64,000 bases of DNA from Planctomycetota bacterium (lineage in GTDB: Bacteria > Planctomycetota > UBA8742 > UBA2392): contig JAJVIO010000008.1 of the NCBI GenBank assembly GCA_022071975.1, forward strand, positions 1-64,000, given 5' to 3'. Every line of letters begins with the position of its first letter. Positions within the stretch are counted from its first letter, which is position 1. Of the stretch, positions 1 through 64,000 are shown piece after piece. A program made the position numbers and the translations under genes. A model generated the notes under the pieces. The model was not told the origin of the DNA. It did not search any database and saw nothing but the letters and a program-made list of their open reading frames with translations.

Positions 1-36
1 CTCGCCGGCCCGTCGCTGGTGGATACCGAGAAATAG
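1..36 (+). other. Fragment of a reading frame ending at an amber codon
   Basis: The first eleven codons of the window read LAGPSLVDTEK and end at TAG (34-36). This is the same frame as the VWA protein that follows. Proteins of that type normally run from an N-terminal membrane region through a short linker straight into the VWA metal-site motif. The fragment therefore looks like the linker of one original gene rather than the end of a separate gene. Confidence 0.45.
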
Positions 37-81
37 GTAGAGGGAAGCAAGGTCGCCATCCTGATCGACGACAGCCTGTCG

Positions 82-2961
82 ATGGGGGGCGAATCCCGCG
101 AGTTCCCGATTTTCAACGTGCTGGACGACCGTGAGTCTTCCGACGTCAAGCTGACACGCGACGACCTGGAGCGCTTCGGCATCCGCATCGACAAGCCGCC
201 CGCCCAGGGTTTCGTCACGCTGTCCGACGACGAACTGGCGGTGCGCGGTTTCGTGCGCAAGGTGGTACGCCAGCGCGCCGGCCGCCTGATCGCGCGGCTG
301 AAGGAGATGCACGGCAAGGAGTTCCAGATCCGCGACTGGCAGCAGGCCCGCGCCGACGTCGAACGCCTGTCCGCCGAGGCCGACCTGCTGCAGTCCGCCC
401 TGTCGGGCGAGCTGGCCAAGCCGGAGGGCCAGATCGACGAGGGCGAGAAACGCCGCCTCGAGACAGCGCTGAACGAGAAGCTGGGCGAAATCCAGCGCCG
501 CGAAACCCGCTTCGCCGAGCTGCTGGGCGGCGACCCGAAGGACCCCGCCATCCAGAAGAAACGCGCGCTGGTCGAAAACCTGCTCGAGACCGTGCACGCC
601 GAGGGGCCGCGCCGCTGGGACATCGCATGTGAGCTGGTGACCGAGGGGGCGAAACTCGCGGTGCCGAGCGGTTCGCAGGTGGACCTGATCGAGCTGCTGA
701 AGCAGAAGGCTGTCGAAATCGAGGCCAAGGGCAAGCAGGACGAAGCCGAGAAGCCGCGCCGCATGTCGATGGTGCGCTACTTCGTGTTTTCCACCAAGTT
801 CGGGCGCGACCAGCTGACCGACGAGGCGATCCTGGAGATCGACCCCGCCGAGCTTGATTTCCGCGCGCCGCAGGGCCGCCTCACCGAGCTCGACAAGGCG
901 CTCTCCGAAGTGCGCCGCTACTACACCGATGAAGACGACCTCGCCACCGTGATGGTGCTGACCGACGGGCGCGACACCACGCCCGCCGCGGAGCGCGAGA
1001 CCGCCGCGCCAAGGCTCAAGCCCGGCATCGAGGTGGTCACCGTCGCGATCGGCAACCCCAAGCCCGTCAAGGTGCTCGAGCTGCTCAGCGTGTCCGCCGA
1101 CCGTGAAATCCTGAAGGGCGACTTCCTCGACTTCAAGCTCAAGATCCGCGCCGACAAGGCCTACCGCGCCGATCCCGCATCCGGCAAGCCGGGCATCGAG
1201 GTGAAGGTCATCCTGTGCGAGGACTCGGTCACCAACCCGGTACCGTACAGCGAGCTCAACGGCCGTCCCGTGCGCGGCGCCGACGGCATGACCATCGAGC
1301 TGGGCAGCGAAGAGCTGGCCGAGGTGAAGATCCGCTTCAAGCCGAGCGTGACCGGCAAGCACGTGTACTTCCTGAAGCTGAACGACGACCGCCTGCCTGA
1401 CGAAGACACCTACCGCAACAACGTGAAGGAGCACTACGTCGAGATCATCGACCGCAAGATCAAGGTGCTCTACCTCGAGCAGCGCTTCCGCTGGGAAGCC
1501 CGCGCGCTGAACGAGGCGCTCAAGCGCGACAAGAAGCTGGAGTACCAGGGCTTCTTCTTCGACGCCCAGGACGGCTGGACCCAGCCCACCAGCAACTACG
1601 ACGAAGAGGTGAAGAAGAACGTCAAGCCGCTCGGCTGGCCCTTCTTCGGCAATGGCAAGGTCGTGCGCGAGAAGGAAGAGTTCTTCAAGCTCAACTACGA
1701 CGTGATCATCCTGGGCGACATCGACCCCGCCAGCCCGTTCTGGCGCTTCGAGTACTGGGACTGGATCGAGGAGTGGGTCTCGCGCCAGCGCGGCGGACTG
1801 ATCCTGCTTGCCGGCCAGTCCTACAATCCCAGCGCCTACGCCAACAACGAGAAGGCCCGCGCGCTGTACCCCGTCGAGCTCGACTTCCCCAGCGGCTACG
1901 AGTCACAGGTGAATCGCGCCGTGCTGAAGTACTGGCGGCTCACGCCGGCCGGCCGCGCCCACGAGGTGCATCGCCTCAGCAGCAACCAGGACCGCAACGA
2001 CGAGCTGTGGGGCAAGGTAACCGACGGCAACTACGAACACGGCGAGCTGCACGGCTTGTACTGGTACCAGGTCACCGGCGGCATCAAGCCCGCGCCCGCG
2101 GTCGCGCTGTCTCGCGTGGCGCGCGACGGCCCCGTGGCCGGCGACGGCGAGGTGCTGACGGCCGCCATGCCCTACGGCAACGGCATGACCTTCTACTGCG
2201 GCAGCGACGACACCCATTACTGGCGCCAGTGGGTGGGGGACTACTACTTTTACCGCTTCTGGCAGAACTCGATCCGCTTCGTGGCCAGCCGGCGCCTGGC
2301 CGGCAAGCAGCAGCGCGTGGACGTCTACACCGACAAGACCAAGTACCAGGTCAGTGAGGACGTGAAAATCTACGTCGAGCTGCTGGGCGACATCTACAGT
2401 GAGGTGGTACAGAACCAGCTCAAAGAACTGAAAGAGCTGCCGGCCGGCGAGGACGACGCAGAGGTGCGCCGGATTATCGTGGACGTGCAAGCCCGCAGCC
2501 AGGGCCGTTTGACGTCGCGCCGCGTCGTGCTGCGCGAAGTGAGCTGGAGCCCCAACCTGTTCGAGGGCGTCGTCGAGGCCAACGAGCCCGGCCAGTTCGA
2601 CGTGTGGGTGCGCGGCTATGAAGAAAGCCGCAAGACCCCGCACCGCTACACGGTGATCGCGCCGATCGCCGAGCTGCGCAACCTGACGCTCGACATCGAC
2701 GGCCTGAAAGAGCGGGCAACCAAGCTGCCGCCCGGCCGCGCGCCGCTGGCCTACCAGGACGGCAAGCGCCTTTACCTGATGACCGACGCCGGCGACGCGG
2801 CGCTTGAGATCCGCGAACGCGAGAACGAGGTCAAAGGCATCACCACGCTGGTGTGGGACCGCAACGAAGACCGTTTCGGCCTGCGTACCCTGCTGCTGGT
2901 GCTGCTGATCCTGCTGCTGGCCGGCGAATGGCTGACCCGCAAGCTGGTGCGCATGGTCTAA
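82..2961 (+). CDS. VWA-domain membrane protein with amidotransferase-like core, 5' part missing
   Basis: This is a large envelope protein of the VWA/BatA-like type found widely in planctomycetes; its function is unknown. The metal-site motif DxSxS (DDSLS) is encoded at 67-81, before the first ATG at 82, and a later VWA strand reads VMVLTDGRDTT near residue 290. The middle contains KIKVLYLEQRFRWEARALNE (about residue 458), typical of the glutamine-amidotransferase-like domain these proteins carry. The C-terminus is one membrane helix (about residues 932-952) followed by RKLVRMV. No ATG, GTG or TTG occurs between the TAG at 34-36 and position 82, so any product starting at 82 lacks the MIDAS motif. 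The gene is either disrupted or carries a sequence error. Family assignment is firm; the start is not. Confidence 0.8.
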   Translation: MGGESREFPIFNVLDDRESSDVKLTRDDLERFGIRIDKPPAQGFVTLSDDELAVRGFVRKVVRQRAGRLIARLKEMHGKEFQIRDWQQARADVERLSAEADLLQSALSGELAKPEGQIDEGEKRRLETALNEKLGEIQRRETRFAELLGGDPKDPAIQKKRALVENLLETVHAEGPRRWDIACELVTEGAKLAVPSGSQVDLIELLKQKAVEIEAKGKQDEAEKPRRMSMVRYFVFSTKFGRDQLTDEAILEIDPAELDFRAPQGRLTELDKALSEVRRYYTDEDDLATVMVLTDGRDTTPAAERETAAPRLKPGIEVVTVAIGNPKPVKVLELLSVSADREILKGDFLDFKLKIRADKAYRADPASGKPGIEVKVILCEDSVTNPVPYSELNGRPVRGADGMTIELGSEELAEVKIRFKPSVTGKHVYFLKLNDDRLPDEDTYRNNVKEHYVEIIDRKIKVLYLEQRFRWEARALNEALKRDKKLEYQGFFFDAQDGWTQPTSNYDEEVKKNVKPLGWPFFGNGKVVREKEEFFKLNYDVIILGDIDPASPFWRFEYWDWIEEWVSRQRGGLILLAGQSYNPSAYANNEKARALYPVELDFPSGYESQVNRAVLKYWRLTPAGRAHEVHRLSSNQDRNDELWGKVTDGNYEHGELHGLYWYQVTGGIKPAPAVALSRVARDGPVAGDGEVLTAAMPYGNGMTFYCGSDDTHYWRQWVGDYYFYRFWQNSIRFVASRRLAGKQQRVDVYTDKTKYQVSEDVKIYVELLGDIYSEVVQNQLKELKELPAGEDDAEVRRIIVDVQARSQGRLTSRRVVLREVSWSPNLFEGVVEANEPGQFDVWVRGYEESRKTPHRYTVIAPIAELRNLTLDIDGLKERATKLPPGRAPLAYQDGKRLYLMTDAGDAALEIRERENEVKGITTLVWDRNEDRFGLRTLLLVLLILLLAGEWLTRKLVRMV

Positions 2962-2965
2962 ACGG

Positions 2966-3050
2966 CAGGTTGCAGGGGTTAGGTTGTAGGTTGTAGGGAT
3001 TGCCCTGCACGTCCCCCTACAACCTACAAGCTGAAACCTATAACCTGCAG
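2966..3050. repeat. Imperfect inverted repeat of 'ggttgtaggttgtaggg' type
   Basis: The left arm (2966-2998) is built from GTAGGTT-like units. The right arm (3015-3050) is built from CCTACAACCT-like units and is close to the reverse complement of the left. The arms flank about 16 bases. The block fills the gap between the VWA gene and holA and may run into the first codons of holA. It resembles the short periodic intergenic repeats seen elsewhere in this window. Confidence 0.7.
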
Positions 3051-3053
3051 CTT

Positions 3054-4115
3054 GTGCCCAAGCCCGTTCCCGCAACCGAGTTCCTGAAAGCGCCCGACAA
3101 GCTTGAGAAAGCGCCGGTCTACGCCGTGTTCGGGCCCGAGGAGTACCTGCGCCGCAAGTGCCTGCGGGCGCTGCTCGCCACGCTGCAGACCCGCGGCCTG
3201 GAAATCCGCCGTGTGCACGTGGAAGACACCATCGCGAACCTGCTCGATGACCTGCGCTCACCCAGCCTGTTCGGCGGCGACTTCGCGGCCGTGGTGCTGA
3301 ACCAGCGGGTGGGCCCGCGCCACGAAGTGACCACGCGTTTCAAGGACGAGCTGGCGGCCTACCTGGAAAAACCGGGCAAACGCAACGTGCTGGTGTTCGA
3401 CGGCGCGACGTTTCAACGCAACCTGACGGTGCCCAAGCGCGTGTGCGAAAACTTCCCCAGCGTGATCTGCGAGGAGCTGAAGCCCTGGGACGCCCGCGGC
3501 TGGCACCAGCTGGCGGCGGCCGCCGCCTCCGAGCTGGGCCTGAAGGCCGACGACCGGGCGCTGACGGCGCTGCGTGAGTACACGGGTGGCAGCCTGGCGC
3601 GCGCGGAGTCCGAATTGCACAAGCTGGTCCTGCTGAGCGACAACGGGCGCTTGACGGCCGACGACATCGCCCACGCCTGCGGCTACGAGGGCGCGGACAT
3701 GACTTTCCCGCTGTGTGACGCGATTCTCGCGGGAGACACAAGACAGGCGCTGGCCCATGCCGCTAAAATGGCTGGCAAAGCGGAGACGGGCTCGGTACTC
3801 TCTTTGTTCGCGCTCCTGCGGCTGCAAGTGGTGGCCCTGGGGCGCGCCGCACTGGCACTGCGGCAGGGAGGTTCCGCTCCGGACGCGTTGACGGCATCCA
3901 GGGCCAGGCTTCGGGACAACCTGAAGTCGGGCTTTCTGGCCACGGCGCGCGGTCTGGACCGGAATTCGATCCAGGACGCGATCAAAATATTGTTGAACGC
4001 CGACGAAACCATGAAGTCGTCTTCGCCAGATCCGGCTAATCTGCTGGTGTCCGTGGTGGCAAGGCTTTGCGAAACTTTACACAAACGGGAAACCGAACGT
4101 TCCCTTGTTCGTTAG
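3054..4115 (+). CDS. holA: DNA polymerase III subunit delta
   Basis: The delta subunit opens the sliding clamp within the clamp-loader complex during chromosome replication. The sequence has the family pattern: an N-terminal AAA-like start VYAVFGPEEYLRRKCLRAL, the strand VLVFDGATFQRN, a central ELHKLVLLSDNGRLTADDI segment and an all-helical C-terminal collar. At 353 residues it has the usual length. The frame is open from a TTG at 3000, but those codons would be repeat sequence. The GTG at 3054 follows the repeat and precedes the first family-like residues, so I place the start there with moderate confidence. It lies downstream of the VWA gene on the same strand. Confidence 0.85.
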   Translation: MPKPVPATEFLKAPDKLEKAPVYAVFGPEEYLRRKCLRALLATLQTRGLEIRRVHVEDTIANLLDDLRSPSLFGGDFAAVVLNQRVGPRHEVTTRFKDELAAYLEKPGKRNVLVFDGATFQRNLTVPKRVCENFPSVICEELKPWDARGWHQLAAAAASELGLKADDRALTALREYTGGSLARAESELHKLVLLSDNGRLTADDIAHACGYEGADMTFPLCDAILAGDTRQALAHAAKMAGKAETGSVLSLFALLRLQVVALGRAALALRQGGSAPDALTASRARLRDNLKSGFLATARGLDRNSIQDAIKILLNADETMKSSSPDPANLLVSVVARLCETLHKRETERSLVR

Positions 4116-4147
4116 CAACAACCTGAGGCACAACAACAGAGGCTAAG

Positions 4148-5155
4148 GTGGTCCCCGACTACGACGACGACGATATTGTAGAGGATTACGAAGAAGTATC
4201 CTCTGGTTCAGCCCGCAGGGTCAGCTCTGGCCAGGGCGGTCCGGTGAAGCGTCCCAGCTCGGGTGCGCGCCCCTCCACCACGGCCATGCCCGCCCTTCCG
4301 CCCGAAGAAACCCAGCAGGATCAAGCGGGCAAGGGCAAGATCAGCCACAAGTCCGCCAAGATGATCTGGATCATCTGCATCGCCATCACGGTGCTGGGAC
4401 TGGCGGCGGTCATTGCCGACGTCGCATTTGACGCTTTCGGCCGGCGCGCGGGCGGCAACACCACGCCCGTGAATGCCGACAACCCGCGCACGAACCGCAC
4501 CGGCCTGCCGCCCAAGGACAACAAGAGCCCGCGTGAGCAGGCGGAAGACGACTTCCAGGGCGCCGTCGTCACGATGATGAAGCAGATGGAGAGCTCAAAG
4601 GCCTGGGACCTTTACTGGGTCTCCTTCCTTGAGTTTGACTCCGCCTATGACAAGGCCATCGAGATGAAGAAGGCCGGCGCGCCGGGCGAAGAGCTTGATG
4701 CCGCGTGGGCGGAAACCATCCGCTGCTGGTACAAGACCCGCTACGCCAGTGAGCTGTTCAAGCACCACTTCGACCGCAACCAGGTCTCGCTGGATTTCTT
4801 CCCCATCAACATCCAGGACCGCGCCCAGTACAGCGACCTCTCCACGGAGCAGCTGCAAAGCGCGGACATCCGCGCCTACCAGGCCGCCCACGCGAAGATC
4901 GACACCAAGTCGGCCAAGGTCAACAAGTTCCAGACCGACGTGCTGAAGTACGACCTGACGGCATCCAAGGTGTACCAGGACCCGGCCTGGGAAGAGAAGT
5001 CCTTCGGCGAGTACAAGAACAAGTGGAAGGCGGCTTCCGTGCCCTCCGGCAAGCAGTTCGACCAGGCCGACCTCGATTTCGTAAACGGCCCGGATTACAA
5101 GGAGGGCGAAGAAAAACGCTGGGAGGCCTTCCTGAAAGAGAAAGAAGGCGGTTGA
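4148..5155 (+). CDS. Single-pass membrane protein of unknown function
   Basis: I do not recognise this 335-residue protein. It starts with GTG after an AGAGG-like ribosome site. Residues 1-60 are an acidic, Ser/Pro-rich cytoplasmic tail (DYDDDDIVEDYEE near the start). One membrane helix follows at about 72-92 (MIWIICIAITVLGLAAVIAD). The remaining 240 residues are soluble, charged and mostly helical, probably outside the inner membrane. It lies 32 bases after holA and ends before a strong hairpin terminator. Confidence 0.7.
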   Translation: MVPDYDDDDIVEDYEEVSSGSARRVSSGQGGPVKRPSSGARPSTTAMPALPPEETQQDQAGKGKISHKSAKMIWIICIAITVLGLAAVIADVAFDAFGRRAGGNTTPVNADNPRTNRTGLPPKDNKSPREQAEDDFQGAVVTMMKQMESSKAWDLYWVSFLEFDSAYDKAIEMKKAGAPGEELDAAWAETIRCWYKTRYASELFKHHFDRNQVSLDFFPINIQDRAQYSDLSTEQLQSADIRAYQAAHAKIDTKSAKVNKFQTDVLKYDLTASKVYQDPAWEEKSFGEYKNKWKAASVPSGKQFDQADLDFVNGPDYKEGEEKRWEAFLKEKEGG

Positions 5156-5173
5156 TTCCGCGATACACAAACG

Positions 5174-5199
5174 GCGGGGGGCGCATGCCCCCCGCTTTG
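5174..5199 (+). terminator. Rho-independent terminator after the 4148-5155 gene
   Basis: A perfect 9-bp G/C stem, GCGGGGGGC (5174-5182) pairing with GCCCCCCGC (5187-5195), closes a four-base GCAT loop and is followed by TTT. It ends the holA-containing transcript. Confidence 0.75.
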
Positions 5200-5268
5200 C
5201 ATTTGGATTGCACCCGGGGCGCTGTTCTGTTTGGCTAGTAGGGCTGGGCCTGAGATGAGGGATCAGAC

Positions 5269-6030
5269 ATGGGAAAACTGCTGCACGTTGCCGTCTATGT
5301 GTTCGCTGTAATCGGCATCCTGATGACCGCCGGTGTGGGCTACGTCTACGTCGCCAACAGCCAGCTGATGGGCGAGTTCTGGTCCGTGAAGGACGACTTC
5401 CGTGCCGTGCCCGACGAACGACGCACCGAGGTAGTGGCCGAGTTGCCCGCCCGCATCACCTTCGAGAAGGAAGTCGCCGCTGAGATGGCCGAGCTGCCGG
5501 AAGAACGCCGCGCCGAGCTGTATGAGCAGCTGACCAAGAGCCGCGAGCAGGTCTACGCCCAATTCAAGACCCGCATCACCGCAGAGGCCGCCGTGGCCCG
5601 CGAGGCCAAGAAAGCCCAGAAAGATGTGAAGCAGGTGGCCGAGGAAATCGAAAAGAAGCTCGGCAAAGTCAACGTCGGCATCGACCTGACCGGCAAGGGC
5701 AAGTCCGGCCCGGACAACCTGGCCGACGTCAACAGCGCCAAGGGCGACGTCGCTGACGCGCGCCTGGCCTACGGTGAAGCGCTGGAATCACGCGACGGCG
5801 CACGCCGCGTTACCGCGGCCGTGGGTGTGCTGGAAGCGCTGGACAAGCTGGGTGACAAGGTGCAGGCCGCGCGCAGGAAGAGCCTCAGCGCCGACGAGAA
5901 GGACCGCCTGTCAGACGTGGTGAAAGACGCCAAGGCCACACTCTACGACGTGAAGCAGACGCCGAAACTTTCAGATGACGCCAAGGCCAAGAAGCTGATG
6001 GCCAGCATCCCGCAGAAACTCAACGAGTAA
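5269..6030 (+). CDS. Membrane-anchored coiled-coil protein of unknown function
   Basis: This 253-residue protein begins with one membrane helix (about residues 5-30, LLHVAVYVFAVIGILMTAGV). The rest is a charged region with strong coiled-coil character: runs such as REAKKAQKDVKQVAEEIEKK are rich in Ala, Glu and Lys at heptad spacing. I see no enzymatic motif. A scaffold or spacer role in the envelope is possible. The gene has its own intergenic space upstream and ends in a bidirectional terminator shared with nnrE. Confidence 0.7.
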   Translation: MGKLLHVAVYVFAVIGILMTAGVGYVYVANSQLMGEFWSVKDDFRAVPDERRTEVVAELPARITFEKEVAAEMAELPEERRAELYEQLTKSREQVYAQFKTRITAEAAVAREAKKAQKDVKQVAEEIEKKLGKVNVGIDLTGKGKSGPDNLADVNSAKGDVADARLAYGEALESRDGARRVTAAVGVLEALDKLGDKVQAARRKSLSADEKDRLSDVVKDAKATLYDVKQTPKLSDDAKAKKLMASIPQKLNE

Positions 6031-6047
6031 CGCCGCAACAGACGTGA

Positions 6048-6072
6048 AACCGGCGGGCTCAGCCCGCCGGTT
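6048..6072. terminator. Bidirectional terminator between convergent genes
   Basis: AACCGGCGGGC (6048-6058) pairs perfectly with GCCCGCCGGTT (6062-6072) around a three-base loop. It lies between the end of the forward coiled-coil gene and the end of the reverse nnrE gene, and could end both transcripts. Confidence 0.7.
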
Positions 6073-6087
6073 CGCACTTCGGCGCGT

Positions 6088-6888
6088 TCACCGCGCCAGC
6101 GCCTCTTCGACGTACGCGCGCGGGATGCCGATCTCGGCGACAGTCACCTGGCCGCAGAAGGTGGGACCGGCCGCCTGGAAAAAGCCCGGCTTGGCGGCTA
6201 CGAAAGTGACCGTGCTGTCTGCGCGGATGCAGACGCCCAGGATGTCGCCGGTGTCGGCATCGAGGCCGCTGGGGATATCCACCGCCAGCTTCGGCGTGTC
6301 GGCATCATTGGCTGCTTCGATCACCGCCCGGAACGGGTCTTCAATCGTGCGCGTCAGGCCGGTGCCGAACAGTGCGTCAATAATCAGCGGCGCCTCAGTG
6401 AACACCGGCCATGCCGCTTTCAGTTGCGGGCGCTCTCGCAACTCGTGAATCTCGATGCCCAGGCCCCGCAGCAGCCTCGCATTCAGCTGCACGTCGCCCG
6501 GTGCTTTCTCAAGCTCAGCGGGATCGCCCACGTAGTAGGCGCGCACCGCGTGACCCCGGTTGTGCAGGGTGCGCGCGATCGCCAGCCCGTCGCCGCCGTT
6601 GTTGCCGGGCCCGCACAGCACCACGACCGGGGTGCCGGCGGTGTGCAGCTTCGCTTTCCAGCGTTCCAGTTCCTCGACGTTGCGGGGGATGTCGTCTTTG
6701 CTGCCCGGCTGGCGCAACCGGGCCATGGCGCGCGCGACGCCGTCGATGCGCAGCACACGCTCCGCTTCGTCGGCGCAGGCGCGGGCGGCGTTTTCCATCA
6801 GCAGCATGGACGGCATGCCGTATTCGTGGATGGCCCGGCGGTCCAGTTCGCGGACCTGCTCGCGCGTCAATGTCTTCGGGTCTGGCAT
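6088..6888 (-). CDS. nnrE: NAD(P)H-hydrate epimerase
   Basis: This enzyme interconverts the R and S epimers of damaged, hydrated NAD(P)H so that a partner dehydratase can repair it. The 266-residue protein is a single YjeF-N domain. It has the glycine-rich loop VLCGPGNNGGDGLAIAR, the DALFGTGL strand and the DIPSGLDADTG motif, then a lysine in FVAAKPGFF. Many bacteria fuse this domain to the dehydratase (NnrD); here it stands alone and no dehydratase gene is in the window. It runs convergently with the upstream forward gene and divergently from the thioesterase, with about 80 bases between starts. Confidence 0.9.
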   Translation of the reverse strand: MPDPKTLTREQVRELDRRAIHEYGMPSMLLMENAARACADEAERVLRIDGVARAMARLRQPGSKDDIPRNVEELERWKAKLHTAGTPVVVLCGPGNNGGDGLAIARTLHNRGHAVRAYYVGDPAELEKAPGDVQLNARLLRGLGIEIHELRERPQLKAAWPVFTEAPLIIDALFGTGLTRTIEDPFRAVIEAANDADTPKLAVDIPSGLDADTGDILGVCIRADSTVTFVAAKPGFFQAAGPTFCGQVTVAEIGIPRAYVEEALAR

Positions 6889-6966
6889 GCCGCCACGCTA
6901 ATACCGGCCTGCCGGGCCGACAAGCGACCAACTGGCGCACGCGCCGTGAATGGGTAAAACCGCGCC

Positions 6967-7374
6967 ATGCCCTACGACGTCAAAGTGCGAGTGCGCTACG
7001 CCGAGACCGACCAGATGGGCGTGGTCTATCACAGCAACTACCTCGTGTACTTCGAGATCGGCCGCACCGAGATGATGCGCGCGGCCGGCATCAGCTACGC
7101 CGAGTTGGAGGCGCGGGGCTATGTGCTGGCGGTGATCGAGTCGTCCATGCGCCACACGGGCAGCGCGAAGTACGACGACGAGCTGACAGTGCGCACCTGG
7201 TTGCGCGAGGTGACCAAGACACGACTGCGCTTCGAGTATGCGGTAATGCGCGACGACAAGCCGCTGACCACAGGCCACACGGTGCTGGCGTTCCTGAGCC
7301 GCGCCGAAGGCATGCGCCCGGTGCGCGCGCCCGAAGACGCGCACGCAAAGGCAATGCAGGCCTGCGAGCCGTAG
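6967..7374 (+). CDS. YbgC-family acyl-CoA thioesterase
   Basis: This is a 135-residue hot-dog-fold thioesterase that hydrolyses acyl-CoA thioesters; the physiological substrate cannot be read from sequence. The signature RYAETDQMGVVYHSNYLVYF near the N-terminus contains the catalytic Asp of the YbgC/4-hydroxybenzoyl-CoA thioesterase group. RLRFEYAVMRDDKPLTTGHT in the second half matches the central strands. Length is typical. In proteobacteria ybgC sits beside tolQRA; here the ExbB/ExbD genes lie 30 kb away. Confidence 0.88.
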   Translation: MPYDVKVRVRYAETDQMGVVYHSNYLVYFEIGRTEMMRAAGISYAELEARGYVLAVIESSMRHTGSAKYDDELTVRTWLREVTKTRLRFEYAVMRDDKPLTTGHTVLAFLSRAEGMRPVRAPEDAHAKAMQACEP

Positions 7375-7379
7375 AGCAA

Positions 7380-7463
7380 GGGACTGTCCCAGGTTCGGGG
7401 ACTGTCCCAGGTTCGGGGACTGTCCCAGGTTCGGGGACTGTCCCCGCAGTTGGGGACTGTCCC
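7380..7463. repeat. Five tandem copies of the dyad GGGACTGTCCC
   Basis: The 11-base element (GGGAC-T-GTCCC, inverted arms around one base) occurs at 7380, 7398, 7416, 7434 and 7453. Spacing is 18, 18, 18 and 19 bases. The first spacers read AGGTTCG. The array starts within ten bases of the thioesterase stop codon. Confidence 0.9.
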
Positions 7464-7510
7464 CGTCTTCGAGCGTGAACTGGCCTACCGCCGCGGGTGG
7501 AACAGCGAAT

Positions 7511-7583
7511 TTCCAATAACCAACTTTCAATTACCAATGACCTCGGAACCGAGCGCAATTGAACATTGGTAATTGGTTATTTG
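7511..7583. repeat. AT-rich inverted repeat of 'ccaataaccaatt' type
   Basis: The left arm (7511-7539) is made of CCAATAACCAACTTTCAATT-like units; the right arm (7557-7583) carries the complementary TTGGTAATTGGTTATTTG. Its AT-rich composition contrasts sharply with the surrounding GC-rich DNA. It is flanked on both sides by the GGGACTGTCCC clusters. Confidence 0.75.
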
Positions 7584-7642
7584 CGGTTTAGCACCGTGCA
7601 GGGCTGCTTCCGGCTTCGAACGCTTCTGCCTCTTCGACGACA

Positions 7643-7672
7643 GGGACAGTCCCCAAAATCGGGGACAGTCCC
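7643..7672. repeat. Two copies of GGGACAGTCCC (inverted orientation)
   Basis: Two copies at 7643 and 7662, 19 bases apart, are the reverse complement of the upstream GGGACTGTCCC array. They end eight bases before the mnmE stop codon. Confidence 0.85.
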
Positions 7673-7680
7673 TGTTCGAC

Positions 7681-8985
7681 CTACTTGCCTATACAGAACC
7701 TGGAGAAGATCAGATCCAGCACTTCGCCCGGCGCTTCGCTTAGCAGGGCTTGATCCAGCAGCTTCAGCGCGCGGCGCACGTCTCCGGCTTTCACTTCCGG
7801 CGGCGCTGCTTCGTCCCGTTCCAGCAGCTTTAGAGCTTCTCCCGCGCGCACCCGGAGCAGGCTGGTGGCGCCTCCGGATGCAAGCTGATCCAGGCGCTCG
7901 ATCAGCCGCCCGCGCAAGTCATCCAGCCCGCCGCCGCTGCCGGCGGACACAGCCACGGCCTCCAGCCCCGGGTTCGCGTTACTCGACGGGCCGAGGTCCG
8001 CCTTGGTGTGAACCCACAGGGCGCGCGTTCGCACCGAGGCATCGCGGCGTTGCAGCTCGGCGAACTCGTCCGCCAGCTCATGCTGCCCCGGCGCGTCCAG
8101 CAGCAGCAGCAGGTCGGCCTGCAGGGCGCGCGCGCGGGCGGTCTCCGCGAATCGGCCGAGGTCGGCATCGCTGCTGCCAACACCGCTCAAGTCCACCAGC
8201 AGCGCATGATGCGCACCCAGCGCCAGCTCGGCCTCGACCGGGTCGCGGGTGGTGCCCGCCACCTCGCTGACCAGCGCGCGAGGCCTGCCCAGCAGCGCGT
8301 TGAACAGCGTGCTTTTCCCGGCATTGGGCGGGCCGAACAGGGCGATTACCGGGCGGTCGTGGCGCGGCGTCATGGGTTCCGCGCCCAGCAGCTCGCGCAA
8401 CTCGGCCGTAAACTGCCGCAGGTCGGCCGCCAGCTGATGCTCGAAGGCCTCGGCGTGTTCTTCCTCGCTGAAGTCGAAAGACATCTCGTAGCGCGCGCTT
8501 AAGGCGCGCAGGCGCTCGGTCAGTGCGGCCAGCTGCTCGGCCGTGCGCCCGGACAGATCGGCCAGCGCGTTGCGTCGTGCCGCGTCGTCCGTGGCGGTCA
8601 CAAGCTGCAGCACGGCCTCTGCCCTTGACAGGTCAAGCTTGCCCGCGTCGAGCGCGCGGCGTGTGAACTCGCCCGGTTCGGCGTCGCGGGCGCCCATGTC
8701 ACGCAGGCGCTGTTCCAGCTGCCGCACGATGGCCGGGTTGCCCGGCACGCGCAGCTCAAGCACGTCGTCGCCGGTCAGGGTGCCCGGCCCGGGCAGCGTC
8801 CATGCCGCGGCCGGCACAACGCCCACAGGCAGGGAAAGGCGGCATTCAAGGGACGCGCGCCGCAACTGAGCGCCGCACAGCTCGCGGGCAATATCCGCAA
8901 CAAGGGGCCCGCTGACGCGCAGCAGCGCCACCGGCGAAGGGTGCGAGGGCGTGGCCAGCGCAAAGATGGTTTCCGGCCTGGGCAT
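7681..8985 (-). CDS. mnmE: tRNA uridine-5-carboxymethylaminomethyl modification GTPase
   Basis: MnmE works with MnmG to modify the wobble uridine of several tRNAs. The 434-residue protein has the N-terminal folate-binding domain (ETIFALATP start, PGEFTRRALDAGKLDLSRAEAV), an inserted G domain with P-loop GPPNAGKST and AGTTRD, and the terminal FCIGK motif with its conserved Cys. The ATG at 8985 has GGAG six bases upstream and is preferred to a longer start that would overlap yidC. The G3 region is degenerate: DLSGVG replaces DTAGxR, and the glutamate that follows in E. coli MnmE (E282) aligns with glycine here. The gene follows yidC by 22 bases, a classic bacterial pairing. Confidence 0.92.
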   Translation of the reverse strand: MPRPETIFALATPSHPSPVALLRVSGPLVADIARELCGAQLRRASLECRLSLPVGVVPAAAWTLPGPGTLTGDDVLELRVPGNPAIVRQLEQRLRDMGARDAEPGEFTRRALDAGKLDLSRAEAVLQLVTATDDAARRNALADLSGRTAEQLAALTERLRALSARYEMSFDFSEEEHAEAFEHQLAADLRQFTAELRELLGAEPMTPRHDRPVIALFGPPNAGKSTLFNALLGRPRALVSEVAGTTRDPVEAELALGAHHALLVDLSGVGSSDADLGRFAETARARALQADLLLLLDAPGQHELADEFAELQRRDASVRTRALWVHTKADLGPSSNANPGLEAVAVSAGSGGGLDDLRGRLIERLDQLASGGATSLLRVRAGEALKLLERDEAAPPEVKAGDVRRALKLLDQALLSEAPGEVLDLIFSRFCIGK

Positions 8986-9007
8986 GGGTGGCTCCGGCCG
9001 CAATGTA

Positions 9008-11044
9008 TCAGGAAGCGCCGTGGTAATCCGGCTTGGTGGCGTCATCCACCTTGGGCTTCAGCTTGGGGTCGGGAATCACGCCTTGCTTGATCAGGCTGTG
9101 TTTCACCAGCTTGGACTCGGCAATCGAGTACAGGCTCGAGATGATGAAGTAGAACGAGAAGCCCGAGGCGAAGCCATAGAACATCAGGCCCATCAGCGGG
9201 AAGATGAACGCCATGTTCTTCTGCATCGCCGCCTGTTGCGGATCATCTGGCTTGGGCTGCAGCTTGAACTGCAGCACCGACAGCACGATCCACAGGATCG
9301 GCAGCAGGTTGATGGTCAGCCAGCCGTTGTGCGCCAGGAAGCTCAGCCAGCCCTCGCCGATGTAAGTCGAGAACGGGATCGTCGCATCCGGCAGGCTGAG
9401 GTCATGGATCCACAGGAACTCCGCCTGGCGCAGGAAGAACGCGTTGCCAAACGCGCGGTACAGGCCGATGAAAATCGGCAGCTGGATCAGCATGGGCAGG
9501 CAGCCGCCCAGCGGCAGCATGCCGACGTTCTGCTCTTTCATGGCGGCGCGCGTCTCGGTCAGCATCTTGAGCTGCGACTGCTGGTCTTTGCGCCCTTCGT
9601 ACTTTTCCTTGATCGCATCAAGCTTGGGCTTCACGATCTTCATCTTGGCCGTGTAGGTGGCCATCGACTTCTGGCCGCGGTACGACAGCGGGCTGAGTGC
9701 GAAGCGCACGATCAGTGTCAGCAGGATGATGGCGAAGCCCGGGCCCACCAGGCGCGTCAGCAGCCCCAGCAGCCAGATCAGCGGTGCCGCGATCACGTCA
9801 AAGAATCCCGACGTGGCGAGCTCATTCCACTGGATCTTGATGTCTTCGTCTGCGGGCGGATTGGCCATCCAGGCGGCTTCCAGCAGCTTCTTCTCGCGCG
9901 GGCCGGCGTAGAAGCGCATGTTGATCGAGGCGCTTTCCCTGGCCGGCACGGTCAGCTTCGGCGCGACCAGGGACAGGGCTGAGTGCTGGTCGGTGTTCTT
10001 GAGCGGCAGCACCTGCCCGGACCAGCGCTGGTCGCGGTTTTCCGGGTCGGCGGCGATGAAGGCCAGGAAGTACTGGGTGCGGAAGCCGTGCACCACCAGG
10101 AAGCGGTCTTCCTGGTCAACGTCATCAAGCTTGCGCGCGTCCACCCATTCGAACGTCTCAAGGCCCTCTTCCGCGAGCTCTTCGTTGATGTCTTTCACTT
10201 CGGACGGGATGGAGCGCACCGGCGGCGCGTCCTCAAACTGCACGAAGCGCTTGCTTTCTGTGCTGGCGTAAAGCGCCACGCGGGTGTGCTCGGCGCTGTT
10301 GCGCGCGGAGTCGTTGGTCATGCCCACCGGGCCCCACAGGCCCAGGACTTTGTCCACGGCCGTGTCGCCCTGGTTTTCAACCCGCACGCTGATATCCAGG
10401 CGATAGCTGCCCGGCAGCAGCGTGATGGTCTTGTAGATCACCGTGCCGTCGGATTCGCTGCCGTTGGACCGAGGCGGGAAACGGAACGTGAGCGAGCTGC
10501 CCTTGTCGGGCTTCGGCGCGCTCTCATCCAGTTCCCAGCGCGAGGTGTTGCGCCAAAGGTCGTTCTTGTCCAGCACCAGCGCCAGCGGCGACAGGTCGGG
10601 CGCTTCGTCCAGCGGGCGGATCAGCTCGAGCGCCTTCTCAGGCGGGTCTTCCGGGTTGTCCGGCGTATGCAGGTAGACCGGCTTGCCGTCGGCGTCCACG
10701 TACACCAGGCGTTGCAGCACCGCCCCGCGCTCCGAGATCTCGGCCGTCAGGTACTCGTTTGCCAGCTTGTGCACGGCCGCTTTGTCGCGGCTGATTGGCT
10801 TGAAGCCGCGGGCTTCGTCGGCCGCGGTCGGCTTGGATGTGACCTGGGTGGAGGGGGTGGTGTCGGTGACCTTGGGCGGCTCGGCCGTGTTGGCCGGCGG
10901 CTGATTGGACGGCGCTTCGTTGCCGGGCGCGTTGCTGACTGGGGGCGCCTTGGGGGCGGGGAACAGGAAGCGCTGGGCAAGGAAAAAGCCGACCACCAGG
11001 ACCGCGATCACGGTGATCATCTGGATCATGTCCTTGCGGTTCAT
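9008..11044 (-). CDS. yidC: Membrane protein insertase YidC
   Basis: YidC inserts and folds inner-membrane proteins, alone or with SecYEG. The 678-residue protein has one N-terminal membrane helix (about 8-28), a Pro/Ala-rich linker (about 30-75), a large periplasmic beta domain and the C-terminal five-helix Oxa1 core. The core includes the cavity arginine in LTLIVRFALSPLSY, the cytoplasmic charged hairpin and MLPLGGCLPMLIQLPIFIGLY. The large periplasmic domain marks the Gram-negative form. It is first in a yidC-mnmE operon; rpmH and rnpA, which often precede it, are absent, and a divergent hydrolase gene lies upstream. Confidence 0.95.
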   Translation of the reverse strand: MNRKDMIQMITVIAVLVVGFFLAQRFLFPAPKAPPVSNAPGNEAPSNQPPANTAEPPKVTDTTPSTQVTSKPTAADEARGFKPISRDKAAVHKLANEYLTAEISERGAVLQRLVYVDADGKPVYLHTPDNPEDPPEKALELIRPLDEAPDLSPLALVLDKNDLWRNTSRWELDESAPKPDKGSSLTFRFPPRSNGSESDGTVIYKTITLLPGSYRLDISVRVENQGDTAVDKVLGLWGPVGMTNDSARNSAEHTRVALYASTESKRFVQFEDAPPVRSIPSEVKDINEELAEEGLETFEWVDARKLDDVDQEDRFLVVHGFRTQYFLAFIAADPENRDQRWSGQVLPLKNTDQHSALSLVAPKLTVPARESASINMRFYAGPREKKLLEAAWMANPPADEDIKIQWNELATSGFFDVIAAPLIWLLGLLTRLVGPGFAIILLTLIVRFALSPLSYRGQKSMATYTAKMKIVKPKLDAIKEKYEGRKDQQSQLKMLTETRAAMKEQNVGMLPLGGCLPMLIQLPIFIGLYRAFGNAFFLRQAEFLWIHDLSLPDATIPFSTYIGEGWLSFLAHNGWLTINLLPILWIVLSVLQFKLQPKPDDPQQAAMQKNMAFIFPLMGLMFYGFASGFSFYFIISSLYSIAESKLVKHSLIKQGVIPDPKLKPKVDDATKPDYHGAS

Positions 11045-11085
11045 CGCCTCTCCAAGCCCGTAAAATCAACCTTCAAAGGGCAACC

Positions 11086-11114
11086 CGTATAGACCTTGCG
11101 GCAAACATCGTCAA
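11086..11114 (-). promoter_or_regulatory. Sigma-70-like promoter of yidC-mnmE
   Basis: On the reverse strand TTGACG (11114-11109) and TATACG (11091-11086) are separated by 17 bases and lie about 42 bases before the yidC start codon. Confidence 0.5.
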
Positions 11115-11216
11115 TGCGGGGAGCATCCCCCGGCGCCGGATTACCGAGACGGACGCGGGGCTGCAGTTCGCCCGGAATCTGGTAATTGGGTATCGGTCGC
11201 CGGCTGTTTCACACAC

Positions 11217-12131
11217 ATGGAAGACATTGAGCTCGAAATCCCCACCGTGCCGCCGCTGGGCGCGACACTGACCCTGCCGGAGCAGCCCCGCGCGGCCGTA
11301 CTGCTGGTGCAGGGCAGCGGCGTGCATGACCGCGACGGCAACATGCAGGCGGTCGGCTTCAAGAGCACGCTGTATCGCCGCGTGGCGCGTGAGCTCGCGC
11401 GGCGTTTTGCACTCGCCGTGCTGCGCTTTGACAAGCGCGGCAGCGACAAGCCCGCGGGCGCGGCCCACGACTACAGCATTCCCCAGCGCCTTGACGACCT
11501 GCGCGCCGCCCTGGGCGTGCTACGCCAGCGCACGGCCGGCCTGCCGCTGTTCCTGGTGGGCCACAGTGAAGGGGCGATGATGGTGGCCAAACTGGCGGAG
11601 ACTGAGGCCGTGCGCGGCGTGGTCAGTCTGGCAGCGCCGTTTGGCAACGTGTTCGAGCTGCAGCGCGAGCGCGCCCGGCGCCTGGCGCGCGAGGGCAAAG
11701 GGGCGCAGCAGGCCCGCGGCGAGCGCGCCCTGGAGTTTTACGATCGGCTGGAGCAGTTCTTTAGGGAGGGCGCCAAGCTGCTGCCCGAGCAGTTCCTGGA
11801 GTTCGCCAACGATTACAAGGACGCCGGCTTCCAGGGCTGGGAAAGCTACGAGTGGCTGGCGGGCCACTGGGCTGACGCCCTGCAGGCCGATCCCACGAGG
11901 CACGGCACGCCCATGCTGGTGGTGCAGGGCGGCCGTGACGCAAGGTTGTGGCCGGACAACGACCAGCGCTGGGAGAATTGGTGCAGCACACGGGAACTGG
12001 CCGAGTACGTGCGCATCGACCACATGGGCCACGACCTCAACGACGCGCGGCAGAAGGCGTTTCGGGTGGATGAGGACGTGCTGAACGTGGTGGGGGAGTG
12101 GGTGACTCAGAGGTCAGAGGCTAGAGGCTAG
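11217..12131 (+). CDS. Alpha/beta hydrolase
   Basis: This 304-residue serine hydrolase has unknown substrate. The nucleophile elbow is GHSEG (about residue 115), preceded by the oxyanion region LLVQGSGVHDRDGN. Asp in VVQGGRDARL and His in RIDHMGHDLND are placed for the rest of the triad. A charged helical lid lies between about residues 140 and 215. No signal peptide is visible, so it is probably cytoplasmic. No good ribosome site precedes the ATG. It is divergent from yidC. Confidence 0.85.
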   Translation: MEDIELEIPTVPPLGATLTLPEQPRAAVLLVQGSGVHDRDGNMQAVGFKSTLYRRVARELARRFALAVLRFDKRGSDKPAGAAHDYSIPQRLDDLRAALGVLRQRTAGLPLFLVGHSEGAMMVAKLAETEAVRGVVSLAAPFGNVFELQRERARRLAREGKGAQQARGERALEFYDRLEQFFREGAKLLPEQFLEFANDYKDAGFQGWESYEWLAGHWADALQADPTRHGTPMLVVQGGRDARLWPDNDQRWENWCSTRELAEYVRIDHMGHDLNDARQKAFRVDEDVLNVVGEWVTQRSEARG

Positions 12132-12137
12132 AGGCCA
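12108..12137. repeat. Short tandem repeat of AGAGGCT-type units
   Basis: TCAGAGG, TCAGAGG, CTAGAGG, CTAGAGG and CCAGGG follow each other as seven-base units across the stop codon of the alpha/beta hydrolase gene. The last codons of that gene are part of the repeat. Confidence 0.75.
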
Positions 12138-12207
12138 GGGAAGAGGCGCGCTGCAGGCACAAAGGAAGTGCCGGGTTGCCACTACTCTCATCGCCCTTTG
12201 CGTAAGG

Positions 12208-12526
12208 CTACACGTCCTCCCGCAGGCCCGGCTCAACGTCACGCCGGAACTTCAGGAGTCGAGCTCCGTGAATCACGCAGACCACGGTCTGTCGTTCGCG
12301 CCCCAGGAAGTAGAGCACCCGGTAGTTGCCATGAATCACCTCGCGTAGCCCCGTCAGGTCGAACTCGGGAACCTGCCTGCCGGATTCAGGAAAACTCTTC
12401 GATGCGCCGCAGCTTGTCGTCCAGCCCGCGAATCCAGTTCGCGGCCGCGGACGGGTCATCCGACCGGATGGCGTCGAAAATTGCCTCGATGTTCGCCCGG
12501 GCGTGGCGTGTGACTTGAAACTTCAT
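12208..12526 (-). pseudogene. ParE/RelE-family toxin, frameshifted
   Basis: The start codon overlaps the antitoxin stop (ATGA). The first 46 codons read a typical ParE/RelE N-terminus (MKFQVTRHARANIEAIFDAI, then WIRGLDDKLRRIEEF) and then hit TGA at 12388-12386. The remainder of the family pattern, PESGRQVPEF, REVIHGNYRVLYFLG and HGARLLKF, continues in another frame to the stop at 12208. Removing one base from the AAAA run at 12391-12394 (TTTT on the coding strand) restores one protein with EEFPESGR at the join, exactly the family consensus. It is either an inactivated toxin or a sequencing error in a homopolymer. Confidence 0.8.
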
Positions 12527-12819
12527 GCCCGCTTGACCTGCTTTGATTCCTCTACGCGGGCGAGCAACTCGTCGCGCAAGTCGTCCCAGCTGCCGGTGCG
12601 TCCCGCAGCTATGTCGGTGAGACCTTCACCCGCAGCTTGCAGCAGCTCAAGGGTATGAAGCAGTCGGCGGTACGCGTCCGCGGAAAGCAGCGCAGCGCTT
12701 TCCTTGCCATCGCGTTCGATCATCAACACGTCGCCAGAGGCTTCGATGCTGAGGATCAACTCCGCCAGTTCGGACTTTGCGCGGTCGATGGACACGCGTT
12801 CTTCCCGGGCTTTGGTCAT
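12523..12819 (-). CDS. Phd/YefM-type antitoxin
   Basis: This 98-residue protein would bind and neutralise the ParE/RelE toxin encoded directly downstream, with which it overlaps by four bases. The N-terminal half (RVSIDRAKSELAELILSIEASGDVLMIERDGKESAALLSADAYRRL) has the Phd/YefM pattern of a DNA-binding fold; the acidic C-terminus would wrap the toxin. Such proteins usually repress their own operon. A TGTAAT hexamer ends six bases before the ATG, which would give a leaderless message. Confidence 0.8.
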   Translation of the reverse strand: MTKAREERVSIDRAKSELAELILSIEASGDVLMIERDGKESAALLSADAYRRLLHTLELLQAAGEGLTDIAAGRTGSWDDLRDELLARVEESKQVKRA

Positions 12820-12874
12820 GCGTCCATTACACCACGATCGAAGCGCTTCTGCGAGTGTGTGACGTCAGAAACGA

Positions 12875-12900
12875 CAGCCCCCGGCAAGCGCCAGGGGCTG
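12875..12900 (-). terminator. Hairpin after the kinase gene
   Basis: CAGCCCC (12875-12881) pairs with GGGGCTG (12894-12900) around a 12-base loop, 25 bases beyond the kinase stop codon. There is no clear T run, so termination is only possible. Confidence 0.4.
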
Positions 12901-12924
12901 CAAGAAAATGCGATACACTCCCGC

Positions 12925-13908
<984 letters not shown>

Positions 13909-14017
13909 CGCCCGCTCCTTTTCGCGCCCCGGGGGCGCTGGTACAGAGGAAACAGCGACAGCTAAAGAACAAGCAATATTGCAGACCAAGCGGTCCACTT
14001 CAAGCCCCGCCTGAGCC

Positions 14018-14659
14018 ATGAGCGACGCCGAACAACAACCCCAGCAGGCCGAATTGCAGCGCAGGCGCGCCCAGGTGAAAGGCTTCAAACGCTGGGTGAA
14101 GCGGCTGCGCATCGCGCTGGCATTGGTGACCGTGGTGCTGGCCGTCTACATCTTCCTGAGCTACGGCATTTACACCGTGCCCGGCGAGTACCGGGCGACA
14201 TCCAACAAGATTCAGTCGCCGATCAGCGAGGTGCAGCCCGGCGATACGCTGGTGCTGCTGAACCTCAACCTGTGGCGCGACCCGCGCCTGGGCGACATCG
14301 TGATTTACGACCACCCGGACCCCAAGGACGGCGCCCCCAGCCAGCTGATCGGCCGTGTCGCAGGCCTGCCCGGCGAGACGGTGCACGCGCAGTTGCCATC
14401 CTTCCGAGTCGGGGATCGGCTGCCTCTGAGTGTCGGCTTTGTCGTGGGGCCGGATGCCGCTTTGAAGGACGGCGACGTGATTCCCGAGGGCAAGTACCTG
14501 ATCGTCACGGACAACGACGCCATCGCCTACGCCGACAGCCGCGACTTCGGCTACATCGACCGCGCGTCCATGCACAAAAAGGTGATCTTTAATCTGGCCT
14601 TCATCCTCGGCCAGCGCCAGCTGAAGCAGCCGGAGAGCCCGGCCCCGGCCGAAGAGTAA
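14018..14659 (+). CDS. Signal peptidase I-like (S26) protein, probable pseudoenzyme
   Basis: This 213-residue protein has one N-terminal membrane helix (about 33-51) and then the beta-rich S26 signal peptidase fold. QPGDTLVLLN, RLGDIVIYDHP, GRVAGLPGETV and the late IPEGKYLIVTDNDAIAYADS match family boxes. The box that normally reads IKRV-GLPG reads LIGRVAGLPG, so the general-base lysine is replaced by glycine. The usual Ser-Met box before GD is also missing. Either it is catalytically inactive or it uses another arrangement. It opens a tight forward operon with the phospholipid genes. Confidence 0.7.
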   Translation: MSDAEQQPQQAELQRRRAQVKGFKRWVKRLRIALALVTVVLAVYIFLSYGIYTVPGEYRATSNKIQSPISEVQPGDTLVLLNLNLWRDPRLGDIVIYDHPDPKDGAPSQLIGRVAGLPGETVHAQLPSFRVGDRLPLSVGFVVGPDAALKDGDVIPEGKYLIVTDNDAIAYADSRDFGYIDRASMHKKVIFNLAFILGQRQLKQPESPAPAEE

Positions 14660-14714
14660 GTTACCTGCATCTGTCGCCTCCCGCCTGCCAGGTTCGTTTG
14701 CTACCCTTCTGCCT

Positions 14715-15434
14715 ATGCCCTTCACCCAGTACGGATTACGTGAACTGTTCCTGTTCGGCCTGCTGATCCCCGGCGTGCTGTGGGTCGGCGTCTGGGCGCT
14801 CGCCTGGTTTGTCCACCCGGCGCTGTGGGCGGTGGGGGTGATCCCGCTGTTCCTGACGGGCTTCAACCTCAACTTCTTCCGCGACCCCGATCGGCCGTTG
14901 CCCGGCGACGAGTTTACGGTGGTGAGCCCGGCCGACGGCACGGTGACGGATGTGGGCGAGAAAGAACTGAACGAGTACCTGGAAGGGAAGCACCAGGGCA
15001 TCGGCATCTTCCTGAGCGTGTTCGACGTGCACGTGAACCGCGCGCCCCTGGACGGCACGCTGGAGTACTCGCGCCACCAGGACGGCGAGTACCTGGACGC
15101 GCGCGACCCGGAGTGCAGCACTTTGAACGAAGCCCAGAATCTCGGCTTCAAGAGCAAGTGGGGCCCGCGTTTCTACGTGCGGCAGATCACCGGCCTGATC
15201 GCGCGGCGCATCGTGCTGGGGTTGAAGGAAGGCGACGCGGTGAAGCGCGGCGAGCGCTTTGGCATGTTGAAATTCGGCAGCCGCACGGAGCTGTACTTTG
15301 ACAACGGCTTCGAAGTCGAGTGGAAGGTCAAGGTCGGCGACAAAGTCAAAGGCGGTGGCACGGTAATCGCAACCGTCAAGGTGACCAGCAACTCCCCGAA
15401 GAGCCCCGAATCCGAAGAGGCCGTCACGGCCTGA
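14715..15434 (+). CDS. psd: Phosphatidylserine decarboxylase family protein
   Basis: Psd converts phosphatidylserine to phosphatidylethanolamine at the inner membrane. Two hydrophobic segments occupy residues 10-60, then come NFFRDPDRPLPGDEFTVVSPADGTV, FLSVFDVHVNRAPLDG and the KFGSRTEL box whose Gly-Ser bond is cleaved to make the pyruvoyl group. At 239 residues it is the short Psd form. pssA, which makes its substrate, is 3.6 kb downstream in the same operon. The two are separated by three paralogous exported proteins. Confidence 0.9.
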   Translation: MPFTQYGLRELFLFGLLIPGVLWVGVWALAWFVHPALWAVGVIPLFLTGFNLNFFRDPDRPLPGDEFTVVSPADGTVTDVGEKELNEYLEGKHQGIGIFLSVFDVHVNRAPLDGTLEYSRHQDGEYLDARDPECSTLNEAQNLGFKSKWGPRFYVRQITGLIARRIVLGLKEGDAVKRGERFGMLKFGSRTELYFDNGFEVEWKVKVGDKVKGGGTVIATVKVTSNSPKSPESEEAVTA

Positions 15435-15445
15435 GGAGCCATGGC

Positions 15446-16618
15446 ATGCGCCAGGTGATGGTTGGACTCCTTGCATTGGTTCTGTTACCGGCAGTTGTGG
15501 TTTCACAAGACAAGCCTGCGGCGGAGAAGCCGCAACGGCTGGCGATGTTTTTCGAAGAAACCACTCTTTCTGAAGTACTTCATAAACTGAGAACTGAGCT
15601 TGGGTACACGGTGTTTCGCAGCCCGCTTGTGGAAGGCGAATTGCTGGTGTCGATTGATTGCATAGCTTCGCCGCAATTGGTCTGCGAACTGTTGTCGGAA
15701 CAGCTGGAACTTCAGTTCATCCTCCACCACGACCGCAAAATGCTGGAAGTTCGACCACGCGACGAGACATCACTGTTCGCCAAACAGGTGTTGGTCGAAC
15801 TGCGGCAGCTTGACGCATCCTTGCGCAAAGGTGAGTCAGCATTGGGGGCTTACCGAGGGCCCGAGGGCGAACTGTTAAGCGAAATCAAGGTCAAGACTGG
15901 CGAGCTCTTCTGCCAGACCTTGAACTTTGCGGCGGGTATCGACGTTTACGGGCGCGAAGCGCGCCTGGGGGACGTTGAACTGTTGCTGCGTCTGCACAGC
16001 GGGGAAGAACGCTGCCTGCATGAATTGGCTCGGTTGCTAGATGGTGCCGTCGGCGGGCAAAGCGAGTGGTTGATACGTCAGGCGGAAGCTTGGAGTAAGT
16101 TGAAGAACACGAAGCTGAGTCTTGATGCCGTCGACCAGGATTTCGAGGACGTGCTGGGTGAGATTGCGAAGCAGCTTGGGGTACACACTTACGTTTCACA
16201 GGAGGCCAAATCACAAACAGATGACTGGCCCATTGATTTCAGCGTCTCGGACATAGCGGCACTGGACGCGCTCGACATCCTGATGGACTGGTGTGAACTG
16301 AAGTTCTGCCTGGTCGAGGACCTGCTTGTCGTGCGAGCTGTTGAAGAGGAGCCATACGATAGCCCCGCAACGGGCTATGCGACTTATGAGTTGGGTGCAC
16401 TGGTTGCCAGCCGTGCGGCCAAGTCCAAGGAAAAGTCCGATACACTGCACCGTGATGTGCTCAGCGAGATCATTGATGGAATGTCACTCGTGCTGGATCC
16501 AGAGACTGGTCGTTCGTCTATCACGCGATTTGGAACGCGCGTTGTCGTGAAGGGTGATGCACGAAGGCAGGAGGCAGTCACAGAGTTTCTGCTGGCATTG
16601 GGCTGGAAGGCTGAGTAG
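15446..16618 (+). CDS. Exported secretin-N-like family protein, copy 1 of 3
   Basis: The 390-residue protein begins with a signal peptide (MRQVMVGLLALVLLPAVVVSQ). The ATG at 15446 has GAGGAG upstream and starts exactly at the signal sequence. LSEVLHKLRTELGY and FEDVLGEIAKQLGVHTYV resemble the short beta-alpha repeats of secretin-N/STN domains. The C-terminal box RFGTRVVVKGDARRQE...LGWKAE is shared with the next two genes, as is LKNTK upstream of the second repeat. Base composition is visibly less GC-rich than in the other two copies. Its biochemical role is unknown; a periplasmic binding or assembly role is possible. Confidence 0.7.
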   Translation: MRQVMVGLLALVLLPAVVVSQDKPAAEKPQRLAMFFEETTLSEVLHKLRTELGYTVFRSPLVEGELLVSIDCIASPQLVCELLSEQLELQFILHHDRKMLEVRPRDETSLFAKQVLVELRQLDASLRKGESALGAYRGPEGELLSEIKVKTGELFCQTLNFAAGIDVYGREARLGDVELLLRLHSGEERCLHELARLLDGAVGGQSEWLIRQAEAWSKLKNTKLSLDAVDQDFEDVLGEIAKQLGVHTYVSQEAKSQTDDWPIDFSVSDIAALDALDILMDWCELKFCLVEDLLVVRAVEEEPYDSPATGYATYELGALVASRAAKSKEKSDTLHRDVLSEIIDGMSLVLDPETGRSSITRFGTRVVVKGDARRQEAVTEFLLALGWKAE

Positions 16619-16626
16619 GGGTGGTT

Positions 16627-17850
16627 ATGGCGATGCGAAGCCTGGCTGTTTCCGCGCTTGCCGTCCTGCTGCTGGCCGCGTATCAGGCGCCTGCGGGCGC
16701 CGAGCCCAAGGTTGAGCGTACGGTTAATTGTGTCTATCCGGCCGCGGTGCTGGGGACGGCGCTCAACGACCTGGCCACCCAGCTTGGCTACGCCTTTGAG
16801 CCGGGCGAGTTTGCGGACAGCTACGAACTTGAAGGGCTGGTCTGGGTGCACGCCAAGGGCGTGTCACCCCAGCTGGCCGCGAAGCTGCTTTCGGCCTCGG
16901 CTGGCGTGCGCGTGGTGCTGGACGACGCCAACCGCACACTGACAGTCCGCGCGCTGGAGGCCTCCGCCGAGCCGCCGAAGGTGCGTGCATTCAAGGTAGA
17001 CTCGCTGTGTCGCCTGTATCTCGACTACCAGAAACGCTACGGCTTCCAGGGTGACGCCGGATCGCCCGAACTGTTTGACAATCCAACCGCCACCGAAGAG
17101 TTGCGTGACGCGGCGGCGGAGGTTCTGCAGCTCGGCGAGGAAGCGCCCGGCTCGGCCGTGGGCAAGCGTCTCGTTTACACGCGCAGCGCCTCCGATCTTG
17201 ACCGGCTGGATGAGCTGTTCCGGCTGCTGGAAAGCGGCGGCGAAAGCGCCGCGCTGCGCCAGGACCGCCTCAACCGTGACGCCCTGTCGAAGCTGCGCTC
17301 GGAGTTCGGCGGCGAACAGCCCCTGCTCAGCGCTACGCTCTGGCAGCTGTTCAAAGACTGCCCCACGCCGGTCTACCTCGATTACTCGCTGATGCAGGCT
17401 GTCGATTTCGAGTACGACAACACGGAAGCGCGCCTGGGCGGCGAGATGAACCATCACGAAGCCTTACTGGCCGTGGCGCGCGAGCAGGGCTTCGAAATCG
17501 ACAGCCTGAACGGCGCGCTGCGCCTGCACCAGGCGTACTTCTCCAGCTCGGCGAGCTACCGCGTGTTCGACGTCTCCGGCCTGCTGGCTGAGCTCGAGAA
17601 GCAGTACGCCGAGTTGAAGACCGACCCCCAGACGCAGGAAGGTTTCCAGGGCGACCTGCGCACGGAAGGTGGTGTGCAGGTGGTGGTGGACGCCCTCTGC
17701 ATTCAGCTCGACAACGCCGGTTGCGCTTCGCTGGTGCGGGCCTATGGTTCACGGCTGGTGGTTTCCGGCGGGGTGGACGTGATCGACCGCGCGGCCGAAG
17801 TGCTTGCTGCCATGGGCTGGCAGGCGGAAGGCGAAAGGAAAGAAAAATGA
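16627..17850 (+). CDS. Exported secretin-N-like family protein, copy 2 of 3
   Basis: This 407-residue product has a signal peptide (MAMRSLAVSALAVLLLAAYQAPAGA). The repeats ALNDLATQLGYAFEPG and ALLAVAREQGFEIDSL resemble STN-type modules, and YRVFDVSGLLAELEKQY recurs in copy 3. The C-terminal box is AYGSRLVVSGGVDVIDRAAE then MGWQAE. The ATG at 16627 is used; a GTG two codons earlier is possible. It overlaps copy 3 by four bases (ATGA), indicating coupled translation. Confidence 0.7.
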   Translation: MAMRSLAVSALAVLLLAAYQAPAGAEPKVERTVNCVYPAAVLGTALNDLATQLGYAFEPGEFADSYELEGLVWVHAKGVSPQLAAKLLSASAGVRVVLDDANRTLTVRALEASAEPPKVRAFKVDSLCRLYLDYQKRYGFQGDAGSPELFDNPTATEELRDAAAEVLQLGEEAPGSAVGKRLVYTRSASDLDRLDELFRLLESGGESAALRQDRLNRDALSKLRSEFGGEQPLLSATLWQLFKDCPTPVYLDYSLMQAVDFEYDNTEARLGGEMNHHEALLAVAREQGFEIDSLNGALRLHQAYFSSSASYRVFDVSGLLAELEKQYAELKTDPQTQEGFQGDLRTEGGVQVVVDALCIQLDNAGCASLVRAYGSRLVVSGGVDVIDRAAEVLAAMGWQAEGERKEK

Positions 17851-19070
17851 AGACACTGGCAAGCCTGGCGTTGCTGGCGGCGCTTACGCTGTGCGTGCAG
17901 GCCCAGGACAACCCGGCGCCGCAACCGGTTGATCTCGGCGTTTACGGCGGCAGCGGCCATGAAGCGGCCACCAGCCTGGCCGAGGGCCTGGGCGCGCGCC
18001 TGATGCTGCACGACATTGAGGCCGACAGCCTGCCGGCCGAGACATGGGCGGTGCGCAAGCAGGCCACGCCGCAGCAAGCGGCTGAGCTGCTGGGCCACGC
18101 GCTGGGCTGCCAGGCGCTGCTTGACGCGCGCGGAAAGACGCTGCACCTGTACCCGCCCGGCGCTTCCCTGCGCGGCTCAAAGATCAAGGGTTACGACGTC
18201 AGCGTGCTGGCCGGGCGCTTCGTCGAATACGTGAACAAGTACGGCGCCGCACGCGAACCCGTTAAGCCGGGCGAACAGGCCGCCCCCGAACGCACCGCGG
18301 CCGGGCACCTGGCCGTGCTGCTTGACGACGTGCTTTACGATCCGCGTGGCGCACAGGCCGATGCCTCGGTGGTGGGGGATCGCCTGCTGTACACAACGGA
18401 CGACGCCACCCACGCCCGCGTGCGCGAGGCGCTCGATCTGCTGATGGCCGAAAACGGCGGAGAATCCTCCGACCTGAAGGCTGAGCGCGAGGCAGTCGAG
18501 AAACTCAAGAACACGAAGTTCAGCGCCGAGCTGACCGGCACACCGGTTTCCAGCATCCTCACCGAAATCTGCTCCACGGCCGGGTTGGGCGTGGTGCTGG
18601 GCCCCGACCTGGCCGCTTTCGCCTGCGCCGAACACATCGACTTCAAGCCCCGTGAAGGCACCGCCTGGGAAGCCCTGCACGGCCTGCTGGTGCGCCTGCG
18701 CGAGCAGGAGGTAGCGGTGGAGTTCCAGGCCGCGGGTGGGGCACTGGTATTCGAGCTGGAAAATGAACAGCAGGGTCGCGGCTACCGCGTGTACGACATC
18801 GCGGAACTGCTGAAGAAGCTGGACGCGTCCTACCAGCGTCAGCGCACCACGCCCGGCAAGGATGAAGGCTTCGACGGCGACTTGCGCGGCGCGGGCGGAA
18901 ACAAAGTGATCCTGATTTCCCTCGAGCAGCAGCTGGATGCGGCCCACGCCCCCGGCAACTACAGCTGCCTGGCCTACGGCACACGCCTGATCGTGCGCGG
19001 CGGCAATGCGGCCGTGAATGCGGCGACGCAGATTTTGAAGGAAATGGGCTGGGAGGAACCGGGTAAGTGA
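17847..19070 (+). CDS. Exported secretin-N-like family protein, copy 3 of 3
   Basis: This 407-residue protein starts with a signal peptide (MKTLASLALLAALTLCVQAQ). KLKNTKFSAELTGTPVSSIL aligns with copy 1, and YRVYDIAELLKKLDASYQ and EGFDGDLRGAGGNKV align with copy 2. The C-terminal box is AYGTRLIVRGGNAAVNAATQ then MGWEE. The start overlaps the copy 2 stop, and the stop overlaps the pssA start by one base. The set thus lies inside a phospholipid operon. Confidence 0.7.
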   Translation: MKTLASLALLAALTLCVQAQDNPAPQPVDLGVYGGSGHEAATSLAEGLGARLMLHDIEADSLPAETWAVRKQATPQQAAELLGHALGCQALLDARGKTLHLYPPGASLRGSKIKGYDVSVLAGRFVEYVNKYGAAREPVKPGEQAAPERTAAGHLAVLLDDVLYDPRGAQADASVVGDRLLYTTDDATHARVREALDLLMAENGGESSDLKAEREAVEKLKNTKFSAELTGTPVSSILTEICSTAGLGVVLGPDLAAFACAEHIDFKPREGTAWEALHGLLVRLREQEVAVEFQAAGGALVFELENEQQGRGYRVYDIAELLKKLDASYQRQRTTPGKDEGFDGDLRGAGGNKVILISLEQQLDAAHAPGNYSCLAYGTRLIVRGGNAAVNAATQILKEMGWEEPGK

Positions 19071-20092
19071 TGCCCGACCAGAACGCACCCTCGGAGTCCG
19101 GGCGCCAGGCCGAAGTCACGGCCAGCGGGCGCTTGATCCAGCTTGGGTCCGGCGAAGGCGCGCTCGATGGCTCGAACACCACGCGCCGCATGCGGAAGCA
19201 CCAGCGCATGCGCGGGCTGGCGATGCTTCCCACGGCGCTGACGCTGGGCAACGCGATTTCCGGCATCGCCGCGCTGATCGAGCTGACCAAGGCCTACGCC
19301 TACATGGTCGCCGGCGACAGCGAAGGCGTGTTCGTGCGCCTGGGCTACGCCGCGCTGCTGATCGGCGCGGGCATGCTGTGCGACGCTCTTGATGGCAAGG
19401 TGGCGCGCATGACCGCCACCACAGGCCGCTTCGGCGCTGAGCTGGACAGCCTGTGCGACGCCGTCACCTTCGGCGTGGTGCCGGCGCTGATGATCCGCGT
19501 CGCCGGCGACTTCTTCTTCGCCCACGGCAGCGGCATCGAGTTCGACACCAAGATCCTGTGGGCCGTCAGCGGGCTCTACGCCTGCTGCGCGATCCTGCGG
19601 CTGGCGCGCTACAACGTGGAAACGGACGAGGAAGACGACCACACCAGCTTCCGCGGTCTGCCCTCGCCGGCCGCAGCGGCCAGCATCGCCGGCTTCGTGC
19701 TGGCGCTGAGCTGGTTGCACCACACGTTTGCGGGCTTCAGCGCGCAGCCCTGGCCCTGGATTCTGCGTTTTGCCTTCCCCGTGGTGTGCCTGTTCATCGG
19801 CGTCATGATGGTCACGCGCATCCGCTACGTACACCTGTTCAACCGTCTGGTGACGCGCAAGCAAAGCCTGCGCACCATGGTGGTGTTCCTGGTACTCCTC
19901 ACCGGCGTGGTGGTTTTCAGCGACTACTGGCGTCTCACGCTTCCCGCGCTGATGCTGGTGTACGTGATATCCGGGCCGGCCTACTTTGCGTACCGCTTCC
20001 TGCGCGGGCGCGGGCTGCTGGGGCGGCGCCTCGCCGTGGCAGAGCGCAAGCGCAAGCGCGACGAGCGCGTCGCCAGGCAGAACCAGGTCTGA
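19070..20092 (+). CDS. pssA: CDP-diacylglycerol-serine O-phosphatidyltransferase
   Basis: PssA makes phosphatidylserine from CDP-diacylglycerol and serine in the inner membrane. The CDP-alcohol phosphotransferase signature DG-x2-AR-x8-G-x3-D-x3-D is complete (DGKVAR, then G, then ELDSLCDAVTFG) near residue 105. About eight membrane helices follow the family layout, and SFRGLPSPAAAASIAG is typical of the bacterial type II enzyme. The N-terminus has a 40-residue polar extension. The start overlaps the preceding stop (TGATG). With psd upstream the operon can make phosphatidylethanolamine. Confidence 0.92.
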   Translation: MPDQNAPSESGRQAEVTASGRLIQLGSGEGALDGSNTTRRMRKHQRMRGLAMLPTALTLGNAISGIAALIELTKAYAYMVAGDSEGVFVRLGYAALLIGAGMLCDALDGKVARMTATTGRFGAELDSLCDAVTFGVVPALMIRVAGDFFFAHGSGIEFDTKILWAVSGLYACCAILRLARYNVETDEEDDHTSFRGLPSPAAAASIAGFVLALSWLHHTFAGFSAQPWPWILRFAFPVVCLFIGVMMVTRIRYVHLFNRLVTRKQSLRTMVVFLVLLTGVVVFSDYWRLTLPALMLVYVISGPAYFAYRFLRGRGLLGRRLAVAERKRKRDERVARQNQV

Positions 20093-20093
20093 C

Positions 20094-21161
20094 ATGGCCG
20101 CACCCATCCTGACTGCTGACCAGGTTGAAGAGGCCGCGCGACTGCTGCGCGAGGGCGGGCTGGTCGCGTTTCCCACCGACACCGTGTACGGCGTGGCAGC
20201 CATGGCCGACGCGGGCTTCCACAGCGCGCACCTGCAGGCGTTCAAGGGCGGGCGACCGCAGCCCTTCGCGCTGCACCTTCCCGACGTGGAGTCGGCCGTG
20301 CGCACGGCCGAGCCTTTGTTTGAGCTTGAGCGCCACGCGGTGCGGCAACTGGGCCCGCGCGGCGTCACGGTGATCGTTGCACACGGGGCCGGGCACGAAG
20401 GCCTGGGCCTGCGCATCGTGCAGCACGACCTGGGATCTCGCTTTCTGACGCTGGCTAAGGCCCCGGTGGTCGCCACCAGCGCTAACGAGCACGGCCAGCC
20501 GCCACTGCGCGACCCGGACAGCATCGCGGCGTTGCCCGGTATCACGGCGGTGCTGAGCGCCGGGGAGTTGCCCGAGCGCCCGGCCTCAAGCGTGGTGCGC
20601 ATGCTGCGCAGCGGCCTGCAGGTGTTACGCGCGGGCGCCCTGGGGCATGAGGAACTGGCGGCGCTGTTTACCCGCCGCGTAGAGTTCGTGTGCCTGGGCA
20701 ACCTGAACCGCAGCGCCTTTGCGCGCGGGCTGATCGATGCCATGCAGGCCTTCTACGCCGCCCGGGTTAAAAAATTCATCCCCGCCTGGCGCCCGTCTTC
20801 TTCGGGGTTGATCGCAAACCCGCGCGCACAGTCGCCCCGACAGATGCTTGAGGTCGCGGCGCGCTACCAGGTTGACCTTGCCGGCCACGTGCCCACGCGC
20901 TTTGAGCCCGGACGGCCGCAGGCTGTGGACGTCGCCGTCGCGATGGGGGAGGACATCGTGGACGCGCTGCCAAGTGCACGGCACTGGACGGTGACTGATC
21001 CCATGGGCGGGCCTGAAGACGGTTACCGGGAAATGGCGGCGCAGGTGCGCGCGCACCTGGTTTCGCTGCTGGCGCGCACGGCGCGGGTGGATGCCGCCGA
21101 TGCCGCATTGGAAGCCGAGTTCGAAAAGCTATTCTCGCCTGCAGAGGGAGAGAGCCGATGA
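20094..21161 (+). CDS. TsaC/YrdC threonylcarbamoyl-AMP synthase fused to LMW phosphotyrosine phosphatase
   Basis: Residues 1-190 are a Sua5/YrdC domain for the first step of tRNA t6A synthesis: LLREGGLVAFPTDTVYGVAA, FKGGRPQPFALHL and VVATSANEHGQPPL. Residues 200-345 are a low-molecular-weight tyrosine phosphatase domain: VCLGNLNRSAFARGL contains the CX5R loop, and DPMGGPEDGYREM holds the late Asp-Pro. In Bacillus the two proteins are separate neighbours (ywlC, ywlE) followed by the rpiB homologue ywlF; here the first two are fused and rpiB follows with ATGA overlap. The start at 20094, one base after pssA, matches the first domain. Confidence 0.88.
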   Translation: MAAPILTADQVEEAARLLREGGLVAFPTDTVYGVAAMADAGFHSAHLQAFKGGRPQPFALHLPDVESAVRTAEPLFELERHAVRQLGPRGVTVIVAHGAGHEGLGLRIVQHDLGSRFLTLAKAPVVATSANEHGQPPLRDPDSIAALPGITAVLSAGELPERPASSVVRMLRSGLQVLRAGALGHEELAALFTRRVEFVCLGNLNRSAFARGLIDAMQAFYAARVKKFIPAWRPSSSGLIANPRAQSPRQMLEVAARYQVDLAGHVPTRFEPGRPQAVDVAVAMGEDIVDALPSARHWTVTDPMGGPEDGYREMAAQVRAHLVSLLARTARVDAADAALEAEFEKLFSPAEGESR

Positions 21162-21622
21162 AGATCGCCGTTGCCGCCGACCACGCCGCCGTCGAGATGA
21201 AGGAAGAGGTGGTGCGCTTCCTGAAAGAGGCGGGTCACAAAGTGGACGACCTGGGCCCCTTCACCAAGGACCGCGTCGACTACCCGGACTTCGCGGCCCG
21301 CGCCTGCGACCTGCTGGTGAAAGACGAAGTGGACCGCGTGGTGCTGATCTGCGGCTCGGGCATCGGCATGGCCATGAGCGCCAACAAGATTCCCGGCTGT
21401 CGCGCCGCCGTAGTGCACGACCCCTGGGAAGCCGAGATGTGCCGACGCCACAACAACGCAAACGTCGCCTGTTTCGGCAGCCGCTCCATGGGCATTGAGA
21501 TGGTCACCGCCAGCCTGAAAGTGTTCCTGGACAGCGGCTTCGACGGCGGGCGCCACACCGGCCGCGTCGCCAAGATGAGCAAGCTGGACGGCAGCGCGAC
21601 CATCGACCTGCCGGCCGAATAA
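21158..21622 (+). CDS. rpiB: Ribose-5-phosphate isomerase B
   Basis: This enzyme interconverts ribose 5-phosphate and ribulose 5-phosphate in the pentose phosphate pathway. The 154-residue RpiB/LacAB protein has AADHAAVEMKEEV at the start, the LICGSGIGMAMSANK loop with the catalytic cysteine and HNNANVACFGSRSMG. Length is normal. It overlaps the upstream fusion gene by four bases and probably depends on it for translation. Confidence 0.95.
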   Translation: MKIAVAADHAAVEMKEEVVRFLKEAGHKVDDLGPFTKDRVDYPDFAARACDLLVKDEVDRVVLICGSGIGMAMSANKIPGCRAAVVHDPWEAEMCRRHNNANVACFGSRSMGIEMVTASLKVFLDSGFDGGRHTGRVAKMSKLDGSATIDLPAE

Positions 21623-21631
21623 GGCGCGAAC

Positions 21632-22615
21632 ATGGCCGAGCTGGTCTATCGCCACTGGAACGACACGCTGAACGCCGACCAGTGCGTCAGCGTTGACGGC
21701 AACGCTCCCGGTCGCCTGCACCTGTCACACTGGCCCGGCAACCGCACGCCGGAGCGCTTCCGCCACGACCTTTCCACCGGCATGGCGCTGAAGCTGGCCG
21801 CCGCGCCCGACCGTGCCGAGGTGCTGTCCGGCATCACCACCGTTACGAACACGCACTGGGACACGGACGGCCTGTGCAGCGTGTTCGCCGTGCTTCAGCC
21901 TGCGCTGGCGCAGGTCCACGGCCAGACCCTGCTGGCCGCCGCCCTGGCCGGCGATTTCGGCCTGTTCACGACGCCGGAGGGCGTGAAGCTGGACCTGACA
22001 TTGACCGCGCTGACCCGCCGGCCCGACAGCCCGGTCGCCAGCGAGCGCTTCAGCGACGAGTTGACCCGCCGCCAGGCGCAGTACGACTTCGGCCTTGAGT
22101 TGCTGCCTCGCCTGCTGGCCCACCCCGACCTGCACGCGGACTGGTTCGCGCAGGAGTTCTGGACCATCCAGCAGGATCAACGCGCCCTGCGCGAAGGTGA
22201 TGCCGAAATTGAGCGCTTCGACGCGCTGGATTTTGCCGTGGTCACCAGCGACCGCACGCTGCACGAGACGGCCGTCAACACGGCCACAGCCTGTGACCGG
22301 ATACTGACAGTCCTGAGCGATGACACCGACCAGTATCGCTATCAGTTACGGTTGACCACGCTGTCGTGGTTCGACCTGGTTTCCGGCCCTCCGCGTTCCC
22401 GCCCGGACTGGGGCCCGTTGGTCAAGATGTTGAATGATCAGGCCGCCGAGCAAGGTGGGCGCTGGGTGGGGGACGACCTGGCGGACCCAACTCCGGCTCT
22501 GGCGTTCCTGAATGATAAGGAAGAGCTTGCGCCAAACCCCACCCGGCCGGAAGTCGTGAAGCGGCTGATGGCACAGTTCTTTACGCAGGGGCCCTACCTG
22601 CCGGCCGGTATCTGA
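21632..22615 (+). CDS. Conserved-looking cytoplasmic protein of unknown function
   Basis: I do not recognise this 327-residue protein with certainty. It has no signal peptide or membrane helix. LHLSHWPGNRTPERFRHDLSTGMAL near the N-terminus and NTHWDTDGLCSVFAVLQPA about residue 73 look like conserved boxes. The second resembles the DxDG-type metal site of DHH-like phosphoesterases but is not sufficient to assign one. It begins nine bases after rpiB and ends the operon. Confidence 0.6.
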   Translation: MAELVYRHWNDTLNADQCVSVDGNAPGRLHLSHWPGNRTPERFRHDLSTGMALKLAAAPDRAEVLSGITTVTNTHWDTDGLCSVFAVLQPALAQVHGQTLLAAALAGDFGLFTTPEGVKLDLTLTALTRRPDSPVASERFSDELTRRQAQYDFGLELLPRLLAHPDLHADWFAQEFWTIQQDQRALREGDAEIERFDALDFAVVTSDRTLHETAVNTATACDRILTVLSDDTDQYRYQLRLTTLSWFDLVSGPPRSRPDWGPLVKMLNDQAAEQGGRWVGDDLADPTPALAFLNDKEELAPNPTRPEVVKRLMAQFFTQGPYLPAGI

Positions 22616-22773
22616 GCCTCAACGTCACCGGTTTGTCTGAAATACAATCGTCGCTTGACCTTGAGGCGGATTCGGGCCATGCTGTGAGTTACCCCCATAG
22701 TGGATTCGACTTCGGCAGTTTGTAGGTGTGATTGGCGAGGCCAATCAGCCTTCGCCATTGTTTCGAGGATCTC

Positions 22774-24828
22774 ATGGCAAAGACCGCATGGGGCATTGAG
22801 CTCGGTACGTCGAGTGTCAAGGCCGTGAAGCTGAGCGGTGACCGTGGCGGCGTCGCTCTTGAAGACGTTGCCATCATCCCCTTGTCCGACTTCGGCCTTG
22901 GCGCCGGCAGCAGCGCGCAGGACGCCACGGCGGGCGCGCTGAACGAGCTGCGCTCAAGCAAGGGCATCAAGAAGGGCGACGAGGTGTTCGTCTCGATCTC
23001 GGGCCAGAACACCCTGGGCCGCATCATCAGCCTGCCGCCCGTCGCCAAGGAACGCGTGCGCGAGACAATTGAGAACGAAGCGCGCTCGCAGATTCCAATC
23101 AAGCTCGAAGAGGCGGTCTGGGACTTCCAGATCATCGACGAGGAAGACCCCGACGAGCTGCGGGTGAATTTGTACGCCGCCAAGAAGGATGTGGTGGACC
23201 AGATCGTCGATACCTGCGACATGGCCGGCCTGCAGATCACCGGCATCCAGGTGGCGCCGCTGGGCATCTACAACTTCATCAAGTACGAGATGGACGACGC
23301 CGTCAGTGACGCCTGCGTCGCCATCGACATCGGCGCCGACAATACCGACGTCGTGATCATCGACGGCCAGAAGACCTACGTGCGTGTGGTGCCCGTGGCC
23401 GGCAACGACATCACCAAGGCCCTGCGCGCCCGCTTCAAGCTGTCGGCCGACGACGCCGAAAACCTCAAGCGCCGCGCCCACAAGAGCAAAGACGCTGCGG
23501 CGGTGTTTGAGGCCATGAAGCCGCCCCTGAAGGACATGGTGGGCGAAATCTACCGCGCCGTGGGCTTCTACAAGTCACAGAACGAAGACGCCAACATCAA
23601 CCAGCTGGTGATGATGGGCAACGGCAGCAAGCTGCTGAACATCAAGAAGTTCTTCGAGCAGCAACTGCAGTACCAGGTCCACAAGGTGGACACCCCGGTG
23701 CGCGTGTCGCTCGCGCGCAGCGTGGACCCCACAGAGGTCCAGAACAACATCCAGAGCCTGACCGTTGCCATCGGCCTCGCGCTGCAGGGCCTGGGACTGG
23801 ATGAAGTCAACACCATCAACCTGATTCCGCCCAGCTACATCGAATCCCAGGCGCTGGCCAAGATCCGCACGCCCTTCTTTGTCGCGGGCGGCATCGCGGC
23901 GGCCGGCGGCATCATCGCGCTGCTGCTCGCGATCCTGTCCACGGGCGGCGTCAGCACGGTGATCGGCGACGCGGAAAGCCTCAAGGCCGCGGCCACGGCC
24001 CGCGACCAGGAGGTGCAGAGCAAGCAACCCCCCGAAGAGGACGCGCTCAAGGCGTACTCACTGCGTAACCTCGCCGAGGGTGTTGCGGGTGTCTTCCCGG
24101 CCCAGAAGCCCAAGGACGACGAAGAAGAAGGCTCGGGCACCCCGGCCATCGAGCTGACGGTGCGCGCCAACGAGGCGCCGGGCATGCTGACCCGCGCCAC
24201 CCACGAGGCGCTGGCGGCCTACGCGGCCGGCAATCCGCGCACGCGGGTCTATTACGCCAACTACAAGCCCCAGGCCTTGAGCGGCGGCCTGCTGACCACC
24301 ACGGCGTCGCTGCTGGAATCGGTGATCGAGCCCAGTTGGGTCGGCGCTGAGGAGAACCAGGGCGGGCATTTCGCGGCCAAGCGCGTGATCACGTTCCGGG
24401 TCTGGATCGCCTCGGAGCTGACCTCGTCGATCGGCCAGGACCAGGCCCACGACGCCTTGAAGAAGAAACTGGTGGACGAAGGCCTGCTGACCAACCGCCT
24501 GAAAGAGGCTCTGCTGGCAGAGTTCAAGGCCACCGGCCAGCTTGACGGAATCGATGAAAAGGACCTCAAGAAGATTGATTTCTCCAAGAACGTCTCGGTG
24601 ATCGTCAACCAGATCTCCAACCTCGATTACGGCAGCCAGAAGAGTGAGCTTCGCATCGGCGACCTGATCGGCACCTCCGGTGTGCTGATCCAGAAGGCCG
24701 GCCGTACGCCGCGCCCGTCACGCGCCGCCAACGACACGAAGTTCGGCGTCAGCGAGGTGGCCGTCACGTTGACGCTCACGCCGGTGCAGGAGCCGAAGCC
24801 CGCCGAAGCGGAAGAGGCAAGCGAATAA
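22774..24828 (+). CDS. pilM: PilM-PilN fusion, type IV pilus-like assembly protein
   Basis: Residues 1-345 are an actin-like PilM domain: WGIELGTSSVKAVKL and CVAIDIGADNTDVVIID are the two phosphate loops, and MMGNGSKLLNIKKFFEQQL the third nucleotide motif. PilM normally ends there and binds the short N-terminal INLLP peptide of membrane protein PilN. Here INLIPPSYIESQALAK (residues 348-363) continues in the same chain into a membrane helix (about 367-392) and a 290-residue periplasmic part. So this is a PilM-PilN fusion of 684 residues. The ATG at 22774 follows GAGGAT and starts at the first family residue. It heads the secretin locus. Confidence 0.85.
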   Translation: MAKTAWGIELGTSSVKAVKLSGDRGGVALEDVAIIPLSDFGLGAGSSAQDATAGALNELRSSKGIKKGDEVFVSISGQNTLGRIISLPPVAKERVRETIENEARSQIPIKLEEAVWDFQIIDEEDPDELRVNLYAAKKDVVDQIVDTCDMAGLQITGIQVAPLGIYNFIKYEMDDAVSDACVAIDIGADNTDVVIIDGQKTYVRVVPVAGNDITKALRARFKLSADDAENLKRRAHKSKDAAAVFEAMKPPLKDMVGEIYRAVGFYKSQNEDANINQLVMMGNGSKLLNIKKFFEQQLQYQVHKVDTPVRVSLARSVDPTEVQNNIQSLTVAIGLALQGLGLDEVNTINLIPPSYIESQALAKIRTPFFVAGGIAAAGGIIALLLAILSTGGVSTVIGDAESLKAAATARDQEVQSKQPPEEDALKAYSLRNLAEGVAGVFPAQKPKDDEEEGSGTPAIELTVRANEAPGMLTRATHEALAAYAAGNPRTRVYYANYKPQALSGGLLTTTASLLESVIEPSWVGAEENQGGHFAAKRVITFRVWIASELTSSIGQDQAHDALKKKLVDEGLLTNRLKEALLAEFKATGQLDGIDEKDLKKIDFSKNVSVIVNQISNLDYGSQKSELRIGDLIGTSGVLIQKAGRTPRPSRAANDTKFGVSEVAVTLTLTPVQEPKPAEAEEASE

Positions 24829-24862
24829 ACATCACGCGGTCTGAAGACCGGCAGGGTCAATT

Positions 24863-25951
24863 ATGGATAACCTGAAGAAAAACCTTCATTTCGTGGTGTT
24901 CGGCGCCGGGGTGCTGCTCGGCATCATCCTGCTGGTCGCCGGCATCATGGTGCGCGGCGGCACCGAGGACAAGCTTGCCGAGGCCCAGACCGGGCTGGCG
25001 GGCAAAACCAAGGTTGCCACGCGCGGCACGCTCGAAGAGGCCACCGCGCGCTCGGAACGCTTCGGCAGCTCGCTGCAGGACGCCGAGTCGAAGTTGCGCG
25101 GCATCGGCAGCGCCTTTGACGCCGGCTACCTTTCGCACCAGACGGGCGGCGAGTTCTACTCGGCCGAGGCGCGCCCCACGCTGCAGCGCCTGCGCCAGCG
25201 CTTCGCCGCGCTGTCCAGGCCCAACCCCATGCCGGCGCTGCTGGAGGGATGGGAAGTGTCGCGTTCAGGCGCAGAGCGCGTGCAGGAACAGGCCTGGGAG
25301 CAGCTTGAGCGCGAAATGACCTCGCCCTCGAACGACAAGATCCGCGAGATGCAGATGCGCCTGCGCATCCTCGATGAAGTGGCCACCACCTGCGAGAAGC
25401 TGGTCGAGACCGGCATCGGCGACGATTTCGGCTTCAAACTGACGGAAATCCGCTTCGAGGCCTACGGCGTGGCGGCCATCGGGACATACACCAACGAGTC
25501 CGACTCGCCCTGGCTGGCAATGCCGTTCAGCCTGAAGTTCGAGTGCTCGCCCTCGTTCGCCGTGGCGCTGGTGGACGAGCTGGTGAACCCGACCAGCCGC
25601 ACCATGAGCGCGACTGCCGACAAGAACCAGCGCAAGGGCTTCCCCATGCTGCTGGACATGATGCAGACCGAAATGACCGAGCGCCCGCCCGTGGTGCGCT
25701 ACGATATCAACAACGACGACAAGGGCGCCGTTGCGAACAAGCTGAACGAAAAGGGCGCAGGCATCACGCTGCCGTCCGACCCCAAGAAACTCGACCCCGC
25801 GGAGGGTGAGGGCAAGAAGCTGGTTGAGGCCGCGAGCAAAGACCTCAACCAGGACGACCGGCTGGCGTTGCCGGTCCGCGTAGGCCTGAAGATGAGGGCC
25901 GCCACGTTCAACAAGAACTGGCGCGCGGTGAAGAAGGAAGAAGAGAACTAG
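24863..25951 (+). CDS. PilO-like periplasmic protein with N-terminal anchor
   Basis: The 362-residue protein has one N-terminal membrane helix (about residues 9-29), then a coiled-coil stretch (about 35-80) and an alpha/beta region. Gene position directly after PilM-PilN and this layout match PilO. Sequence similarity is not obvious, so the name rests on topology and context. The C-terminal RVGLKMRAATFNKNWRAV could be a final strand. It should sit on the periplasmic face of the inner membrane and link to the secretin. Confidence 0.6.
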   Translation: MDNLKKNLHFVVFGAGVLLGIILLVAGIMVRGGTEDKLAEAQTGLAGKTKVATRGTLEEATARSERFGSSLQDAESKLRGIGSAFDAGYLSHQTGGEFYSAEARPTLQRLRQRFAALSRPNPMPALLEGWEVSRSGAERVQEQAWEQLEREMTSPSNDKIREMQMRLRILDEVATTCEKLVETGIGDDFGFKLTEIRFEAYGVAAIGTYTNESDSPWLAMPFSLKFECSPSFAVALVDELVNPTSRTMSATADKNQRKGFPMLLDMMQTEMTERPPVVRYDINNDDKGAVANKLNEKGAGITLPSDPKKLDPAEGEGKKLVEAASKDLNQDDRLALPVRVGLKMRAATFNKNWRAVKKEEEN

Positions 25952-26009
25952 AAATCCGGAGGAGGGATTAGAACCCCGATCTCCCCTTCCCCTAAAAGGG
26001 AAAAGGTTT

Positions 26010-27965
26010 ATGGCACAGGCAAAAAGTTCAGGAGCACTGGCGCAGTACGGCCCGGTGGCGGCCCCGTTGGCCGGCGTGGTGTTCGCGATCATTTTCATCG
26101 CGGGCGCAGTGGTGACCAGCGGCATCTCGGAGGGCACAGAAAAGCTCTCCGCGACGGTGGCGACGGTCCGCAAGCAGATGGACAACCCCAAGGCCGGGGA
26201 GTCGGAATCGGACATCCCGCTGGTGGACAACGTCACGGCCTCGCTGACGCCGGACAAGGGCGACAACTGGACCACGCCCCAGGGCAGCCGCAACCTGCTG
26301 GCGTTGCCCATCACCTGGGACGTCCAGATGGAAGACGCTGAGAAGGACGAATTCGCGTATTATGACGAGAATGCGGACGGCTACTGGGATCCGCTGGAGT
26401 TCCAGCGCACGCCCTACTTTGGCCGTCCTACAGACGACGGCAAGTTCGAAAACTGGGACCGCGACCCGACCGACGGCCAGATCAGCCGTAAAGAGCACAA
26501 AGACCCGCCGCGCAGCAATCGCGAGGCCTTTGACGAGGCTGACACAAATGATGACGGCTTCCTGACCGCCAAGGACGGCGAGATCACGACCGAGGAAGAG
26601 TACAACTGGGACCGCCACCCGTTCGACGGCAAGATCGACTTCACCGAGTACGAGAAGCGCTACGATCCAAAGGACGAAGTGGACTTTGGGCCCGTTTCCA
26701 ACGTGCAGGCACGGCTTGACCCGGCCACCATGGAAATCGTGGTGAGCTGGAGTGACCCGGACCTTGCCACGGCACCTGCCGACCTCGCTTACATGCTGGA
26801 GCGTCGTGCGCCGGAAACCGTCGCCAAGCGCATGACGGAATGGCGCAAGAAGGTGCAGGAGTACAACGCCAAGTACCGCGACTGGGAAGCTCGCTTCGAG
26901 AAGTGGTGGAACGCAGAGGCGGCCGAAGGCCAGAAGTCCAACAAGCAGCTGTTCCCGCGCCGGCCGGATGCGGAAAAGGAATTCGCCAAGACCGACGCCA
27001 AGCCGGTGCAGCCGCCCCAGCCCTCAGAGTGGGAGCCGGTCAACACCACGCCGCTGACGGGCAACGAGTACCGCGACAACTCGTTCGACCTGGACGTCAC
27101 CTACACCTACGCCGTGAAGATGGCGACCAAGAGCAACCCCAAGCGCGGCCAGCGCGCGGTGCAGGACGAAGCGCTGCCCGACTGGTACATCTACCCGGAC
27201 CGCGTCGCCACCGAGGGCCACCCGGTCGTGGTGCGTAACCGCGTTGAAATGAAGTGGTCAGGCGCGGCGCCGCCCAACGGCACCATCGCAATGGTCACCT
27301 GGCACAAGGTTTCCAGCGGCGACACCCACAGCTGGTACCGCGTGCAGGTCACCGAGATTTTCGGCCCCGACAACGACGTGATCGGCGGCAAGTTCAACAT
27401 GGCCGCCCTGCGCGATCGCAGCGTCAAGATGTTCGACACCGCCGGCACCGAGGTGAACGCCACGGAAATCCTGCCCGCTGACACGGAAATCGACTTCACC
27501 ACCGGCTTCAAGTTCGTGACCACCAGCGGCAAGGGCTTCCTGATCAGCTCACGCGAAGTCGGCGATTTCGAGCTGCCCAAGGCCACCCAGCAGGCCGCCA
27601 CGCCGGACACCCCGGCCGGCTCGGATGACTCCCTTGAAGTACGCTGCCTGGCCGTCAAGAGCGGCGCCAAGGAAGCAACTTTCGAGCTGACCCGCTGGAC
27701 CAAGGCCGGTGATGACTGGCTGCGGGTGATCTGGACCGGCTCTGCTGCCTCGGGCAAGGAGATCGGCGGCGACGTCCAGCTCGACAAGGCCGGCGCCGGC
27801 GTGGTGGTGAAAGACGCCACAGGCAAGACCCTCAGCGCCAGCGACCTCAAGAAGTACAAGGACCACACCGTGGACATGAAGGCCGGAACATTCGACGGCC
27901 TGAAAGATCGCACCGTGACGGTGGGGGGCAGCGACTTCGACCTGTTCGGCACCCTGTACCAGTAG
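26010..27965 (+). CDS. Membrane-anchored protein with EF-hand-like loops and an FN3-like domain
   Basis: Residues 15-40 form a membrane helix. Residues 115-230 contain four acidic loops: DENADGYWDPLE and DTNDDGFLTAKD fit the 12-residue EF-hand pattern, while DRDPTDGQISRKE and DRHPFDGKIDFTE have one extra residue. A beta region (VSNVQARLDPATMEIVVSWSDP, about 232) looks like a fibronectin type III domain. The C-terminal 130 residues hold two similar beta modules around SLEVRCLAVKSG and WLRVIWTG. No family name can be given. It is third in the pilM-secretin locus and is followed by a strong terminator, so the secretin gene has its own promoter. Confidence 0.65.
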   Translation: MAQAKSSGALAQYGPVAAPLAGVVFAIIFIAGAVVTSGISEGTEKLSATVATVRKQMDNPKAGESESDIPLVDNVTASLTPDKGDNWTTPQGSRNLLALPITWDVQMEDAEKDEFAYYDENADGYWDPLEFQRTPYFGRPTDDGKFENWDRDPTDGQISRKEHKDPPRSNREAFDEADTNDDGFLTAKDGEITTEEEYNWDRHPFDGKIDFTEYEKRYDPKDEVDFGPVSNVQARLDPATMEIVVSWSDPDLATAPADLAYMLERRAPETVAKRMTEWRKKVQEYNAKYRDWEARFEKWWNAEAAEGQKSNKQLFPRRPDAEKEFAKTDAKPVQPPQPSEWEPVNTTPLTGNEYRDNSFDLDVTYTYAVKMATKSNPKRGQRAVQDEALPDWYIYPDRVATEGHPVVVRNRVEMKWSGAAPPNGTIAMVTWHKVSSGDTHSWYRVQVTEIFGPDNDVIGGKFNMAALRDRSVKMFDTAGTEVNATEILPADTEIDFTTGFKFVTTSGKGFLISSREVGDFELPKATQQAATPDTPAGSDDSLEVRCLAVKSGAKEATFELTRWTKAGDDWLRVIWTGSAASGKEIGGDVQLDKAGAGVVVKDATGKTLSASDLKKYKDHTVDMKAGTFDGLKDRTVTVGGSDFDLFGTLYQ

Positions 27966-27980
27966 CCCGGTAAGCAGCAT

Positions 27981-28011
27981 AAAGACCCGGCCATCACGGC
28001 CGGGTCTTTTC
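27981..28011 (+). terminator. Strong terminator before the secretin gene
   Basis: A perfect 12-bp stem, AAAGACCCGGCC (27981-27992) with GGCCGGGTCTTT (27998-28009), closes a five-base loop and ends in a T run. Confidence 0.85.
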
Positions 28012-28103
28012 GTTTGCCTATGATCACATGGCGGTGGATACTGACATACTGGAAATGCCCCTCGAACATGACGCAAGGGTGACAGCCGAAAGCATCTAGA
28101 GCG

Positions 28104-28131
28104 TTGACACCAACTGCCTTGCGGCTAAATT
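28104..28131 (+). promoter_or_regulatory. Sigma-70-like promoter of the secretin gene
   Basis: TTGACA (28104-28109, consensus) and TAAATT (28126-28131) are 16 bases apart, about 80 bases before the start codon and directly after a terminator. Confidence 0.55.
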
Positions 28132-28210
28132 GAAGACCCCCTCCGATATTTCGTGTGGACCCCTACGCATCTTCCCCGGGATGACCCCGACGGATGAGGA
28201 GCGATCAAGC

Positions 28211-30907
28211 ATGAAGTTAGGGATCACGAAGCGGCTTTCGATGGCCGCTGTTGCCGGTTTCACGGGACTGCTTGCCGCCTGCGCGACAAGCCCGGCGCCC
28301 GCTGATGATGTGAACGTAACGCCCACGACCGACGACTACGTGTCGCGCTTCGAGGATGACGGCAGCAAGCCCGCCACCCGCGAAGAGCGCCGCGAGAAGG
28401 CGATCGAGAGCGACACCGAGGCGTCCGGCCAGCCCAAGGAAGTGGCCAGCCGCGGCGAGCGTGCCGCGCGCGGCGCCATCGAGGGCGTGAACGACAAGGA
28501 CATCAAGGAGCTGGCGCAGTTCTACGCCAACGAGGCGGCGCGCCTGTACCAGGACAAGCGCTACACCGAGGCCGGCGACTACGCCCGCGACGCGCTGTTG
28601 ATGGACCCGAACAACGCCGTCGCGCAGCAGATCAAGTCCAACGTCGACCAGGCGCTGGGCGTGGCCCGCAGCCCCAGTGAGAACATGGCCCGCGCCCGCA
28701 GCGAAGAAGAATCCGCGCTGCGCGCCGAGGCGGTGTACGAGATCAGCCACGGGCTCGATGTCGCCAGCCGCTACATTTCGCAGGGCCAGTACGCCGAGGC
28801 GATCGCCGAGCTCGAGAAGGTGCTCGACACCATCCGCTGGACCGACTACATGATCGAGACCGAAGGTTTCGAGCGCGAAGCCCGGCTGATGATACAGGAG
28901 GCCACCAACCTGCGTGAAAAGTCGCGCCTTGACGACTTCGTCAAGATCCGCGAGCAGGAACGCCGCCTGCGCGAGCTCGAGATCCAGCAGGAGCTTGACC
29001 GCTACCGCGAAGAGATCCGCAACCTGTACGACCAGGCCAAGGAATACTTCGACCGCCGCGAGTACAAAGACGCCGTGGTGGTGCTGAACAAGATCCTGCG
29101 CGAAGACCCGTACAATGAGCAGGTCTCGCGCCTCAAGCAGATCGCCACCAACCTTGACCAGGGCAAGCGCGACCGCGCCGCCTGGGAAGACTTCAACCGC
29201 AACTGGCGCGAGTCGATGGAGCTGATCAAGGCCATCACCCCGATGCCGACGGACGACATCAACCTGGCCTCCTACGAGGACTGGATGGCCACCAACGAGC
29301 GCGCCCGCGTGCTCGAGGCTTCGCGCCAGACGCCCCTCAGCAAGGAAGACATCGCGGTCCGCAGCGCGCTCGAAAACGTGACGCTGGCGCTGTTCTTCGA
29401 GGGCTCGACCCTTGACGAAGTGATCGCCAAGTTCCGCACCGAGGGCAACATCAACATCCTGCGCGCCCGCGCCGTGGACGGCGAAGGCACCACCGTTGAC
29501 CTGGACATCGGCCGCGTAAAGCTGCGCCAGGCCCTTGACCTGGTGTGCGACCAGTCCGACCTGTCCTGGCGCGTGGAAAACGGCGCGGTGATCATCGACG
29601 AAGCCGGCGCCGGCGAAGGCCGCAACGTGGTGCGTCGCGTGTTCAACGTGGCGGACCTGCTGATCAACCTGCGCACGTTCAAGGGTGACGAGCCCCGCCT
29701 GTCCGGAGACACCGAGCGTGAGTCGCGCCTGGGCTCCGAAGAGGAAGAAGAAGAAGCCGACCCGCTGGCCATCGACGACCTGCTGGAAGTGATCGAGGAA
29801 GCCATCGCCCCCGAAAGCTGGGGCCTCGACGGCCACGGCCTCACCACACGCCAGCAGGACCTGATCGTGTTGAACAGCCCGGACAACATTGACCGCGTTG
29901 CCAACCTGCTGGCCGACCTGCGCCGCAGCCAGGGCCTCACGGTGTCGGTGGAAGCCCGCTTCATCACCATCCGCGACGACTTCCTGGAAGACATCGGTCT
30001 CGACTTCCGAGGCATCGGCGGCAGCCCGCAGATCCCGGCGCCCGGTATTCCGCCGGTCCCCGCGGCCCTGGACGACATCCAGTTCGGCAACAACAGCAAT
30101 CCGGCCGGCCCCGGTGGCTCAGGCAATGACGCCGGCTTCTTCTTCCAGGACATGCCGCCTTCGGGCAACGTGCGCATCGACCAGCGCGCGCGTATCGAGA
30201 ACCTGTTTGACCAGAGCCTTGGCGGCCAGCGCGGCAACCAGGGCGTCACCAACCGTGGCGGCATGACCTTCCAGATGGCCTTCATCGACAACCCGGAAGT
30301 GAACGCCATCCTGCGCGCCGTGCGCAAGCGTGAACGCGCCACCATGCTGACCGCGCCGCGCATCACCGTGCACAACACCCAGCGCGCCCACGTCAGCATC
30401 CTGAACGAGGTCGCCTACATCCGTGACTTCGACACCAACACCGCGACCGGTGTGGCCGTGGCTGACCCGGTGGTGGACGTGATCCGCGACGGCATCGTGC
30501 TGGACGTGCGCCCGACCATCAGCGCCGACCGCCGCTACGTGACGCTGGAGCTGCGCCCGACGCTGGCCACCCTGCTGCGCCCGATCCCCACCTTCACTAC
30601 CAGCCTCGGCGTGGGTACCCCGGTGGCGATCCAGACCCCGCAGCTCACCCTGCAGCGCATCCGCACCACCATTACCCTGCCGGACGGCGGCAGCTTCGTG
30701 ATCGGCGGCCTGCGCCACATGAGCGAAACCCAGGTTGACTCAGGCATTCCGATCATCAGCGACCTGCCCCTGATCGGCGCGCTGTTCACCCGCAAGGGCA
30801 AGAGCGTGGTCCGCCAGGATATCGTGATCGTGGTCAGCGCCCGCATCATTGACCTCGAAGAGGAAGAGCAGTACCAGTACGGCGCCGGCCCCACCCAGCC
30901 GCGCTAA
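28211..30907 (+). CDS. Lipoprotein secretin, GspD/PilQ family
   Basis: Secretins form large gated channels in the outer membrane. The 898-residue protein starts with a lipoprotein signal (lipobox LLAAC, Cys about residue 26), then a charged helical region with TPR-like repeats (about 90-370). An STN-like module follows (NVTLALFFEGSTLDEVIAKF, about 390), then an N1-like domain and the C-terminal secretin core. The core includes VDVIRDGIVLDVRPTISADR, PQLTLQRIRTTITLPDGGSF, VIGGL and SDLPLIGALFTRK. A Gly/Pro/Asn-rich insert lies about 620-670. ATG 28211 has GAGGAG upstream. The N-terminal TPR region is not usual for PilQ and may anchor the two TPR-like proteins encoded next. Confidence 0.9.
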   Translation: MKLGITKRLSMAAVAGFTGLLAACATSPAPADDVNVTPTTDDYVSRFEDDGSKPATREERREKAIESDTEASGQPKEVASRGERAARGAIEGVNDKDIKELAQFYANEAARLYQDKRYTEAGDYARDALLMDPNNAVAQQIKSNVDQALGVARSPSENMARARSEEESALRAEAVYEISHGLDVASRYISQGQYAEAIAELEKVLDTIRWTDYMIETEGFEREARLMIQEATNLREKSRLDDFVKIREQERRLRELEIQQELDRYREEIRNLYDQAKEYFDRREYKDAVVVLNKILREDPYNEQVSRLKQIATNLDQGKRDRAAWEDFNRNWRESMELIKAITPMPTDDINLASYEDWMATNERARVLEASRQTPLSKEDIAVRSALENVTLALFFEGSTLDEVIAKFRTEGNINILRARAVDGEGTTVDLDIGRVKLRQALDLVCDQSDLSWRVENGAVIIDEAGAGEGRNVVRRVFNVADLLINLRTFKGDEPRLSGDTERESRLGSEEEEEEADPLAIDDLLEVIEEAIAPESWGLDGHGLTTRQQDLIVLNSPDNIDRVANLLADLRRSQGLTVSVEARFITIRDDFLEDIGLDFRGIGGSPQIPAPGIPPVPAALDDIQFGNNSNPAGPGGSGNDAGFFFQDMPPSGNVRIDQRARIENLFDQSLGGQRGNQGVTNRGGMTFQMAFIDNPEVNAILRAVRKRERATMLTAPRITVHNTQRAHVSILNEVAYIRDFDTNTATGVAVADPVVDVIRDGIVLDVRPTISADRRYVTLELRPTLATLLRPIPTFTTSLGVGTPVAIQTPQLTLQRIRTTITLPDGGSFVIGGLRHMSETQVDSGIPIISDLPLIGALFTRKGKSVVRQDIVIVVSARIIDLEEEEQYQYGAGPTQPR

Positions 30908-30918
30908 GCATCGCACAA

Positions 30919-30996
30919 AAATCAAGACCCCCGGCCTCGCCCGGGTTCCCAGCCGGTCGAAAGACCGGCTGGGTGTGTGTCCGGGGGCCTTGATTT
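30919..30996. terminator. Nested double hairpin after the secretin gene
   Basis: An inner perfect 11-bp stem (CCCAGCCGGTC 30948-30958, GACCGGCTGGG 30963-30973) closes a GAAA tetraloop. It sits inside an outer 16-bp stem (30919-30934 with 30981-30996) having one mismatch. The outer 3' arm ends CTTGATTT. A third small hairpin (31000-31013) follows. Confidence 0.7.
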
Positions 30997-31129
30997 AAAG
31001 CCCGTCTCCGGGCAAAAATGCACTGAACCCCCGGCGTTACTTATCCGTTTGCCTTTGGTATAGAAGTGCGTCCCGAACGCACCTACACAACTATTTTCCG
31101 TCTCCGGGGCTACAACGGAGCAGGTGGAC

Positions 31130-34100
31130 ATGCCCAATCAATCAAGGTTCATGACAATGCCCAGAATCCTCGCAGGGCTTGCGGTGGCGCTTGTGCTCAG
31201 CCTCGCCGCAGGTGACGTTCACGCGCGCGACATGGTCGAGTACGGCCGCTACCTCGGCGTACGCCTCCAGATGTGGGAGGAATCCTACGAGGTACTGGAC
31301 AAGATCATCGACAGCGGCAGCGCCGATGAAAAGGCGCGCGCCCGGCGCAACAAGGCCGAGGTAATGAAGGCCGAGGCTGACGCCATCTACAGCGAAGACC
31401 AGGACGACAGCGCGCGCACCGCCCGCTACGGCAAGGCGCTGGCTGTGTTCGGCGACCCTGATGACCCGGCCGGCGTGGTGGCCAAGGGCGTGATGCAGCT
31501 TGATCTGGCGCTGGCCCTGCGCCGCACGGACCCTGACGCGGCCCGCGGCTACTGCGACGACGCGATCAAGATGCTGAACGACCAGCGCGTCTACCTGGAC
31601 GAGAAGGTGCGCTTCCAGAACCCGGCGACGTGGGACAAGGTCTACCCTGACTACAGCCGCCTGTATTACCACTTCTGCCGCGGCTACTACGTGAAGGGCA
31701 TGACCTACGAGTCCGGCTCCGGCGACCGCGAAGCAAACTTCAAGCTGTGCGAGCGCAACATCGGCGAGTTCCTGTTCTCGCTCGATTACCCGACCGAAGA
31801 GCAGGTGTTGACGTACCCGCTGCTCGGCGACATCGAGATCGCCCGCGGTCACCCGGAAGCCGCGGTTGCGCAATTCACCGGCTGCGTCAGCTTCCTGAAG
31901 GGCGAAGCCGCCACCGATTACCTCGGGCGCCTGGCGCTCGAGCACGGCTACCTGCGCGCAGCTGAGCTGCTCACCACCGAGCTCGACTACGACCCCAAGA
32001 ACCTCGAGAAGTGCGTTGACCTGTACACGGAGGCCTACACCAAGTACGGCCAGATCCCCGAGCTGAACTTCCAGTTCAAGCGCTTCCAGCTGTACCGCAT
32101 CAGCGCGCTGATCAAGCTGGGCGACGAGGCCAAGGTGCGCGGCGCCATCGACCAGCTGTTCAAGCTGGCCGCCGACCGTGACGTCACCTTCCGCCGCCAG
32201 GCGCTGGTGGTGCTGGCGGACATCGCCACACGCGACAACCTCGACAACGAGCTGCGCTTCAAGTGCGCGGGCATGGTCTACGCCGAGCTGGACACCAACC
32301 CGGTGTCGGTGATCCTCAAGAACATCCAGGCCTACCAGTCGCTGATCGTGGCCTGCAAGGATGCGAAGACCTTTGAGACATACGCGCCTGCCTGCTTCAC
32401 CCGCATCGGCGAAATGTACTCGCGCATGTGGCGCTTCCTTGATGCCGCGCTGGTGTACCGCGAGGCCTGCTACCGCACCCTGTACTTCGCCGAGAAGTTC
32501 GGCCCGGACGACACGGTGCCCGATCACATGAAGGACCGCTGCGCGCTGATCAAGGACGGCAAGTCGCTGAACAACTTCCCGGCGGAAATGTCGAACCTGT
32601 TCGCGCGCCACGCCGGCTTCCTGGTTCACAAGGACCTGGGCGAGCCGAACAACAAGTTCTTCCAGAAGCTGTCGTCGGATGCCGACCAGTTGAAGGCCGA
32701 GCTGGCGGGCAAAGCCGCCAAGATGGAGCTCGCCTACAAGTCAGCCAACGAGCTCTATCGCGACAAGAAGTTCCACCAGGCCGCGGTGCGCATGGTGAGC
32801 CTGCCCGCTGAATTCCGCAGCTATCACATTGCCCTGTACATCGGCGCCAAGGCCTACTTCAACGTGTCGGAGGATCCCAACGCCCCGCGTCACAACCGCC
32901 GCGGCGAGCAGGACAAAGACAACTACAAGTGGGATATCGAGGACGCCGAGTGGTACGCGGCCCAGCGTGCGCGTCACGCTGCGGATCTCGGTTCGCTGCC
33001 CGCGTCGCTGTATGACGGTGTTGAGAAGTCGCACTGGGACGCGATCGTGGAAGGTTCCACAGCTGACCAGCTCGCGAACTGGCACAAGGCGGTCTACTAC
33101 TACAAGAAGTATTTCCTGTTCGAGGCCAAGAAGGCCTGGGACGAAATCAGCCCCGTGCTGGAGGGCAAGGAAAGGCCGGGCATCGCCGACGCCATCGGCG
33201 CCATTGCCGAGGTGCGCAACGCCAAGTGGCTGCGCGACAACCCCAGCGGCAAGGGCGAGCCCGACGCTGACATGAAGCGCATGGGCTTTGCCGCCTATGA
33301 CCTGGCCTACCTGCTGCGCAACCCGCCCCGCAAGCTGGATGACGCGACCCGCGCCGCGCTGCTGGAAGCCGAGCGCCCGCTGGCGCTGGGCATCCTGGCG
33401 CCGTACTGGAAGTGGTTCGGCAGCCACCTGGCGGACAGCCCGAACTACAAGCAGGGTTCGCTGCGGCTGTCCTTCGGCGCGCTCTCCGAGTCGCGTGACG
33501 AGGACGCTTGCGAAGAAGTCTACCGCGCCTACATCGAGTCATTCCCCGACGACACCGCCCAGATCAAGTACATGGTCAGCAACCTGTACGCCATCCTGCG
33601 CGAGAAGTTGACACCCAAGACCAGCGCCATGGCGCTGGCATCCTCGAAGCTGGTCTCCTACTCGAACCTGCTGAAAAAGAACTCGTTCGAGCGCATCAAC
33701 GGCGGCGCCAAAGACGCGGACGGCAACCCGCTGCCCGGCTTCGCCGACGACGAAAAGCGCCTCAATGAAGCCAAGGGTCTGCACCAGAAGCGCATGATCC
33801 TGGCCGAGCACTTCTGGCAGCGCTGGATGCTCGAGCAATTCCTCGATGCCGAGCGCAACCAGGAGCTGCGCGAGTTCCTGCCCGATCTGAAAGACGCCGT
33901 CGAGCAGAAGTGGAAGGCCATGGCCGAAGAGTACCCGCAGCGCTGGGCCAAGGCCGTGCGCGCCGAGTACGACACGCAGATGAAGAAGGACAGCTTCAAG
34001 CCGGTGAAGGACGAACTGACCAAGGCCCTGGCCGGCGTAACCGACTACGAGATCGTGGACAAGATCAAGGCCGTGCAGGATGCCGAGGCCGCCAAGCAGG

Positions 34101-35242
34101 GTGGCGACGGCGCCAAGATTGCGCTGCTGGCCGACCTGCTGGCGTTCATCACGGTCTCAACGGACGCGCTTGCCTATTTCACGGGCACCATCTTCATCTA
34201 CGACCTGGGCGGCTTCCTCGAGAAGCTGGCGCAGGACGTGGACGAGCGCGCCCGTCCTTCCACCACCCGTATCCTCAAGTATTACGAGGAATACCGCATG
34301 CAGCGCGGCCAGGGCGGCATGGACAGCCTGACCGAGAAGGACGTCAAGCTGCTCGGCAAGCAGTACTTCCGCATCCGCGACTGGGCCAACACCGTCAAGT
34401 ACCTCGGCAACTACGTCGAGCGCTTCGGCGGCGACCGCGCCTGGGGCAAGGAAACCGAGGTGCCCGTCGACCAGCGCAGCAAGCGGATCGGCAAGACCTC
34501 AAGCGGCAACGAACTCGAGATCAAGTACATGCTCGGCACCGCCTACCTCGAGCTGTTCAAGGAAGGCAAGGACGTCGAGAACCTGAAGAAATCCGCCCTG
34601 CTGATGCGCCGCTGCTGGTGCTTCAACCTGGTGCGCGACGCCAACGAGGTCGGCGGCAAGCAGTACAACTGGGTCAAGAGCACCAACGCCGATGACACCG
34701 ACCTGCAGAAGGCCATCGAGGACTACTACCTGTACGTCGGCCGCACCATGGCCGAGATCTTCCTGCTGCTGCACGGGCAGAAGGACGTCAAGATCGCCTG
34801 GCCGGCCTACGCCGACCAGTACACCAAGTCGCTGGAGCCCAAGAAGGAGGGTGACAAGGTGGTAACCCAGGGCGTGCCGGCCGACGCGGCGGGCTGCCTT
34901 TGGCACGCCTCGCAGATTCACCTGCGCATCTGGGCCAGCTTCAAGCTGCTGGGCGCCTACCAGTTCCGCGGCGAGTTCCGTGAGAACCTGGAAAGCTGGC
35001 TGAAGCTCAGCGTGCGCTGGCTGCAGACTTACGGCGACAAGGACATGGGCATTGAAGAACTGAAAGGCGCCGGCGTGACGCAGCAGGCCCAGGGCGCCTA
35101 TGACGTGGCCCTCAGCGAGAGCAGCCTGGAAGCCACCTACCTTCCCGATGAAATGAAGCAGTACCTGGCGCGCCTCAAGGACTACGCCAAGCAGCTCGAG
35201 AAGGTGTGCAAGGAAAAGAAGATTGACCTGAAGACCGCCTAG
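31130..35242 (+). CDS. Very large exported helical-repeat (TPR-like) protein
   Basis: The 1370-residue product has a signal peptide (RILAGLAVALVLSLAAGDVHA) and is otherwise almost entirely helical, with TPR-like pairs such as AAVAQFTGCVSFLKGEAATDYLGRLAL and many Tyr/Ala/Leu-spaced helices. No catalytic motif is visible. ATG 31130 follows GGAG by nine bases. TPR-like proteins often act as assembly platforms. Its place between the secretin and ExbB genes suggests it belongs to the same envelope machine. Codon use matches its neighbours. Confidence 0.7.
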   Translation: MPNQSRFMTMPRILAGLAVALVLSLAAGDVHARDMVEYGRYLGVRLQMWEESYEVLDKIIDSGSADEKARARRNKAEVMKAEADAIYSEDQDDSARTARYGKALAVFGDPDDPAGVVAKGVMQLDLALALRRTDPDAARGYCDDAIKMLNDQRVYLDEKVRFQNPATWDKVYPDYSRLYYHFCRGYYVKGMTYESGSGDREANFKLCERNIGEFLFSLDYPTEEQVLTYPLLGDIEIARGHPEAAVAQFTGCVSFLKGEAATDYLGRLALEHGYLRAAELLTTELDYDPKNLEKCVDLYTEAYTKYGQIPELNFQFKRFQLYRISALIKLGDEAKVRGAIDQLFKLAADRDVTFRRQALVVLADIATRDNLDNELRFKCAGMVYAELDTNPVSVILKNIQAYQSLIVACKDAKTFETYAPACFTRIGEMYSRMWRFLDAALVYREACYRTLYFAEKFGPDDTVPDHMKDRCALIKDGKSLNNFPAEMSNLFARHAGFLVHKDLGEPNNKFFQKLSSDADQLKAELAGKAAKMELAYKSANELYRDKKFHQAAVRMVSLPAEFRSYHIALYIGAKAYFNVSEDPNAPRHNRRGEQDKDNYKWDIEDAEWYAAQRARHAADLGSLPASLYDGVEKSHWDAIVEGSTADQLANWHKAVYYYKKYFLFEAKKAWDEISPVLEGKERPGIADAIGAIAEVRNAKWLRDNPSGKGEPDADMKRMGFAAYDLAYLLRNPPRKLDDATRAALLEAERPLALGILAPYWKWFGSHLADSPNYKQGSLRLSFGALSESRDEDACEEVYRAYIESFPDDTAQIKYMVSNLYAILREKLTPKTSAMALASSKLVSYSNLLKKNSFERINGGAKDADGNPLPGFADDEKRLNEAKGLHQKRMILAEHFWQRWMLEQFLDAERNQELREFLPDLKDAVEQKWKAMAEEYPQRWAKAVRAEYDTQMKKDSFKPVKDELTKALAGVTDYEIVDKIKAVQDAEAAKQGGDGAKIALLADLLAFITVSTDALAYFTGTIFIYDLGGFLEKLAQDVDERARPSTTRILKYYEEYRMQRGQGGMDSLTEKDVKLLGKQYFRIRDWANTVKYLGNYVERFGGDRAWGKETEVPVDQRSKRIGKTSSGNELEIKYMLGTAYLELFKEGKDVENLKKSALLMRRCWCFNLVRDANEVGGKQYNWVKSTNADDTDLQKAIEDYYLYVGRTMAEIFLLLHGQKDVKIAWPAYADQYTKSLEPKKEGDKVVTQGVPADAAGCLWHASQIHLRIWASFKLLGAYQFRGEFRENLESWLKLSVRWLQTYGDKDMGIEELKGAGVTQQAQGAYDVALSESSLEATYLPDEMKQYLARLKDYAKQLEKVCKEKKIDLKTA

Positions 35243-35267
35243 GCGCGGATCACGGAAGGAGATGAAC

Positions 35268-36596
35268 ATGCGTAACTTCATCCTGGCTACCACCGCCACC
35301 CTGCTGTTCGCGGGCGTGCTTTCCGCGGCCGCGGGCGGCGTGATCCAGACCAAGGACGGCAAGGCCAGCGAAGCCTATGACATCCAGGCCGAGTGTGTTT
35401 CCGGCATCATCTGGGACCAGGAGCGCAACCGGCCGGGGAAGACTGTGAAGCTCTGGGAACTGGAAAGCCTGCGCTACAAGGGCCAGGCCATGGACGAGTA
35501 CAACGGCCTCGCGCGCAAGCTGGCGGGCGGGCTGTCGGCGCGCCTGATCCAGGACGCGCAGTCCACCCTGAAGATGGAGCCGCCGTCCGGCTTCGACAAG
35601 GACGCCTGGCGCCGCAACGTGCAGCTTTCGTGCAAGTACTACGCGGCCATGGGCCGCTACCTTCAGGGCGACTGGAGCGGCGCGCAATCCGAACTCGAGG
35701 CCTACATCAAGGAGTGCGAGCAGGCCGACAACCTGCAGACCGCCAACGTGGTGCCTCGCGTGAGCTTCAGCTCAAAGGTCTCAGGCAAGCCGGTTGCCAA
35801 TGCCGGTGGCCTGAACCGCTTCTACCTGGACGCTCTGGAGGCCCTGGGCATTGCGTACCTGAACCAGGGCGATGCCAAAGCCGCCGGGGAAAAGGCCTTC
35901 AAGCCCCTGCAGGAACTGACCGAAAATCTGGCATCCAACTCAGGTGACAAAGAGTACTTCGACTGGGGCATTCGCGCCCTGCGTGCCTCGGCCCGTTACG
36001 CGGAAGACCAGAAGGACTTCAAGGGGGCCCGCGAAGCCTACGACGAGCTGTCGCGCGTGGCCGTCAAGAAGCAGGGCGGCAAACCCTCCCGCACGTCCTA
36101 CGAGGCGCAGCTCAAGGGCGGCTTCATGCAGATCCTTGAGGGCGACACCCGCGCTGCCCAGGCTCGCTTCTACGAGGCGGTGAAGAACTGGGAAGACGGC
36201 CATAAGACCACCCGCACCCAGCCCCCCCGCAACGACTGGATCAACACCGATGTCGCTTACCTCACGGCCGGCAGCTACGTCGGCATGGGACAGGTGAAGG
36301 CGGCCGGCGCCAAGAAGGCGGAAGACTGGTCTGAGGCGCTGCAGAACTTCAGCACTTCGCTGGCGATCTTCAACGCGGACGACGAGATCCGCAGCCTGGC
36401 GCTGCTGGGCGCCGCCAACGCCGCGGCCCAGCTGGCGGAGCTGAACAAGACCGCCCAGGTGACGGCCTCGAATTACGCCAAGCTGGCGGACAAGTACCTG
36501 TCGGAGCTGACCCAGCTGCTGTCGAAGACCAAGGCCGCGAACGACGAGTCGCTGCCGGCGATCCAGAAGATCATCACCAAGTACAAAGGTGACTGA
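35268..36596 (+). CDS. Exported TPR-like protein of unknown function
   Basis: The 442-residue protein has a signal peptide (MRNFILATTATLLFAGVLSAAAG), then a small beta segment (GGVIQTKDGKASEAYDI) followed by helical repeats (YYAAMGRYLQGDWSGAQSELEAYI; GIRALRASARYAEDQKDFKGAREAYDEL). AAGGAG lies seven bases before ATG 35268, so that ATG is preferred to the one two codons earlier. It starts 25 bases after the large helical-repeat gene and is likely cotranscribed with it. Confidence 0.7.
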   Translation: MRNFILATTATLLFAGVLSAAAGGVIQTKDGKASEAYDIQAECVSGIIWDQERNRPGKTVKLWELESLRYKGQAMDEYNGLARKLAGGLSARLIQDAQSTLKMEPPSGFDKDAWRRNVQLSCKYYAAMGRYLQGDWSGAQSELEAYIKECEQADNLQTANVVPRVSFSSKVSGKPVANAGGLNRFYLDALEALGIAYLNQGDAKAAGEKAFKPLQELTENLASNSGDKEYFDWGIRALRASARYAEDQKDFKGAREAYDELSRVAVKKQGGKPSRTSYEAQLKGGFMQILEGDTRAAQARFYEAVKNWEDGHKTTRTQPPRNDWINTDVAYLTAGSYVGMGQVKAAGAKKAEDWSEALQNFSTSLAIFNADDEIRSLALLGAANAAAQLAELNKTAQVTASNYAKLADKYLSELTQLLSKTKAANDESLPAIQKIITKYKGD

Positions 36597-36744
36597 AAGG
36601 TGGCATGAGCAAGTGGCCTGTTTTAAGCATTTTTCTGAACCATTTGCCCAACCCCTCGTTTTGACGTTGTCCAACTAAACCTATCTGGCGGAGGTCCCGA
36701 GCGGCGGGGCTTTCCGACCGAATACAGGGCAGGAGAAGAATCAC

Positions 36745-37491
36745 ATGAACTTGCAGATTTCGAAAAAGGCAGTTGCCGTGATCTTGATGTTCGCGATCGG
36801 TGCGGTCCTCGCGCCGGCGATGTTCGCTCAGGACGAGGCCACCTACTCGCTGGGCGAAAAGATCCTGGGTATTCCGGGTGGCGCACTCGGCATCATCACC
36901 CAGCTGGCGATCATCCTGACGTCGGTGTTCATGTTCGGCTGGATCATCGAGTGCTTCGTGAACGTGCGCCGCGACAAGATCGTGCCGCCCGAAGTGATCG
37001 GTGCCCTGCAGAACTACATCGACGAGGGCGACCTGGAAGGCGCGCTGCAGTACTGTGAGAGCGCCCCGAACTTCCTGACCCGCACGGTCGGCGCCGCGCT
37101 GAACCGCATGCAGTACGGTCCGGACAGCGTCAAGGACGCCGCGATCTCCATGAGCGAAGCCGAGCAGGGCAAGCTCGAGTTCCACATTTCGCCGATCGCG
37201 CTGTGCGCCTCAGTAGGCCCCCTGATGGGTCTGTTCGGCACGGTGACAGGCATGGTTATGGCGTTCGGTCAGATCGAGAACGCCCCGGGCGGCCAGGTGA
37301 ACCCGAAGATGGTGGCCGGCGGTATCGCTCTGGCGCTGCTGTCGACGGTGATCGGCCTGGTCATCGCTATCCCGGGCCTGATCTTCTACTGGTACTTCAA
37401 GAACAAGGTGGCGAACATCGGCACCTCGATCAACCTGGTCGCTGACGACATGGTCGAGACGATCTCCGCGTACGCAGGTCAGCAGCAGTAG
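36745..37491 (+). CDS. exbB: MotA/TolQ/ExbB proton channel family protein
   Basis: ExbB forms the inner-membrane ring that, with ExbD, uses proton flow to drive work in the envelope. The 248-residue protein has an N-terminal signal-like segment ending AMFAQ, then a first membrane helix (about 47-70), a cytoplasmic helical region, and a helix pair containing GPLMGLFGTVTGMVMAF and GGIALALLSTVIGLVIAIPG. That pair is the family hallmark. The extra signal-like N-terminus is seen in several ExbB subfamilies. Four exbD genes follow; no tonB or tolA gene is present. Confidence 0.92.
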   Translation: MNLQISKKAVAVILMFAIGAVLAPAMFAQDEATYSLGEKILGIPGGALGIITQLAIILTSVFMFGWIIECFVNVRRDKIVPPEVIGALQNYIDEGDLEGALQYCESAPNFLTRTVGAALNRMQYGPDSVKDAAISMSEAEQGKLEFHISPIALCASVGPLMGLFGTVTGMVMAFGQIENAPGGQVNPKMVAGGIALALLSTVIGLVIAIPGLIFYWYFKNKVANIGTSINLVADDMVETISAYAGQQQ

Positions 37492-37545
37492 AACCGGGCG
37501 AGGACACGTTCCAGCCCGACGACCCAGAGTAACGGAGAAGGATCC

Positions 37546-38055
37546 ATGGCAAAGAAGCGCAAACCAAAAGAAGAAGCACAGGGCGCTGAAATCGACATGA
37601 CGCCGATGATCGACGTGACCTTCCAGCTGATCATCTTCTTCATGGTGGTGACGCAGATTACCTCGCAGGAGAACGTGGACCTGCGCCTGCCCGACGCGCT
37701 CGCCGCCAACGAAGAAGAAGAAGACGCCAAGAAGCTGTTCACGGTGCACATCGCGCCCGTGAACCAGGGCACGGTGGAAGCCATGCCGGACCAGTTCGGC
37801 TGGTTCTGCTACGGTGAGCCGAATCCGAGAAACCTCGATGAGATGCGCAGCATCCTCGAGAAAGAGGCTTCCATGCAGGACCCCACCCGTGACCTGCCGG
37901 GTCGCGGCCCGGACGGCATCAGCGAAAACATGGTGCTGGTGCGCTGTGACGCGCGCTGCCCGGCCGGCGAGTTCGGTAAGCTCATTGAGTTGATGGTCCA
38001 GGTGCAGATGTACAAGATCAAGATCGCAATCATGAAGGACCAGAAGATCGAGTAG
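37546..38055 (+). CDS. exbD: ExbD/TolR family protein, type A copy 1
   Basis: The 169-residue protein has a short cytoplasmic lysine-rich start and one membrane helix in IDMTPMIDVTFQLIIFFMVV with the proton-carrying Asp. The periplasmic domain follows. It has two features shared only with the gene at 38825: FGWFCYGEPNPR and RCDARCPAGEFGKLIELM, the latter with paired cysteines. It lies 54 bases after exbB and 20 before the next exbD. Confidence 0.92.
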   Translation: MAKKRKPKEEAQGAEIDMTPMIDVTFQLIIFFMVVTQITSQENVDLRLPDALAANEEEEDAKKLFTVHIAPVNQGTVEAMPDQFGWFCYGEPNPRNLDEMRSILEKEASMQDPTRDLPGRGPDGISENMVLVRCDARCPAGEFGKLIELMVQVQMYKIKIAIMKDQKIE

Positions 38056-38075
38056 GCTTCGGTCCGGAGAAACCA

Positions 38076-38693
38076 ATGGCACGTTCCAGGAAAAGGCGCA
38101 AGAACGATGAAAAGGCCTCGCCGGACCTCACGCCGATGATCGACGTGACGTTCCAGCTGCTGATCTTCTTCATCATCTGCACGCGCTTCAAAGTCGAAGA
38201 ACGCAACCACCAGGTGCAGCTGCCCAAGGACGAAGGCCTGCAGAGCCAGCCTTCCGTACCCAAAGAGCAGATCAGCATCTACTGCATGTGGGATCCCGCG
38301 GCCAAGGCCAACAACTACGTTGTGGCCATTGACGCCCGCGGCCGCAAACCGGTCGAGAACAGCTACGCCACCCTGGAGCAGCTGGTGATCTTCCCCGGTG
38401 ATTCCAGCGCGCAGATCCGTGAGAAGAAGATCCTGTACGGCCAGATCTTCGAGAACGTGGTGGCTGCGACCGAGGCGTACATCACCAAGAGCGGCGCCAA
38501 GATCGAGAAGCTGGAGATCTCGTTCGCGGTAAACGCCATGGAAGGCGCCAGCTCCGGCACCGCGCCCTGGATGTTCGTGTCGCTCGCGATCGACGCATCG
38601 GCCCAGATCAACAAGAACCGCGAAGCCAAGGGCCTGGAGCCGCTGACAGTGACCTTCAAGTTCGCGGACGCGCTGGGTGCATTCAAGAAGTAA
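38076..38693 (+). CDS. exbD: ExbD/TolR family protein, type B copy 1
   Basis: The 205-residue protein carries DLTPMIDVTFQLLIFFIICT with the membrane Asp, and a periplasmic domain longer than type A. Its segments ERNHQVQLPKDEG, KIEKLEISFAVNAMEGASSG and VTFKFADALGAFKK are matched closely by the gene at 39342. It completes the first A-B pair and is followed by a terminator. Confidence 0.92.
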   Translation: MARSRKRRKNDEKASPDLTPMIDVTFQLLIFFIICTRFKVEERNHQVQLPKDEGLQSQPSVPKEQISIYCMWDPAAKANNYVVAIDARGRKPVENSYATLEQLVIFPGDSSAQIREKKILYGQIFENVVAATEAYITKSGAKIEKLEISFAVNAMEGASSGTAPWMFVSLAIDASAQINKNREAKGLEPLTVTFKFADALGAFKK

Positions 38694-38718
38694 CGCCGCT
38701 TGTTCAGTGTGCATCTTC

Positions 38719-38749
38719 AAGGGGGCTTGCGCTGCAGGCCCCCTTTGCT
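38719..38749 (+). terminator. Terminator between the two exbD pairs
   Basis: AAGGGGGC (38719-38726) pairs with GCCCCCTT (38738-38745) around an 11-base loop, followed by TGCTTTTG. Confidence 0.65.
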
Positions 38750-38784
38750 TTTGCCCGATCCTTCCCGCCGCAGGCTCGTTTAAT

Positions 38785-38824
38785 CGGGATCTCATCCCGG
38801 GGCGAATCTTCCAGGAGATTCGCC
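38785..38824 (+). promoter_or_regulatory. Two consecutive hairpins, the second overlapping the exbD ribosome site
   Basis: CGGGAT (38785-38790) pairs with ATCCCG (38794-38799). GGCGAATCT (38801-38809) then pairs perfectly with AGATTCGCC (38816-38824), which ends at the base before the ATG at 38825. The AGGAGA ribosome site (38813-38818) is half in the loop and half in the stem. This could limit translation of the second exbD pair. Confidence 0.6.
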
Positions 38825-39322
38825 ATGAGAAGCAAACGCCGCAAACGCGTGGCCGACGAGGCCGCGGCAGACCTCACGCCGATGATCGACGTGACGTTCC
38901 TGCTGATCATCTTCTTCGTCGTCGTTACCCAGATTGCCTCGCAGGACCACGTGGACCTGCGCCTCCCCGACGCCATCACGGCCTGCGAAAATCCTGACAA
39001 CGCCGCAAAACTGTTCACGATCCACCTGGCCCCGCTTGACCGGCGGGCCATGCCGGAGCGTTTCGGCTGGTTCTGCTACGGGGACCCCCGGCCCCGCGAT
39101 AGCGATGAAATGGCGGCCATTCTGCATGCCGAGTCTGCGCTGGTGGACCACAGCCGCGACCTGCCGGGGCGCAACGCGGTCGGAATCAGCGAAAACACCA
39201 TCCTGCTGCGCTGTGATGCGCGCTGCCCTGCCGGCGAGTTCGGCAAGCTGATCGAACTCATGAGCCAGGCACGGCTCTACAAGGTCAAGATCGCGATCAA
39301 CAAGGACCAGCAGGCTGACTGA
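38825..39322 (+). CDS. exbD: ExbD/TolR family protein, type A copy 2
   Basis: The 165-residue protein is the sister of the 37546 gene: DLTPMIDVTFLLIIFFVVVTQ with the membrane Asp, FGWFCYGDPRPR and the same RCDARCPAGEFGKLIELM box. A leucine replaces the glutamine that follows VTF in the other three copies. The start codon is directly preceded by a hairpin that includes the ribosome site, so its expression may be controlled separately from the first pair. Confidence 0.92.
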   Translation: MRSKRRKRVADEAAADLTPMIDVTFLLIIFFVVVTQIASQDHVDLRLPDAITACENPDNAAKLFTIHLAPLDRRAMPERFGWFCYGDPRPRDSDEMAAILHAESALVDHSRDLPGRNAVGISENTILLRCDARCPAGEFGKLIELMSQARLYKVKIAINKDQQAD

Positions 39323-39341
39323 GTCTTACAGGAGATGAACC

Positions 39342-39956
39342 ATGTCGAGGCAGAAAAGAACCCGCAGGAAGGAAGACAAGGCGGCACCCGACCTCACGCC
39401 GATGATCGACGTGACGTTCCAGCTGCTGATCTTCTTCATCATCTGCACGCGCTTCAAAGTCGATGAGCGCAACCACCAGGTCGAGCTGCCGAAAGACCAA
39501 GGCCCGGGGCCGATCGGCGTTCCCAAGGAGTCGCTTACGATCTATTGCACCTGGGACGAAGCAGCTCAAGCCAACGGTTACGTGGTGGCGCTCGGCGCGC
39601 GCGGCCGCAAGCCGGTGGAGGGCAGTTACGCCCGCGTCGATGAGCTGCTGATCTATCCCAGTGACGGCCCCTCTGCCGAACGCGCAAAGAGAGAGCGTTA
39701 TCGGCAGGTGTTCGAGCGGCTGGTGGACGCCATGCAGAGCTACATCGCGCGCAGCGGTGCAAAGATCGAAAAGGTGGAGATTTCGTTCGCGCACGATGCA
39801 ACCGTGGGAGCCGCAAGCGGCACGGTGCCCTGGGTGTTCGTGAGCACGGCCATCGACGCCACCACGCGGCTGAACCAGCAGCGTGAAGAGGCCGGCCAAC
39901 CGGCTCTCGGCATCACGTTCAAATTCGCGGACGCCCTGGGCGCGTACGGAGGGTAG
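39342..39956 (+). CDS. exbD: ExbD/TolR family protein, type B copy 2
   Basis: The 204-residue protein is the sister of the 38076 gene, with DLTPMIDVTFQLLIFFIICT, ERNHQVELPKDQG, KIEKVEISFAHDATVGAASG and ITFKFADALGAYGG. It starts 19 bases after its type A partner. The order A-B-A-B and the similarity pattern show that a two-gene unit was duplicated. Confidence 0.92.
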   Translation: MSRQKRTRRKEDKAAPDLTPMIDVTFQLLIFFIICTRFKVDERNHQVELPKDQGPGPIGVPKESLTIYCTWDEAAQANGYVVALGARGRKPVEGSYARVDELLIYPSDGPSAERAKRERYRQVFERLVDAMQSYIARSGAKIEKVEISFAHDATVGAASGTVPWVFVSTAIDATTRLNQQREEAGQPALGITFKFADALGAYGG

Positions 39957-40044
39957 GCCCAACCCCTTGAATAATCGGGCTTTGCGCGCAGCATATTCGT
40001 TTAATGCCTGTCAGGTTTGGGCCGGCAACGGAACCACAGGGGTG

Positions 40045-40830
40045 ATGATGAAGCTGCGCACGATGGGGTTGTCCGTGGTTGCTCTGGCGATTGCCGTCGG
40101 CTGCTCATACGCGGCCGCGAATTCCTCCGGCAATGAGCCGGCGCCCGTTCAGGCTGACAACACCTCTCAGCCCGCACAACCCGACCAACCCGCGCCTGCC
40201 CCCGTCCAGAAAGATGCCGAGTACGTGGCCTTTGAGGGCGGCTTGCGCGCATACCCTGAAAAGCGCGTGGTCGAGATGGACGCCTGGCTGCTTGGCTCAC
40301 AGACCCGGCCGCTGGAGTACCTGCTGGTATCGCCGGGAGGCAATACTCACGAGAGCCTGTTTGCCACGGCCGCCAGCGGTCTGCACCTCAAGCGCGCGCT
40401 GGAAATCATTCTGCTGCATGAGGGCAAGGTAAAGCGCACCGGCCGCGGTTACCTGGACAAGCCGCTGGGCGATCGGGTGAAGCTGAGCGTGCGTTTCACC
40501 CACGCCAAAACCGGCGAGCAGACGACCGTGCCCGTCGAGAAGTGGCTGTGGGACCACCAGAATAAGGGCCACCCCAAGGAGGTCGGCTTCGTCTTCACCG
40601 GCAGCTTTGAGCAGTACCGGCCGGAGCTGAATCGCTCGTTGTTCGAGGCCGACATGAAGGGCAACCTGATCGGCCTGTGGCGCGATTCGGCTTGCGTGCT
40701 CGACAACGACCGCGACGACGGCTATGTGCCGGACATCTACTCGCCTTACCCGGAGGCAGACGGCATCCCGCAGGCCGTGCGCGGCATTTCACCGCCCGTC
40801 ACCCTGATCTTTGAACCCTGGCCATCCTAG
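40045..40830 (+). CDS. YdjY-domain lipoprotein
   Basis: The 261-residue product has a lipoprotein-type signal (MKLRTMGLSVVALAIAVGC, Cys about residue 20) and a Pro/Ala/Gln-rich linker. A domain then follows with VVEMDAWLLGSQTRPLEYLLVSPGG and HESLFATAASGLHLKRALEI. The HES box and the following helix match YdjY domains, whose function is unknown. ATG 40045 (doubled at 40048) is the only start that fits the signal. It lies 88 bases after the last exbD and 4 before the next gene. Confidence 0.75.
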   Translation: MMKLRTMGLSVVALAIAVGCSYAAANSSGNEPAPVQADNTSQPAQPDQPAPAPVQKDAEYVAFEGGLRAYPEKRVVEMDAWLLGSQTRPLEYLLVSPGGNTHESLFATAASGLHLKRALEIILLHEGKVKRTGRGYLDKPLGDRVKLSVRFTHAKTGEQTTVPVEKWLWDHQNKGHPKEVGFVFTGSFEQYRPELNRSLFEADMKGNLIGLWRDSACVLDNDRDDGYVPDIYSPYPEADGIPQAVRGISPPVTLIFEPWPS

Positions 40831-40834
40831 AGGC

Positions 40835-41923
40835 ATGAACGCGATCACCAGCCGAGCGGAACTGGAGACCCAACTGCGCGCCGAAGCCGCGCGGCTGGTC
40901 GCCCGTCAAGCCGTGCGCGCGGCGTTCAGCGGCCTGGCCGGCGGCGCCGTGGCGCTTGGTCTGGGCGTGCTGTTTCTTGACGCGCTGCCGCGCATGTTGC
41001 TGGCCACGCACGCGGGCTGGCCGTGGCTGCTGCTCACGGCCGTTGCGGGCGCGATTGTCGGCACTGGTTGGGAACTGCGACGCTACCGCGCACCCAGCCT
41101 GCAGGATGCGGCACTGGCCCTTGAGGCCCGGCTTGCCCACGACAGCGGCGCGCTGGCCGCGGCGTTGAAGGTGGGGGAGAACAGCGTGTTTTACGCCCCG
41201 GTTCTGGCGCGCGCTGCAAACGAGCTGCAGCAGGCCCGGCAGGCCCCGGCACCGTTGCTGATCCCGACGCGCAAGCTGGTGCTGGTGCCCGCGCTGGCCT
41301 TGGCGGCCGGCGTGGCGCTGATCGCCGTTGTCAGTATCAAGCCCGCCGACGCACGAGGCTCCAGCGGCGCAGCGCCCGCAGCCAACCAGCAAGGATCGGA
41401 TTGGCCGGGAGTCGATGTCGGGGGCACGCGCGGCGAAGCGGACCGCGCGGCATACCGCAAAGCACTTGGGATGAAAGAAACAGCTGCGCAACTCAACCGG
41501 ACCGCCGCCGTGCTGCGCGATGAAAGTGCAGGCCAGTCAGCCCGTGACTCGGCACTGAAGAACGCAAAGCAGGCACTGAGCGACGCACAAGTCAACGAGG
41601 CCGGCCTGGCGGCCGAGGACATTCCCACAGCCGCCCCTGTTGACGAGACAGAACGCGCTGCACTGGCGGAACGGCTTGAAGCCGCGGCCGGCAAACTGGG
41701 CGCAGCAGCGGCGGAACTTGAGCACGGCGACCGCACTGCAACCGTTGACAGCGGAAAGGCGGGCGAGTTTCAGCCGGGCAAGGCTCGCACCGAGCTGGTG
41801 CCCTTCCCGGTGTTGACGCGGATGCCCGCCGCCGCGTCCGAAGCAATTGCCGCCCAGACGCCCGCACGCAGGGACATGGCGGTGCGTGCCGTGGAGGCGT
41901 TTGAGAGATTGCAGAATCGGTAG
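40835..41923 (+). CDS. Multi-pass membrane protein of unknown function
   Basis: The 362-residue protein has an N-terminal amphipathic segment, then three membrane helices (about 22-44, 54-72 and 145-165). The remaining 190 residues are Ala/Glu/Arg-rich, probably coiled. A similar layout occurs in proteins encoded near BatA/VWA genes of planctomycetes, but I cannot name the family. It begins four bases after the YdjY lipoprotein gene and ends nine before the inositol-phosphate synthase. Confidence 0.65.
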   Translation: MNAITSRAELETQLRAEAARLVARQAVRAAFSGLAGGAVALGLGVLFLDALPRMLLATHAGWPWLLLTAVAGAIVGTGWELRRYRAPSLQDAALALEARLAHDSGALAAALKVGENSVFYAPVLARAANELQQARQAPAPLLIPTRKLVLVPALALAAGVALIAVVSIKPADARGSSGAAPAANQQGSDWPGVDVGGTRGEADRAAYRKALGMKETAAQLNRTAAVLRDESAGQSARDSALKNAKQALSDAQVNEAGLAAEDIPTAAPVDETERAALAERLEAAAGKLGAAAAELEHGDRTATVDSGKAGEFQPGKARTELVPFPVLTRMPAAASEAIAAQTPARRDMAVRAVEAFERLQNR

Positions 41924-41932
41924 AAGGCAACC

Positions 41933-43114
41933 ATGGAACGAATCGGCGTTTACTTCATCGGGGCGCGCGGCAACGTGGCAACCACGGCGACGGTGGGGGC
42001 GACTGCAATCGCGCAAGGGCGCATGCCTGCTACCGGCATGGTCACCGACGGCCCGGAGTTCAAAGGCCTGCCGCTGGTGGGCTTGCAGGACATGGTGTTC
42101 GGCGGCGCCGATGTTTCCAGCACGCCGCTGCACGAGAAAGCCAGCGAGCTTGGTGAAGCGCGCATCCTGCCCGAGAAGCTGGCGCACGAGTTGCGAGCCG
42201 AGCTGGCGGCGCTGGACAAGCAGATCCACACCGTGAAGGGCTTCGCTTTCGGCGCTGTGCCGGAAGGCGGCTACCTGGCCGAGCTCACGCGCATCGAGGA
42301 ACGCCTGGCGCGCTTCCGCAGCGACCACAACCTCGCGCGCGTGGTGGTCGTAAACCTGTGCAGCACCGAGCCGCACTTCGCCGAGACCGCTGACTTCGAC
42401 ACGCCGGAAGCCCTGCTGCAGGCGCTGGTCAAGGCCGGCGGCGGATTCTGCACCGGAACGCTGCTGGGGGCACTTGCGGCCCTGCGCCAGGGCTGCGCCT
42501 ACGTCAACTTCACGCCCAGCCAGGCCAGTGAGTTGCCGGCCTTGCGCAAGATCGCGCGCGAGTCGCGCCTGCCGCACGCAGGCAAAGACGGCAAGACGGG
42601 AGAGACGCTGCTGAAGACCGTACTGGGGCCGATGTTCCTGGCCCGCAACCTGAAGGTCATGAGCTGGGTGGGCAACAACTTCCTGGGCAACAATGACGGC
42701 GCTGTGCTGGATGCGCCCGCCAGCAAAGACAGCAAGCTGCGCCAGAAAGACGCGGCCCTGCGCGAGATGCTGGGCGGCGCGTTCGTGAAGACGGACATCC
42801 AGTACGTGCCCAGCCTCGGCGACTGGAAGACGGCCTGGGACCTGATCCACTTCCAGGGCTTCCTCGGCACGCCGATGACCATGACCTTCACCTGGCAGGG
42901 CTGCGATTCCGCACTGGCCGCGCCCCTGGTGCTCGACCTGGTGCGCCTGACGGACCTGGCCTGGAAGCGCGGCGAAAGCGGCCTGCTGGCCCAGCTCGCG
43001 CCCTTCTTCAAGAACCCGCTCGATGGCCACACCCACGACTTCCACCAGCAGATGGCCGGCCTGTACGCATGGGTAGACACCGTCCGCGCCGAACAGGCTC
43101 GCGAGCGGAAGTAG
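41933..43114 (+). CDS. Myo-inositol-1-phosphate synthase
   Basis: This NAD-dependent enzyme turns glucose 6-phosphate into inositol 1-phosphate (named 1L-myo-inositol 1- or 3-phosphate). The N-terminal nucleotide loop is IGARGNVATTATVG. The family boxes WVGNNFLGNNDGAVL, KTDIQYVPSLGDWKTAWD and FTWQGCDSALAAPLVLDLV are present in order. At 393 residues it is the shorter bacterial form. No inositol phosphatase or phosphatidylinositol synthase is adjacent, so the product's use is not shown here. Confidence 0.9.
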   Translation: MERIGVYFIGARGNVATTATVGATAIAQGRMPATGMVTDGPEFKGLPLVGLQDMVFGGADVSSTPLHEKASELGEARILPEKLAHELRAELAALDKQIHTVKGFAFGAVPEGGYLAELTRIEERLARFRSDHNLARVVVVNLCSTEPHFAETADFDTPEALLQALVKAGGGFCTGTLLGALAALRQGCAYVNFTPSQASELPALRKIARESRLPHAGKDGKTGETLLKTVLGPMFLARNLKVMSWVGNNFLGNNDGAVLDAPASKDSKLRQKDAALREMLGGAFVKTDIQYVPSLGDWKTAWDLIHFQGFLGTPMTMTFTWQGCDSALAAPLVLDLVRLTDLAWKRGESGLLAQLAPFFKNPLDGHTHDFHQQMAGLYAWVDTVRAEQARERK

Positions 43115-43148
43115 TGCAAAGCGCGCAGCGTGTGGTACACTTTTCGCG

Positions 43149-43397
43149 ATGACCAACGCCACCAAGCAGATCCTGGAAGCCTTCCAAGCGCTCACAGATG
43201 AAGAACGTGAGGAAGTGGTATCTGCGCTCATGCAGCAGTGGTGGGGTGTTAAAACCGACGATGAACTGCTCACGCCCGAGTTGAAAGCGGAACTCGACCG
43301 GCGCATTGAGTATCTGGATGCACATCCCGAAGACGGCATTTCGCTGGAAGAAGCGAGCCGCCTCCTCCGCAGTCGATTGCAAGGCCTGCAGGGATGA
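43149..43397 (+). CDS. Addiction-module antitoxin (TIGR02574-like)
   Basis: The 82-residue acidic protein has ILEAFQALTDEEREEVVSAL at the start and LKAELDRRIEYLDAHPEDGISLEEASRLLRSR later, the pattern of the short addiction-module component family paired with ParE-like toxins. It overlaps the toxin by four bases (ATGA). A TACACT hexamer ends seven bases before the ATG with no ribosome site between, so the message may be leaderless. Confidence 0.75.
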   Translation: MTNATKQILEAFQALTDEEREEVVSALMQQWWGVKTDDELLTPELKAELDRRIEYLDAHPEDGISLEEASRLLRSRLQGLQG

Positions 43398-43699
43398 TCT
43401 ACCCGGTCATCATCACCTCGGCGGCATTTGTTGTCGCTGAGGTGATTATGCTCTGGTACGAAAGGGAGCAGCCGGGACTGGGCGCTCCGTTTGAGCAGAC
43501 GTTGATTCAAACGCTCCAACCGTTCGCGGAGTTCCCACACGCTGCTCCGGTCTACTACCGGGATGTGCGGAAGGTGATGATCCGCCCCTACCCTGTGTTC
43601 GCGTTCTACCGCGTGTTGCCTGACATCGTGCAGGTAGTCGCGGTGGCAGACGCGAGGCGGAACCCCAAGCATCTGCGCACTCTGCTGAAGGGGAGGTGA
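43394..43699 (+). CDS. ParE/RelE-family toxin
   Basis: The 101-residue protein has ITSAAFVVAEVIMLWYEREQPGLG at the start, then KVMIRPYPVFAFYRVLPDIVQVVAVADARRNP. The latter is the strand pair and AVxHxRRxP-like end of ParE-type toxins, with Asp-Ala in place of the usual His. It is translationally coupled to the antitoxin. Unlike the 12.2-kb system it is intact. ParE-type toxins usually act on DNA gyrase and RelE-type on ribosome-bound mRNA; the target cannot be told from sequence. Confidence 0.78.
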   Translation: MIYPVIITSAAFVVAEVIMLWYEREQPGLGAPFEQTLIQTLQPFAEFPHAAPVYYRDVRKVMIRPYPVFAFYRVLPDIVQVVAVADARRNPKHLRTLLKGR

Positions 43700-43874
43700 T
43701 CCTGGCGACCGTGTCCCGGCAAATGATGAATCTGTGCCGCGTCTCCCGGCATGGCACCTATTGTCAGCGGGCTTGTTGCCTGGGCCTCGGATATCAACAG
43801 GGGGGAGCGGAAGAACACCGCGCTGGCAATTCGTTCGGGATGCAACTAACCTTGGGGCCCGAACGAGGGATTTG

Positions 43875-44465
43875 ATGTCCACGGATATCCGAAAGGTCGA
43901 AGATTCCGGCTGGCGCAGGCCTCTTGAGGCGCTGATCGCCCAGACCCCTCAGGTGCGCGAGAACTTCGCATCTCACCTGGATTTCACTTTCAGCAGGGCC
44001 CTGGTCGGCGACGCCGAGAAACAGGCCGCCGCCATCATCGACGCCGACCGCAAGGGCATGATCGCGCGCCTCAACGGCTGGCGCAGCTTCGTGCCCACCC
44101 GCAACGTCACCTGGGCCGAGGTGGTTGACCGCCTCACCAACGCCTTCGGTGTGCCCGCGCAACTAGATAAGTCCATCGAGCAACGCGAACGCCACCTGCA
44201 GAAGCTCTTCCACGAGCGCGGATTGCCCAAGGGCTCCGTGCTCTATTCCGTGGCCGACGCCGTCCACGACGGCCAGGTGGTGAAGACCGCCACCCGCCGC
44301 TTCCTGTTCGATCCCGTGCGCCTGGTGATGCAGACCCTCAACGGCCTGGCGTCGCTCTACACCACCGACGCCGCGCCGGCCGTGAATTGCGTGTACGCCA
44401 TCCTTGAAATGCTGCACCCGGCCGAAGTGCAGACGCCCTTCAGCGCGCTGCCCGAGCGTCTGTAA
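43875..44465 (+). CDS. Small soluble protein of unknown function
   Basis: I do not recognise this 196-residue protein. It has no signal or membrane helix. It is mostly helical, with RENFASHLDFTFSRALVGDAEKQAAAIIDAD and WAEVVDRLTNAFGVPAQLD as its most distinctive stretches. ATG 43875 is chosen because upstream codons in the same frame look non-coding. The 175 bases before it carry no recognisable gene. Confidence 0.55.
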   Translation: MSTDIRKVEDSGWRRPLEALIAQTPQVRENFASHLDFTFSRALVGDAEKQAAAIIDADRKGMIARLNGWRSFVPTRNVTWAEVVDRLTNAFGVPAQLDKSIEQRERHLQKLFHERGLPKGSVLYSVADAVHDGQVVKTATRRFLFDPVRLVMQTLNGLASLYTTDAAPAVNCVYAILEMLHPAEVQTPFSALPERL

Positions 44466-44494
44466 CACGGCAAGCTGCACAGGCCGTTCGCACT

Positions 44495-44523
44495 CACAAC
44501 GATCTTGGGTTATGATCGTGGTG
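44495..44523 (+). promoter_or_regulatory. Inverted repeat over the -10 region of the first GGDEF gene
   Basis: CACAACGATC (44495-44504) and GATCGTGGTG (44514-44523) form a 10-bp inverted repeat with one mismatch and a nine-base centre. TATGAT (44511-44516) overlaps the right arm and lies nine bases before the ATG at 44526. The repeat could be an operator for a short or leaderless message. Confidence 0.4.
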
Positions 44524-44525
44524 TA

Positions 44526-45446
44526 ATGGCCGACACCCAGCGCAACCAGTTCAACACGATTCTGAACGCCATCCCCGATGTGATGGTGCTGGTGGATTCT
44601 GAGTTGAAGATCATCAGCGTCAACGCGGCGTGGGGCCAATGGGCTAGGCAGAACCAGAGCGCTGAAGAGTTTGTCAAACCCGTCGGTGTCCCGTATCTAC
44701 ATGCTTGCGCGCAGGTTGGTCTTGGCGACGAAAAAACCGGCAATGACCTGGAACCAGGGCTGCGCGAGGTCCTGAACGGTACCCGCGATGCGTTCGAGCT
44801 TGAATACCCCTGCCATAAACCCTCCGAGCCTCGTTACTACCTGGTTCGAGTCTCGGCCATTCCCGCCGAGAATGGGCGCGCGGCGCTCTGCACGCACCTG
44901 GATGTCACGCGCCGCAAACTGGCGGAAATGGAGTTGCACCGCGAAACTCGCAAGCTGCGTGAGCAGTCATTGACCGACCCTCTGACCGGGCTTCGCAACC
45001 GCCGAGCGCTGGAATTGCTGGGGCGGCAGTACTGGGCAAACGCGCAGCGGCGCGGTGGTGTGCTGGCGGTTGTTTACATCGACCTGGATGACTTCAAGCC
45101 GATCAACGACAACTTCGGGCACCAGGAGGGCGATCGCGTGCTGACGTACATCGCCGACTATCTCCAGAAGACCTTTCGCGAGTCGGACGTGATCGCGCGT
45201 GTCGGTGGAGATGAGTTCGTGGTGCTGGCCTGGATGGCGCAGGCCGAAGACCTGGGGAAGATCCAGGCTCGCCTGGTGAATCGCCACCGGCTGACGACGA
45301 ACGCGGGCGACGTTTACGAAGTGGGCATGAGCATCGGTTATGCCGTGCACGATCCAAAGCTGGAAGGAGATCTGCTGAACCTGATCCAGCGCGCGGACAC
45401 GGCCATGTATGAACACAAGAGGTCCAGGGGCAGGAAGAAGTCATGA
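44526..45446 (+). CDS. PAS-GGDEF diguanylate cyclase, copy 1
   Basis: Diguanylate cyclases make the second messenger c-di-GMP from two GTP. The 306-residue protein has a PAS-like N-terminal half (NQFNTILNAIPDVMVLVDSE, residues 6-120) and a GGDEF domain (SLTDPLTGLRNRRAL to the end). The active site reads RVGGDEFV, and RESD, five residues before it, is an intact inhibitory site for product feedback. No membrane helix is visible. It should be an active cytoplasmic sensor enzyme. A sister gene follows. Confidence 0.9.
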   Translation: MADTQRNQFNTILNAIPDVMVLVDSELKIISVNAAWGQWARQNQSAEEFVKPVGVPYLHACAQVGLGDEKTGNDLEPGLREVLNGTRDAFELEYPCHKPSEPRYYLVRVSAIPAENGRAALCTHLDVTRRKLAEMELHRETRKLREQSLTDPLTGLRNRRALELLGRQYWANAQRRGGVLAVVYIDLDDFKPINDNFGHQEGDRVLTYIADYLQKTFRESDVIARVGGDEFVVLAWMAQAEDLGKIQARLVNRHRLTTNAGDVYEVGMSIGYAVHDPKLEGDLLNLIQRADTAMYEHKRSRGRKKS

Positions 45447-45493
45447 TTCGCCCTCGAGTCGCGCGCTGAGACGACGGAGAACGCGGTTAACCC

Positions 45494-46399
45494 ATGACGC
45501 TTAGCGGCTTCAACACCATCCTGCACGCGATACCCGACTCACTGGCCCTGGTGAACGAGGAAGGGCGGATCCTCTCCGTCAACCGCAGCTGGACCCGGTT
45601 TGCCCAGAAGAACGGCGCCAATGCGGCGACCGAGAAGGGCGTCGGACTCAACTACCTGACCGTGTGTCGCCATGCGCTGAGCATGGGAGTGCAAGAGGCA
45701 GGGCAGCTGATCGAAACTATCCAGGAAGTGTGCGAACAGCAGCGTGAGATGGGCGAAGTGGAGTACCAGTGCGATTCGCCCACTCAACGTCGCTGGTTCA
45801 TCGCCCGCGTCACGCTTGTTTCGCCTGACCCCGACGCCATCGTGCTGATCTCCCACGTTGACATCACGGCGCGCAAGGAAGCGGAACTGCGCGTCCAGCG
45901 CGAGTCCCAGGATCACCTGGCCGCGAGCCTGACGGACCCGTTGACAGGGTTACGCAATCGGCGCGGACTCGAAAATGCCGCTACCGTGATGTGGGAAAGC
46001 GCAAAGCGGCAGGGCGACAAACTGGCCGTCATCTACCTCGACCTGAATGACTTCAAGCCGGTGAATGACATCTGGGGACATCAGGAAGGCGACCGCGTAT
46101 TGAAGTTCGTCGCTGAACATTTACTGGCCACGTTCCGGGCGTCCGACCTGATTGCTCGCGTCGGCGGCGACGAGTTCGTCGTGATGGCCCGCATGGGGAA
46201 CAACACGGACAAACTCTTCCTCACCCGGCGGCTGCAGCGTGAGTTCGAGTTTCAGGTCGGCGACAAGGGCAAGTACAGCGTCTCGGTAGCGATGGGCGTG
46301 GCTGTGCTGGGCGAAGATCAGTTTCAGTCATTGGACGAACTGATCAGCTGCGCTGACCAGCGCATGTTCCAGGATAAGAACGCCGAAAAACCAAAGTAG
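45494..46399 (+). CDS. PAS-GGDEF diguanylate cyclase, copy 2
   Basis: The 301-residue protein has the same layout as its upstream neighbour. The PAS-like half opens with SGFNTILHAIPDSLALVNEE, and the GGDEF domain has LTDPLTGLRNRRGL, active site RVGGDEFV and inhibitory site RASD. The near-identical N-terminal opening and adjacency show gene duplication, while the PAS halves have diverged and so may sense different inputs. It ends at a terminator shared with malate dehydrogenase. Confidence 0.9.
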   Translation: MTLSGFNTILHAIPDSLALVNEEGRILSVNRSWTRFAQKNGANAATEKGVGLNYLTVCRHALSMGVQEAGQLIETIQEVCEQQREMGEVEYQCDSPTQRRWFIARVTLVSPDPDAIVLISHVDITARKEAELRVQRESQDHLAASLTDPLTGLRNRRGLENAATVMWESAKRQGDKLAVIYLDLNDFKPVNDIWGHQEGDRVLKFVAEHLLATFRASDLIARVGGDEFVVMARMGNNTDKLFLTRRLQREFEFQVGDKGKYSVSVAMGVAVLGEDQFQSLDELISCADQRMFQDKNAEKPK

Positions 46400-46423
46400 G
46401 GACACGCCGCCGCGTGTCCCTAC
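46396..46423. terminator. Bidirectional terminator containing the GGDEF gene stop codon
   Basis: GTAGGGACACGC (46396-46407) pairs perfectly with GCGTGTCCCTAC (46412-46423) around a four-base loop. The TAG stop of the forward gene lies within the stem, and the reverse mdh gene ends 20 bases beyond. Confidence 0.75.
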
Positions 46424-46442
46424 CTGTGGTTGAAGTTCAGGC

Positions 46443-47390
46443 CTACATCCCCAGCAACTGCGCGGCCTGCTTGATCGCGCCGGCCACGTGCTCGTTGCTG
46501 GTGGCCAGCAGCTTCTTCTCGGCGTCGTTGAGCTTCAGCTCGTAGATCTTTTCGATACCGTTCTTGCCCAGCATGCAGGGCACACCCTGCCAGGTGTCCT
46601 TCAGGCCGTACTCGCCCTCCAGCAGCGCGCAGGTGGGCAGGATGCGGCGCTGGTCCTTCACGATGCTCTCGACCATCGCCACCACGCTGCTGCCCGGCGC
46701 GTAGTAGGCGCTGCCGGTCTTGAGCAGCGCGACGATCTCCGCGCCGCCCTTGCGAGTGCGGTCGTTGATCGCCTCGATGCGGTCGGCCGGAAGCAGGTCG
46801 GTGATGGGGATGCCGCTGACCGTGGTGTAGCGCGGCAGGGGCACCATGGTGTCGCCGTGGCCGCCGAGCACCATGGGGCTGATGTCCTTGACGCTGCAGT
46901 TGAGCTCCATGGCGACGAAGCTGGCCATGCGCGCGCTGTCCAGCACGCCGGCCATGCCCATCACGCGGTTCTTGGGGAAACCCAGGCGCTTGTGCGCGAC
47001 CCAACTCATTACGTCCAAAGGGTTTGTGACCATGATTACGATCGCGTTGGGGGCGTGCTCGCGGATGCTGTCGGCCACGCTTTGGACGATTTTGGCATTC
47101 GTCGTGAGCAGGTCGTCGCGGCTCATACCGGGTTTGCGCGCGATACCGGAGGTCACCACCACCACGTCGCTGCCGGCCACGTCAGCGGGCTTGTTGCTGC
47201 CGTTGACGCGGGCGTCGAAGCGCTCCACGGGGCTGCTTTCGAACATGTCGAGGCCTTTGCCCTGGGGCATGTCTTCTACGATGTCGATCAGCAGCACATC
47301 GCCGAGTTCACGGTCAGCGCAGCGCTGGGCGACGGTTGCGCCGACGAAGCCGGCGCCGAAAACGGAAATCTTGGGTCGGTGGAAGGCCAT
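46443..47390 (-). CDS. mdh: Malate dehydrogenase (LDH-like type)
   Basis: The enzyme interconverts malate and oxaloacetate with NAD in the TCA cycle. The 315-residue protein has the nucleotide loop VFGAGFVGATVA, substrate arginines in ARKPGMSRDDLL, the TNPLDVM box and the catalytic His in LGGHGDTMVPL. This is the LDH-like group of malate dehydrogenases. ATG 47390 has GAGGA upstream and starts eight codons after a less likely ATG. It has its own promoter. Confidence 0.95.
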   Translation of the reverse strand: MAFHRPKISVFGAGFVGATVAQRCADRELGDVLLIDIVEDMPQGKGLDMFESSPVERFDARVNGSNKPADVAGSDVVVVTSGIARKPGMSRDDLLTTNAKIVQSVADSIREHAPNAIVIMVTNPLDVMSWVAHKRLGFPKNRVMGMAGVLDSARMASFVAMELNCSVKDISPMVLGGHGDTMVPLPRYTTVSGIPITDLLPADRIEAINDRTRKGGAEIVALLKTGSAYYAPGSSVVAMVESIVKDQRRILPTCALLEGEYGLKDTWQGVPCMLGKNGIEKIYELKLNDAEKKLLATSNEHVAGAIKQAAQLLGM

Positions 47391-47453
47391 TGGATAGTCC
47401 TCGAAAGCGAGCATAAAGAGCGGCGGTAGGCTCCGCGCGCGGTGTCAGTGGGT

Positions 47454-47481
47454 TCTATACTGGCGGCGCGGTGGGGGTCAA
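47454..47481 (-). promoter_or_regulatory. Sigma-70-like promoter of mdh
   Basis: On the reverse strand TTGACC (47481-47476) and TATAGA (47459-47454) are 16 bases apart, each matching the consensus at five of six positions. They lie 63 bases before the start codon. Confidence 0.6.
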
Positions 47482-47551
47482 TGGCGGTGGTTTCTGACAC
47501 ACCGGGGCGCGGAACATAGGTTGAAAGTGCCTAACGTCAAGACCTTTAGGC

Positions 47552-47579
47552 TTCAAATGGCGTTAATCATCCGTATAAT
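47552..47579 (+). promoter_or_regulatory. Sigma-70-like promoter of the rhodanese gene
   Basis: TTCAAA (47552-47557) and a consensus TATAAT (47574-47579) are separated by 16 bases, 60 bases before the start codon. Confidence 0.6.
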
Positions 47580-47639
47580 TATGCGTCCGATGCCACTCTG
47601 TCGCTTCCGTTTTTCCGGCCAATGACGAAGGGATCCGCG

Positions 47640-48029
47640 ATGCAGCTTCCACCCAGACTTCGACCCACTGACGCAGCCACAATTCTTGAACCGACCACCA
47701 AGGCAGCCCAAAAGCGCAAGCGCACCAAGAAGGCCGAACCGCCCAAGAGCGCTGTACGCGCCCTCACCCTGATTGACGTCCGCATGCCCCAGGAACTGGG
47801 CAGCGGCACCATCCCCGGCAGTGAGCACATCCCGCTTGACAACATCCTCGACACCGTGCCCAAGTCGATCCCTGACCCGCAGGCGCCCGTCGTAGTGTAC
47901 TGCAAGAGCGGCATGCGCGGCGGCATGGCGCAGGGCGCCCTTCGCAAGCTCGGCTACACCAACGTTTCAAACATCGTCGGCGGCTTCGACGCATGGCAGA
48001 AGGCCGGCCTTCCCGTCACTGTCAGCTAA
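47640..48029 (+). CDS. Rhodanese-like domain protein
   Basis: Rhodaneses carry sulfane sulfur on a cysteine. This 129-residue protein is a single domain with LIDVRMPQELGSGTIPGSEHIPL, the active loop VVYCKSGMRGG (Cys then five residues to Gly-Gly, CxxxxR form) and GGFDAWQKAGLPV at the end. A 40-residue basic N-terminal tail (AAQKRKRTKKAEPPK) precedes the domain. ATG 47640 has AAGGGA upstream. Its place beside a metallo-beta-lactamase gene recalls sulfur-handling pairs, but the two are convergent. Confidence 0.88.
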   Translation: MQLPPRLRPTDAATILEPTTKAAQKRKRTKKAEPPKSAVRALTLIDVRMPQELGSGTIPGSEHIPLDNILDTVPKSIPDPQAPVVVYCKSGMRGGMAQGALRKLGYTNVSNIVGGFDAWQKAGLPVTVS

Positions 48030-48042
48030 CCGAAACACAAAC

Positions 48043-48080
48043 AAACGGGGACGGCGATGCCGTCCCCGTTTTGCTTTTTT
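48043..48080. terminator. Strong bidirectional terminator
   Basis: A perfect 13-bp stem, AAACGGGGACGGC (48043-48055) with GCCGTCCCCGTTT (48059-48071), closes a three-base loop and is followed by TTGCTTTTTT. It ends the rhodanese transcript and lies just past the stop of the reverse gene. Confidence 0.85.
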
Positions 48081-48088
48081 CAAACCGG

Positions 48089-48880
48089 TCACGCGCCGGC
48101 CATCATCAGCTCGAGTTGCGCCTGGTCCGGCCCCACGAATGCGGGCTGCGCCGGTGCGTCCTTCAGGTTGGAAACCAGCGCTTCCAGCATTCGGCCGGAC
48201 GCCGGCGGCAGGTGGCTGCTCAGCAGGCGTGCGGGTTTCAGGTCTGCAAGCGCGTCCACGGACGCCTGGAATTTGCCCTCGTCGATCACCTGCAGCCAGG
48301 GTGCGTCCACGCTTGCCCACAGCCGCATGCCTTCGCGCAACGCGGGCGCGGCGACTTGCTCCGCGTCTTCGGCAGTTTCCTGCAGCAACGCCCCGAAGCT
48401 GTCTGAGCTGAACAACGTGCCGCTGCGACGGTCGAGCAGGCCGGTGGTTTCGGGCGCGTCAAAGACCGGCGGCTTCACCGCCAGTAGTTCGCGGTCGCCG
48501 ACTTGCAGGCTCTGGCCCGGGTTCAGCAGGTGGCAGCGCTCGAGAGGCAAGCCCAGCAGGCCGGCCTTGCCCATGCCCAGGTAAGTGGTGACCAGCCGGG
48601 CTTCAGGCGCCGCGTCCAGCACAGCCTGCAGGTTGCCGATGTGGTCGGCGTCCATGTGCGTGACCCAGATCCAGCGCAGATCGGCCGGATCAATCACGCC
48701 GCTGAGCGCCTGCATGAAGCTCTCGCGCTGGGCGGCCAGACCGGTGTCGATCAGCACAGGTTCCTTCGCGCGGATCACAAACGCGTTGACGGGCAGCAGT
48801 CCGAGCCCCGGCAGGGGCGCGTAGGCGGTCAGGCGGTGGGTGTCTTCGATGATGCGGGCGGCTTCGTAACGTTCGGTCAT
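48089..48880 (-). CDS. Metallo-beta-lactamase-fold hydrolase
   Basis: The 263-residue protein has the metal motif THMDADHIGN (HxDxDH form), LPVNAFVIRAKEPVLIDTGL before it and SSHLPP with a late metal His after. SSDSFGALL fits the bridging Asp. This arrangement resembles the metal domain of flavodiiron-like proteins, but there is no flavodoxin domain. The substrate is unknown. ATG 48880 follows GGGAGA. It is divergent from a TetR regulator, and an operator lies just downstream of its predicted transcription start, so it is the likely target. Confidence 0.85.
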   Translation of the reverse strand: MTERYEAARIIEDTHRLTAYAPLPGLGLLPVNAFVIRAKEPVLIDTGLAAQRESFMQALSGVIDPADLRWIWVTHMDADHIGNLQAVLDAAPEARLVTTYLGMGKAGLLGLPLERCHLLNPGQSLQVGDRELLAVKPPVFDAPETTGLLDRRSGTLFSSDSFGALLQETAEDAEQVAAPALREGMRLWASVDAPWLQVIDEGKFQASVDALADLKPARLLSSHLPPASGRMLEALVSNLKDAPAQPAFVGPDQAQLELMMAGA

Positions 48881-48901
48881 GAGGGTCTCCCTGTATATTC
48901 G

Positions 48902-48919
48902 GTAAACATCAGTGTTCAC
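48902..48919. promoter_or_regulatory. TetR operator candidate 1
   Basis: GTAAACATCAGTGTTCAC is an inverted repeat GTrAACA-4-TGTTCAC with one mismatch. It lies a few bases inside the predicted transcript of the metallo-hydrolase gene. Operator candidate 2 has the same half-sites and spacing. Confidence 0.6.
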
Positions 48920-48930
48920 TACTGGGCAGA

Positions 48931-48958
48931 AACATACCCCATGCCGGCGACTTGTCAA
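48931..48958 (-). promoter_or_regulatory. Sigma-70-like promoter of the metallo-hydrolase gene
   Basis: On the reverse strand TTGACA (48958-48953, consensus) and TATGTT (48936-48931) are 16 bases apart. The -35 box overlaps that of the divergent tetR promoter. Confidence 0.55.
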
Positions 48959-48980
48959 AGAATAAATGAACAAGTATGTT
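48952..48980 (+). promoter_or_regulatory. Sigma-70-like promoter overlapping the tetR start
   Basis: TTGTCA (48952-48957) and TATGTT (48975-48980) are 17 bases apart. The -10 box overlaps the only plausible start codon (48976), so either this promoter or that start must be wrong, or another promoter serves the gene. Confidence 0.35.
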
Positions 48981-48983
48981 CAC
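48966..48983. promoter_or_regulatory. TetR operator candidate 2
   Basis: The core TGAACA-AGTA-TGTTCA (48967-48982) is a perfect palindrome matching candidate 1. It covers the possible -10 box and the start codon of the regulator gene, as expected for autorepression. Confidence 0.65.
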
Positions 48984-49572
48984 TAAAATAAAGCCCCGCC
49001 GATACAGACAACAGCGCCGCAAGGAAAGCACCGAGGAAACCAGGCGCAGGATCGTGGACGCCACCGTTGAACTGCACGCCACGGTCGGCCCCGCGCGTAC
49101 CACCATCCAGGCGATTGCGAAACGCGCGGGTGTGCAGCGACTCACCGTCTATCGGCACCTGCCCGATGAAACAGCGTTGTTCAACGCGTGTTCAAGCCGA
49201 TACCTCGAGCAGAACCCGTTTCCCGATCCGAGCGCCTGGCAGCACCTTGGCGACGCGGGTGATCGCACCCGCACTGCGTTGACGGCGCTGTACGCGTTCT
49301 ACCGGCGCACCCAGGGTGTCTGGCGCAACTCCTACCGCGATGCTCACGACATCCCGGCGCTGCAGGCCGTGCTGGCCGTCGCGCAGAAGTGGCTGGACGG
49401 CCTGCGCGACGACCTGCTGAAGGCCTGGCGCCCGGCACGGTCGGCGCGCGCTGAAACGCAGGCTGTCCTGGGCCACGCGGTGCACTTCAACTGTTGGGAC
49501 GCCCTGCAGGCAGCCGGCCTCGCCGACGCCGAAATCGCCGGGACCGTTGAGAAGTGGCTGCGCGCACTCTAA
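48976..49572 (+). CDS. TetR-family transcriptional regulator
   Basis: The 198-residue protein has a TetR helix-turn-helix in residues 18-65 (RRRIVDATVELHATVGPARTTIQAIAKRAGVQRLTVYRHLPDETAL), and a divergent C-terminal ligand domain. A basic 17-residue tail precedes the first helix. The ATG at 48976 is the only start: a stop lies nine bases upstream in frame and the next candidate falls inside helix 1. It has no ribosome site and lies within operator candidate 2. It probably represses itself and the divergent metallo-hydrolase gene. Confidence 0.88.
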   Translation: MFTKIKPRRYRQQRRKESTEETRRRIVDATVELHATVGPARTTIQAIAKRAGVQRLTVYRHLPDETALFNACSSRYLEQNPFPDPSAWQHLGDAGDRTRTALTALYAFYRRTQGVWRNSYRDAHDIPALQAVLAVAQKWLDGLRDDLLKAWRPARSARAETQAVLGHAVHFNCWDALQAAGLADAEIAGTVEKWLRAL

Positions 49573-49595
49573 ACCTCTCTGCATACGGAGAGGTC

Positions 49596-50312
49596 ATGCC
49601 AGCACCCATCCTGTATCTGCCCGGCCTGGACGGCGAAGCCCATTGGGTAAACAGCACGCAGCAGCACCTGCCGGGTGTTGAGCTCGTGCCGTTCAGCTAC
49701 CCCTCCGGCCGCAAGCTGAGGTGGGATGAAGTTGCCGACGTGGTGGTCGCGCGTCTGAAGGCGCTCGGCACGGGGTTGCTGATCGGCGAGTCGTTCGGTG
49801 GCGCGGTGGCGCTCAAGACCGCGATCCTGCAACCGACTGAGGTGCGCGGCCTCTGCCTGATTTCAACCTTCAGCCACGAGCCTGAGCCGATTGCTTCCGC
49901 CATCGGACGCGGCGCCAGCCGCCTGCTGCCCAAGGCGGTGTTGAACCCGGTGGCGCGCATGCTGGCGAGCTGGAAACTGGCCGGCACACTCAAGGGCGAA
50001 GAGCGCGAGAGATTCCTGGATTACTTCGAACAGCTCGACCACGCCGAGCTCGCGCGCCGGCTTGGTCTGCTGGCCGGCTTCGATGTCTCGGACCGGCTGG
50101 TGGGCATTCACTGCCCCGTCGATGTCATCTACGGCGGCCGCGACAGCATCTCGGCCGCGCCCGCCCAGCTCCGCATGTGGCAGCGCCTTCCCAATGTGCG
50201 GACGCATGAGCTGGAAGGTTTCGGCCACATGATCACCCAGGAAGCGCCGACCGAGGTGGCCGGCCGCATCAAGGGCTGGCTGCAGCGCGTGGAGGACGCC
50301 CGTGGCGCGTAA
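49596..50312 (+). CDS. Alpha/beta hydrolase
   Basis: The 238-residue serine hydrolase has the elbow GESFGGAVAL (about residue 67), Asp in VIYGGRDSISA and His in EGFGHMI, forming the expected triad. LYLPGLDGEAHWV provides the oxyanion region. ATG 49596 follows GGAGAGG. It has no signal peptide. It overlaps the hydantoinase A gene by 11 bases, so it may act in the same pathway, for example on an ester or amide of the substrate. Confidence 0.88.
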   Translation: MPAPILYLPGLDGEAHWVNSTQQHLPGVELVPFSYPSGRKLRWDEVADVVVARLKALGTGLLIGESFGGAVALKTAILQPTEVRGLCLISTFSHEPEPIASAIGRGASRLLPKAVLNPVARMLASWKLAGTLKGEERERFLDYFEQLDHAELARRLGLLAGFDVSDRLVGIHCPVDVIYGGRDSISAAPAQLRMWQRLPNVRTHELEGFGHMITQEAPTEVAGRIKGWLQRVEDARGA

Positions 50313-52266
50313 AGGGCCTGATGTGGCCGCCATCGACGTGGGCGGCACCTTTACTGATGCCTGCCTTCTGCGTGACGGCAAGCTCTTGACGTGTAAAGTG
50401 CCAAGCACGCCGTCTGACCCCGGGCTGGCAGTGGCCGAGGCGCTTGGACGGCTGGGCTGGGCGGACTTGTTGATTCACGGCACCACCGTCGCCACCAACG
50501 CGCTGCTGGAGGGTCGGCTGGGACGCGTGGTATTCGTGACCACCGGGGGCTTTCGCGACGTACTGGCGATCGGGCGCCAGAACCGCGACCCCGCGGACCT
50601 GTACTCGCTTGAACCGGCGCAACGCGAAGGGCTGGTCCCTCGCGAGTTGCGTGTGGAATGCCAGGAGCGTCTCGAGCCGGACGGCAGCGTGTCGCGCAGG
50701 CTGACACGGAACGAGATCCAGCGTGTCGTGAAGCAAGTGCAGGCGTTGAAGCCCGAGACCATTGCAGTCTGCCTGCTGCACAGCTACGCCAATCAGGCCC
50801 ATGAGCGGCAGCTTGGACGCGCCCTCGCGAAGCTGGGCGTGCCCGTCACACTTTCCAGCGACCTGGCGCCCGAGTTCCGTGAGTACGAACGCAGCCTGGT
50901 GACGGCCGCCAACGCCGGCCTGGTGCCGAAGTTGCGTGACTACATCAGCGGATTGCAGAAGCGCGTGCGACCGACCCGCGTGGTGCTGATGCATTCGGCC
51001 GGGGGCTGGCTGCCGGCCCGGATCGCGGCCGACGAGCCAGTGAAACTGGCGCTTTCGGGCCCCGCGGGCGGCATCGCAGGCGTGCGGGAAGCGCTGGACG
51101 CAGAAGGTATCTCGACGGGAGTCGCCTTCGATGTCGGAGGCACCAGCACCGATGTCTCGCTGGTGGGGGAGTACGCCGTGCTCAGGTCGGAAACACACAT
51201 TGCCGGTCTGCCCCTTCGCACGCCCAGTCTCGATATCCACACCATCGGCGCCGGCGGCGGAAGTATCGCCTGGCTGGACGCCGGCAGCGCGCTGCAGGTC
51301 GGCCCCCAAAGCGCAGGCGCCGACCCCGGCCCCGCCTGCTACGGGCGCGGCGGCGAGCGCGCCACGCTGTCCGACGCGCTGCTGGTACTGGGGCGCATGC
51401 CGCACGACCTGAAGCTGGGCGGCGAACTTCCTCTGCACCCGCAGGCGGCACTGCAGGCCCTCAAGCGCCTGGATCCGGCCGCCCAGGCCCGCAAACTGGC
51501 CGATGCGATCCTGCGAGTGGCTTTGGCCGGCATCGAGCGCGCATTGCGCCGCGTAACGGTTGAACGGGGCTACAGCCTGGATGGCATGGCTCTGGTGCCG
51601 TTCGGCGGCGCCGGCGGCCTGCTCGCCTGCGACCTGGCTGAGCTGATGGGTCTAGGCCGCGTGCTGGTGCCGCGGGCGCCCGGCCTGCTGTGTGCGCTCG
51701 GCATGCTTCACACGCCGGCTTCACGCGATCTTTCTCAGACCGTGCTGCTGGGAGACGGCGTAGACGCCTTCACCCAGGCCCGGCACGCGGCGAAACTTCT
51801 GCTCAAGCGCGGAAAGGCAGACCTGCTGGATTGCGGCCTGAAAGGGCCGTTCAGGACCCACTCCAGCGTTGACGTGCGATACCGCGGCCAGAGCTTCGAG
51901 TTGAACGTGCCGCTCACACCAGGCTGGAAACGTGAATTCGAACGGGAACACCTGCGCCAGTACCAGTTCAAGCGCCGCGGCGCGCCGGTCGAAATCGTAA
52001 ACGTGCGGGTGCGAATCGAGGCCCCGGCACACGCGCCCAAGTTGCCGCCGGTTGCGGCCAGGGGCGTGCCGCGCCCTGCAGGCGTTCAGGGCAAGGCGGC
52101 CGTGTATGATCGTGATTCCCTGGCCGTCGGCACGGTGCTGATCGGCCCCGCGATTGTCACCGAGTTGAGTTCGTGCCTTTACCTGAAGCAGGGCTGGAAG
52201 CTGACGGTCACGGAATCCGGGCAGCTGCTGCTGACACCGGGCAGCAAGCGGAGCACGCGGCGATGA
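50302..52266 (+). CDS. hyuA: Hydantoinase/oxoprolinase subunit A
   Basis: HyuA-type proteins hydrolyse cyclic amides such as N-methylhydantoin or 5-oxoproline with ATP, or act as acetone-carboxylase-like subunits. The 654-residue protein has the ATP loops AIDVGGTFTDACLL at the start and AFDVGGTSTDVSLV in the middle, THTIGAGGGS-like DIHTIGAGGGSIAWLD and VPFGGAGGL. The GTG start overlaps the hydrolase gene, and the stop overlaps hyuB (ATGA). The exact substrate cannot be read from sequence. Confidence 0.9.
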   Translation: MARKGPDVAAIDVGGTFTDACLLRDGKLLTCKVPSTPSDPGLAVAEALGRLGWADLLIHGTTVATNALLEGRLGRVVFVTTGGFRDVLAIGRQNRDPADLYSLEPAQREGLVPRELRVECQERLEPDGSVSRRLTRNEIQRVVKQVQALKPETIAVCLLHSYANQAHERQLGRALAKLGVPVTLSSDLAPEFREYERSLVTAANAGLVPKLRDYISGLQKRVRPTRVVLMHSAGGWLPARIAADEPVKLALSGPAGGIAGVREALDAEGISTGVAFDVGGTSTDVSLVGEYAVLRSETHIAGLPLRTPSLDIHTIGAGGGSIAWLDAGSALQVGPQSAGADPGPACYGRGGERATLSDALLVLGRMPHDLKLGGELPLHPQAALQALKRLDPAAQARKLADAILRVALAGIERALRRVTVERGYSLDGMALVPFGGAGGLLACDLAELMGLGRVLVPRAPGLLCALGMLHTPASRDLSQTVLLGDGVDAFTQARHAAKLLLKRGKADLLDCGLKGPFRTHSSVDVRYRGQSFELNVPLTPGWKREFEREHLRQYQFKRRGAPVEIVNVRVRIEAPAHAPKLPPVAARGVPRPAGVQGKAAVYDRDSLAVGTVLIGPAIVTELSSCLYLKQGWKLTVTESGQLLLTPGSKRSTRR

Positions 52267-53813
52267 ACATCAACACCGCAACCGAAATCGCCGTGCTGCA
52301 CCACGCGCTGGTGGGCGTCACCGAGGAAATGGGCGAGGTGCTTAAGCGCTCGGCCTACAGCCCGAACATCAAGGAGCGTCGCGACTACTCCTGCGCGCTG
52401 TTTGACGCCAAAGGCCGCCTGCTGGCCCAGGCGGCGCACTTGCCGGTGCACCTGGGCTCCATGCCCGCCAGCGTGCATGGTGTGCTGGCGAAGTTGAAGC
52501 TGCGGCCTGGCGAGTACGCGCTGGTCAATGATCCGTACAGCGGCGGCACACACCTGCCGGACATCACCATGGTTGCGCCGATCCACGGCAACGGCCGTCT
52601 GCTGGGTTACGCCGCCAACCGCGCCCACCACGCCGACATCGGCGGCGCGGCACCCGGCAGCATGTCGCCCCAGACTGATCTGGTCGCGGAGGGGCTGGTG
52701 ATTCCTCCCAGCCGGCTGGATGAAAGCCTGCTGGAGCTGGTAATGGCCAACACCCGCACGCCCGATGAACGCCGCGGCGACCTCAGTGCACAGCGGGCTG
52801 CCTGTGACCGCGGGCGGCAGCGGCTGGCAGAGGTAGTGGCGCGCCAGGGCGCGGCGGCATTCAACCGACTGTGCAGCAGCCTGTTCAGGCACAGCCATGC
52901 GATCACGCGCCAGACGCTGAAGGGCTTGAAGCAGGGCGTCTTCAGGTCCGAAGATCTGCTCGATGATGACGGCGCAGGGAACACGGACGTGGCGATTCGC
53001 CTGAAGCTTACGGTTACGCGCGACAGGCTGAAGTTCGACTTCAGCGCCAGCGACCCGCAGGTCCGCGGCGGCGTGAATGCCGTGCGCGCCGTGACCGAAA
53101 GCGCCGCCTTCTACAGCGTGCTGTGCCTGAGCGACCCGCGCCCGCCGATTAACCAGGGATGCTTCGAGTGCATTGAGGTCATCACGAAGCCGGGCACGGT
53201 TGTTGATGCGAAACGTCCCGCGCCCGTGGCCGGCGGCAACGTGGAGACCAGCCAGCGCATCGTGGACGTCTGCCTGGCGGCTCTTGCGCAGGCAGCGCCC
53301 GGGCGTGTGCCGGCACAGTCCCAGGGCACCATGAACAACCTGACCATCGGAGGCGCAAGCCCCGACGGCGGCCACTTCAGTTACTACGAGACCATCGCCG
53401 GCGGCTGCGGCGCGGGGCCGCGCAAGGCAGGCGCCGACGCGACGCACTCACACATGACCAACACGCTCAACACGCCGGTCGAGGCTCTCGAGCACGCCTA
53501 CCCCCTGCGCGTGGAAGAGTACGCGTTGCGCGAGCATTCCGGCGGCGATGGCACGCACCGGGGTGGCGACGGTGTGGTGCGCCGTGTGCGCACGCTGGTC
53601 GACGCCCAGTTCGGCCTGCTGACTGAACGCCGCGTTCACGCGGCCCGGGGCGCCGGCAGCGGCAAGCCCGGGCGGCAGGGCATCAACCAGCTCGTCAACC
53701 TGGATGGCGAGGCCGAGCCGCTGGAGGCCAAGTGCAGTGGAGAGCTGCGCGCGGGTGAAGTCATCGAGATCCGCACCCCGGGCGGAGGTGGCTGGACGCA
53801 ACCCCGCACTTGA
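52263..53813 (+). CDS. hyuB: Hydantoinase/oxoprolinase subunit B
   Basis: The 516-residue partner of HyuA has SAYSPNIKERRDYSCALFDAKG, VNDPYSGGTHLPDI, ANRAHHADIGG and PVAGGNVETSQRIVD, all typical HyuB boxes, and the closing REHSGGDGTHRGGDGVVR and TPGGGGWTQP. ATG 52263 is chosen since it forms the four-base overlap with hyuA and starts at the first conserved residues. The two subunits should form one complex in the cytoplasm. Confidence 0.92.
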   Translation: MNINTATEIAVLHHALVGVTEEMGEVLKRSAYSPNIKERRDYSCALFDAKGRLLAQAAHLPVHLGSMPASVHGVLAKLKLRPGEYALVNDPYSGGTHLPDITMVAPIHGNGRLLGYAANRAHHADIGGAAPGSMSPQTDLVAEGLVIPPSRLDESLLELVMANTRTPDERRGDLSAQRAACDRGRQRLAEVVARQGAAAFNRLCSSLFRHSHAITRQTLKGLKQGVFRSEDLLDDDGAGNTDVAIRLKLTVTRDRLKFDFSASDPQVRGGVNAVRAVTESAAFYSVLCLSDPRPPINQGCFECIEVITKPGTVVDAKRPAPVAGGNVETSQRIVDVCLAALAQAAPGRVPAQSQGTMNNLTIGGASPDGGHFSYYETIAGGCGAGPRKAGADATHSHMTNTLNTPVEALEHAYPLRVEEYALREHSGGDGTHRGGDGVVRRVRTLVDAQFGLLTERRVHAARGAGSGKPGRQGINQLVNLDGEAEPLEAKCSGELRAGEVIEIRTPGGGGWTQPRT

Positions 53814-53856
53814 CACGTTCTTTACATACAATAGGTAGCATGCCCGTCGGTGCACC

Positions 53857-55959
53857 ATGAATGCAGTCAGTGACAGAAAGCCGGCCGTTGAGCCGGGCGA
53901 CGCGAACCTCTACATCAACCGCGAGTTTTCGTTGATGGAGTTCAATCGTCGCGTGCTGGCAATGGCAGCCGACGAAAGTGTACCGCTGCTTGAGCGTATG
54001 CGCTTCCTGACGATCTCGTGCAGCAACATGGACGAGTTTTTCGAGATCCGTGTCAGCGGGATCAAGCAACAGACCGCGGCCGGTGTCGGCGTGACCGGCC
54101 CCGACGAAGTCCGCCCGCAGGACATGCTGGCCCGCATCCACGAAACCACGCGCGGCATCGTGGCGGAGCAGTACCGCGTGTTCAACGACGTGCTGCTGCC
54201 CCGCCTGGCGGAAAGCGGCATCCGCATCCTGCGCCGCACAGAATGGAACGAGGCCCAGGCCGCCTGGGCGGCCGACTACTTCCGTCGCGAAGTGCAGCCG
54301 CTGTTGACGCCGATCGGGCTGGACCCGGCCCACCCGTTCCCCAACGTGCTGAACAAGATCCTGAACTTCGTCGTGCTGATGGAAGGGCCGGACGCGTTCG
54401 CGCGCGCCAGCGGCATCAGCATCGTGCAGGCCCCGCGGCTGCTGCCGCGCGTGATACGCATGCCGCGCGAGGTGTCCGCCGGTCCCTACGATTTCGTGCT
54501 GCTCTCGGCCGTGATCCACCACAACATTGGCGAGCTGTTTCCGCGCATGGATGTGAAGGGCGCTTACCAGTTCCGGGTTACCCGTAACAGCGACCTGTTC
54601 GTGGACGAGGAAGAAGTCGAAGACCTCGCGGAGGCTCTGCGCTTTGAGCTGCCGAGGCGGCACTTCGGGGCCGCGGTGCGTCTCGAAGTCGCCGAAAACT
54701 GCCCGGCGGAAATCGCCAACATGCTTCTCGATCACTTCCAGCTCGGCCCCGATGACCTGTACCAGGTCAACGGACCGGTCAACCTGAACCGCCTGATGAA
54801 GCTGCATGAACTGGTGGATCGACCCGACCTGAAGTACCCGCCGTTTTCGCCCGGGGTGCCCAAGGACCTGGCAGCCGGGACGGACCTGTTCGAGGTGCTG
54901 CGTTCGCGCGACCTGCTGCTGCACCACCCGTACCAGTCTTTCGGACCGGTGCTGGATTTCATCCGCAAGGCAACCAGCGATCCCAACGTGGTGGCGATCA
55001 TGGGCACGTTGTACCGCACGGGCGCCGTCTCTGAGGTCACGGAAGCGCTGATCGACGCGGCCCGTGCCGGCAAGGAAGTCACCGCCTGCGTCGAGCTGCG
55101 CGCGCGCTTTGACGAAGCCGCGAACATCGACCTGGCGACCCGCCTGCAGAACGCGGGCGCGCAGGTGGTGTACGGCGTGGTCGGCTACAAGACGCACAGC
55201 AAGATGATGCTGCTGTTGCGGCGCGAGGAAGGCCGTTTACGCCGCTACGTGCACCTGGGCACGGGCAACTACCACACCGGCACGGCGCGCGGCTATACGG
55301 ATCTAAGCCTGCTGACGGCCAACGAAGAAATCTGCGCCGACGTGCACAAGCTGTTCCGCGAGCTGACGAGCCCGGGTGAAACCCCGGGCATGAAGCAGAT
55401 CTATCATTCGCCGTTCACGCTCAATGCGATGATCATCGAGCGCATCAACGAACAGGCCGAGCTGGCCCGGCAGGGCAAGGCCGCGCTGATCCGCGCCAAG
55501 ATGAATTCGCTGTCCGACCCGGGCGTGATCAAGGCACTTTACCTGGCTTCGATCGCCGGCGTGCCCATCGACCTGGTAGTGCGCGGAGTGTGCTGCCTGC
55601 GGCCGGGCATCCCGGGCGTGTCGGAGACGATCCGGGTGCGCTCGATCGTCGGGCGCTTCCTTGAGCACAGCCGCGTGTTCAGCTTCGGCCCCAACGGTGA
55701 ATACACCTATGCGTCAAGCGCGGACTGGATGCAGCGCAACCTGCACCGGCGCGTTGAGGTCTGCTTCCCGATCCTGGACGCGGCCTTGAAGGCGCGGGTG
55801 ATTGAAGAGTGCCTTGACATACCGCTCTCCGACAACGTACAGGCGTGGTTGCTGCAGAGCGACGGCACATGGGTGCGCCGCAATCCCGGGGACGAGGGTC
55901 GCCGGGCGGCGCAGGAAATCCTGGCCTCCAGGCTCGGCGGTACTGGCGGGACGGCGTGA
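53857..55959 (+). CDS. ppk1: Polyphosphate kinase 1
   Basis: Ppk1 reversibly moves the terminal phosphate of ATP onto polyphosphate. The 700-residue protein follows the four-domain layout: NLYINREFSLMEFNRRVL and SCSNMDEFFEIRVSG at the start, the H-domain, then the two PLD-like domains. The phosphorylated His is in VGYKTHSKMMLL (residue 447), followed by HLGTGNYHTGTARGYTDLSL. Length is normal. Its stop overlaps the ppx start (GTGA), so synthesis and breakdown enzymes are coupled. Confidence 0.95.
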   Translation: MNAVSDRKPAVEPGDANLYINREFSLMEFNRRVLAMAADESVPLLERMRFLTISCSNMDEFFEIRVSGIKQQTAAGVGVTGPDEVRPQDMLARIHETTRGIVAEQYRVFNDVLLPRLAESGIRILRRTEWNEAQAAWAADYFRREVQPLLTPIGLDPAHPFPNVLNKILNFVVLMEGPDAFARASGISIVQAPRLLPRVIRMPREVSAGPYDFVLLSAVIHHNIGELFPRMDVKGAYQFRVTRNSDLFVDEEEVEDLAEALRFELPRRHFGAAVRLEVAENCPAEIANMLLDHFQLGPDDLYQVNGPVNLNRLMKLHELVDRPDLKYPPFSPGVPKDLAAGTDLFEVLRSRDLLLHHPYQSFGPVLDFIRKATSDPNVVAIMGTLYRTGAVSEVTEALIDAARAGKEVTACVELRARFDEAANIDLATRLQNAGAQVVYGVVGYKTHSKMMLLLRREEGRLRRYVHLGTGNYHTGTARGYTDLSLLTANEEICADVHKLFRELTSPGETPGMKQIYHSPFTLNAMIIERINEQAELARQGKAALIRAKMNSLSDPGVIKALYLASIAGVPIDLVVRGVCCLRPGIPGVSETIRVRSIVGRFLEHSRVFSFGPNGEYTYASSADWMQRNLHRRVEVCFPILDAALKARVIEECLDIPLSDNVQAWLLQSDGTWVRRNPGDEGRRAAQEILASRLGGTGGTA

Positions 55960-57485
55960 GGCTTGCGGCAGTCGACATCGGCTCGAACTCGGTGCACCTG
56001 ATCATCGCCGACACCTTCGGGCCGCATTCCTTCCAGGTCATTGATCGCGAGCGCGAACGCGTGAAGCTCGGCGCTGGCGCGTTCAAGACCGGCCGCCTGA
56101 TGCCGGGGCCCAGCCAGGCCGCGCTGGAAGCCCTCAAGCGGTGCGCCACCCTGTGCAAGCGTCACAAAGTGAAACGCGTCCTGGCCGTCGCAACCAGCGC
56201 CGTCCGCGAAGCCGCAAACGGCCGTGAGTTCCTGCAGTTGGTCAAGCGCCAGACCGGCATCGATGCCCGGCTGATCGACGGCATTGAAGAAGCCCGGCTG
56301 ATCTATCGCGGCATTCGGCACGCCACGGACCTGGAAGGCCGCAAGGCGCTGATGCTCGATCTGGGCGGCGGCAGCCTCGAGGTTATGTACGGCAACGCGC
56401 GCCGGCTGATCGTTTCGAAGAGCCTGCCGCTTGGCGTGCAGCGTCTGCGCGACATGTTCAATCACGAAGACCCGCTCTCACGCCGTTCGCGCACGCGGTT
56501 GCTCAAGCTGATCGAGACGACGCTGGGCCCGGTGCTGAAGGACATCCGGCGCCGCGGCATCGACTGCGTGGTGGGCACATCCGGCACGCACATGTCTCTG
56601 GGGCTTGCGTGCCTGCGCCTGCGCGGCCGCGACCCCTGGGGCTCGCTGAACGGATACGAGATCCACACTTCGGAGCTGGTTGACCTGGCCGGCGAACTGC
56701 TGAGCGTCAACACCGCCGGCCGCACGCGGCTGCCGGCCATCGACGAGCGCCGAGGCGACGTGATTCATTTCGGCGCGGCGGTGCTCACCACGGCGTTGCG
56801 GCTGGTGAAGGCAGATACCTTCCAGCTTTGCGGTTCGTCCCTGCGCGAGGGCATGCTGCTGGCCGAGCTGGAGCGAATCCACAAGTACAAGGGCGACCCG
56901 CCGAACGTGCGTCTGACCAGCGCGCTTGAACTGATTCGCCACACCGGGGCCGATCCAAAGCGCGCCCTGCACCACGCGGAGCTCGCGCTGGCGATCTACG
57001 ACGGCACGCGGCGCCTGCACCGGCTGGATCCCCGTTGCCGCGACCTGCTGGAAACCGCAGCGCTGCTGGATGGCATCGGGCGCGGCATGAACTACCTCGA
57101 CCGCGAGCACATCACTTACCAGCTGATTCGCGGCGGGGGCCTTCGGGGCCTCACGAACAACGAGATGGAAATCGTGGGCCTCACTGCACGCTACAGCCGT
57201 CGCGGCTCGCCCAAAGAGCGACATCGCCACTTCTCTGAGCTCGACCCGGACAGCCAGCACGTCGTGCGCATGCTTGCCGGTATGCTGCGGATTGCGCTGG
57301 GCCTCGACCGGGGTGGCCGCGGCCTGGTGAAAGGCGTGCGCTGCCGCGTGCAGGACGGCACGCTGCGGATTTACGCCAGTGGATCGGCGGCCACGGAGCT
57401 GGAAGTCGCCGCCGCCAACGGCGCTACCAGGTTGTTTGCCCAGGCAATTGACCACGACATTGTAGTCAGCCGCAGCGCGCGCTGA
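55956..57485 (+). CDS. ppx: Exopolyphosphatase / guanosine pentaphosphatase family (Ppx/GppA)
   Basis: The 509-residue protein has ASKHA-fold loops LAAVDIGSNSVHLIIAD at the start, ATSAVREAANG, MLDLGGGSLEVM and VGTSGTHMSLGL. The C-terminal half is an HD-like helical region (ETAALLDGIGRGMNYLDREHITYQL). It releases phosphate from polyphosphate chain ends or acts on pppGpp; these are hard to separate by sequence. Pairing with ppk1 favours polyphosphate. The GTG at 55956 overlaps the ppk1 stop and begins at the first family residue. Confidence 0.92.
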   Translation: MRLAAVDIGSNSVHLIIADTFGPHSFQVIDRERERVKLGAGAFKTGRLMPGPSQAALEALKRCATLCKRHKVKRVLAVATSAVREAANGREFLQLVKRQTGIDARLIDGIEEARLIYRGIRHATDLEGRKALMLDLGGGSLEVMYGNARRLIVSKSLPLGVQRLRDMFNHEDPLSRRSRTRLLKLIETTLGPVLKDIRRRGIDCVVGTSGTHMSLGLACLRLRGRDPWGSLNGYEIHTSELVDLAGELLSVNTAGRTRLPAIDERRGDVIHFGAAVLTTALRLVKADTFQLCGSSLREGMLLAELERIHKYKGDPPNVRLTSALELIRHTGADPKRALHHAELALAIYDGTRRLHRLDPRCRDLLETAALLDGIGRGMNYLDREHITYQLIRGGGLRGLTNNEMEIVGLTARYSRRGSPKERHRHFSELDPDSQHVVRMLAGMLRIALGLDRGGRGLVKGVRCRVQDGTLRIYASGSAATELEVAAANGATRLFAQAIDHDIVVSRSAR

Positions 57486-57499
57486 TGCAAATGGGAAAA

Positions 57500-57527
57500 G
57501 GGGCCGCCGCTGGCGACCCCCGGCCCC
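57500..57527 (-). terminator. Terminator of the CAP-domain gene
   Basis: Read on the reverse strand, GGGGCCG and CGGCCCC (57527-57521 and 57506-57500) form a stem followed by TTTTCCC. It lies between convergent genes, and the T run serves only the reverse one. Confidence 0.5.
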
Positions 57528-57540
57528 CAATCAAAATCCG

Positions 57541-58731
57541 TTATGCGCGTTTGCGCCGCAGCGTCAGGCCCGTTGCGAGCACCGCCAGCAGGAGCAGCAG
57601 CGGCAGCCAGGTCTCACCGCGCGTGCCGGCCGCGCACCCCTGCGAGTCACCCCAATCTACGGCCTGGCCGGGGTTGACCGGCACGGCGCTGCCACCACCG
57701 CCGCCACCGCCGCCGGATCCGCCACCTCCACCGCTGGTGGGGGGCGGGGCTGGCTCGGACGAGCCGTCCACACTGTCGCTATCAGCCAGCGCGCCGAAGG
57801 TACCGAAGTTGATATCCGCATTCATGGAGTCGGAGCGGAAGTCCACCTGCATGTTCGCGTAGTTCGCCACCGTCACCTTCGCCCAGCGCGTGCCCGAGAA
57901 CGCACCCCCGCTGACCTTCAGCACGAACACGCCGTTGTTGACCTGGAACACGTACCCGCCGCCGGTCCCCGTCGTGTAGCTGCCCTGCACGGACTGGGTG
58001 TTCCAGTTCGTGAGTTCGACAGTCACGCCGGACAGGCCCTCGCCCGCATCGCACTTGCCGTTGTTGTTGAGGTCGTCGTAGATCACGCCGGTGATCCAGG
58101 CCATGTTGGTCTGGTCGCGCATGCCGGTGTGGAACGCCCAGTAGGCGCCACCGGCGTAACTGCTCCAGCCCTTGCCGCTGGCGTAGCCGGCGCCTGCTTC
58201 GCGGAACGAGCGGTTGAAGTCGATCGTGCTCTGGCTGCCGCCCCAGGCCAGCAGGTGGTAGCGGTGGCCCGGCGGGTTTACCCCGGTGTCCTGGATCAGC
58301 GCCTTGACCGCTGCAACGGGGTCATAGCTGACGCCTGAAGGACCGGCCTGGCCGGCAAGCGATTCCAGGTTGTTGGCGGCATCCGGCAGGAACGCCGCCA
58401 GCGGGTATCCGGCATTGCGCACCATCTTGTTGGGCTGGTTGCCCGTCACCGCGCTGGTGTGGGCGAAGTAACCGTATTGCGCCATCTCATCGGTATGGAA
58501 GCGTGACGAGGTCACCAGCCGCTTGTTCAGCGCCAGCGGACGTGCCGGCGTAATCCCGTTGCACACGCCGCCGAGTCCTTTCTCGGCGTCGTAGCCCTGC
58601 GGGTTGGAACGTGCGCGGTTGACCTCATAGAGGAACAGTTGCTCGTTCGCGGTTGGAGTGGTTTCGGTACTCGACTGAGCCGACAGGCTTGCGGCCATCA
58701 GCGCGGCCGCGACACACAGAAGGGTTTTCAC
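57541..58731 (-). CDS. Secreted CAP (SCP)-domain protein with SdrD-B-like repeat and C-terminal sorting tail
   Basis: The 396-residue protein has a signal peptide (MKTLLCVAAALMAASLSAQ). A CAP domain follows (FLYEVNRARSNPQGYD, SRFHTDEMAQYGYFAHTSAV, PPGHRYHLLAW), then an SdrD-B-like beta module (ITGVIYDDLNNNGKCDAGEG, about 215) with a calcium-type acidic loop. A Pro/Ser/Gly-rich linker (about 325-350, long Gly runs) leads to the tail GCAAG, a hydrophobic helix and RRKRA. That tail resembles the Cys-containing CTERM sorting signals of Gram-negative bacteria (Synerg- or MYXO-type). The protein is likely processed and attached at the cell surface. Confidence 0.85.
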   Translation of the reverse strand: MKTLLCVAAALMAASLSAQSSTETTPTANEQLFLYEVNRARSNPQGYDAEKGLGGVCNGITPARPLALNKRLVTSSRFHTDEMAQYGYFAHTSAVTGNQPNKMVRNAGYPLAAFLPDAANNLESLAGQAGPSGVSYDPVAAVKALIQDTGVNPPGHRYHLLAWGGSQSTIDFNRSFREAGAGYASGKGWSSYAGGAYWAFHTGMRDQTNMAWITGVIYDDLNNNGKCDAGEGLSGVTVELTNWNTQSVQGSYTTGTGGGYVFQVNNGVFVLKVSGGAFSGTRWAKVTVANYANMQVDFRSDSMNADINFGTFGALADSDSVDGSSEPAPPPTSGGGGGSGGGGGGGGSAVPVNPGQAVDWGDSQGCAAGTRGETWLPLLLLLAVLATGLTLRRKRA

Positions 58732-58891
58732 AACATCTCCAGGAAAAGAGCGCCCAGCTTTTCTCCCGTGCCTGTCGTAAACGTCGCGACGCCTGTGCGG
58801 TTCGGAATGTTGTCGGAATTTTCAAGGCGCGACGATGCCGTGGCAGAACCGTGGCAATGGCGCCGGTTTCTGATGTGCGAACTGGTGAATG

Positions 58892-59320
58892 CTAGTCGGC
58901 TTCGGTGGGAATCTCGGTCATATCCAGGCCGACATCGGTTTCATCGGGCTCCCAGTCGCTGGGCTCGCTGGGTTCGCGGGGCGCGCCGTAGGTGAAGTCG
59001 TGGGCGACCTTGCCGTCCATGTTGTGCACGATCAATTGCGACCACGGCAGGTTCTTGGCGATCTCGCGGGCTCGCTCAACGGCTTCATCCTTGGTGTCGC
59101 ATACCGCGCTGGGACGTTCGCCACCTTCCTTGCGGACGCCCCAGCGGTCGTCGCGGCGCATGGTGACGTGGTAAATCACCTTTTCGCCGGGCAGCGCGGC
59201 GCGGTTGGGCACCAGCACCTCGGTCTTGGAAGATTCGGCCGGCTCCTGCTTTACGGTCGGCTTGGGAGGCATCACGCCGAACAACTTGACGAACATTTCC
59301 GTGGTGAAGGTAGATGCCAT
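58892..59320 (-). CDS. DUF2188-like small protein
   Basis: The 142-residue protein has the pattern YHVTMRRDDRWGVRKEGGERPS...TKDEAVERAREIAKN...LIVHNMDGKV in its centre. This matches DUF2188, a small beta-alpha fold of unknown function. The C-terminus is acidic. ATG 59320 is used rather than a longer start that would overlap the upstream methyltransferase gene. It lies four bases after that gene and is probably cotranscribed with it. Confidence 0.75.
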   Translation of the reverse strand: MASTFTTEMFVKLFGVMPPKPTVKQEPAESSKTEVLVPNRAALPGEKVIYHVTMRRDDRWGVRKEGGERPSAVCDTKDEAVERAREIAKNLPWSQLIVHNMDGKVAHDFTYGAPREPSEPSDWEPDETDVGLDMTEIPTEAD

Positions 59321-59324
59321 GGTG

Positions 59325-59957
59325 CTACTCCGAGGCTGCGTCAATCCACACGAATGAGGTGATGCGCGGCTCGCCGCCGGCGCTGCGTCCGGCAACCCGC
59401 ACGCCCAGCGAGCCCAGAAATGGCGCTATGTCAAATGGCGGCACGTTGCGCGAGCGGCTGCCGTAGCTGCCGATGATCAGCCGTCCGCCCGGCGCCACGA
59501 ACTCACGCAGCACCCGGCGCAGCGTGGCGCCCAGGAAATAGACCGGCACGCAGTCCCAGGTCATGTAGACGTACTTGTAGCGCCGCGCGGGCACCCAGTC
59601 CCACACATTGCCGACGTGAAAGTTCTCAACGTAGCCGGGCAGGCGCTGGCGCGCTTCCTGCACCAGGTGACGGCCGGCATCGAGGCCATGGGGGGTGAGG
59701 TGCAGGCCGCGCTCGCGGGCCCATTCCATCAGGCTTTCGAGCAGGCAGCCGTTGGCACAGCCGATGTCCAGCAATGCTCCGTCGGAATCGATCGCATCCA
59801 GGATCGGCTCGCGCTCGCGCCTCCAGCGCTCAGGCCCGCCGCCGAAACCGGAACGCATCAGCGGGTCGCCCTTCAGCAGGTACAGCGCCTCGAGCTGGGA
59901 CAGTCGCTCAAGGAATCGCGCCGGCAGGCGGCGACCTTCATGACTCTGCAGGTTCAT
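59325..59957 (-). CDS. Class I SAM-dependent methyltransferase
   Basis: The 210-residue protein has motif I ALLDIGCANGCLLESLM (about residue 58), an acidic residue at the next strand (HGLDAGRHLV), and the later strand FVAPGGRLIIGSYGS. These mark the Rossmann-like methyltransferase fold. A helical N-terminal region of 50 residues precedes it. Its substrate is unknown. It lies on the same strand as the kynureninase-like gene upstream. Confidence 0.8.
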   Translation of the reverse strand: MNLQSHEGRRLPARFLERLSQLEALYLLKGDPLMRSGFGGGPERWRREREPILDAIDSDGALLDIGCANGCLLESLMEWARERGLHLTPHGLDAGRHLVQEARQRLPGYVENFHVGNVWDWVPARRYKYVYMTWDCVPVYFLGATLRRVLREFVAPGGRLIIGSYGSRSRNVPPFDIAPFLGSLGVRVAGRSAGGEPRITSFVWIDAASE

Positions 59958-59988
59958 GGGTACAGTTTAACCAATCGCATCCTGTTGG

Positions 59989-61155
59989 CTAACCACCGGC
60001 GCGGATCTTCTTCATCTCGTCAATGATGGCGTCGATTTCATCCAACGTGTTGTAGAAGTGGGGGCTGACGCGGATGCCCCCGCCCGGCCGATAGTCGATA
60101 ATGAAGCCGCGCTCGATCAGCTTGTTCTCGGCCTTGCTGGCGCCCTCGAAGTTGATGCAGACCGTGCCGCCGCGGCGCTCCGGTTCGGTGGGGGAGTTGA
60201 CCTTGAAGCCGGCCTCCCGCGCTTTCTCGAACAGGTGGGTGGTCATGCGCTTGCTCTTGGCCCGGATGTTCTCGACGCCGACCTGCTTGATGATCTCGTA
60301 GCCCGGCCGTGCGCTGTACAGGGCGACCACGGGCGGCGTGCCGGTGGCCGCGCGCCAGGCGCCCTCGTGGGGCTCGAAGTCCATCTCGAAGCGGAACGGC
60401 CGCGCGTGGCTGATCCAGCCGGTCAGGGCCGGGTTGTAGTCCTTCATCAGGTCCGGCCGGATGTAGAGGTAGCAGACGTTGGGCCCGCCGCACACCCACT
60501 TCACGCTGCCGCCGACGGCGAAGTCCACGTTCAGGTCCTGCACGTCGATGGGCACCGTGCCGATAGACTGGTAGATATCGAGCAGCACCTTTGCGCCGAC
60601 CTTGTGGGCCTTCTCGATGATCGGCTTCACGTCCTGCAGGTAGGCGCTGCGGAAGTAGACGTGGCTGATGGGCACGATGGCCGTGCGCTCGTCGATGGCG
60701 TCCACGATCTTCTGCACGTCAACGCCGATGCCGTCGTCGGACTTCACGATCTCGAGCTGCGCCCCGTAGCGCGTCCAGGCCTGGCACACGTAGTGGGGGC
60801 TGGTGAACTGCATGTCGTCGTAGACGATGCGGTTGCGCGGGCCGCTGAAGTCGATGCTGGAGAGCACCTGGGCGGTCAGCGAGGCGACGTTCAGGTGCAG
60901 CATCATGGTGCCGGGCCTGGCGTTGATCACGCTGCCGATCAGGTCGGCGGTTTTCTCGCAGTCATCCAGCCAGCCGGAGCCGTCGGGGTAGTGCCAGGCC
61001 ACGACGCCGTCGTTTTCCCACATGTCGGCGACGGGGTTCAGGCCGGCGCGGGCCGCGCGCGGCATGGCGCCGAGGCTGTTGTTGATCAGGTATGTCTTCT
61101 TCGCAAGGATCGGGAACTCCTCGCGCCATTTAAGAAGCGGGTCGTTGCTGGTCAC
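59989..61155 (-). CDS. Kynureninase-like PLP enzyme (aminotransferase class V)
   Basis: Kynureninase splits kynurenine into anthranilate and alanine. The 388-residue protein has a class V fold with the PLP lysine in FAVGGSVKWVCGGPN. The C-terminal run RAATGTPPVVALYSARPGYE, VGVENIRAKSKRMTTHLFE and GGIRVSPHFYNTLDEID matches the kynureninase group. ISHVYFRSAYLQDV and DIYQSIGTVPIDV fit the cofactor pocket. A close relative acting on another substrate cannot be excluded. A tryptophan-dioxygenase-like gene lies 1 kb upstream on the same strand, supporting a role in tryptophan breakdown. Confidence 0.78.
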   Translation of the reverse strand: MTSNDPLLKWREEFPILAKKTYLINNSLGAMPRAARAGLNPVADMWENDGVVAWHYPDGSGWLDDCEKTADLIGSVINARPGTMMLHLNVASLTAQVLSSIDFSGPRNRIVYDDMQFTSPHYVCQAWTRYGAQLEIVKSDDGIGVDVQKIVDAIDERTAIVPISHVYFRSAYLQDVKPIIEKAHKVGAKVLLDIYQSIGTVPIDVQDLNVDFAVGGSVKWVCGGPNVCYLYIRPDLMKDYNPALTGWISHARPFRFEMDFEPHEGAWRAATGTPPVVALYSARPGYEIIKQVGVENIRAKSKRMTTHLFEKAREAGFKVNSPTEPERRGGTVCINFEGASKAENKLIERGFIIDYRPGGGIRVSPHFYNTLDEIDAIIDEMKKIRAGG

Positions 61156-61179
61156 GGCCGGTCTCCTCCTGCGAAGGTT

Positions 61180-61211
61180 TTAGCCACGGATTCACACGGA
61201 TAAACACGGAA
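61180..61211. repeat. CCACGGATTCACACGGAT-type periodic repeat
   Basis: TAGCCACGGA, TTCACACGGA, TAAACACGGA (61181-61210) are three ten-base units ending ACGGA. The element lies between the kynureninase-like and small membrane protein genes. Very similar intergenic repeats are familiar from many PVC genomes (from memory). Confidence 0.75.
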
Positions 61212-61294
61212 TCTTCGAAGGATTCAGGCCCTCATCGTTGGCAACCGCGACGCCATCCGAAGCCGATTCCGCTCAGATGAGAACCAGGAGGTAG

Positions 61295-61519
61295 CTACTT
61301 CTTCTTCTTGCCTTTGCGACTGAGGCTGTAAGCGCCCCACACGCCCAGCAGCACGCCCACCGCCAGCAGGACGATGCGTTCCGTCGGCCATTCGCTGAGG
61401 CTGCCCAGGCTGCCGAAATCCAGATTGATGCCCTGGCTCATGCCGAACAAATCCACCAGCGCGGCAATGATGATCGCCACGCCCATGAGCATCACTATCA
61501 GTCCCGTTTTCTTCGGCAT
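61295..61519 (-). CDS. Small two-helix membrane protein
   Basis: The 74-residue protein has two membrane helices (about 6-27 and 48-66) around a short loop, and a basic tail RKGKKKK. ATG 61519 has AGGAGG seven bases upstream, which decides against an earlier ATG that overlaps the PP2C gene. No function can be assigned. It lies 17 bases after the PP2C gene. Confidence 0.65.
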   Translation of the reverse strand: MPKKTGLIVMLMGVAIIIAALVDLFGMSQGINLDFGSLGSLSEWPTERIVLLAVGVLLGVWGAYSLSRKGKKKK

Positions 61520-61536
61520 GGGAACCTCCTGTAGTT

Positions 61537-62190
61537 TCAAGATACCTGAAAGAAGTGCGCCACGCCTTCTTGCATCGTCTGCTTGCCGATGCCTCGGCGC
61601 ACAAGCACGGCCGCGGCGTCGTCGAACAGCTTGCCGTTCGGCAGCCTTCCCAGGTCAATCATCGCGCGAGGATCCATTGCCGCCGCCGCCGCCACCAGCT
61701 TGTCCTTCGCGGCGTACTTGTGCAGGCCGTCGGTGCAAACCAGTATGGTGCCTGCGGTCCACACCGACTCGAAGGCGCGGGCCACCGCCTGGCCGCTTCC
61801 CAACAGTGGTTGGCGCTGCTGATTGGCCGTAAGGTCCACCATGCGGTCATCAATCAAGAAAGCCTTGGAATCGCCGACACTGGCGCCAGTCACCCGGTCC
61901 GGCCCCACATCGACCACAACCAGTGTTGACTCGCCCGATGGCTCCAGAGACAGCGGGACGTCAACTTCGCTCACAATCTTGAGCCACTGCTCGGCCGGCA
62001 GCGGGTTTGTTTCCCGCCCCACGAACTTCATGGCATGCTTGATCACGAACTCGGCCGCGAAGCCTGCGTCGGCGCTTTTCCCCGCGCCGTCCGCCACGGC
62101 CACTACGATGCGATTTCCCCGCCGCAACCATGCCGCCCGGTCAAGGCACTTGGAGTCGGAGCCGCGAATGTGGCCGTTCAACTCGAACAT
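61537..62190 (-). CDS. PP2C-type protein phosphatase
   Basis: The 217-residue phosphatase has the metal-site motifs VAVADGAGKS, GASVGDSKAFLIDD, VCTDGLHKY and DDAAAVLV in the right order. It removes phosphate from Ser/Thr and could oppose the PknB-like kinase at 12.9 kb, though they are not adjacent. It is shorter than usual PP2C (about 240 residues) and has no membrane or sensor part. It is six bases after the dioxygenase-like gene, hence one operon. Confidence 0.85.
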   Translation of the reverse strand: MFELNGHIRGSDSKCLDRAAWLRRGNRIVVAVADGAGKSADAGFAAEFVIKHAMKFVGRETNPLPAEQWLKIVSEVDVPLSLEPSGESTLVVVDVGPDRVTGASVGDSKAFLIDDRMVDLTANQQRQPLLGSGQAVARAFESVWTAGTILVCTDGLHKYAAKDKLVAAAAAMDPRAMIDLGRLPNGKLFDDAAAVLVRRGIGKQTMQEGVAHFFQVS

Positions 62191-62196
62191 GGAAGC

Positions 62197-62916
62197 CTAT
62201 TGATAAGCCCCGCCTCCCTGTGGACGGTACTTGGCATTATAGCTGTTGGTGGTGCGGTTGATTACCGCCCAAAGGTCCGGGAAGGCGGGCTCGTTGGTGG
62301 TCTTGGCCAGCACGGCCGCGGGCACGCCCTTGAGGCTCAGCACGCCGTCGCCGATCACGCGCTTCACCAGCTGGAAGTGGCGGTACTTCCAGTGCATCAG
62401 CTCCTGGTCAAAGCGCAGCATGGCGGTGGTCAGCGCGAACAGCTGTTTCAGGCCGTGGGGGTCCTGGTGGATTTCGTCCACGGTCTTGCCGTGGCGGGAA
62501 AGTACGGCCTCATAGGCTTTCAGCACGTCCGGCACCACGGCGTGTAACTGCTGGTAAGTGGGGCTCTGCTGGCCGCTGCCCTTGCCGAGCCCCATGCGGA
62601 TCTTGTGGTAGTCCCAGGGCGCGATGCTTTCGGGGAACTTCAGCCCCTCGGCCAACCACTTCAGGATTTCCGCGCTGCGGTTCAGGTAGCGCGAGGCCTC
62701 GTCCAGCTCGTCACCGGCCATCCAGCTGCAGACCTGGTCCATGTGCTGGATCACCACCTTCAGCCAGATCTCCATGGCCTGGTGGACGCTCTGGAACAGC
62801 AGCTCTTCCTCGTTGGCCCACTGGTCGGGCGTTTTCTGGAGCTTGTAGATCTCCTGGGTGTGGATGTACTTCTCATAGTCCGTGCTGCCGTCGCCGAAAC
62901 TGTTCAGTTCTGCCAT
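62197..62916 (-). CDS. Tryptophan 2,3-dioxygenase family protein, divergent
   Basis: The 239-residue protein aligns with TDO: YEKYIHTQEIYKLQ, EEELLFQSVHQAMEIWLKV, WDYHKIRMGLGKGSGQQS (with the substrate Arg) and LMHWKYRHFQLVKRVIG, where the His is the proximal haem ligand. Two features are missing. The distal His of HDExLF is glutamate (NEEELLF), and the GTGGSSG loop after VIG is replaced by DGVLSLKGVP. It may be a TDO with changed chemistry or another haem enzyme of the same superfamily. ATG 62916 has GGAG upstream. Confidence 0.78.
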   Translation of the reverse strand: MAELNSFGDGSTDYEKYIHTQEIYKLQKTPDQWANEEELLFQSVHQAMEIWLKVVIQHMDQVCSWMAGDELDEASRYLNRSAEILKWLAEGLKFPESIAPWDYHKIRMGLGKGSGQQSPTYQQLHAVVPDVLKAYEAVLSRHGKTVDEIHQDPHGLKQLFALTTAMLRFDQELMHWKYRHFQLVKRVIGDGVLSLKGVPAAVLAKTTNEPAFPDLWAVINRTTNSYNAKYRPQGGGAYQ

Positions 62917-63049
62917 GGCCCCGTTCTCCTGTACCGCGATGCGCGCCCTTTCGACGCGCATCTAAGCACCTTGGCAGCCTGTCGCCAACGGCTTCCCTTT
63001 CCCTGAATCATGGGGCATGATCGACCTCGTTATTGATAGCGGAGATCGC

Positions 63050-63526
63050 ATGCGCGTCGGCATCGGATATGACATCCATCAACTGGTAGAAGGCCGCGAC
63101 CTGATCCTCGGCGGCCTGGAAATCCCCTACGACAAGGGGCTCGCCGGCCACTCCGACGCGGACGCGCTGCTGCACGCCATCACCGACGCGCTGCTGGGTG
63201 CCGCGGGCCTGGGCGACATCGGCGAGTACTTCCCCGACACCGACCCGAAATGGAAGGGCGCCGACAGCGGCATGATGCTCAAGGAAGCCTTCAAGAACGT
63301 GCGGCGTCGCGGCTGGGAGGTCGAAAACATTGACTGCAACATCATCGCCCAGGCGCCGAAGCTGAAGCCCTACAAGAGCCAGATGGAGGCCCGCATCGCC
63401 TCACTGCTGGAGATCGAGACGCGCCGCGTGAACGTGAAGGCCCGCACCAATGAGGGGCTCGACGCCGTGGGGCGCGGCGAAGCAATCATCACCCAGGCCG
63501 TGGTGCTGCTGAAGCCGGCGCCGTAA
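63050..63526 (+). CDS. ispF: 2-C-methyl-D-erythritol 2,4-cyclodiphosphate synthase
   Basis: IspF catalyses ring closure to the cyclodiphosphate in the MEP isoprenoid pathway. The 158-residue protein has [17 protein letters not shown] with the metal Asp and His, [26 protein letters not shown] with the third metal His, and [17 protein letters not shown]. Length is normal. ATG 63050 has CGGAG upstream and starts at the first family residue, rather than the ATG at 63017. cysS follows by 13 bases. Confidence 0.96.
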
Positions 63527-63539
63527 CCAGAAGCGATCC

Positions 63540-64000
63540 ATGTCCGTCTTGAAGCTTAAAAATACCTACACCAAGGCGCTGGAAGTCTTCCAGCCGCTCG
63601 ATTCGCAGGGCAGGCGCGTCACCATGTACTCGTGCGGCCCCACGGTCTACAGCTACGCCCACATCGGCAACTTCCGCAGCTTCCTGATGGCCGACATCCT
63701 GCGCCGCGTGCTTGAGCGCAACGGCTACGAGGTGAAGCACGTCATGAACATCACCGACGTCGGCCACCTGACGGAAGACGACGTCGCCGACGCCACGGGA
63801 GAAGACAAGCTTCAGAAGGCCGCGCGGGAGATGGGCTGGGACCCGTACAAGCTGGCGCGCCATTACGAAAGCGCCTTCGTCGAGGACGCCCGCAGGCTGC
63901 GCATGAAGAACTACAGCGGCGGCGAGGCAAGCGCACCCGAGCTGCACCCGCGCGCCGCCAGCCACGTGCCGGAGATGCTGGCGGCGATCCAGAAGCTGCT
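63540..64000 (+). CDS. cysS: Cysteinyl-tRNA synthetase, 3' end beyond the window
   Basis: The enzyme charges tRNA-Cys with cysteine. The first 153 codons are visible and the gene runs off the end. LKNTYTKALEVFQPL opens the protein. MYSCGPTVYSYAHIGNFRSF has the zinc-binding Cys and the HIGH motif (as HIGN), and MNITDVGHLTEDD follows, all diagnostic of CysS. It sits 13 bases after ispF, a gene order seen in many bacteria. Confidence 0.93.
   Translation, partial: MSVLKLKNTYTKALEVFQPLDSQGRRVTMYSCGPTVYSYAHIGNFRSFLMADILRRVLERNGYEVKHVMNITDVGHLTEDDVADATGEDKLQKAAREMGWDPYKLARHYESAFVEDARRLRMKNYSGGEASAPELHPRAASHVPEMLAAIQKL

Follow-up and report, generated by a model that had tools for sequence, protein, structure and literature searches.

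The 64,000-nucleotide stretch of DNA analysed here (the window) carries at 22774-39956 a secretin gene standing together with the genes of an ExbB/ExbD motor, and the secretin and motor genes form a conserved unit well beyond the window's genome. This locus may encode a proton-driven, secretin-based trans-envelope machine which moves large molecules and in which a TolQ/TolR-type motor would serve in place of a dedicated ATPase, a reading to which we assign a probability of about one half. The genome is a Planctomycetota MAG, scanned over 4.24 Mb. Open reading frame coordinates and Pfam matches delimit 11 collinear genes on the + strand with intergenic gaps of 19-240 bases, and all the genes listed in an earlier note on this DNA were found on that strand. 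Two possible further members follow on the same strand: a lipoprotein-like protein of 261 aa (40045-40830, cluster c13), for which the Pfam search gave nothing informative, and a membrane protein of 370 aa with hydrophobic segments (40811-41923, cluster c19). The former cluster occurs at 23 loci, all from the window's family or re-fetched copies thereof, and the latter at 12 loci of the window's family only. The Rfam search returned no matches and promoter-like matches were no better than those in shuffled sequence. The flanks of distant loci include housekeeping-type genes (uracil-DNA glycosylase, HAD hydrolase), which were not counted as parts of the system.

The first gene (22774-24828) encodes a long, Amuc_1101-like PilM-like protein of 684 aa, in which an actin-like PilM_2 domain (Pfam 8e-42) is followed by a transmembrane segment at 370-388, predicted from hydropathy, and a periplasmic extension of about 300 aa. 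It exceeds the cut-off of the NCBIfam model TIGR01175 pilM (2e-45), and its best NCBIfam match is Amuc_1101_fam (1e-58, 200 bits, far under the 650-bit cut-off). The protein had been described as a PilM-PilN fusion; the PilM part of this description holds, while PilN in the C-terminal half is unsupported, as no match was obtained even at E 5, despite the transmembrane segment. The second gene (24863-25951) encodes a single-pass protein of 362 aa which has no Pfam match and was recognized from its fold. The ten best PDB matches of its AlphaFold model (pLDDT 80) in Foldseek are all Amuc_1100 structures (E 1.3e-4 to 3.8e-3, prob 1.00, TMt 0.58-0.66) and the next is PilO of P. aeruginosa, in agreement with its earlier designation as PilO-like; it also shows a profile match of 90.5% (hhalign) with its positional equivalent in other families. 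The third gene (26010-27965) encodes a single-pass protein of 651 aa with EF-hands (a weak match), an Fn3-like beta-sandwich and two C-terminal beta domains, and occupies the PilP/GspC position ahead of the secretin. Profile comparison with its positional equivalent, cluster c21, gave a match of 93.3% over profile positions 366-532 (hhalign). Homology to Amuc_1102 is unsupported for this protein, whose AlphaFold model (pLDDT 80) found weak and generic Fn3 matches only.

The secretin (28205-30907, 900 aa, Pfam Secretin 2e-28) is a TPR-lipoprotein with a lipobox cysteine at position 26, TPRs, a weak STN/N0 region and a secretin domain at 706-883. Its best PDB match is PilQ and its best NCBIfam match is Amuc_1098_fam (2.8e-33, 115 bits, far under the 750-bit cut-off). 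It belongs to the 'first secretin' clade. An ancient second paralogue lies next to the motor in other lineages, whereas in the window's genome it is unlinked, and many lineages have two secretins per system. The next two genes encode a large helical-repeat protein of 1372 aa with an N-terminal hydrophobic/signal segment (31124-35242) and a TPR-like protein of 444 aa (35262-36596), both exported. The larger one matches the large protein found in the same place elsewhere at 99.9% in hhalign, and the counterpart at locus L057 has TPRs; the smaller one matches a protein of about 400 aa in the same place at 99.4%, and the TPRs of that counterpart are clear. The EF-hand-like protein, the lipoprotein secretin and the two exported helical-repeat proteins of the earlier description are thus all present, the EF-hand match being weak.

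The resemblance to the Amuc_1098-1102 region of Akkermansia muciniphila (MUL2 comprising Amuc_1099-1102), which the earlier note had pointed out, is borne out by the best NCBIfam matches, far below cut-off as these are, and by the Foldseek matches to Amuc_1100. The shared features are a TPR secretin of about 900 aa, which resembles the described Amuc_1098 in its length and in the arrangement of its TPRs, a long PilM-like protein and an Amuc_1100-like PilO fold, and the published description of the Akkermansia locus also contains no ATPase. On the other hand, the planctomycete locus also encodes a pair of exported helical-repeat proteins along with a motor of the TolQ/TolR type, its EF-hand/Fn3 protein is unmatched to Amuc_1102, and its scores lie far under the Amuc_1098 and Amuc_1101 family cut-offs.

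The motor genes follow the helical-repeat genes directly. An ExbB/TolQ-type proton-channel subunit (36745-37491, Pfam MotA_ExbB 7e-26) precedes four ExbD/TolR genes: ExbD 1 (37546-38055, Pfam 4e-17), with the transmembrane Asp in a PMID motif, ExbD 2 (38076-38693, Pfam 5e-11), in which this Asp is kept, ExbD 3 (38825-39322, Pfam 2e-14) and ExbD 4 (39342-39956, Pfam 1e-9). The count of four given earlier is right, though they amount to one pair of dissimilar ExbDs in two copies, as ExbD 1 and 3 are 62% identical, 2 and 4 are 61% identical, and the cross-pairs share 25-30%. Among aligned relatives the ExbB channel threonines are invariant (T166 in 50/50, T201 in 49/49 ungapped), and the transmembrane Asp is present in 118/118 ExbDs (113 by motif and 5 by eye). 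The channel Thr, the ExbD Asp and the motor superfamily are shared with TonB-ExbB-ExbD and Tol-Pal; in contrast to these, no TonB, TolA, TolB or Pal partner is encoded at the locus, and the position of E. coli ExbB Glu176 is mostly not conserved, being Leu in the locus ExbB and Glu in only 2/49 aligned relatives. The ExbB and ExbD proteins are nearest to TolQ/TolR, yet lie under all ExbB, TolQ, ExbD and TolR equivalog cut-offs. The reported lack of TonB and TolA holds for the locus; likewise, a TonB/TolA-like SHLS helix was not found in window ORFs of at least 90 aa, nor a vWA MIDAS motif among the locus genes.

A search for another exbB in the rest of the genome found none, so that the locus ExbB is the sole MotA/TolQ/ExbB match in 4.24 Mb, and all four ExbDs are also at the locus. 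A single TonB and a single TBDR are encoded elsewhere in the genome, unlinked to the locus, and must share this motor if functional. The genes could then be a general TonB energiser whose place in the operon has no functional bearing on the secretin. We regard this as very improbable, since the motor genes stay beside the secretin and not beside TonB, the two ExbDs are unlike and Glu176 is mostly lost. Moreover, four genomes (G006, G011, G014 and G015, 76-94% complete) each keep a single ExbB and gave no TonB_C, Plug or TonB_2 match. A sole copy that is kept in relatives having no detected TonB or TBDR plug favours a dedicated role.

The gene order was found to be identical in all members of the window's family with adequate contigs, one genome having the first three genes on another contig, and an assembly artefact was rejected because the order recurs in independent genomes. 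Across the phylum, the recurring core is secretin, large repeat protein, 400-aa repeat protein, ExbB, ExbD and ExbD, the homology of its diverged parts in other families being established by hhalign. In 35 of 49 genomes ExbB adjoins a locus-type secretin or lies 14-15 kb from PilM; 16 of these genomes belong to family f1, and the remaining 19 represent as many families. The link is missing in 8 genomes, and contig ends leave 6 unresolved. Loss of linkage in relatives, which the earlier note had named as evidence against its proposal, is seen in part: the link is kept in 35/43 resolved genomes and absent in 8/43, which have a secretin or PilM with no ExbB nearby (G021, G022, G028, G042, G044, G050, G052 and G058). 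Among named loci, ExbB linkage is seen at 13/13 in the family and 25/42 outside it, the other 17/42 having no ExbB nearby. A single scan of named genomes kept 77 loci, all from Planctomycetota where the phylum was named.

As in the type IV pilus PilMNOPQ set, the locus has PilM, a PilO-like protein and a PilQ-like secretin in order. It differs in the TPR N-terminus of the secretin, in the added proton-motor genes and in having no extension ATPase, PilC or pilin; these were found elsewhere in the genome with another PilM and PilQ. The statement that there is no pilus ATPase is hence true locally and fails genome-wide, where nine PF00437 ATPases, none at the locus, and a pilB-pilT-pilC cluster are present, and the argument from a missing ATPase loses weight. 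The locus might then be a type IV pilus-like assembly machine borrowing PilB, PilT and PilC from elsewhere, with ExbB/ExbD as neighbours having another duty. PilB lies near PilM in G031 and the Akkermansia locus has been described as type IV pilus-like, both of which favour this explanation. An ATPase and pilin set elsewhere had indeed been put forward as counter-evidence and it does exist, although the separate pilM...pilQ operon, with its N-methyl pilin-like gene, leaves it with no obvious need for the locus secretin. As pilin and ATPase are absent from the locus throughout the family, and neighbours of unrelated duty hardly explain ExbB linkage in 19 other families, we consider the borrowed-ATPase explanation improbable.

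The Myxococcus AglRQS-Glt gliding machinery combines one TolQ-like and two TolR-like subunits with TPR-rich envelope proteins and, unlike the present locus, is not known to include a secretin. Clusters of a TPR gene, a TolQ-like gene, paired TolR-like genes and a vWA transducer have been proposed as force systems in PVC bacteria (Mol Biol Evol 2025, PMC12204202). As in these clusters, the locus has in succession a TPR gene, a TolQ-like gene and a pair of dissimilar TolR-like genes; it differs in having a secretin and PilM/PilO module in place of the vWA protein or SHLS motif; the word 'secretin' is absent from the text of that paper. A Tol-Pal- or Agl/Glt-like machine is a rather unlikely rival, in which the secretin would be an anchor and no transporter, while the motor and the helical-repeat proteins would tether or pull the outer membrane during division, gliding, adhesion or envelope contact. 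It draws on these clusters, on the TolQ/TolR affinity of the motor and on the crateriform structures connecting both membranes in Planctomycetes (PMC5394234). Canonical Tol-Pal may also be missing, as TolB_N was not found in 11 genomes while controls in E. coli, Caulobacter and Bacteroides were positive. Against this rival, neither a Pal-binding nor a vWA partner was detected at the locus, and a channel role is favoured by the Amuc_1098-1101-like core and by the presence of a second secretin in the systems of many lineages.

Since the gene linkage is conserved, we infer that the motor powers the secretin; assembly into one complex, the direction of transport and the substrate are presumed. In the proton-driven secretin machine, an outer-membrane TPR-secretin channel would be joined to an inner-membrane platform of the long PilM-like, Amuc_1100/PilO-like and EF-hand/Fn3-like proteins, with energy supplied by a proton motor made of an ExbB ring and two unlike ExbDs. 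The ExbDs would transmit force, by way of the two exported helical-repeat proteins, to the TPR region of the secretin in the periplasm, and the channel would thereby open or cycle. Its most likely job would be the passage of large molecules through the outer membrane, probably the import of polysaccharide into the periplasm. Polysaccharide uptake is a possible role by analogy, as the MUL2 apparatus is thought to help likewise with mucin in Akkermansia, where the mul genes are reported to be necessary for glycan accumulation in the periplasm (PMC13174399). In Planctomycetes, dextran is taken up along a route that has yet to be characterised, and crateriform structures join both membranes (PMC5394234). 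More tentatively, and with some doubt, a class of TolQ/TolR-driven secretin machines, often with two ancient secretin paralogues, may import macromolecules in Planctomycetota and possibly form the basis of these structures. The locus as a component of crateriform structures is kept as speculation, because the near-complete genomes G042 and G052 have ExbBs, none of which is secretin-linked.

In type II and type III secretion and in type IV pili, secretins pair with cytoplasmic ATPases. That numerous families of a single phylum keep a secretin next to a proton motor suggests another way of powering the movement of large molecules, and no prior description of this linkage was found in the open-access literature. 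The locus also extends the type of apparatus used for mucin uptake in Akkermansia to another phylum. Our study also supplies named candidate genes for large-polysaccharide uptake by Planctomycetes and for the composition of their crateriform structures.

All the 11 genes that the earlier note had placed at 22774-39956 are present on the + strand, with 19-240 bases between them. Pfam analysis has shown matches to PilM_2, MotA_ExbB and, in four genes, ExbD, as well as to Secretin in a protein that also matches TPRs and, weakly, STN; no informative Pfam match was found for the PilO-like, 1372-aa and 444-aa proteins. A lipobox in the secretin includes Cys26, both repeat proteins (1372 and 444 aa) carry an N-terminal hydrophobic segment compatible with export, and the PilM, PilO-like and EF-hand proteins have one hydrophobic segment apiece. 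Two additional genes (40045-40830 and 40811-41923) occur after the locus in the window's family and may be operon members. The source assembly comprises 4.24 Mb in 91 contigs with 88.7% completeness, and all the related records with a named phylum belong to Planctomycetota.

The resemblance to the Akkermansia Amuc cluster, proposed in the earlier note, is supported by family models and structure. The best NCBIfam match of PilM is Amuc_1101_fam (1e-58, ahead of the generic pilM model) and that of the secretin is Amuc_1098_fam, both being below the cut-off. The ten best PDB matches of the predicted PilO-like structure (pLDDT 80) are Amuc_1100, followed by P. aeruginosa PilO. MUL2 (Amuc_1099-1102) is reported to be an attachment type IV-like pilus system, and periplasmic glycan storage in Akkermansia is reported to require mul genes (PMC13174399); no mention of ExbB was found in that account of MUL2 and the mul genes.

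In the window's family, the order PilM-PilO-EF-hand-secretin-large repeat-TPR-ExbB-ExbD(2-4) is kept on every long-enough contig except in G007, where PilM-PilO-EF-hand lies on one contig (C58) and the secretin with ExbB on another (C103), suggesting that the two modules can be separated. Outside this family, the core of secretin, large repeat, 400 aa repeat, ExbB and two ExbDs recurs, often with a second secretin after it, and PilM and PilO are found upstream in some lineages only. The diverged parts are homologous, as profile comparison matched them to the locus proteins (large repeat 99.9%, TPR 99.4%, PilO 90.5%, and EF-hand protein 93.3% over its C-terminal part). By coordinate count, 35/49 genomes (16 of the window's family and 19 in 19 other families) have ExbB beside a locus-type secretin or on the same strand 14-15 kb from PilM, a count including G023 and G036, in which the secretin itself was unchecked, and G046, joined through contig-end fragments; eight of the other 14 lack ExbB linkage and six are interrupted by contig ends. 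Among named loci with enough sequence, ExbB and at least two ExbDs lie downstream on the same strand at 13/13 in the family and 25/42 elsewhere, the latter possibly slightly high because the collecting secretin profile was partly built from linked loci. Hence, the secretin-ExbB linkage is frequent without being universal. The window's genome contains one ExbB and five secretin matches in its 4.24 Mb, which puts the chance of one such neighbourhood at a few per cent; its presence in 19 further families is not chance. Near-complete G042 has a different layout (C1:4370001-4405000; L162, L074): no ExbB is linked to its long PilM gene, and a 1564-aa secretin ORF lies about 10 kb off on the opposite strand.

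The secretin tree has placed the copies before ExbB and those after ExbD in separate groups. A further secretin of the window's genome (contig C9, 70545-73142; the 932-aa ORF at L157:10530-13325) groups with the second copies with branch support of 99/98; its exact place inside that group is supported at 93/77 and its branch is long. It is an ancient paralogue of the window secretin which flanks ExbDs in other lineages, and thus this genome retains both secretins, the second one being unlinked. A sulfatase-domain/TPR protein (cluster c20) lies after the ExbDs and before or near the second secretin at L128, L140, L151, L152 and other loci. At L126, L129, L135 and others, two secretins adjoin and ExbB is absent from the fetched stretch; the motor may have been lost or relocated there.

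The claim that a pilus ATPase is lacking stands for the locus, whereas nine PF00437 matches are present elsewhere in the genome. Taken to the letter, the expectation that no separate pilus ATPase and pilin set exists has failed, as contig C15 carries PilB, PilT and PilC, and contig C28 carries an N-methyl pilin-like gene as well as PilM and a PilQ-like secretin, with three small proteins of no Pfam match at the N-O-P position. Because a PilM and a secretin are already part of this set, it is not evidence of ATPase use by the locus.

The genome's ExbB and all four ExbDs are located at the secretin locus. The ExbDs are of two dissimilar types, and the pair has been duplicated: the duplicates are 62% and 61% identical, whereas identity between the types is 25-30%. 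ExbB (36745-37491) is closer to TolQ than to ExbB, and it and the two ExbDs scanned scored far under the cut-offs of named NCBIfam families. The two channel threonines of ExbB are invariant wherever aligned at these loci and the ExbD aspartate is kept in 118/118 proteins; where E. coli ExbB has Glu176, the window protein has Leu (residue 196) and only 2/49 aligned relatives have Glu. The genome also encodes one TonB_C protein (C65:7923-8129) and one TonB-dependent receptor Plug (C56:7142-7465), at L159 and L160, without ExbB/ExbD of their own, and these, if functional, must share the window's motor. TonB_C, Plug and TonB_2 were not found in four genomes each keeping a single ExbB (G006, G011 and G014, which share a genus and include two genomes of 94% completeness, and G015 from another genus, 76% complete), whose missing parts could hide a TonB, and TolB_N was not found in 11 genomes. 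The motor can therefore be retained where neither a Ton nor a Tol partner is detectable, which would be expected of a motor serving the secretin locus.

In the simplest reading, the locus would provide an outer channel, an inner-membrane platform and a proton motor, the helical-repeat proteins being the likely connection between motor and secretin. The TPR-tolQ-tolR-tolR-vWA clusters of PVC bacteria carry vWA, whereas the secretin locus does not (PMC12204202); as TonB, TolA and a vWA transducer are all absent from the locus, the transducer would be either encoded by an unlinked gene or one of the repeat proteins. The direction favoured is import, owing to the Akkermansia parallel and the uptake of dextran by Planctomycetes (PMC5394234). 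The sulfatase-TPR gene, found in 12 fetched loci and mostly directly after the ExbDs, gives a weak hint of polysaccharides. It is tempting to propose the machine as a candidate for the crateriform structures themselves, which connect outer and inner membranes (PMC5394234). That the adjoining proton motor drives the secretin apparatus is plausible and unproven. The locus itself is real, conserved and under-described, and it is best read as the form that the Amuc_1098-1101-type secretin apparatus takes in Planctomycetota, with a built-in proton motor.
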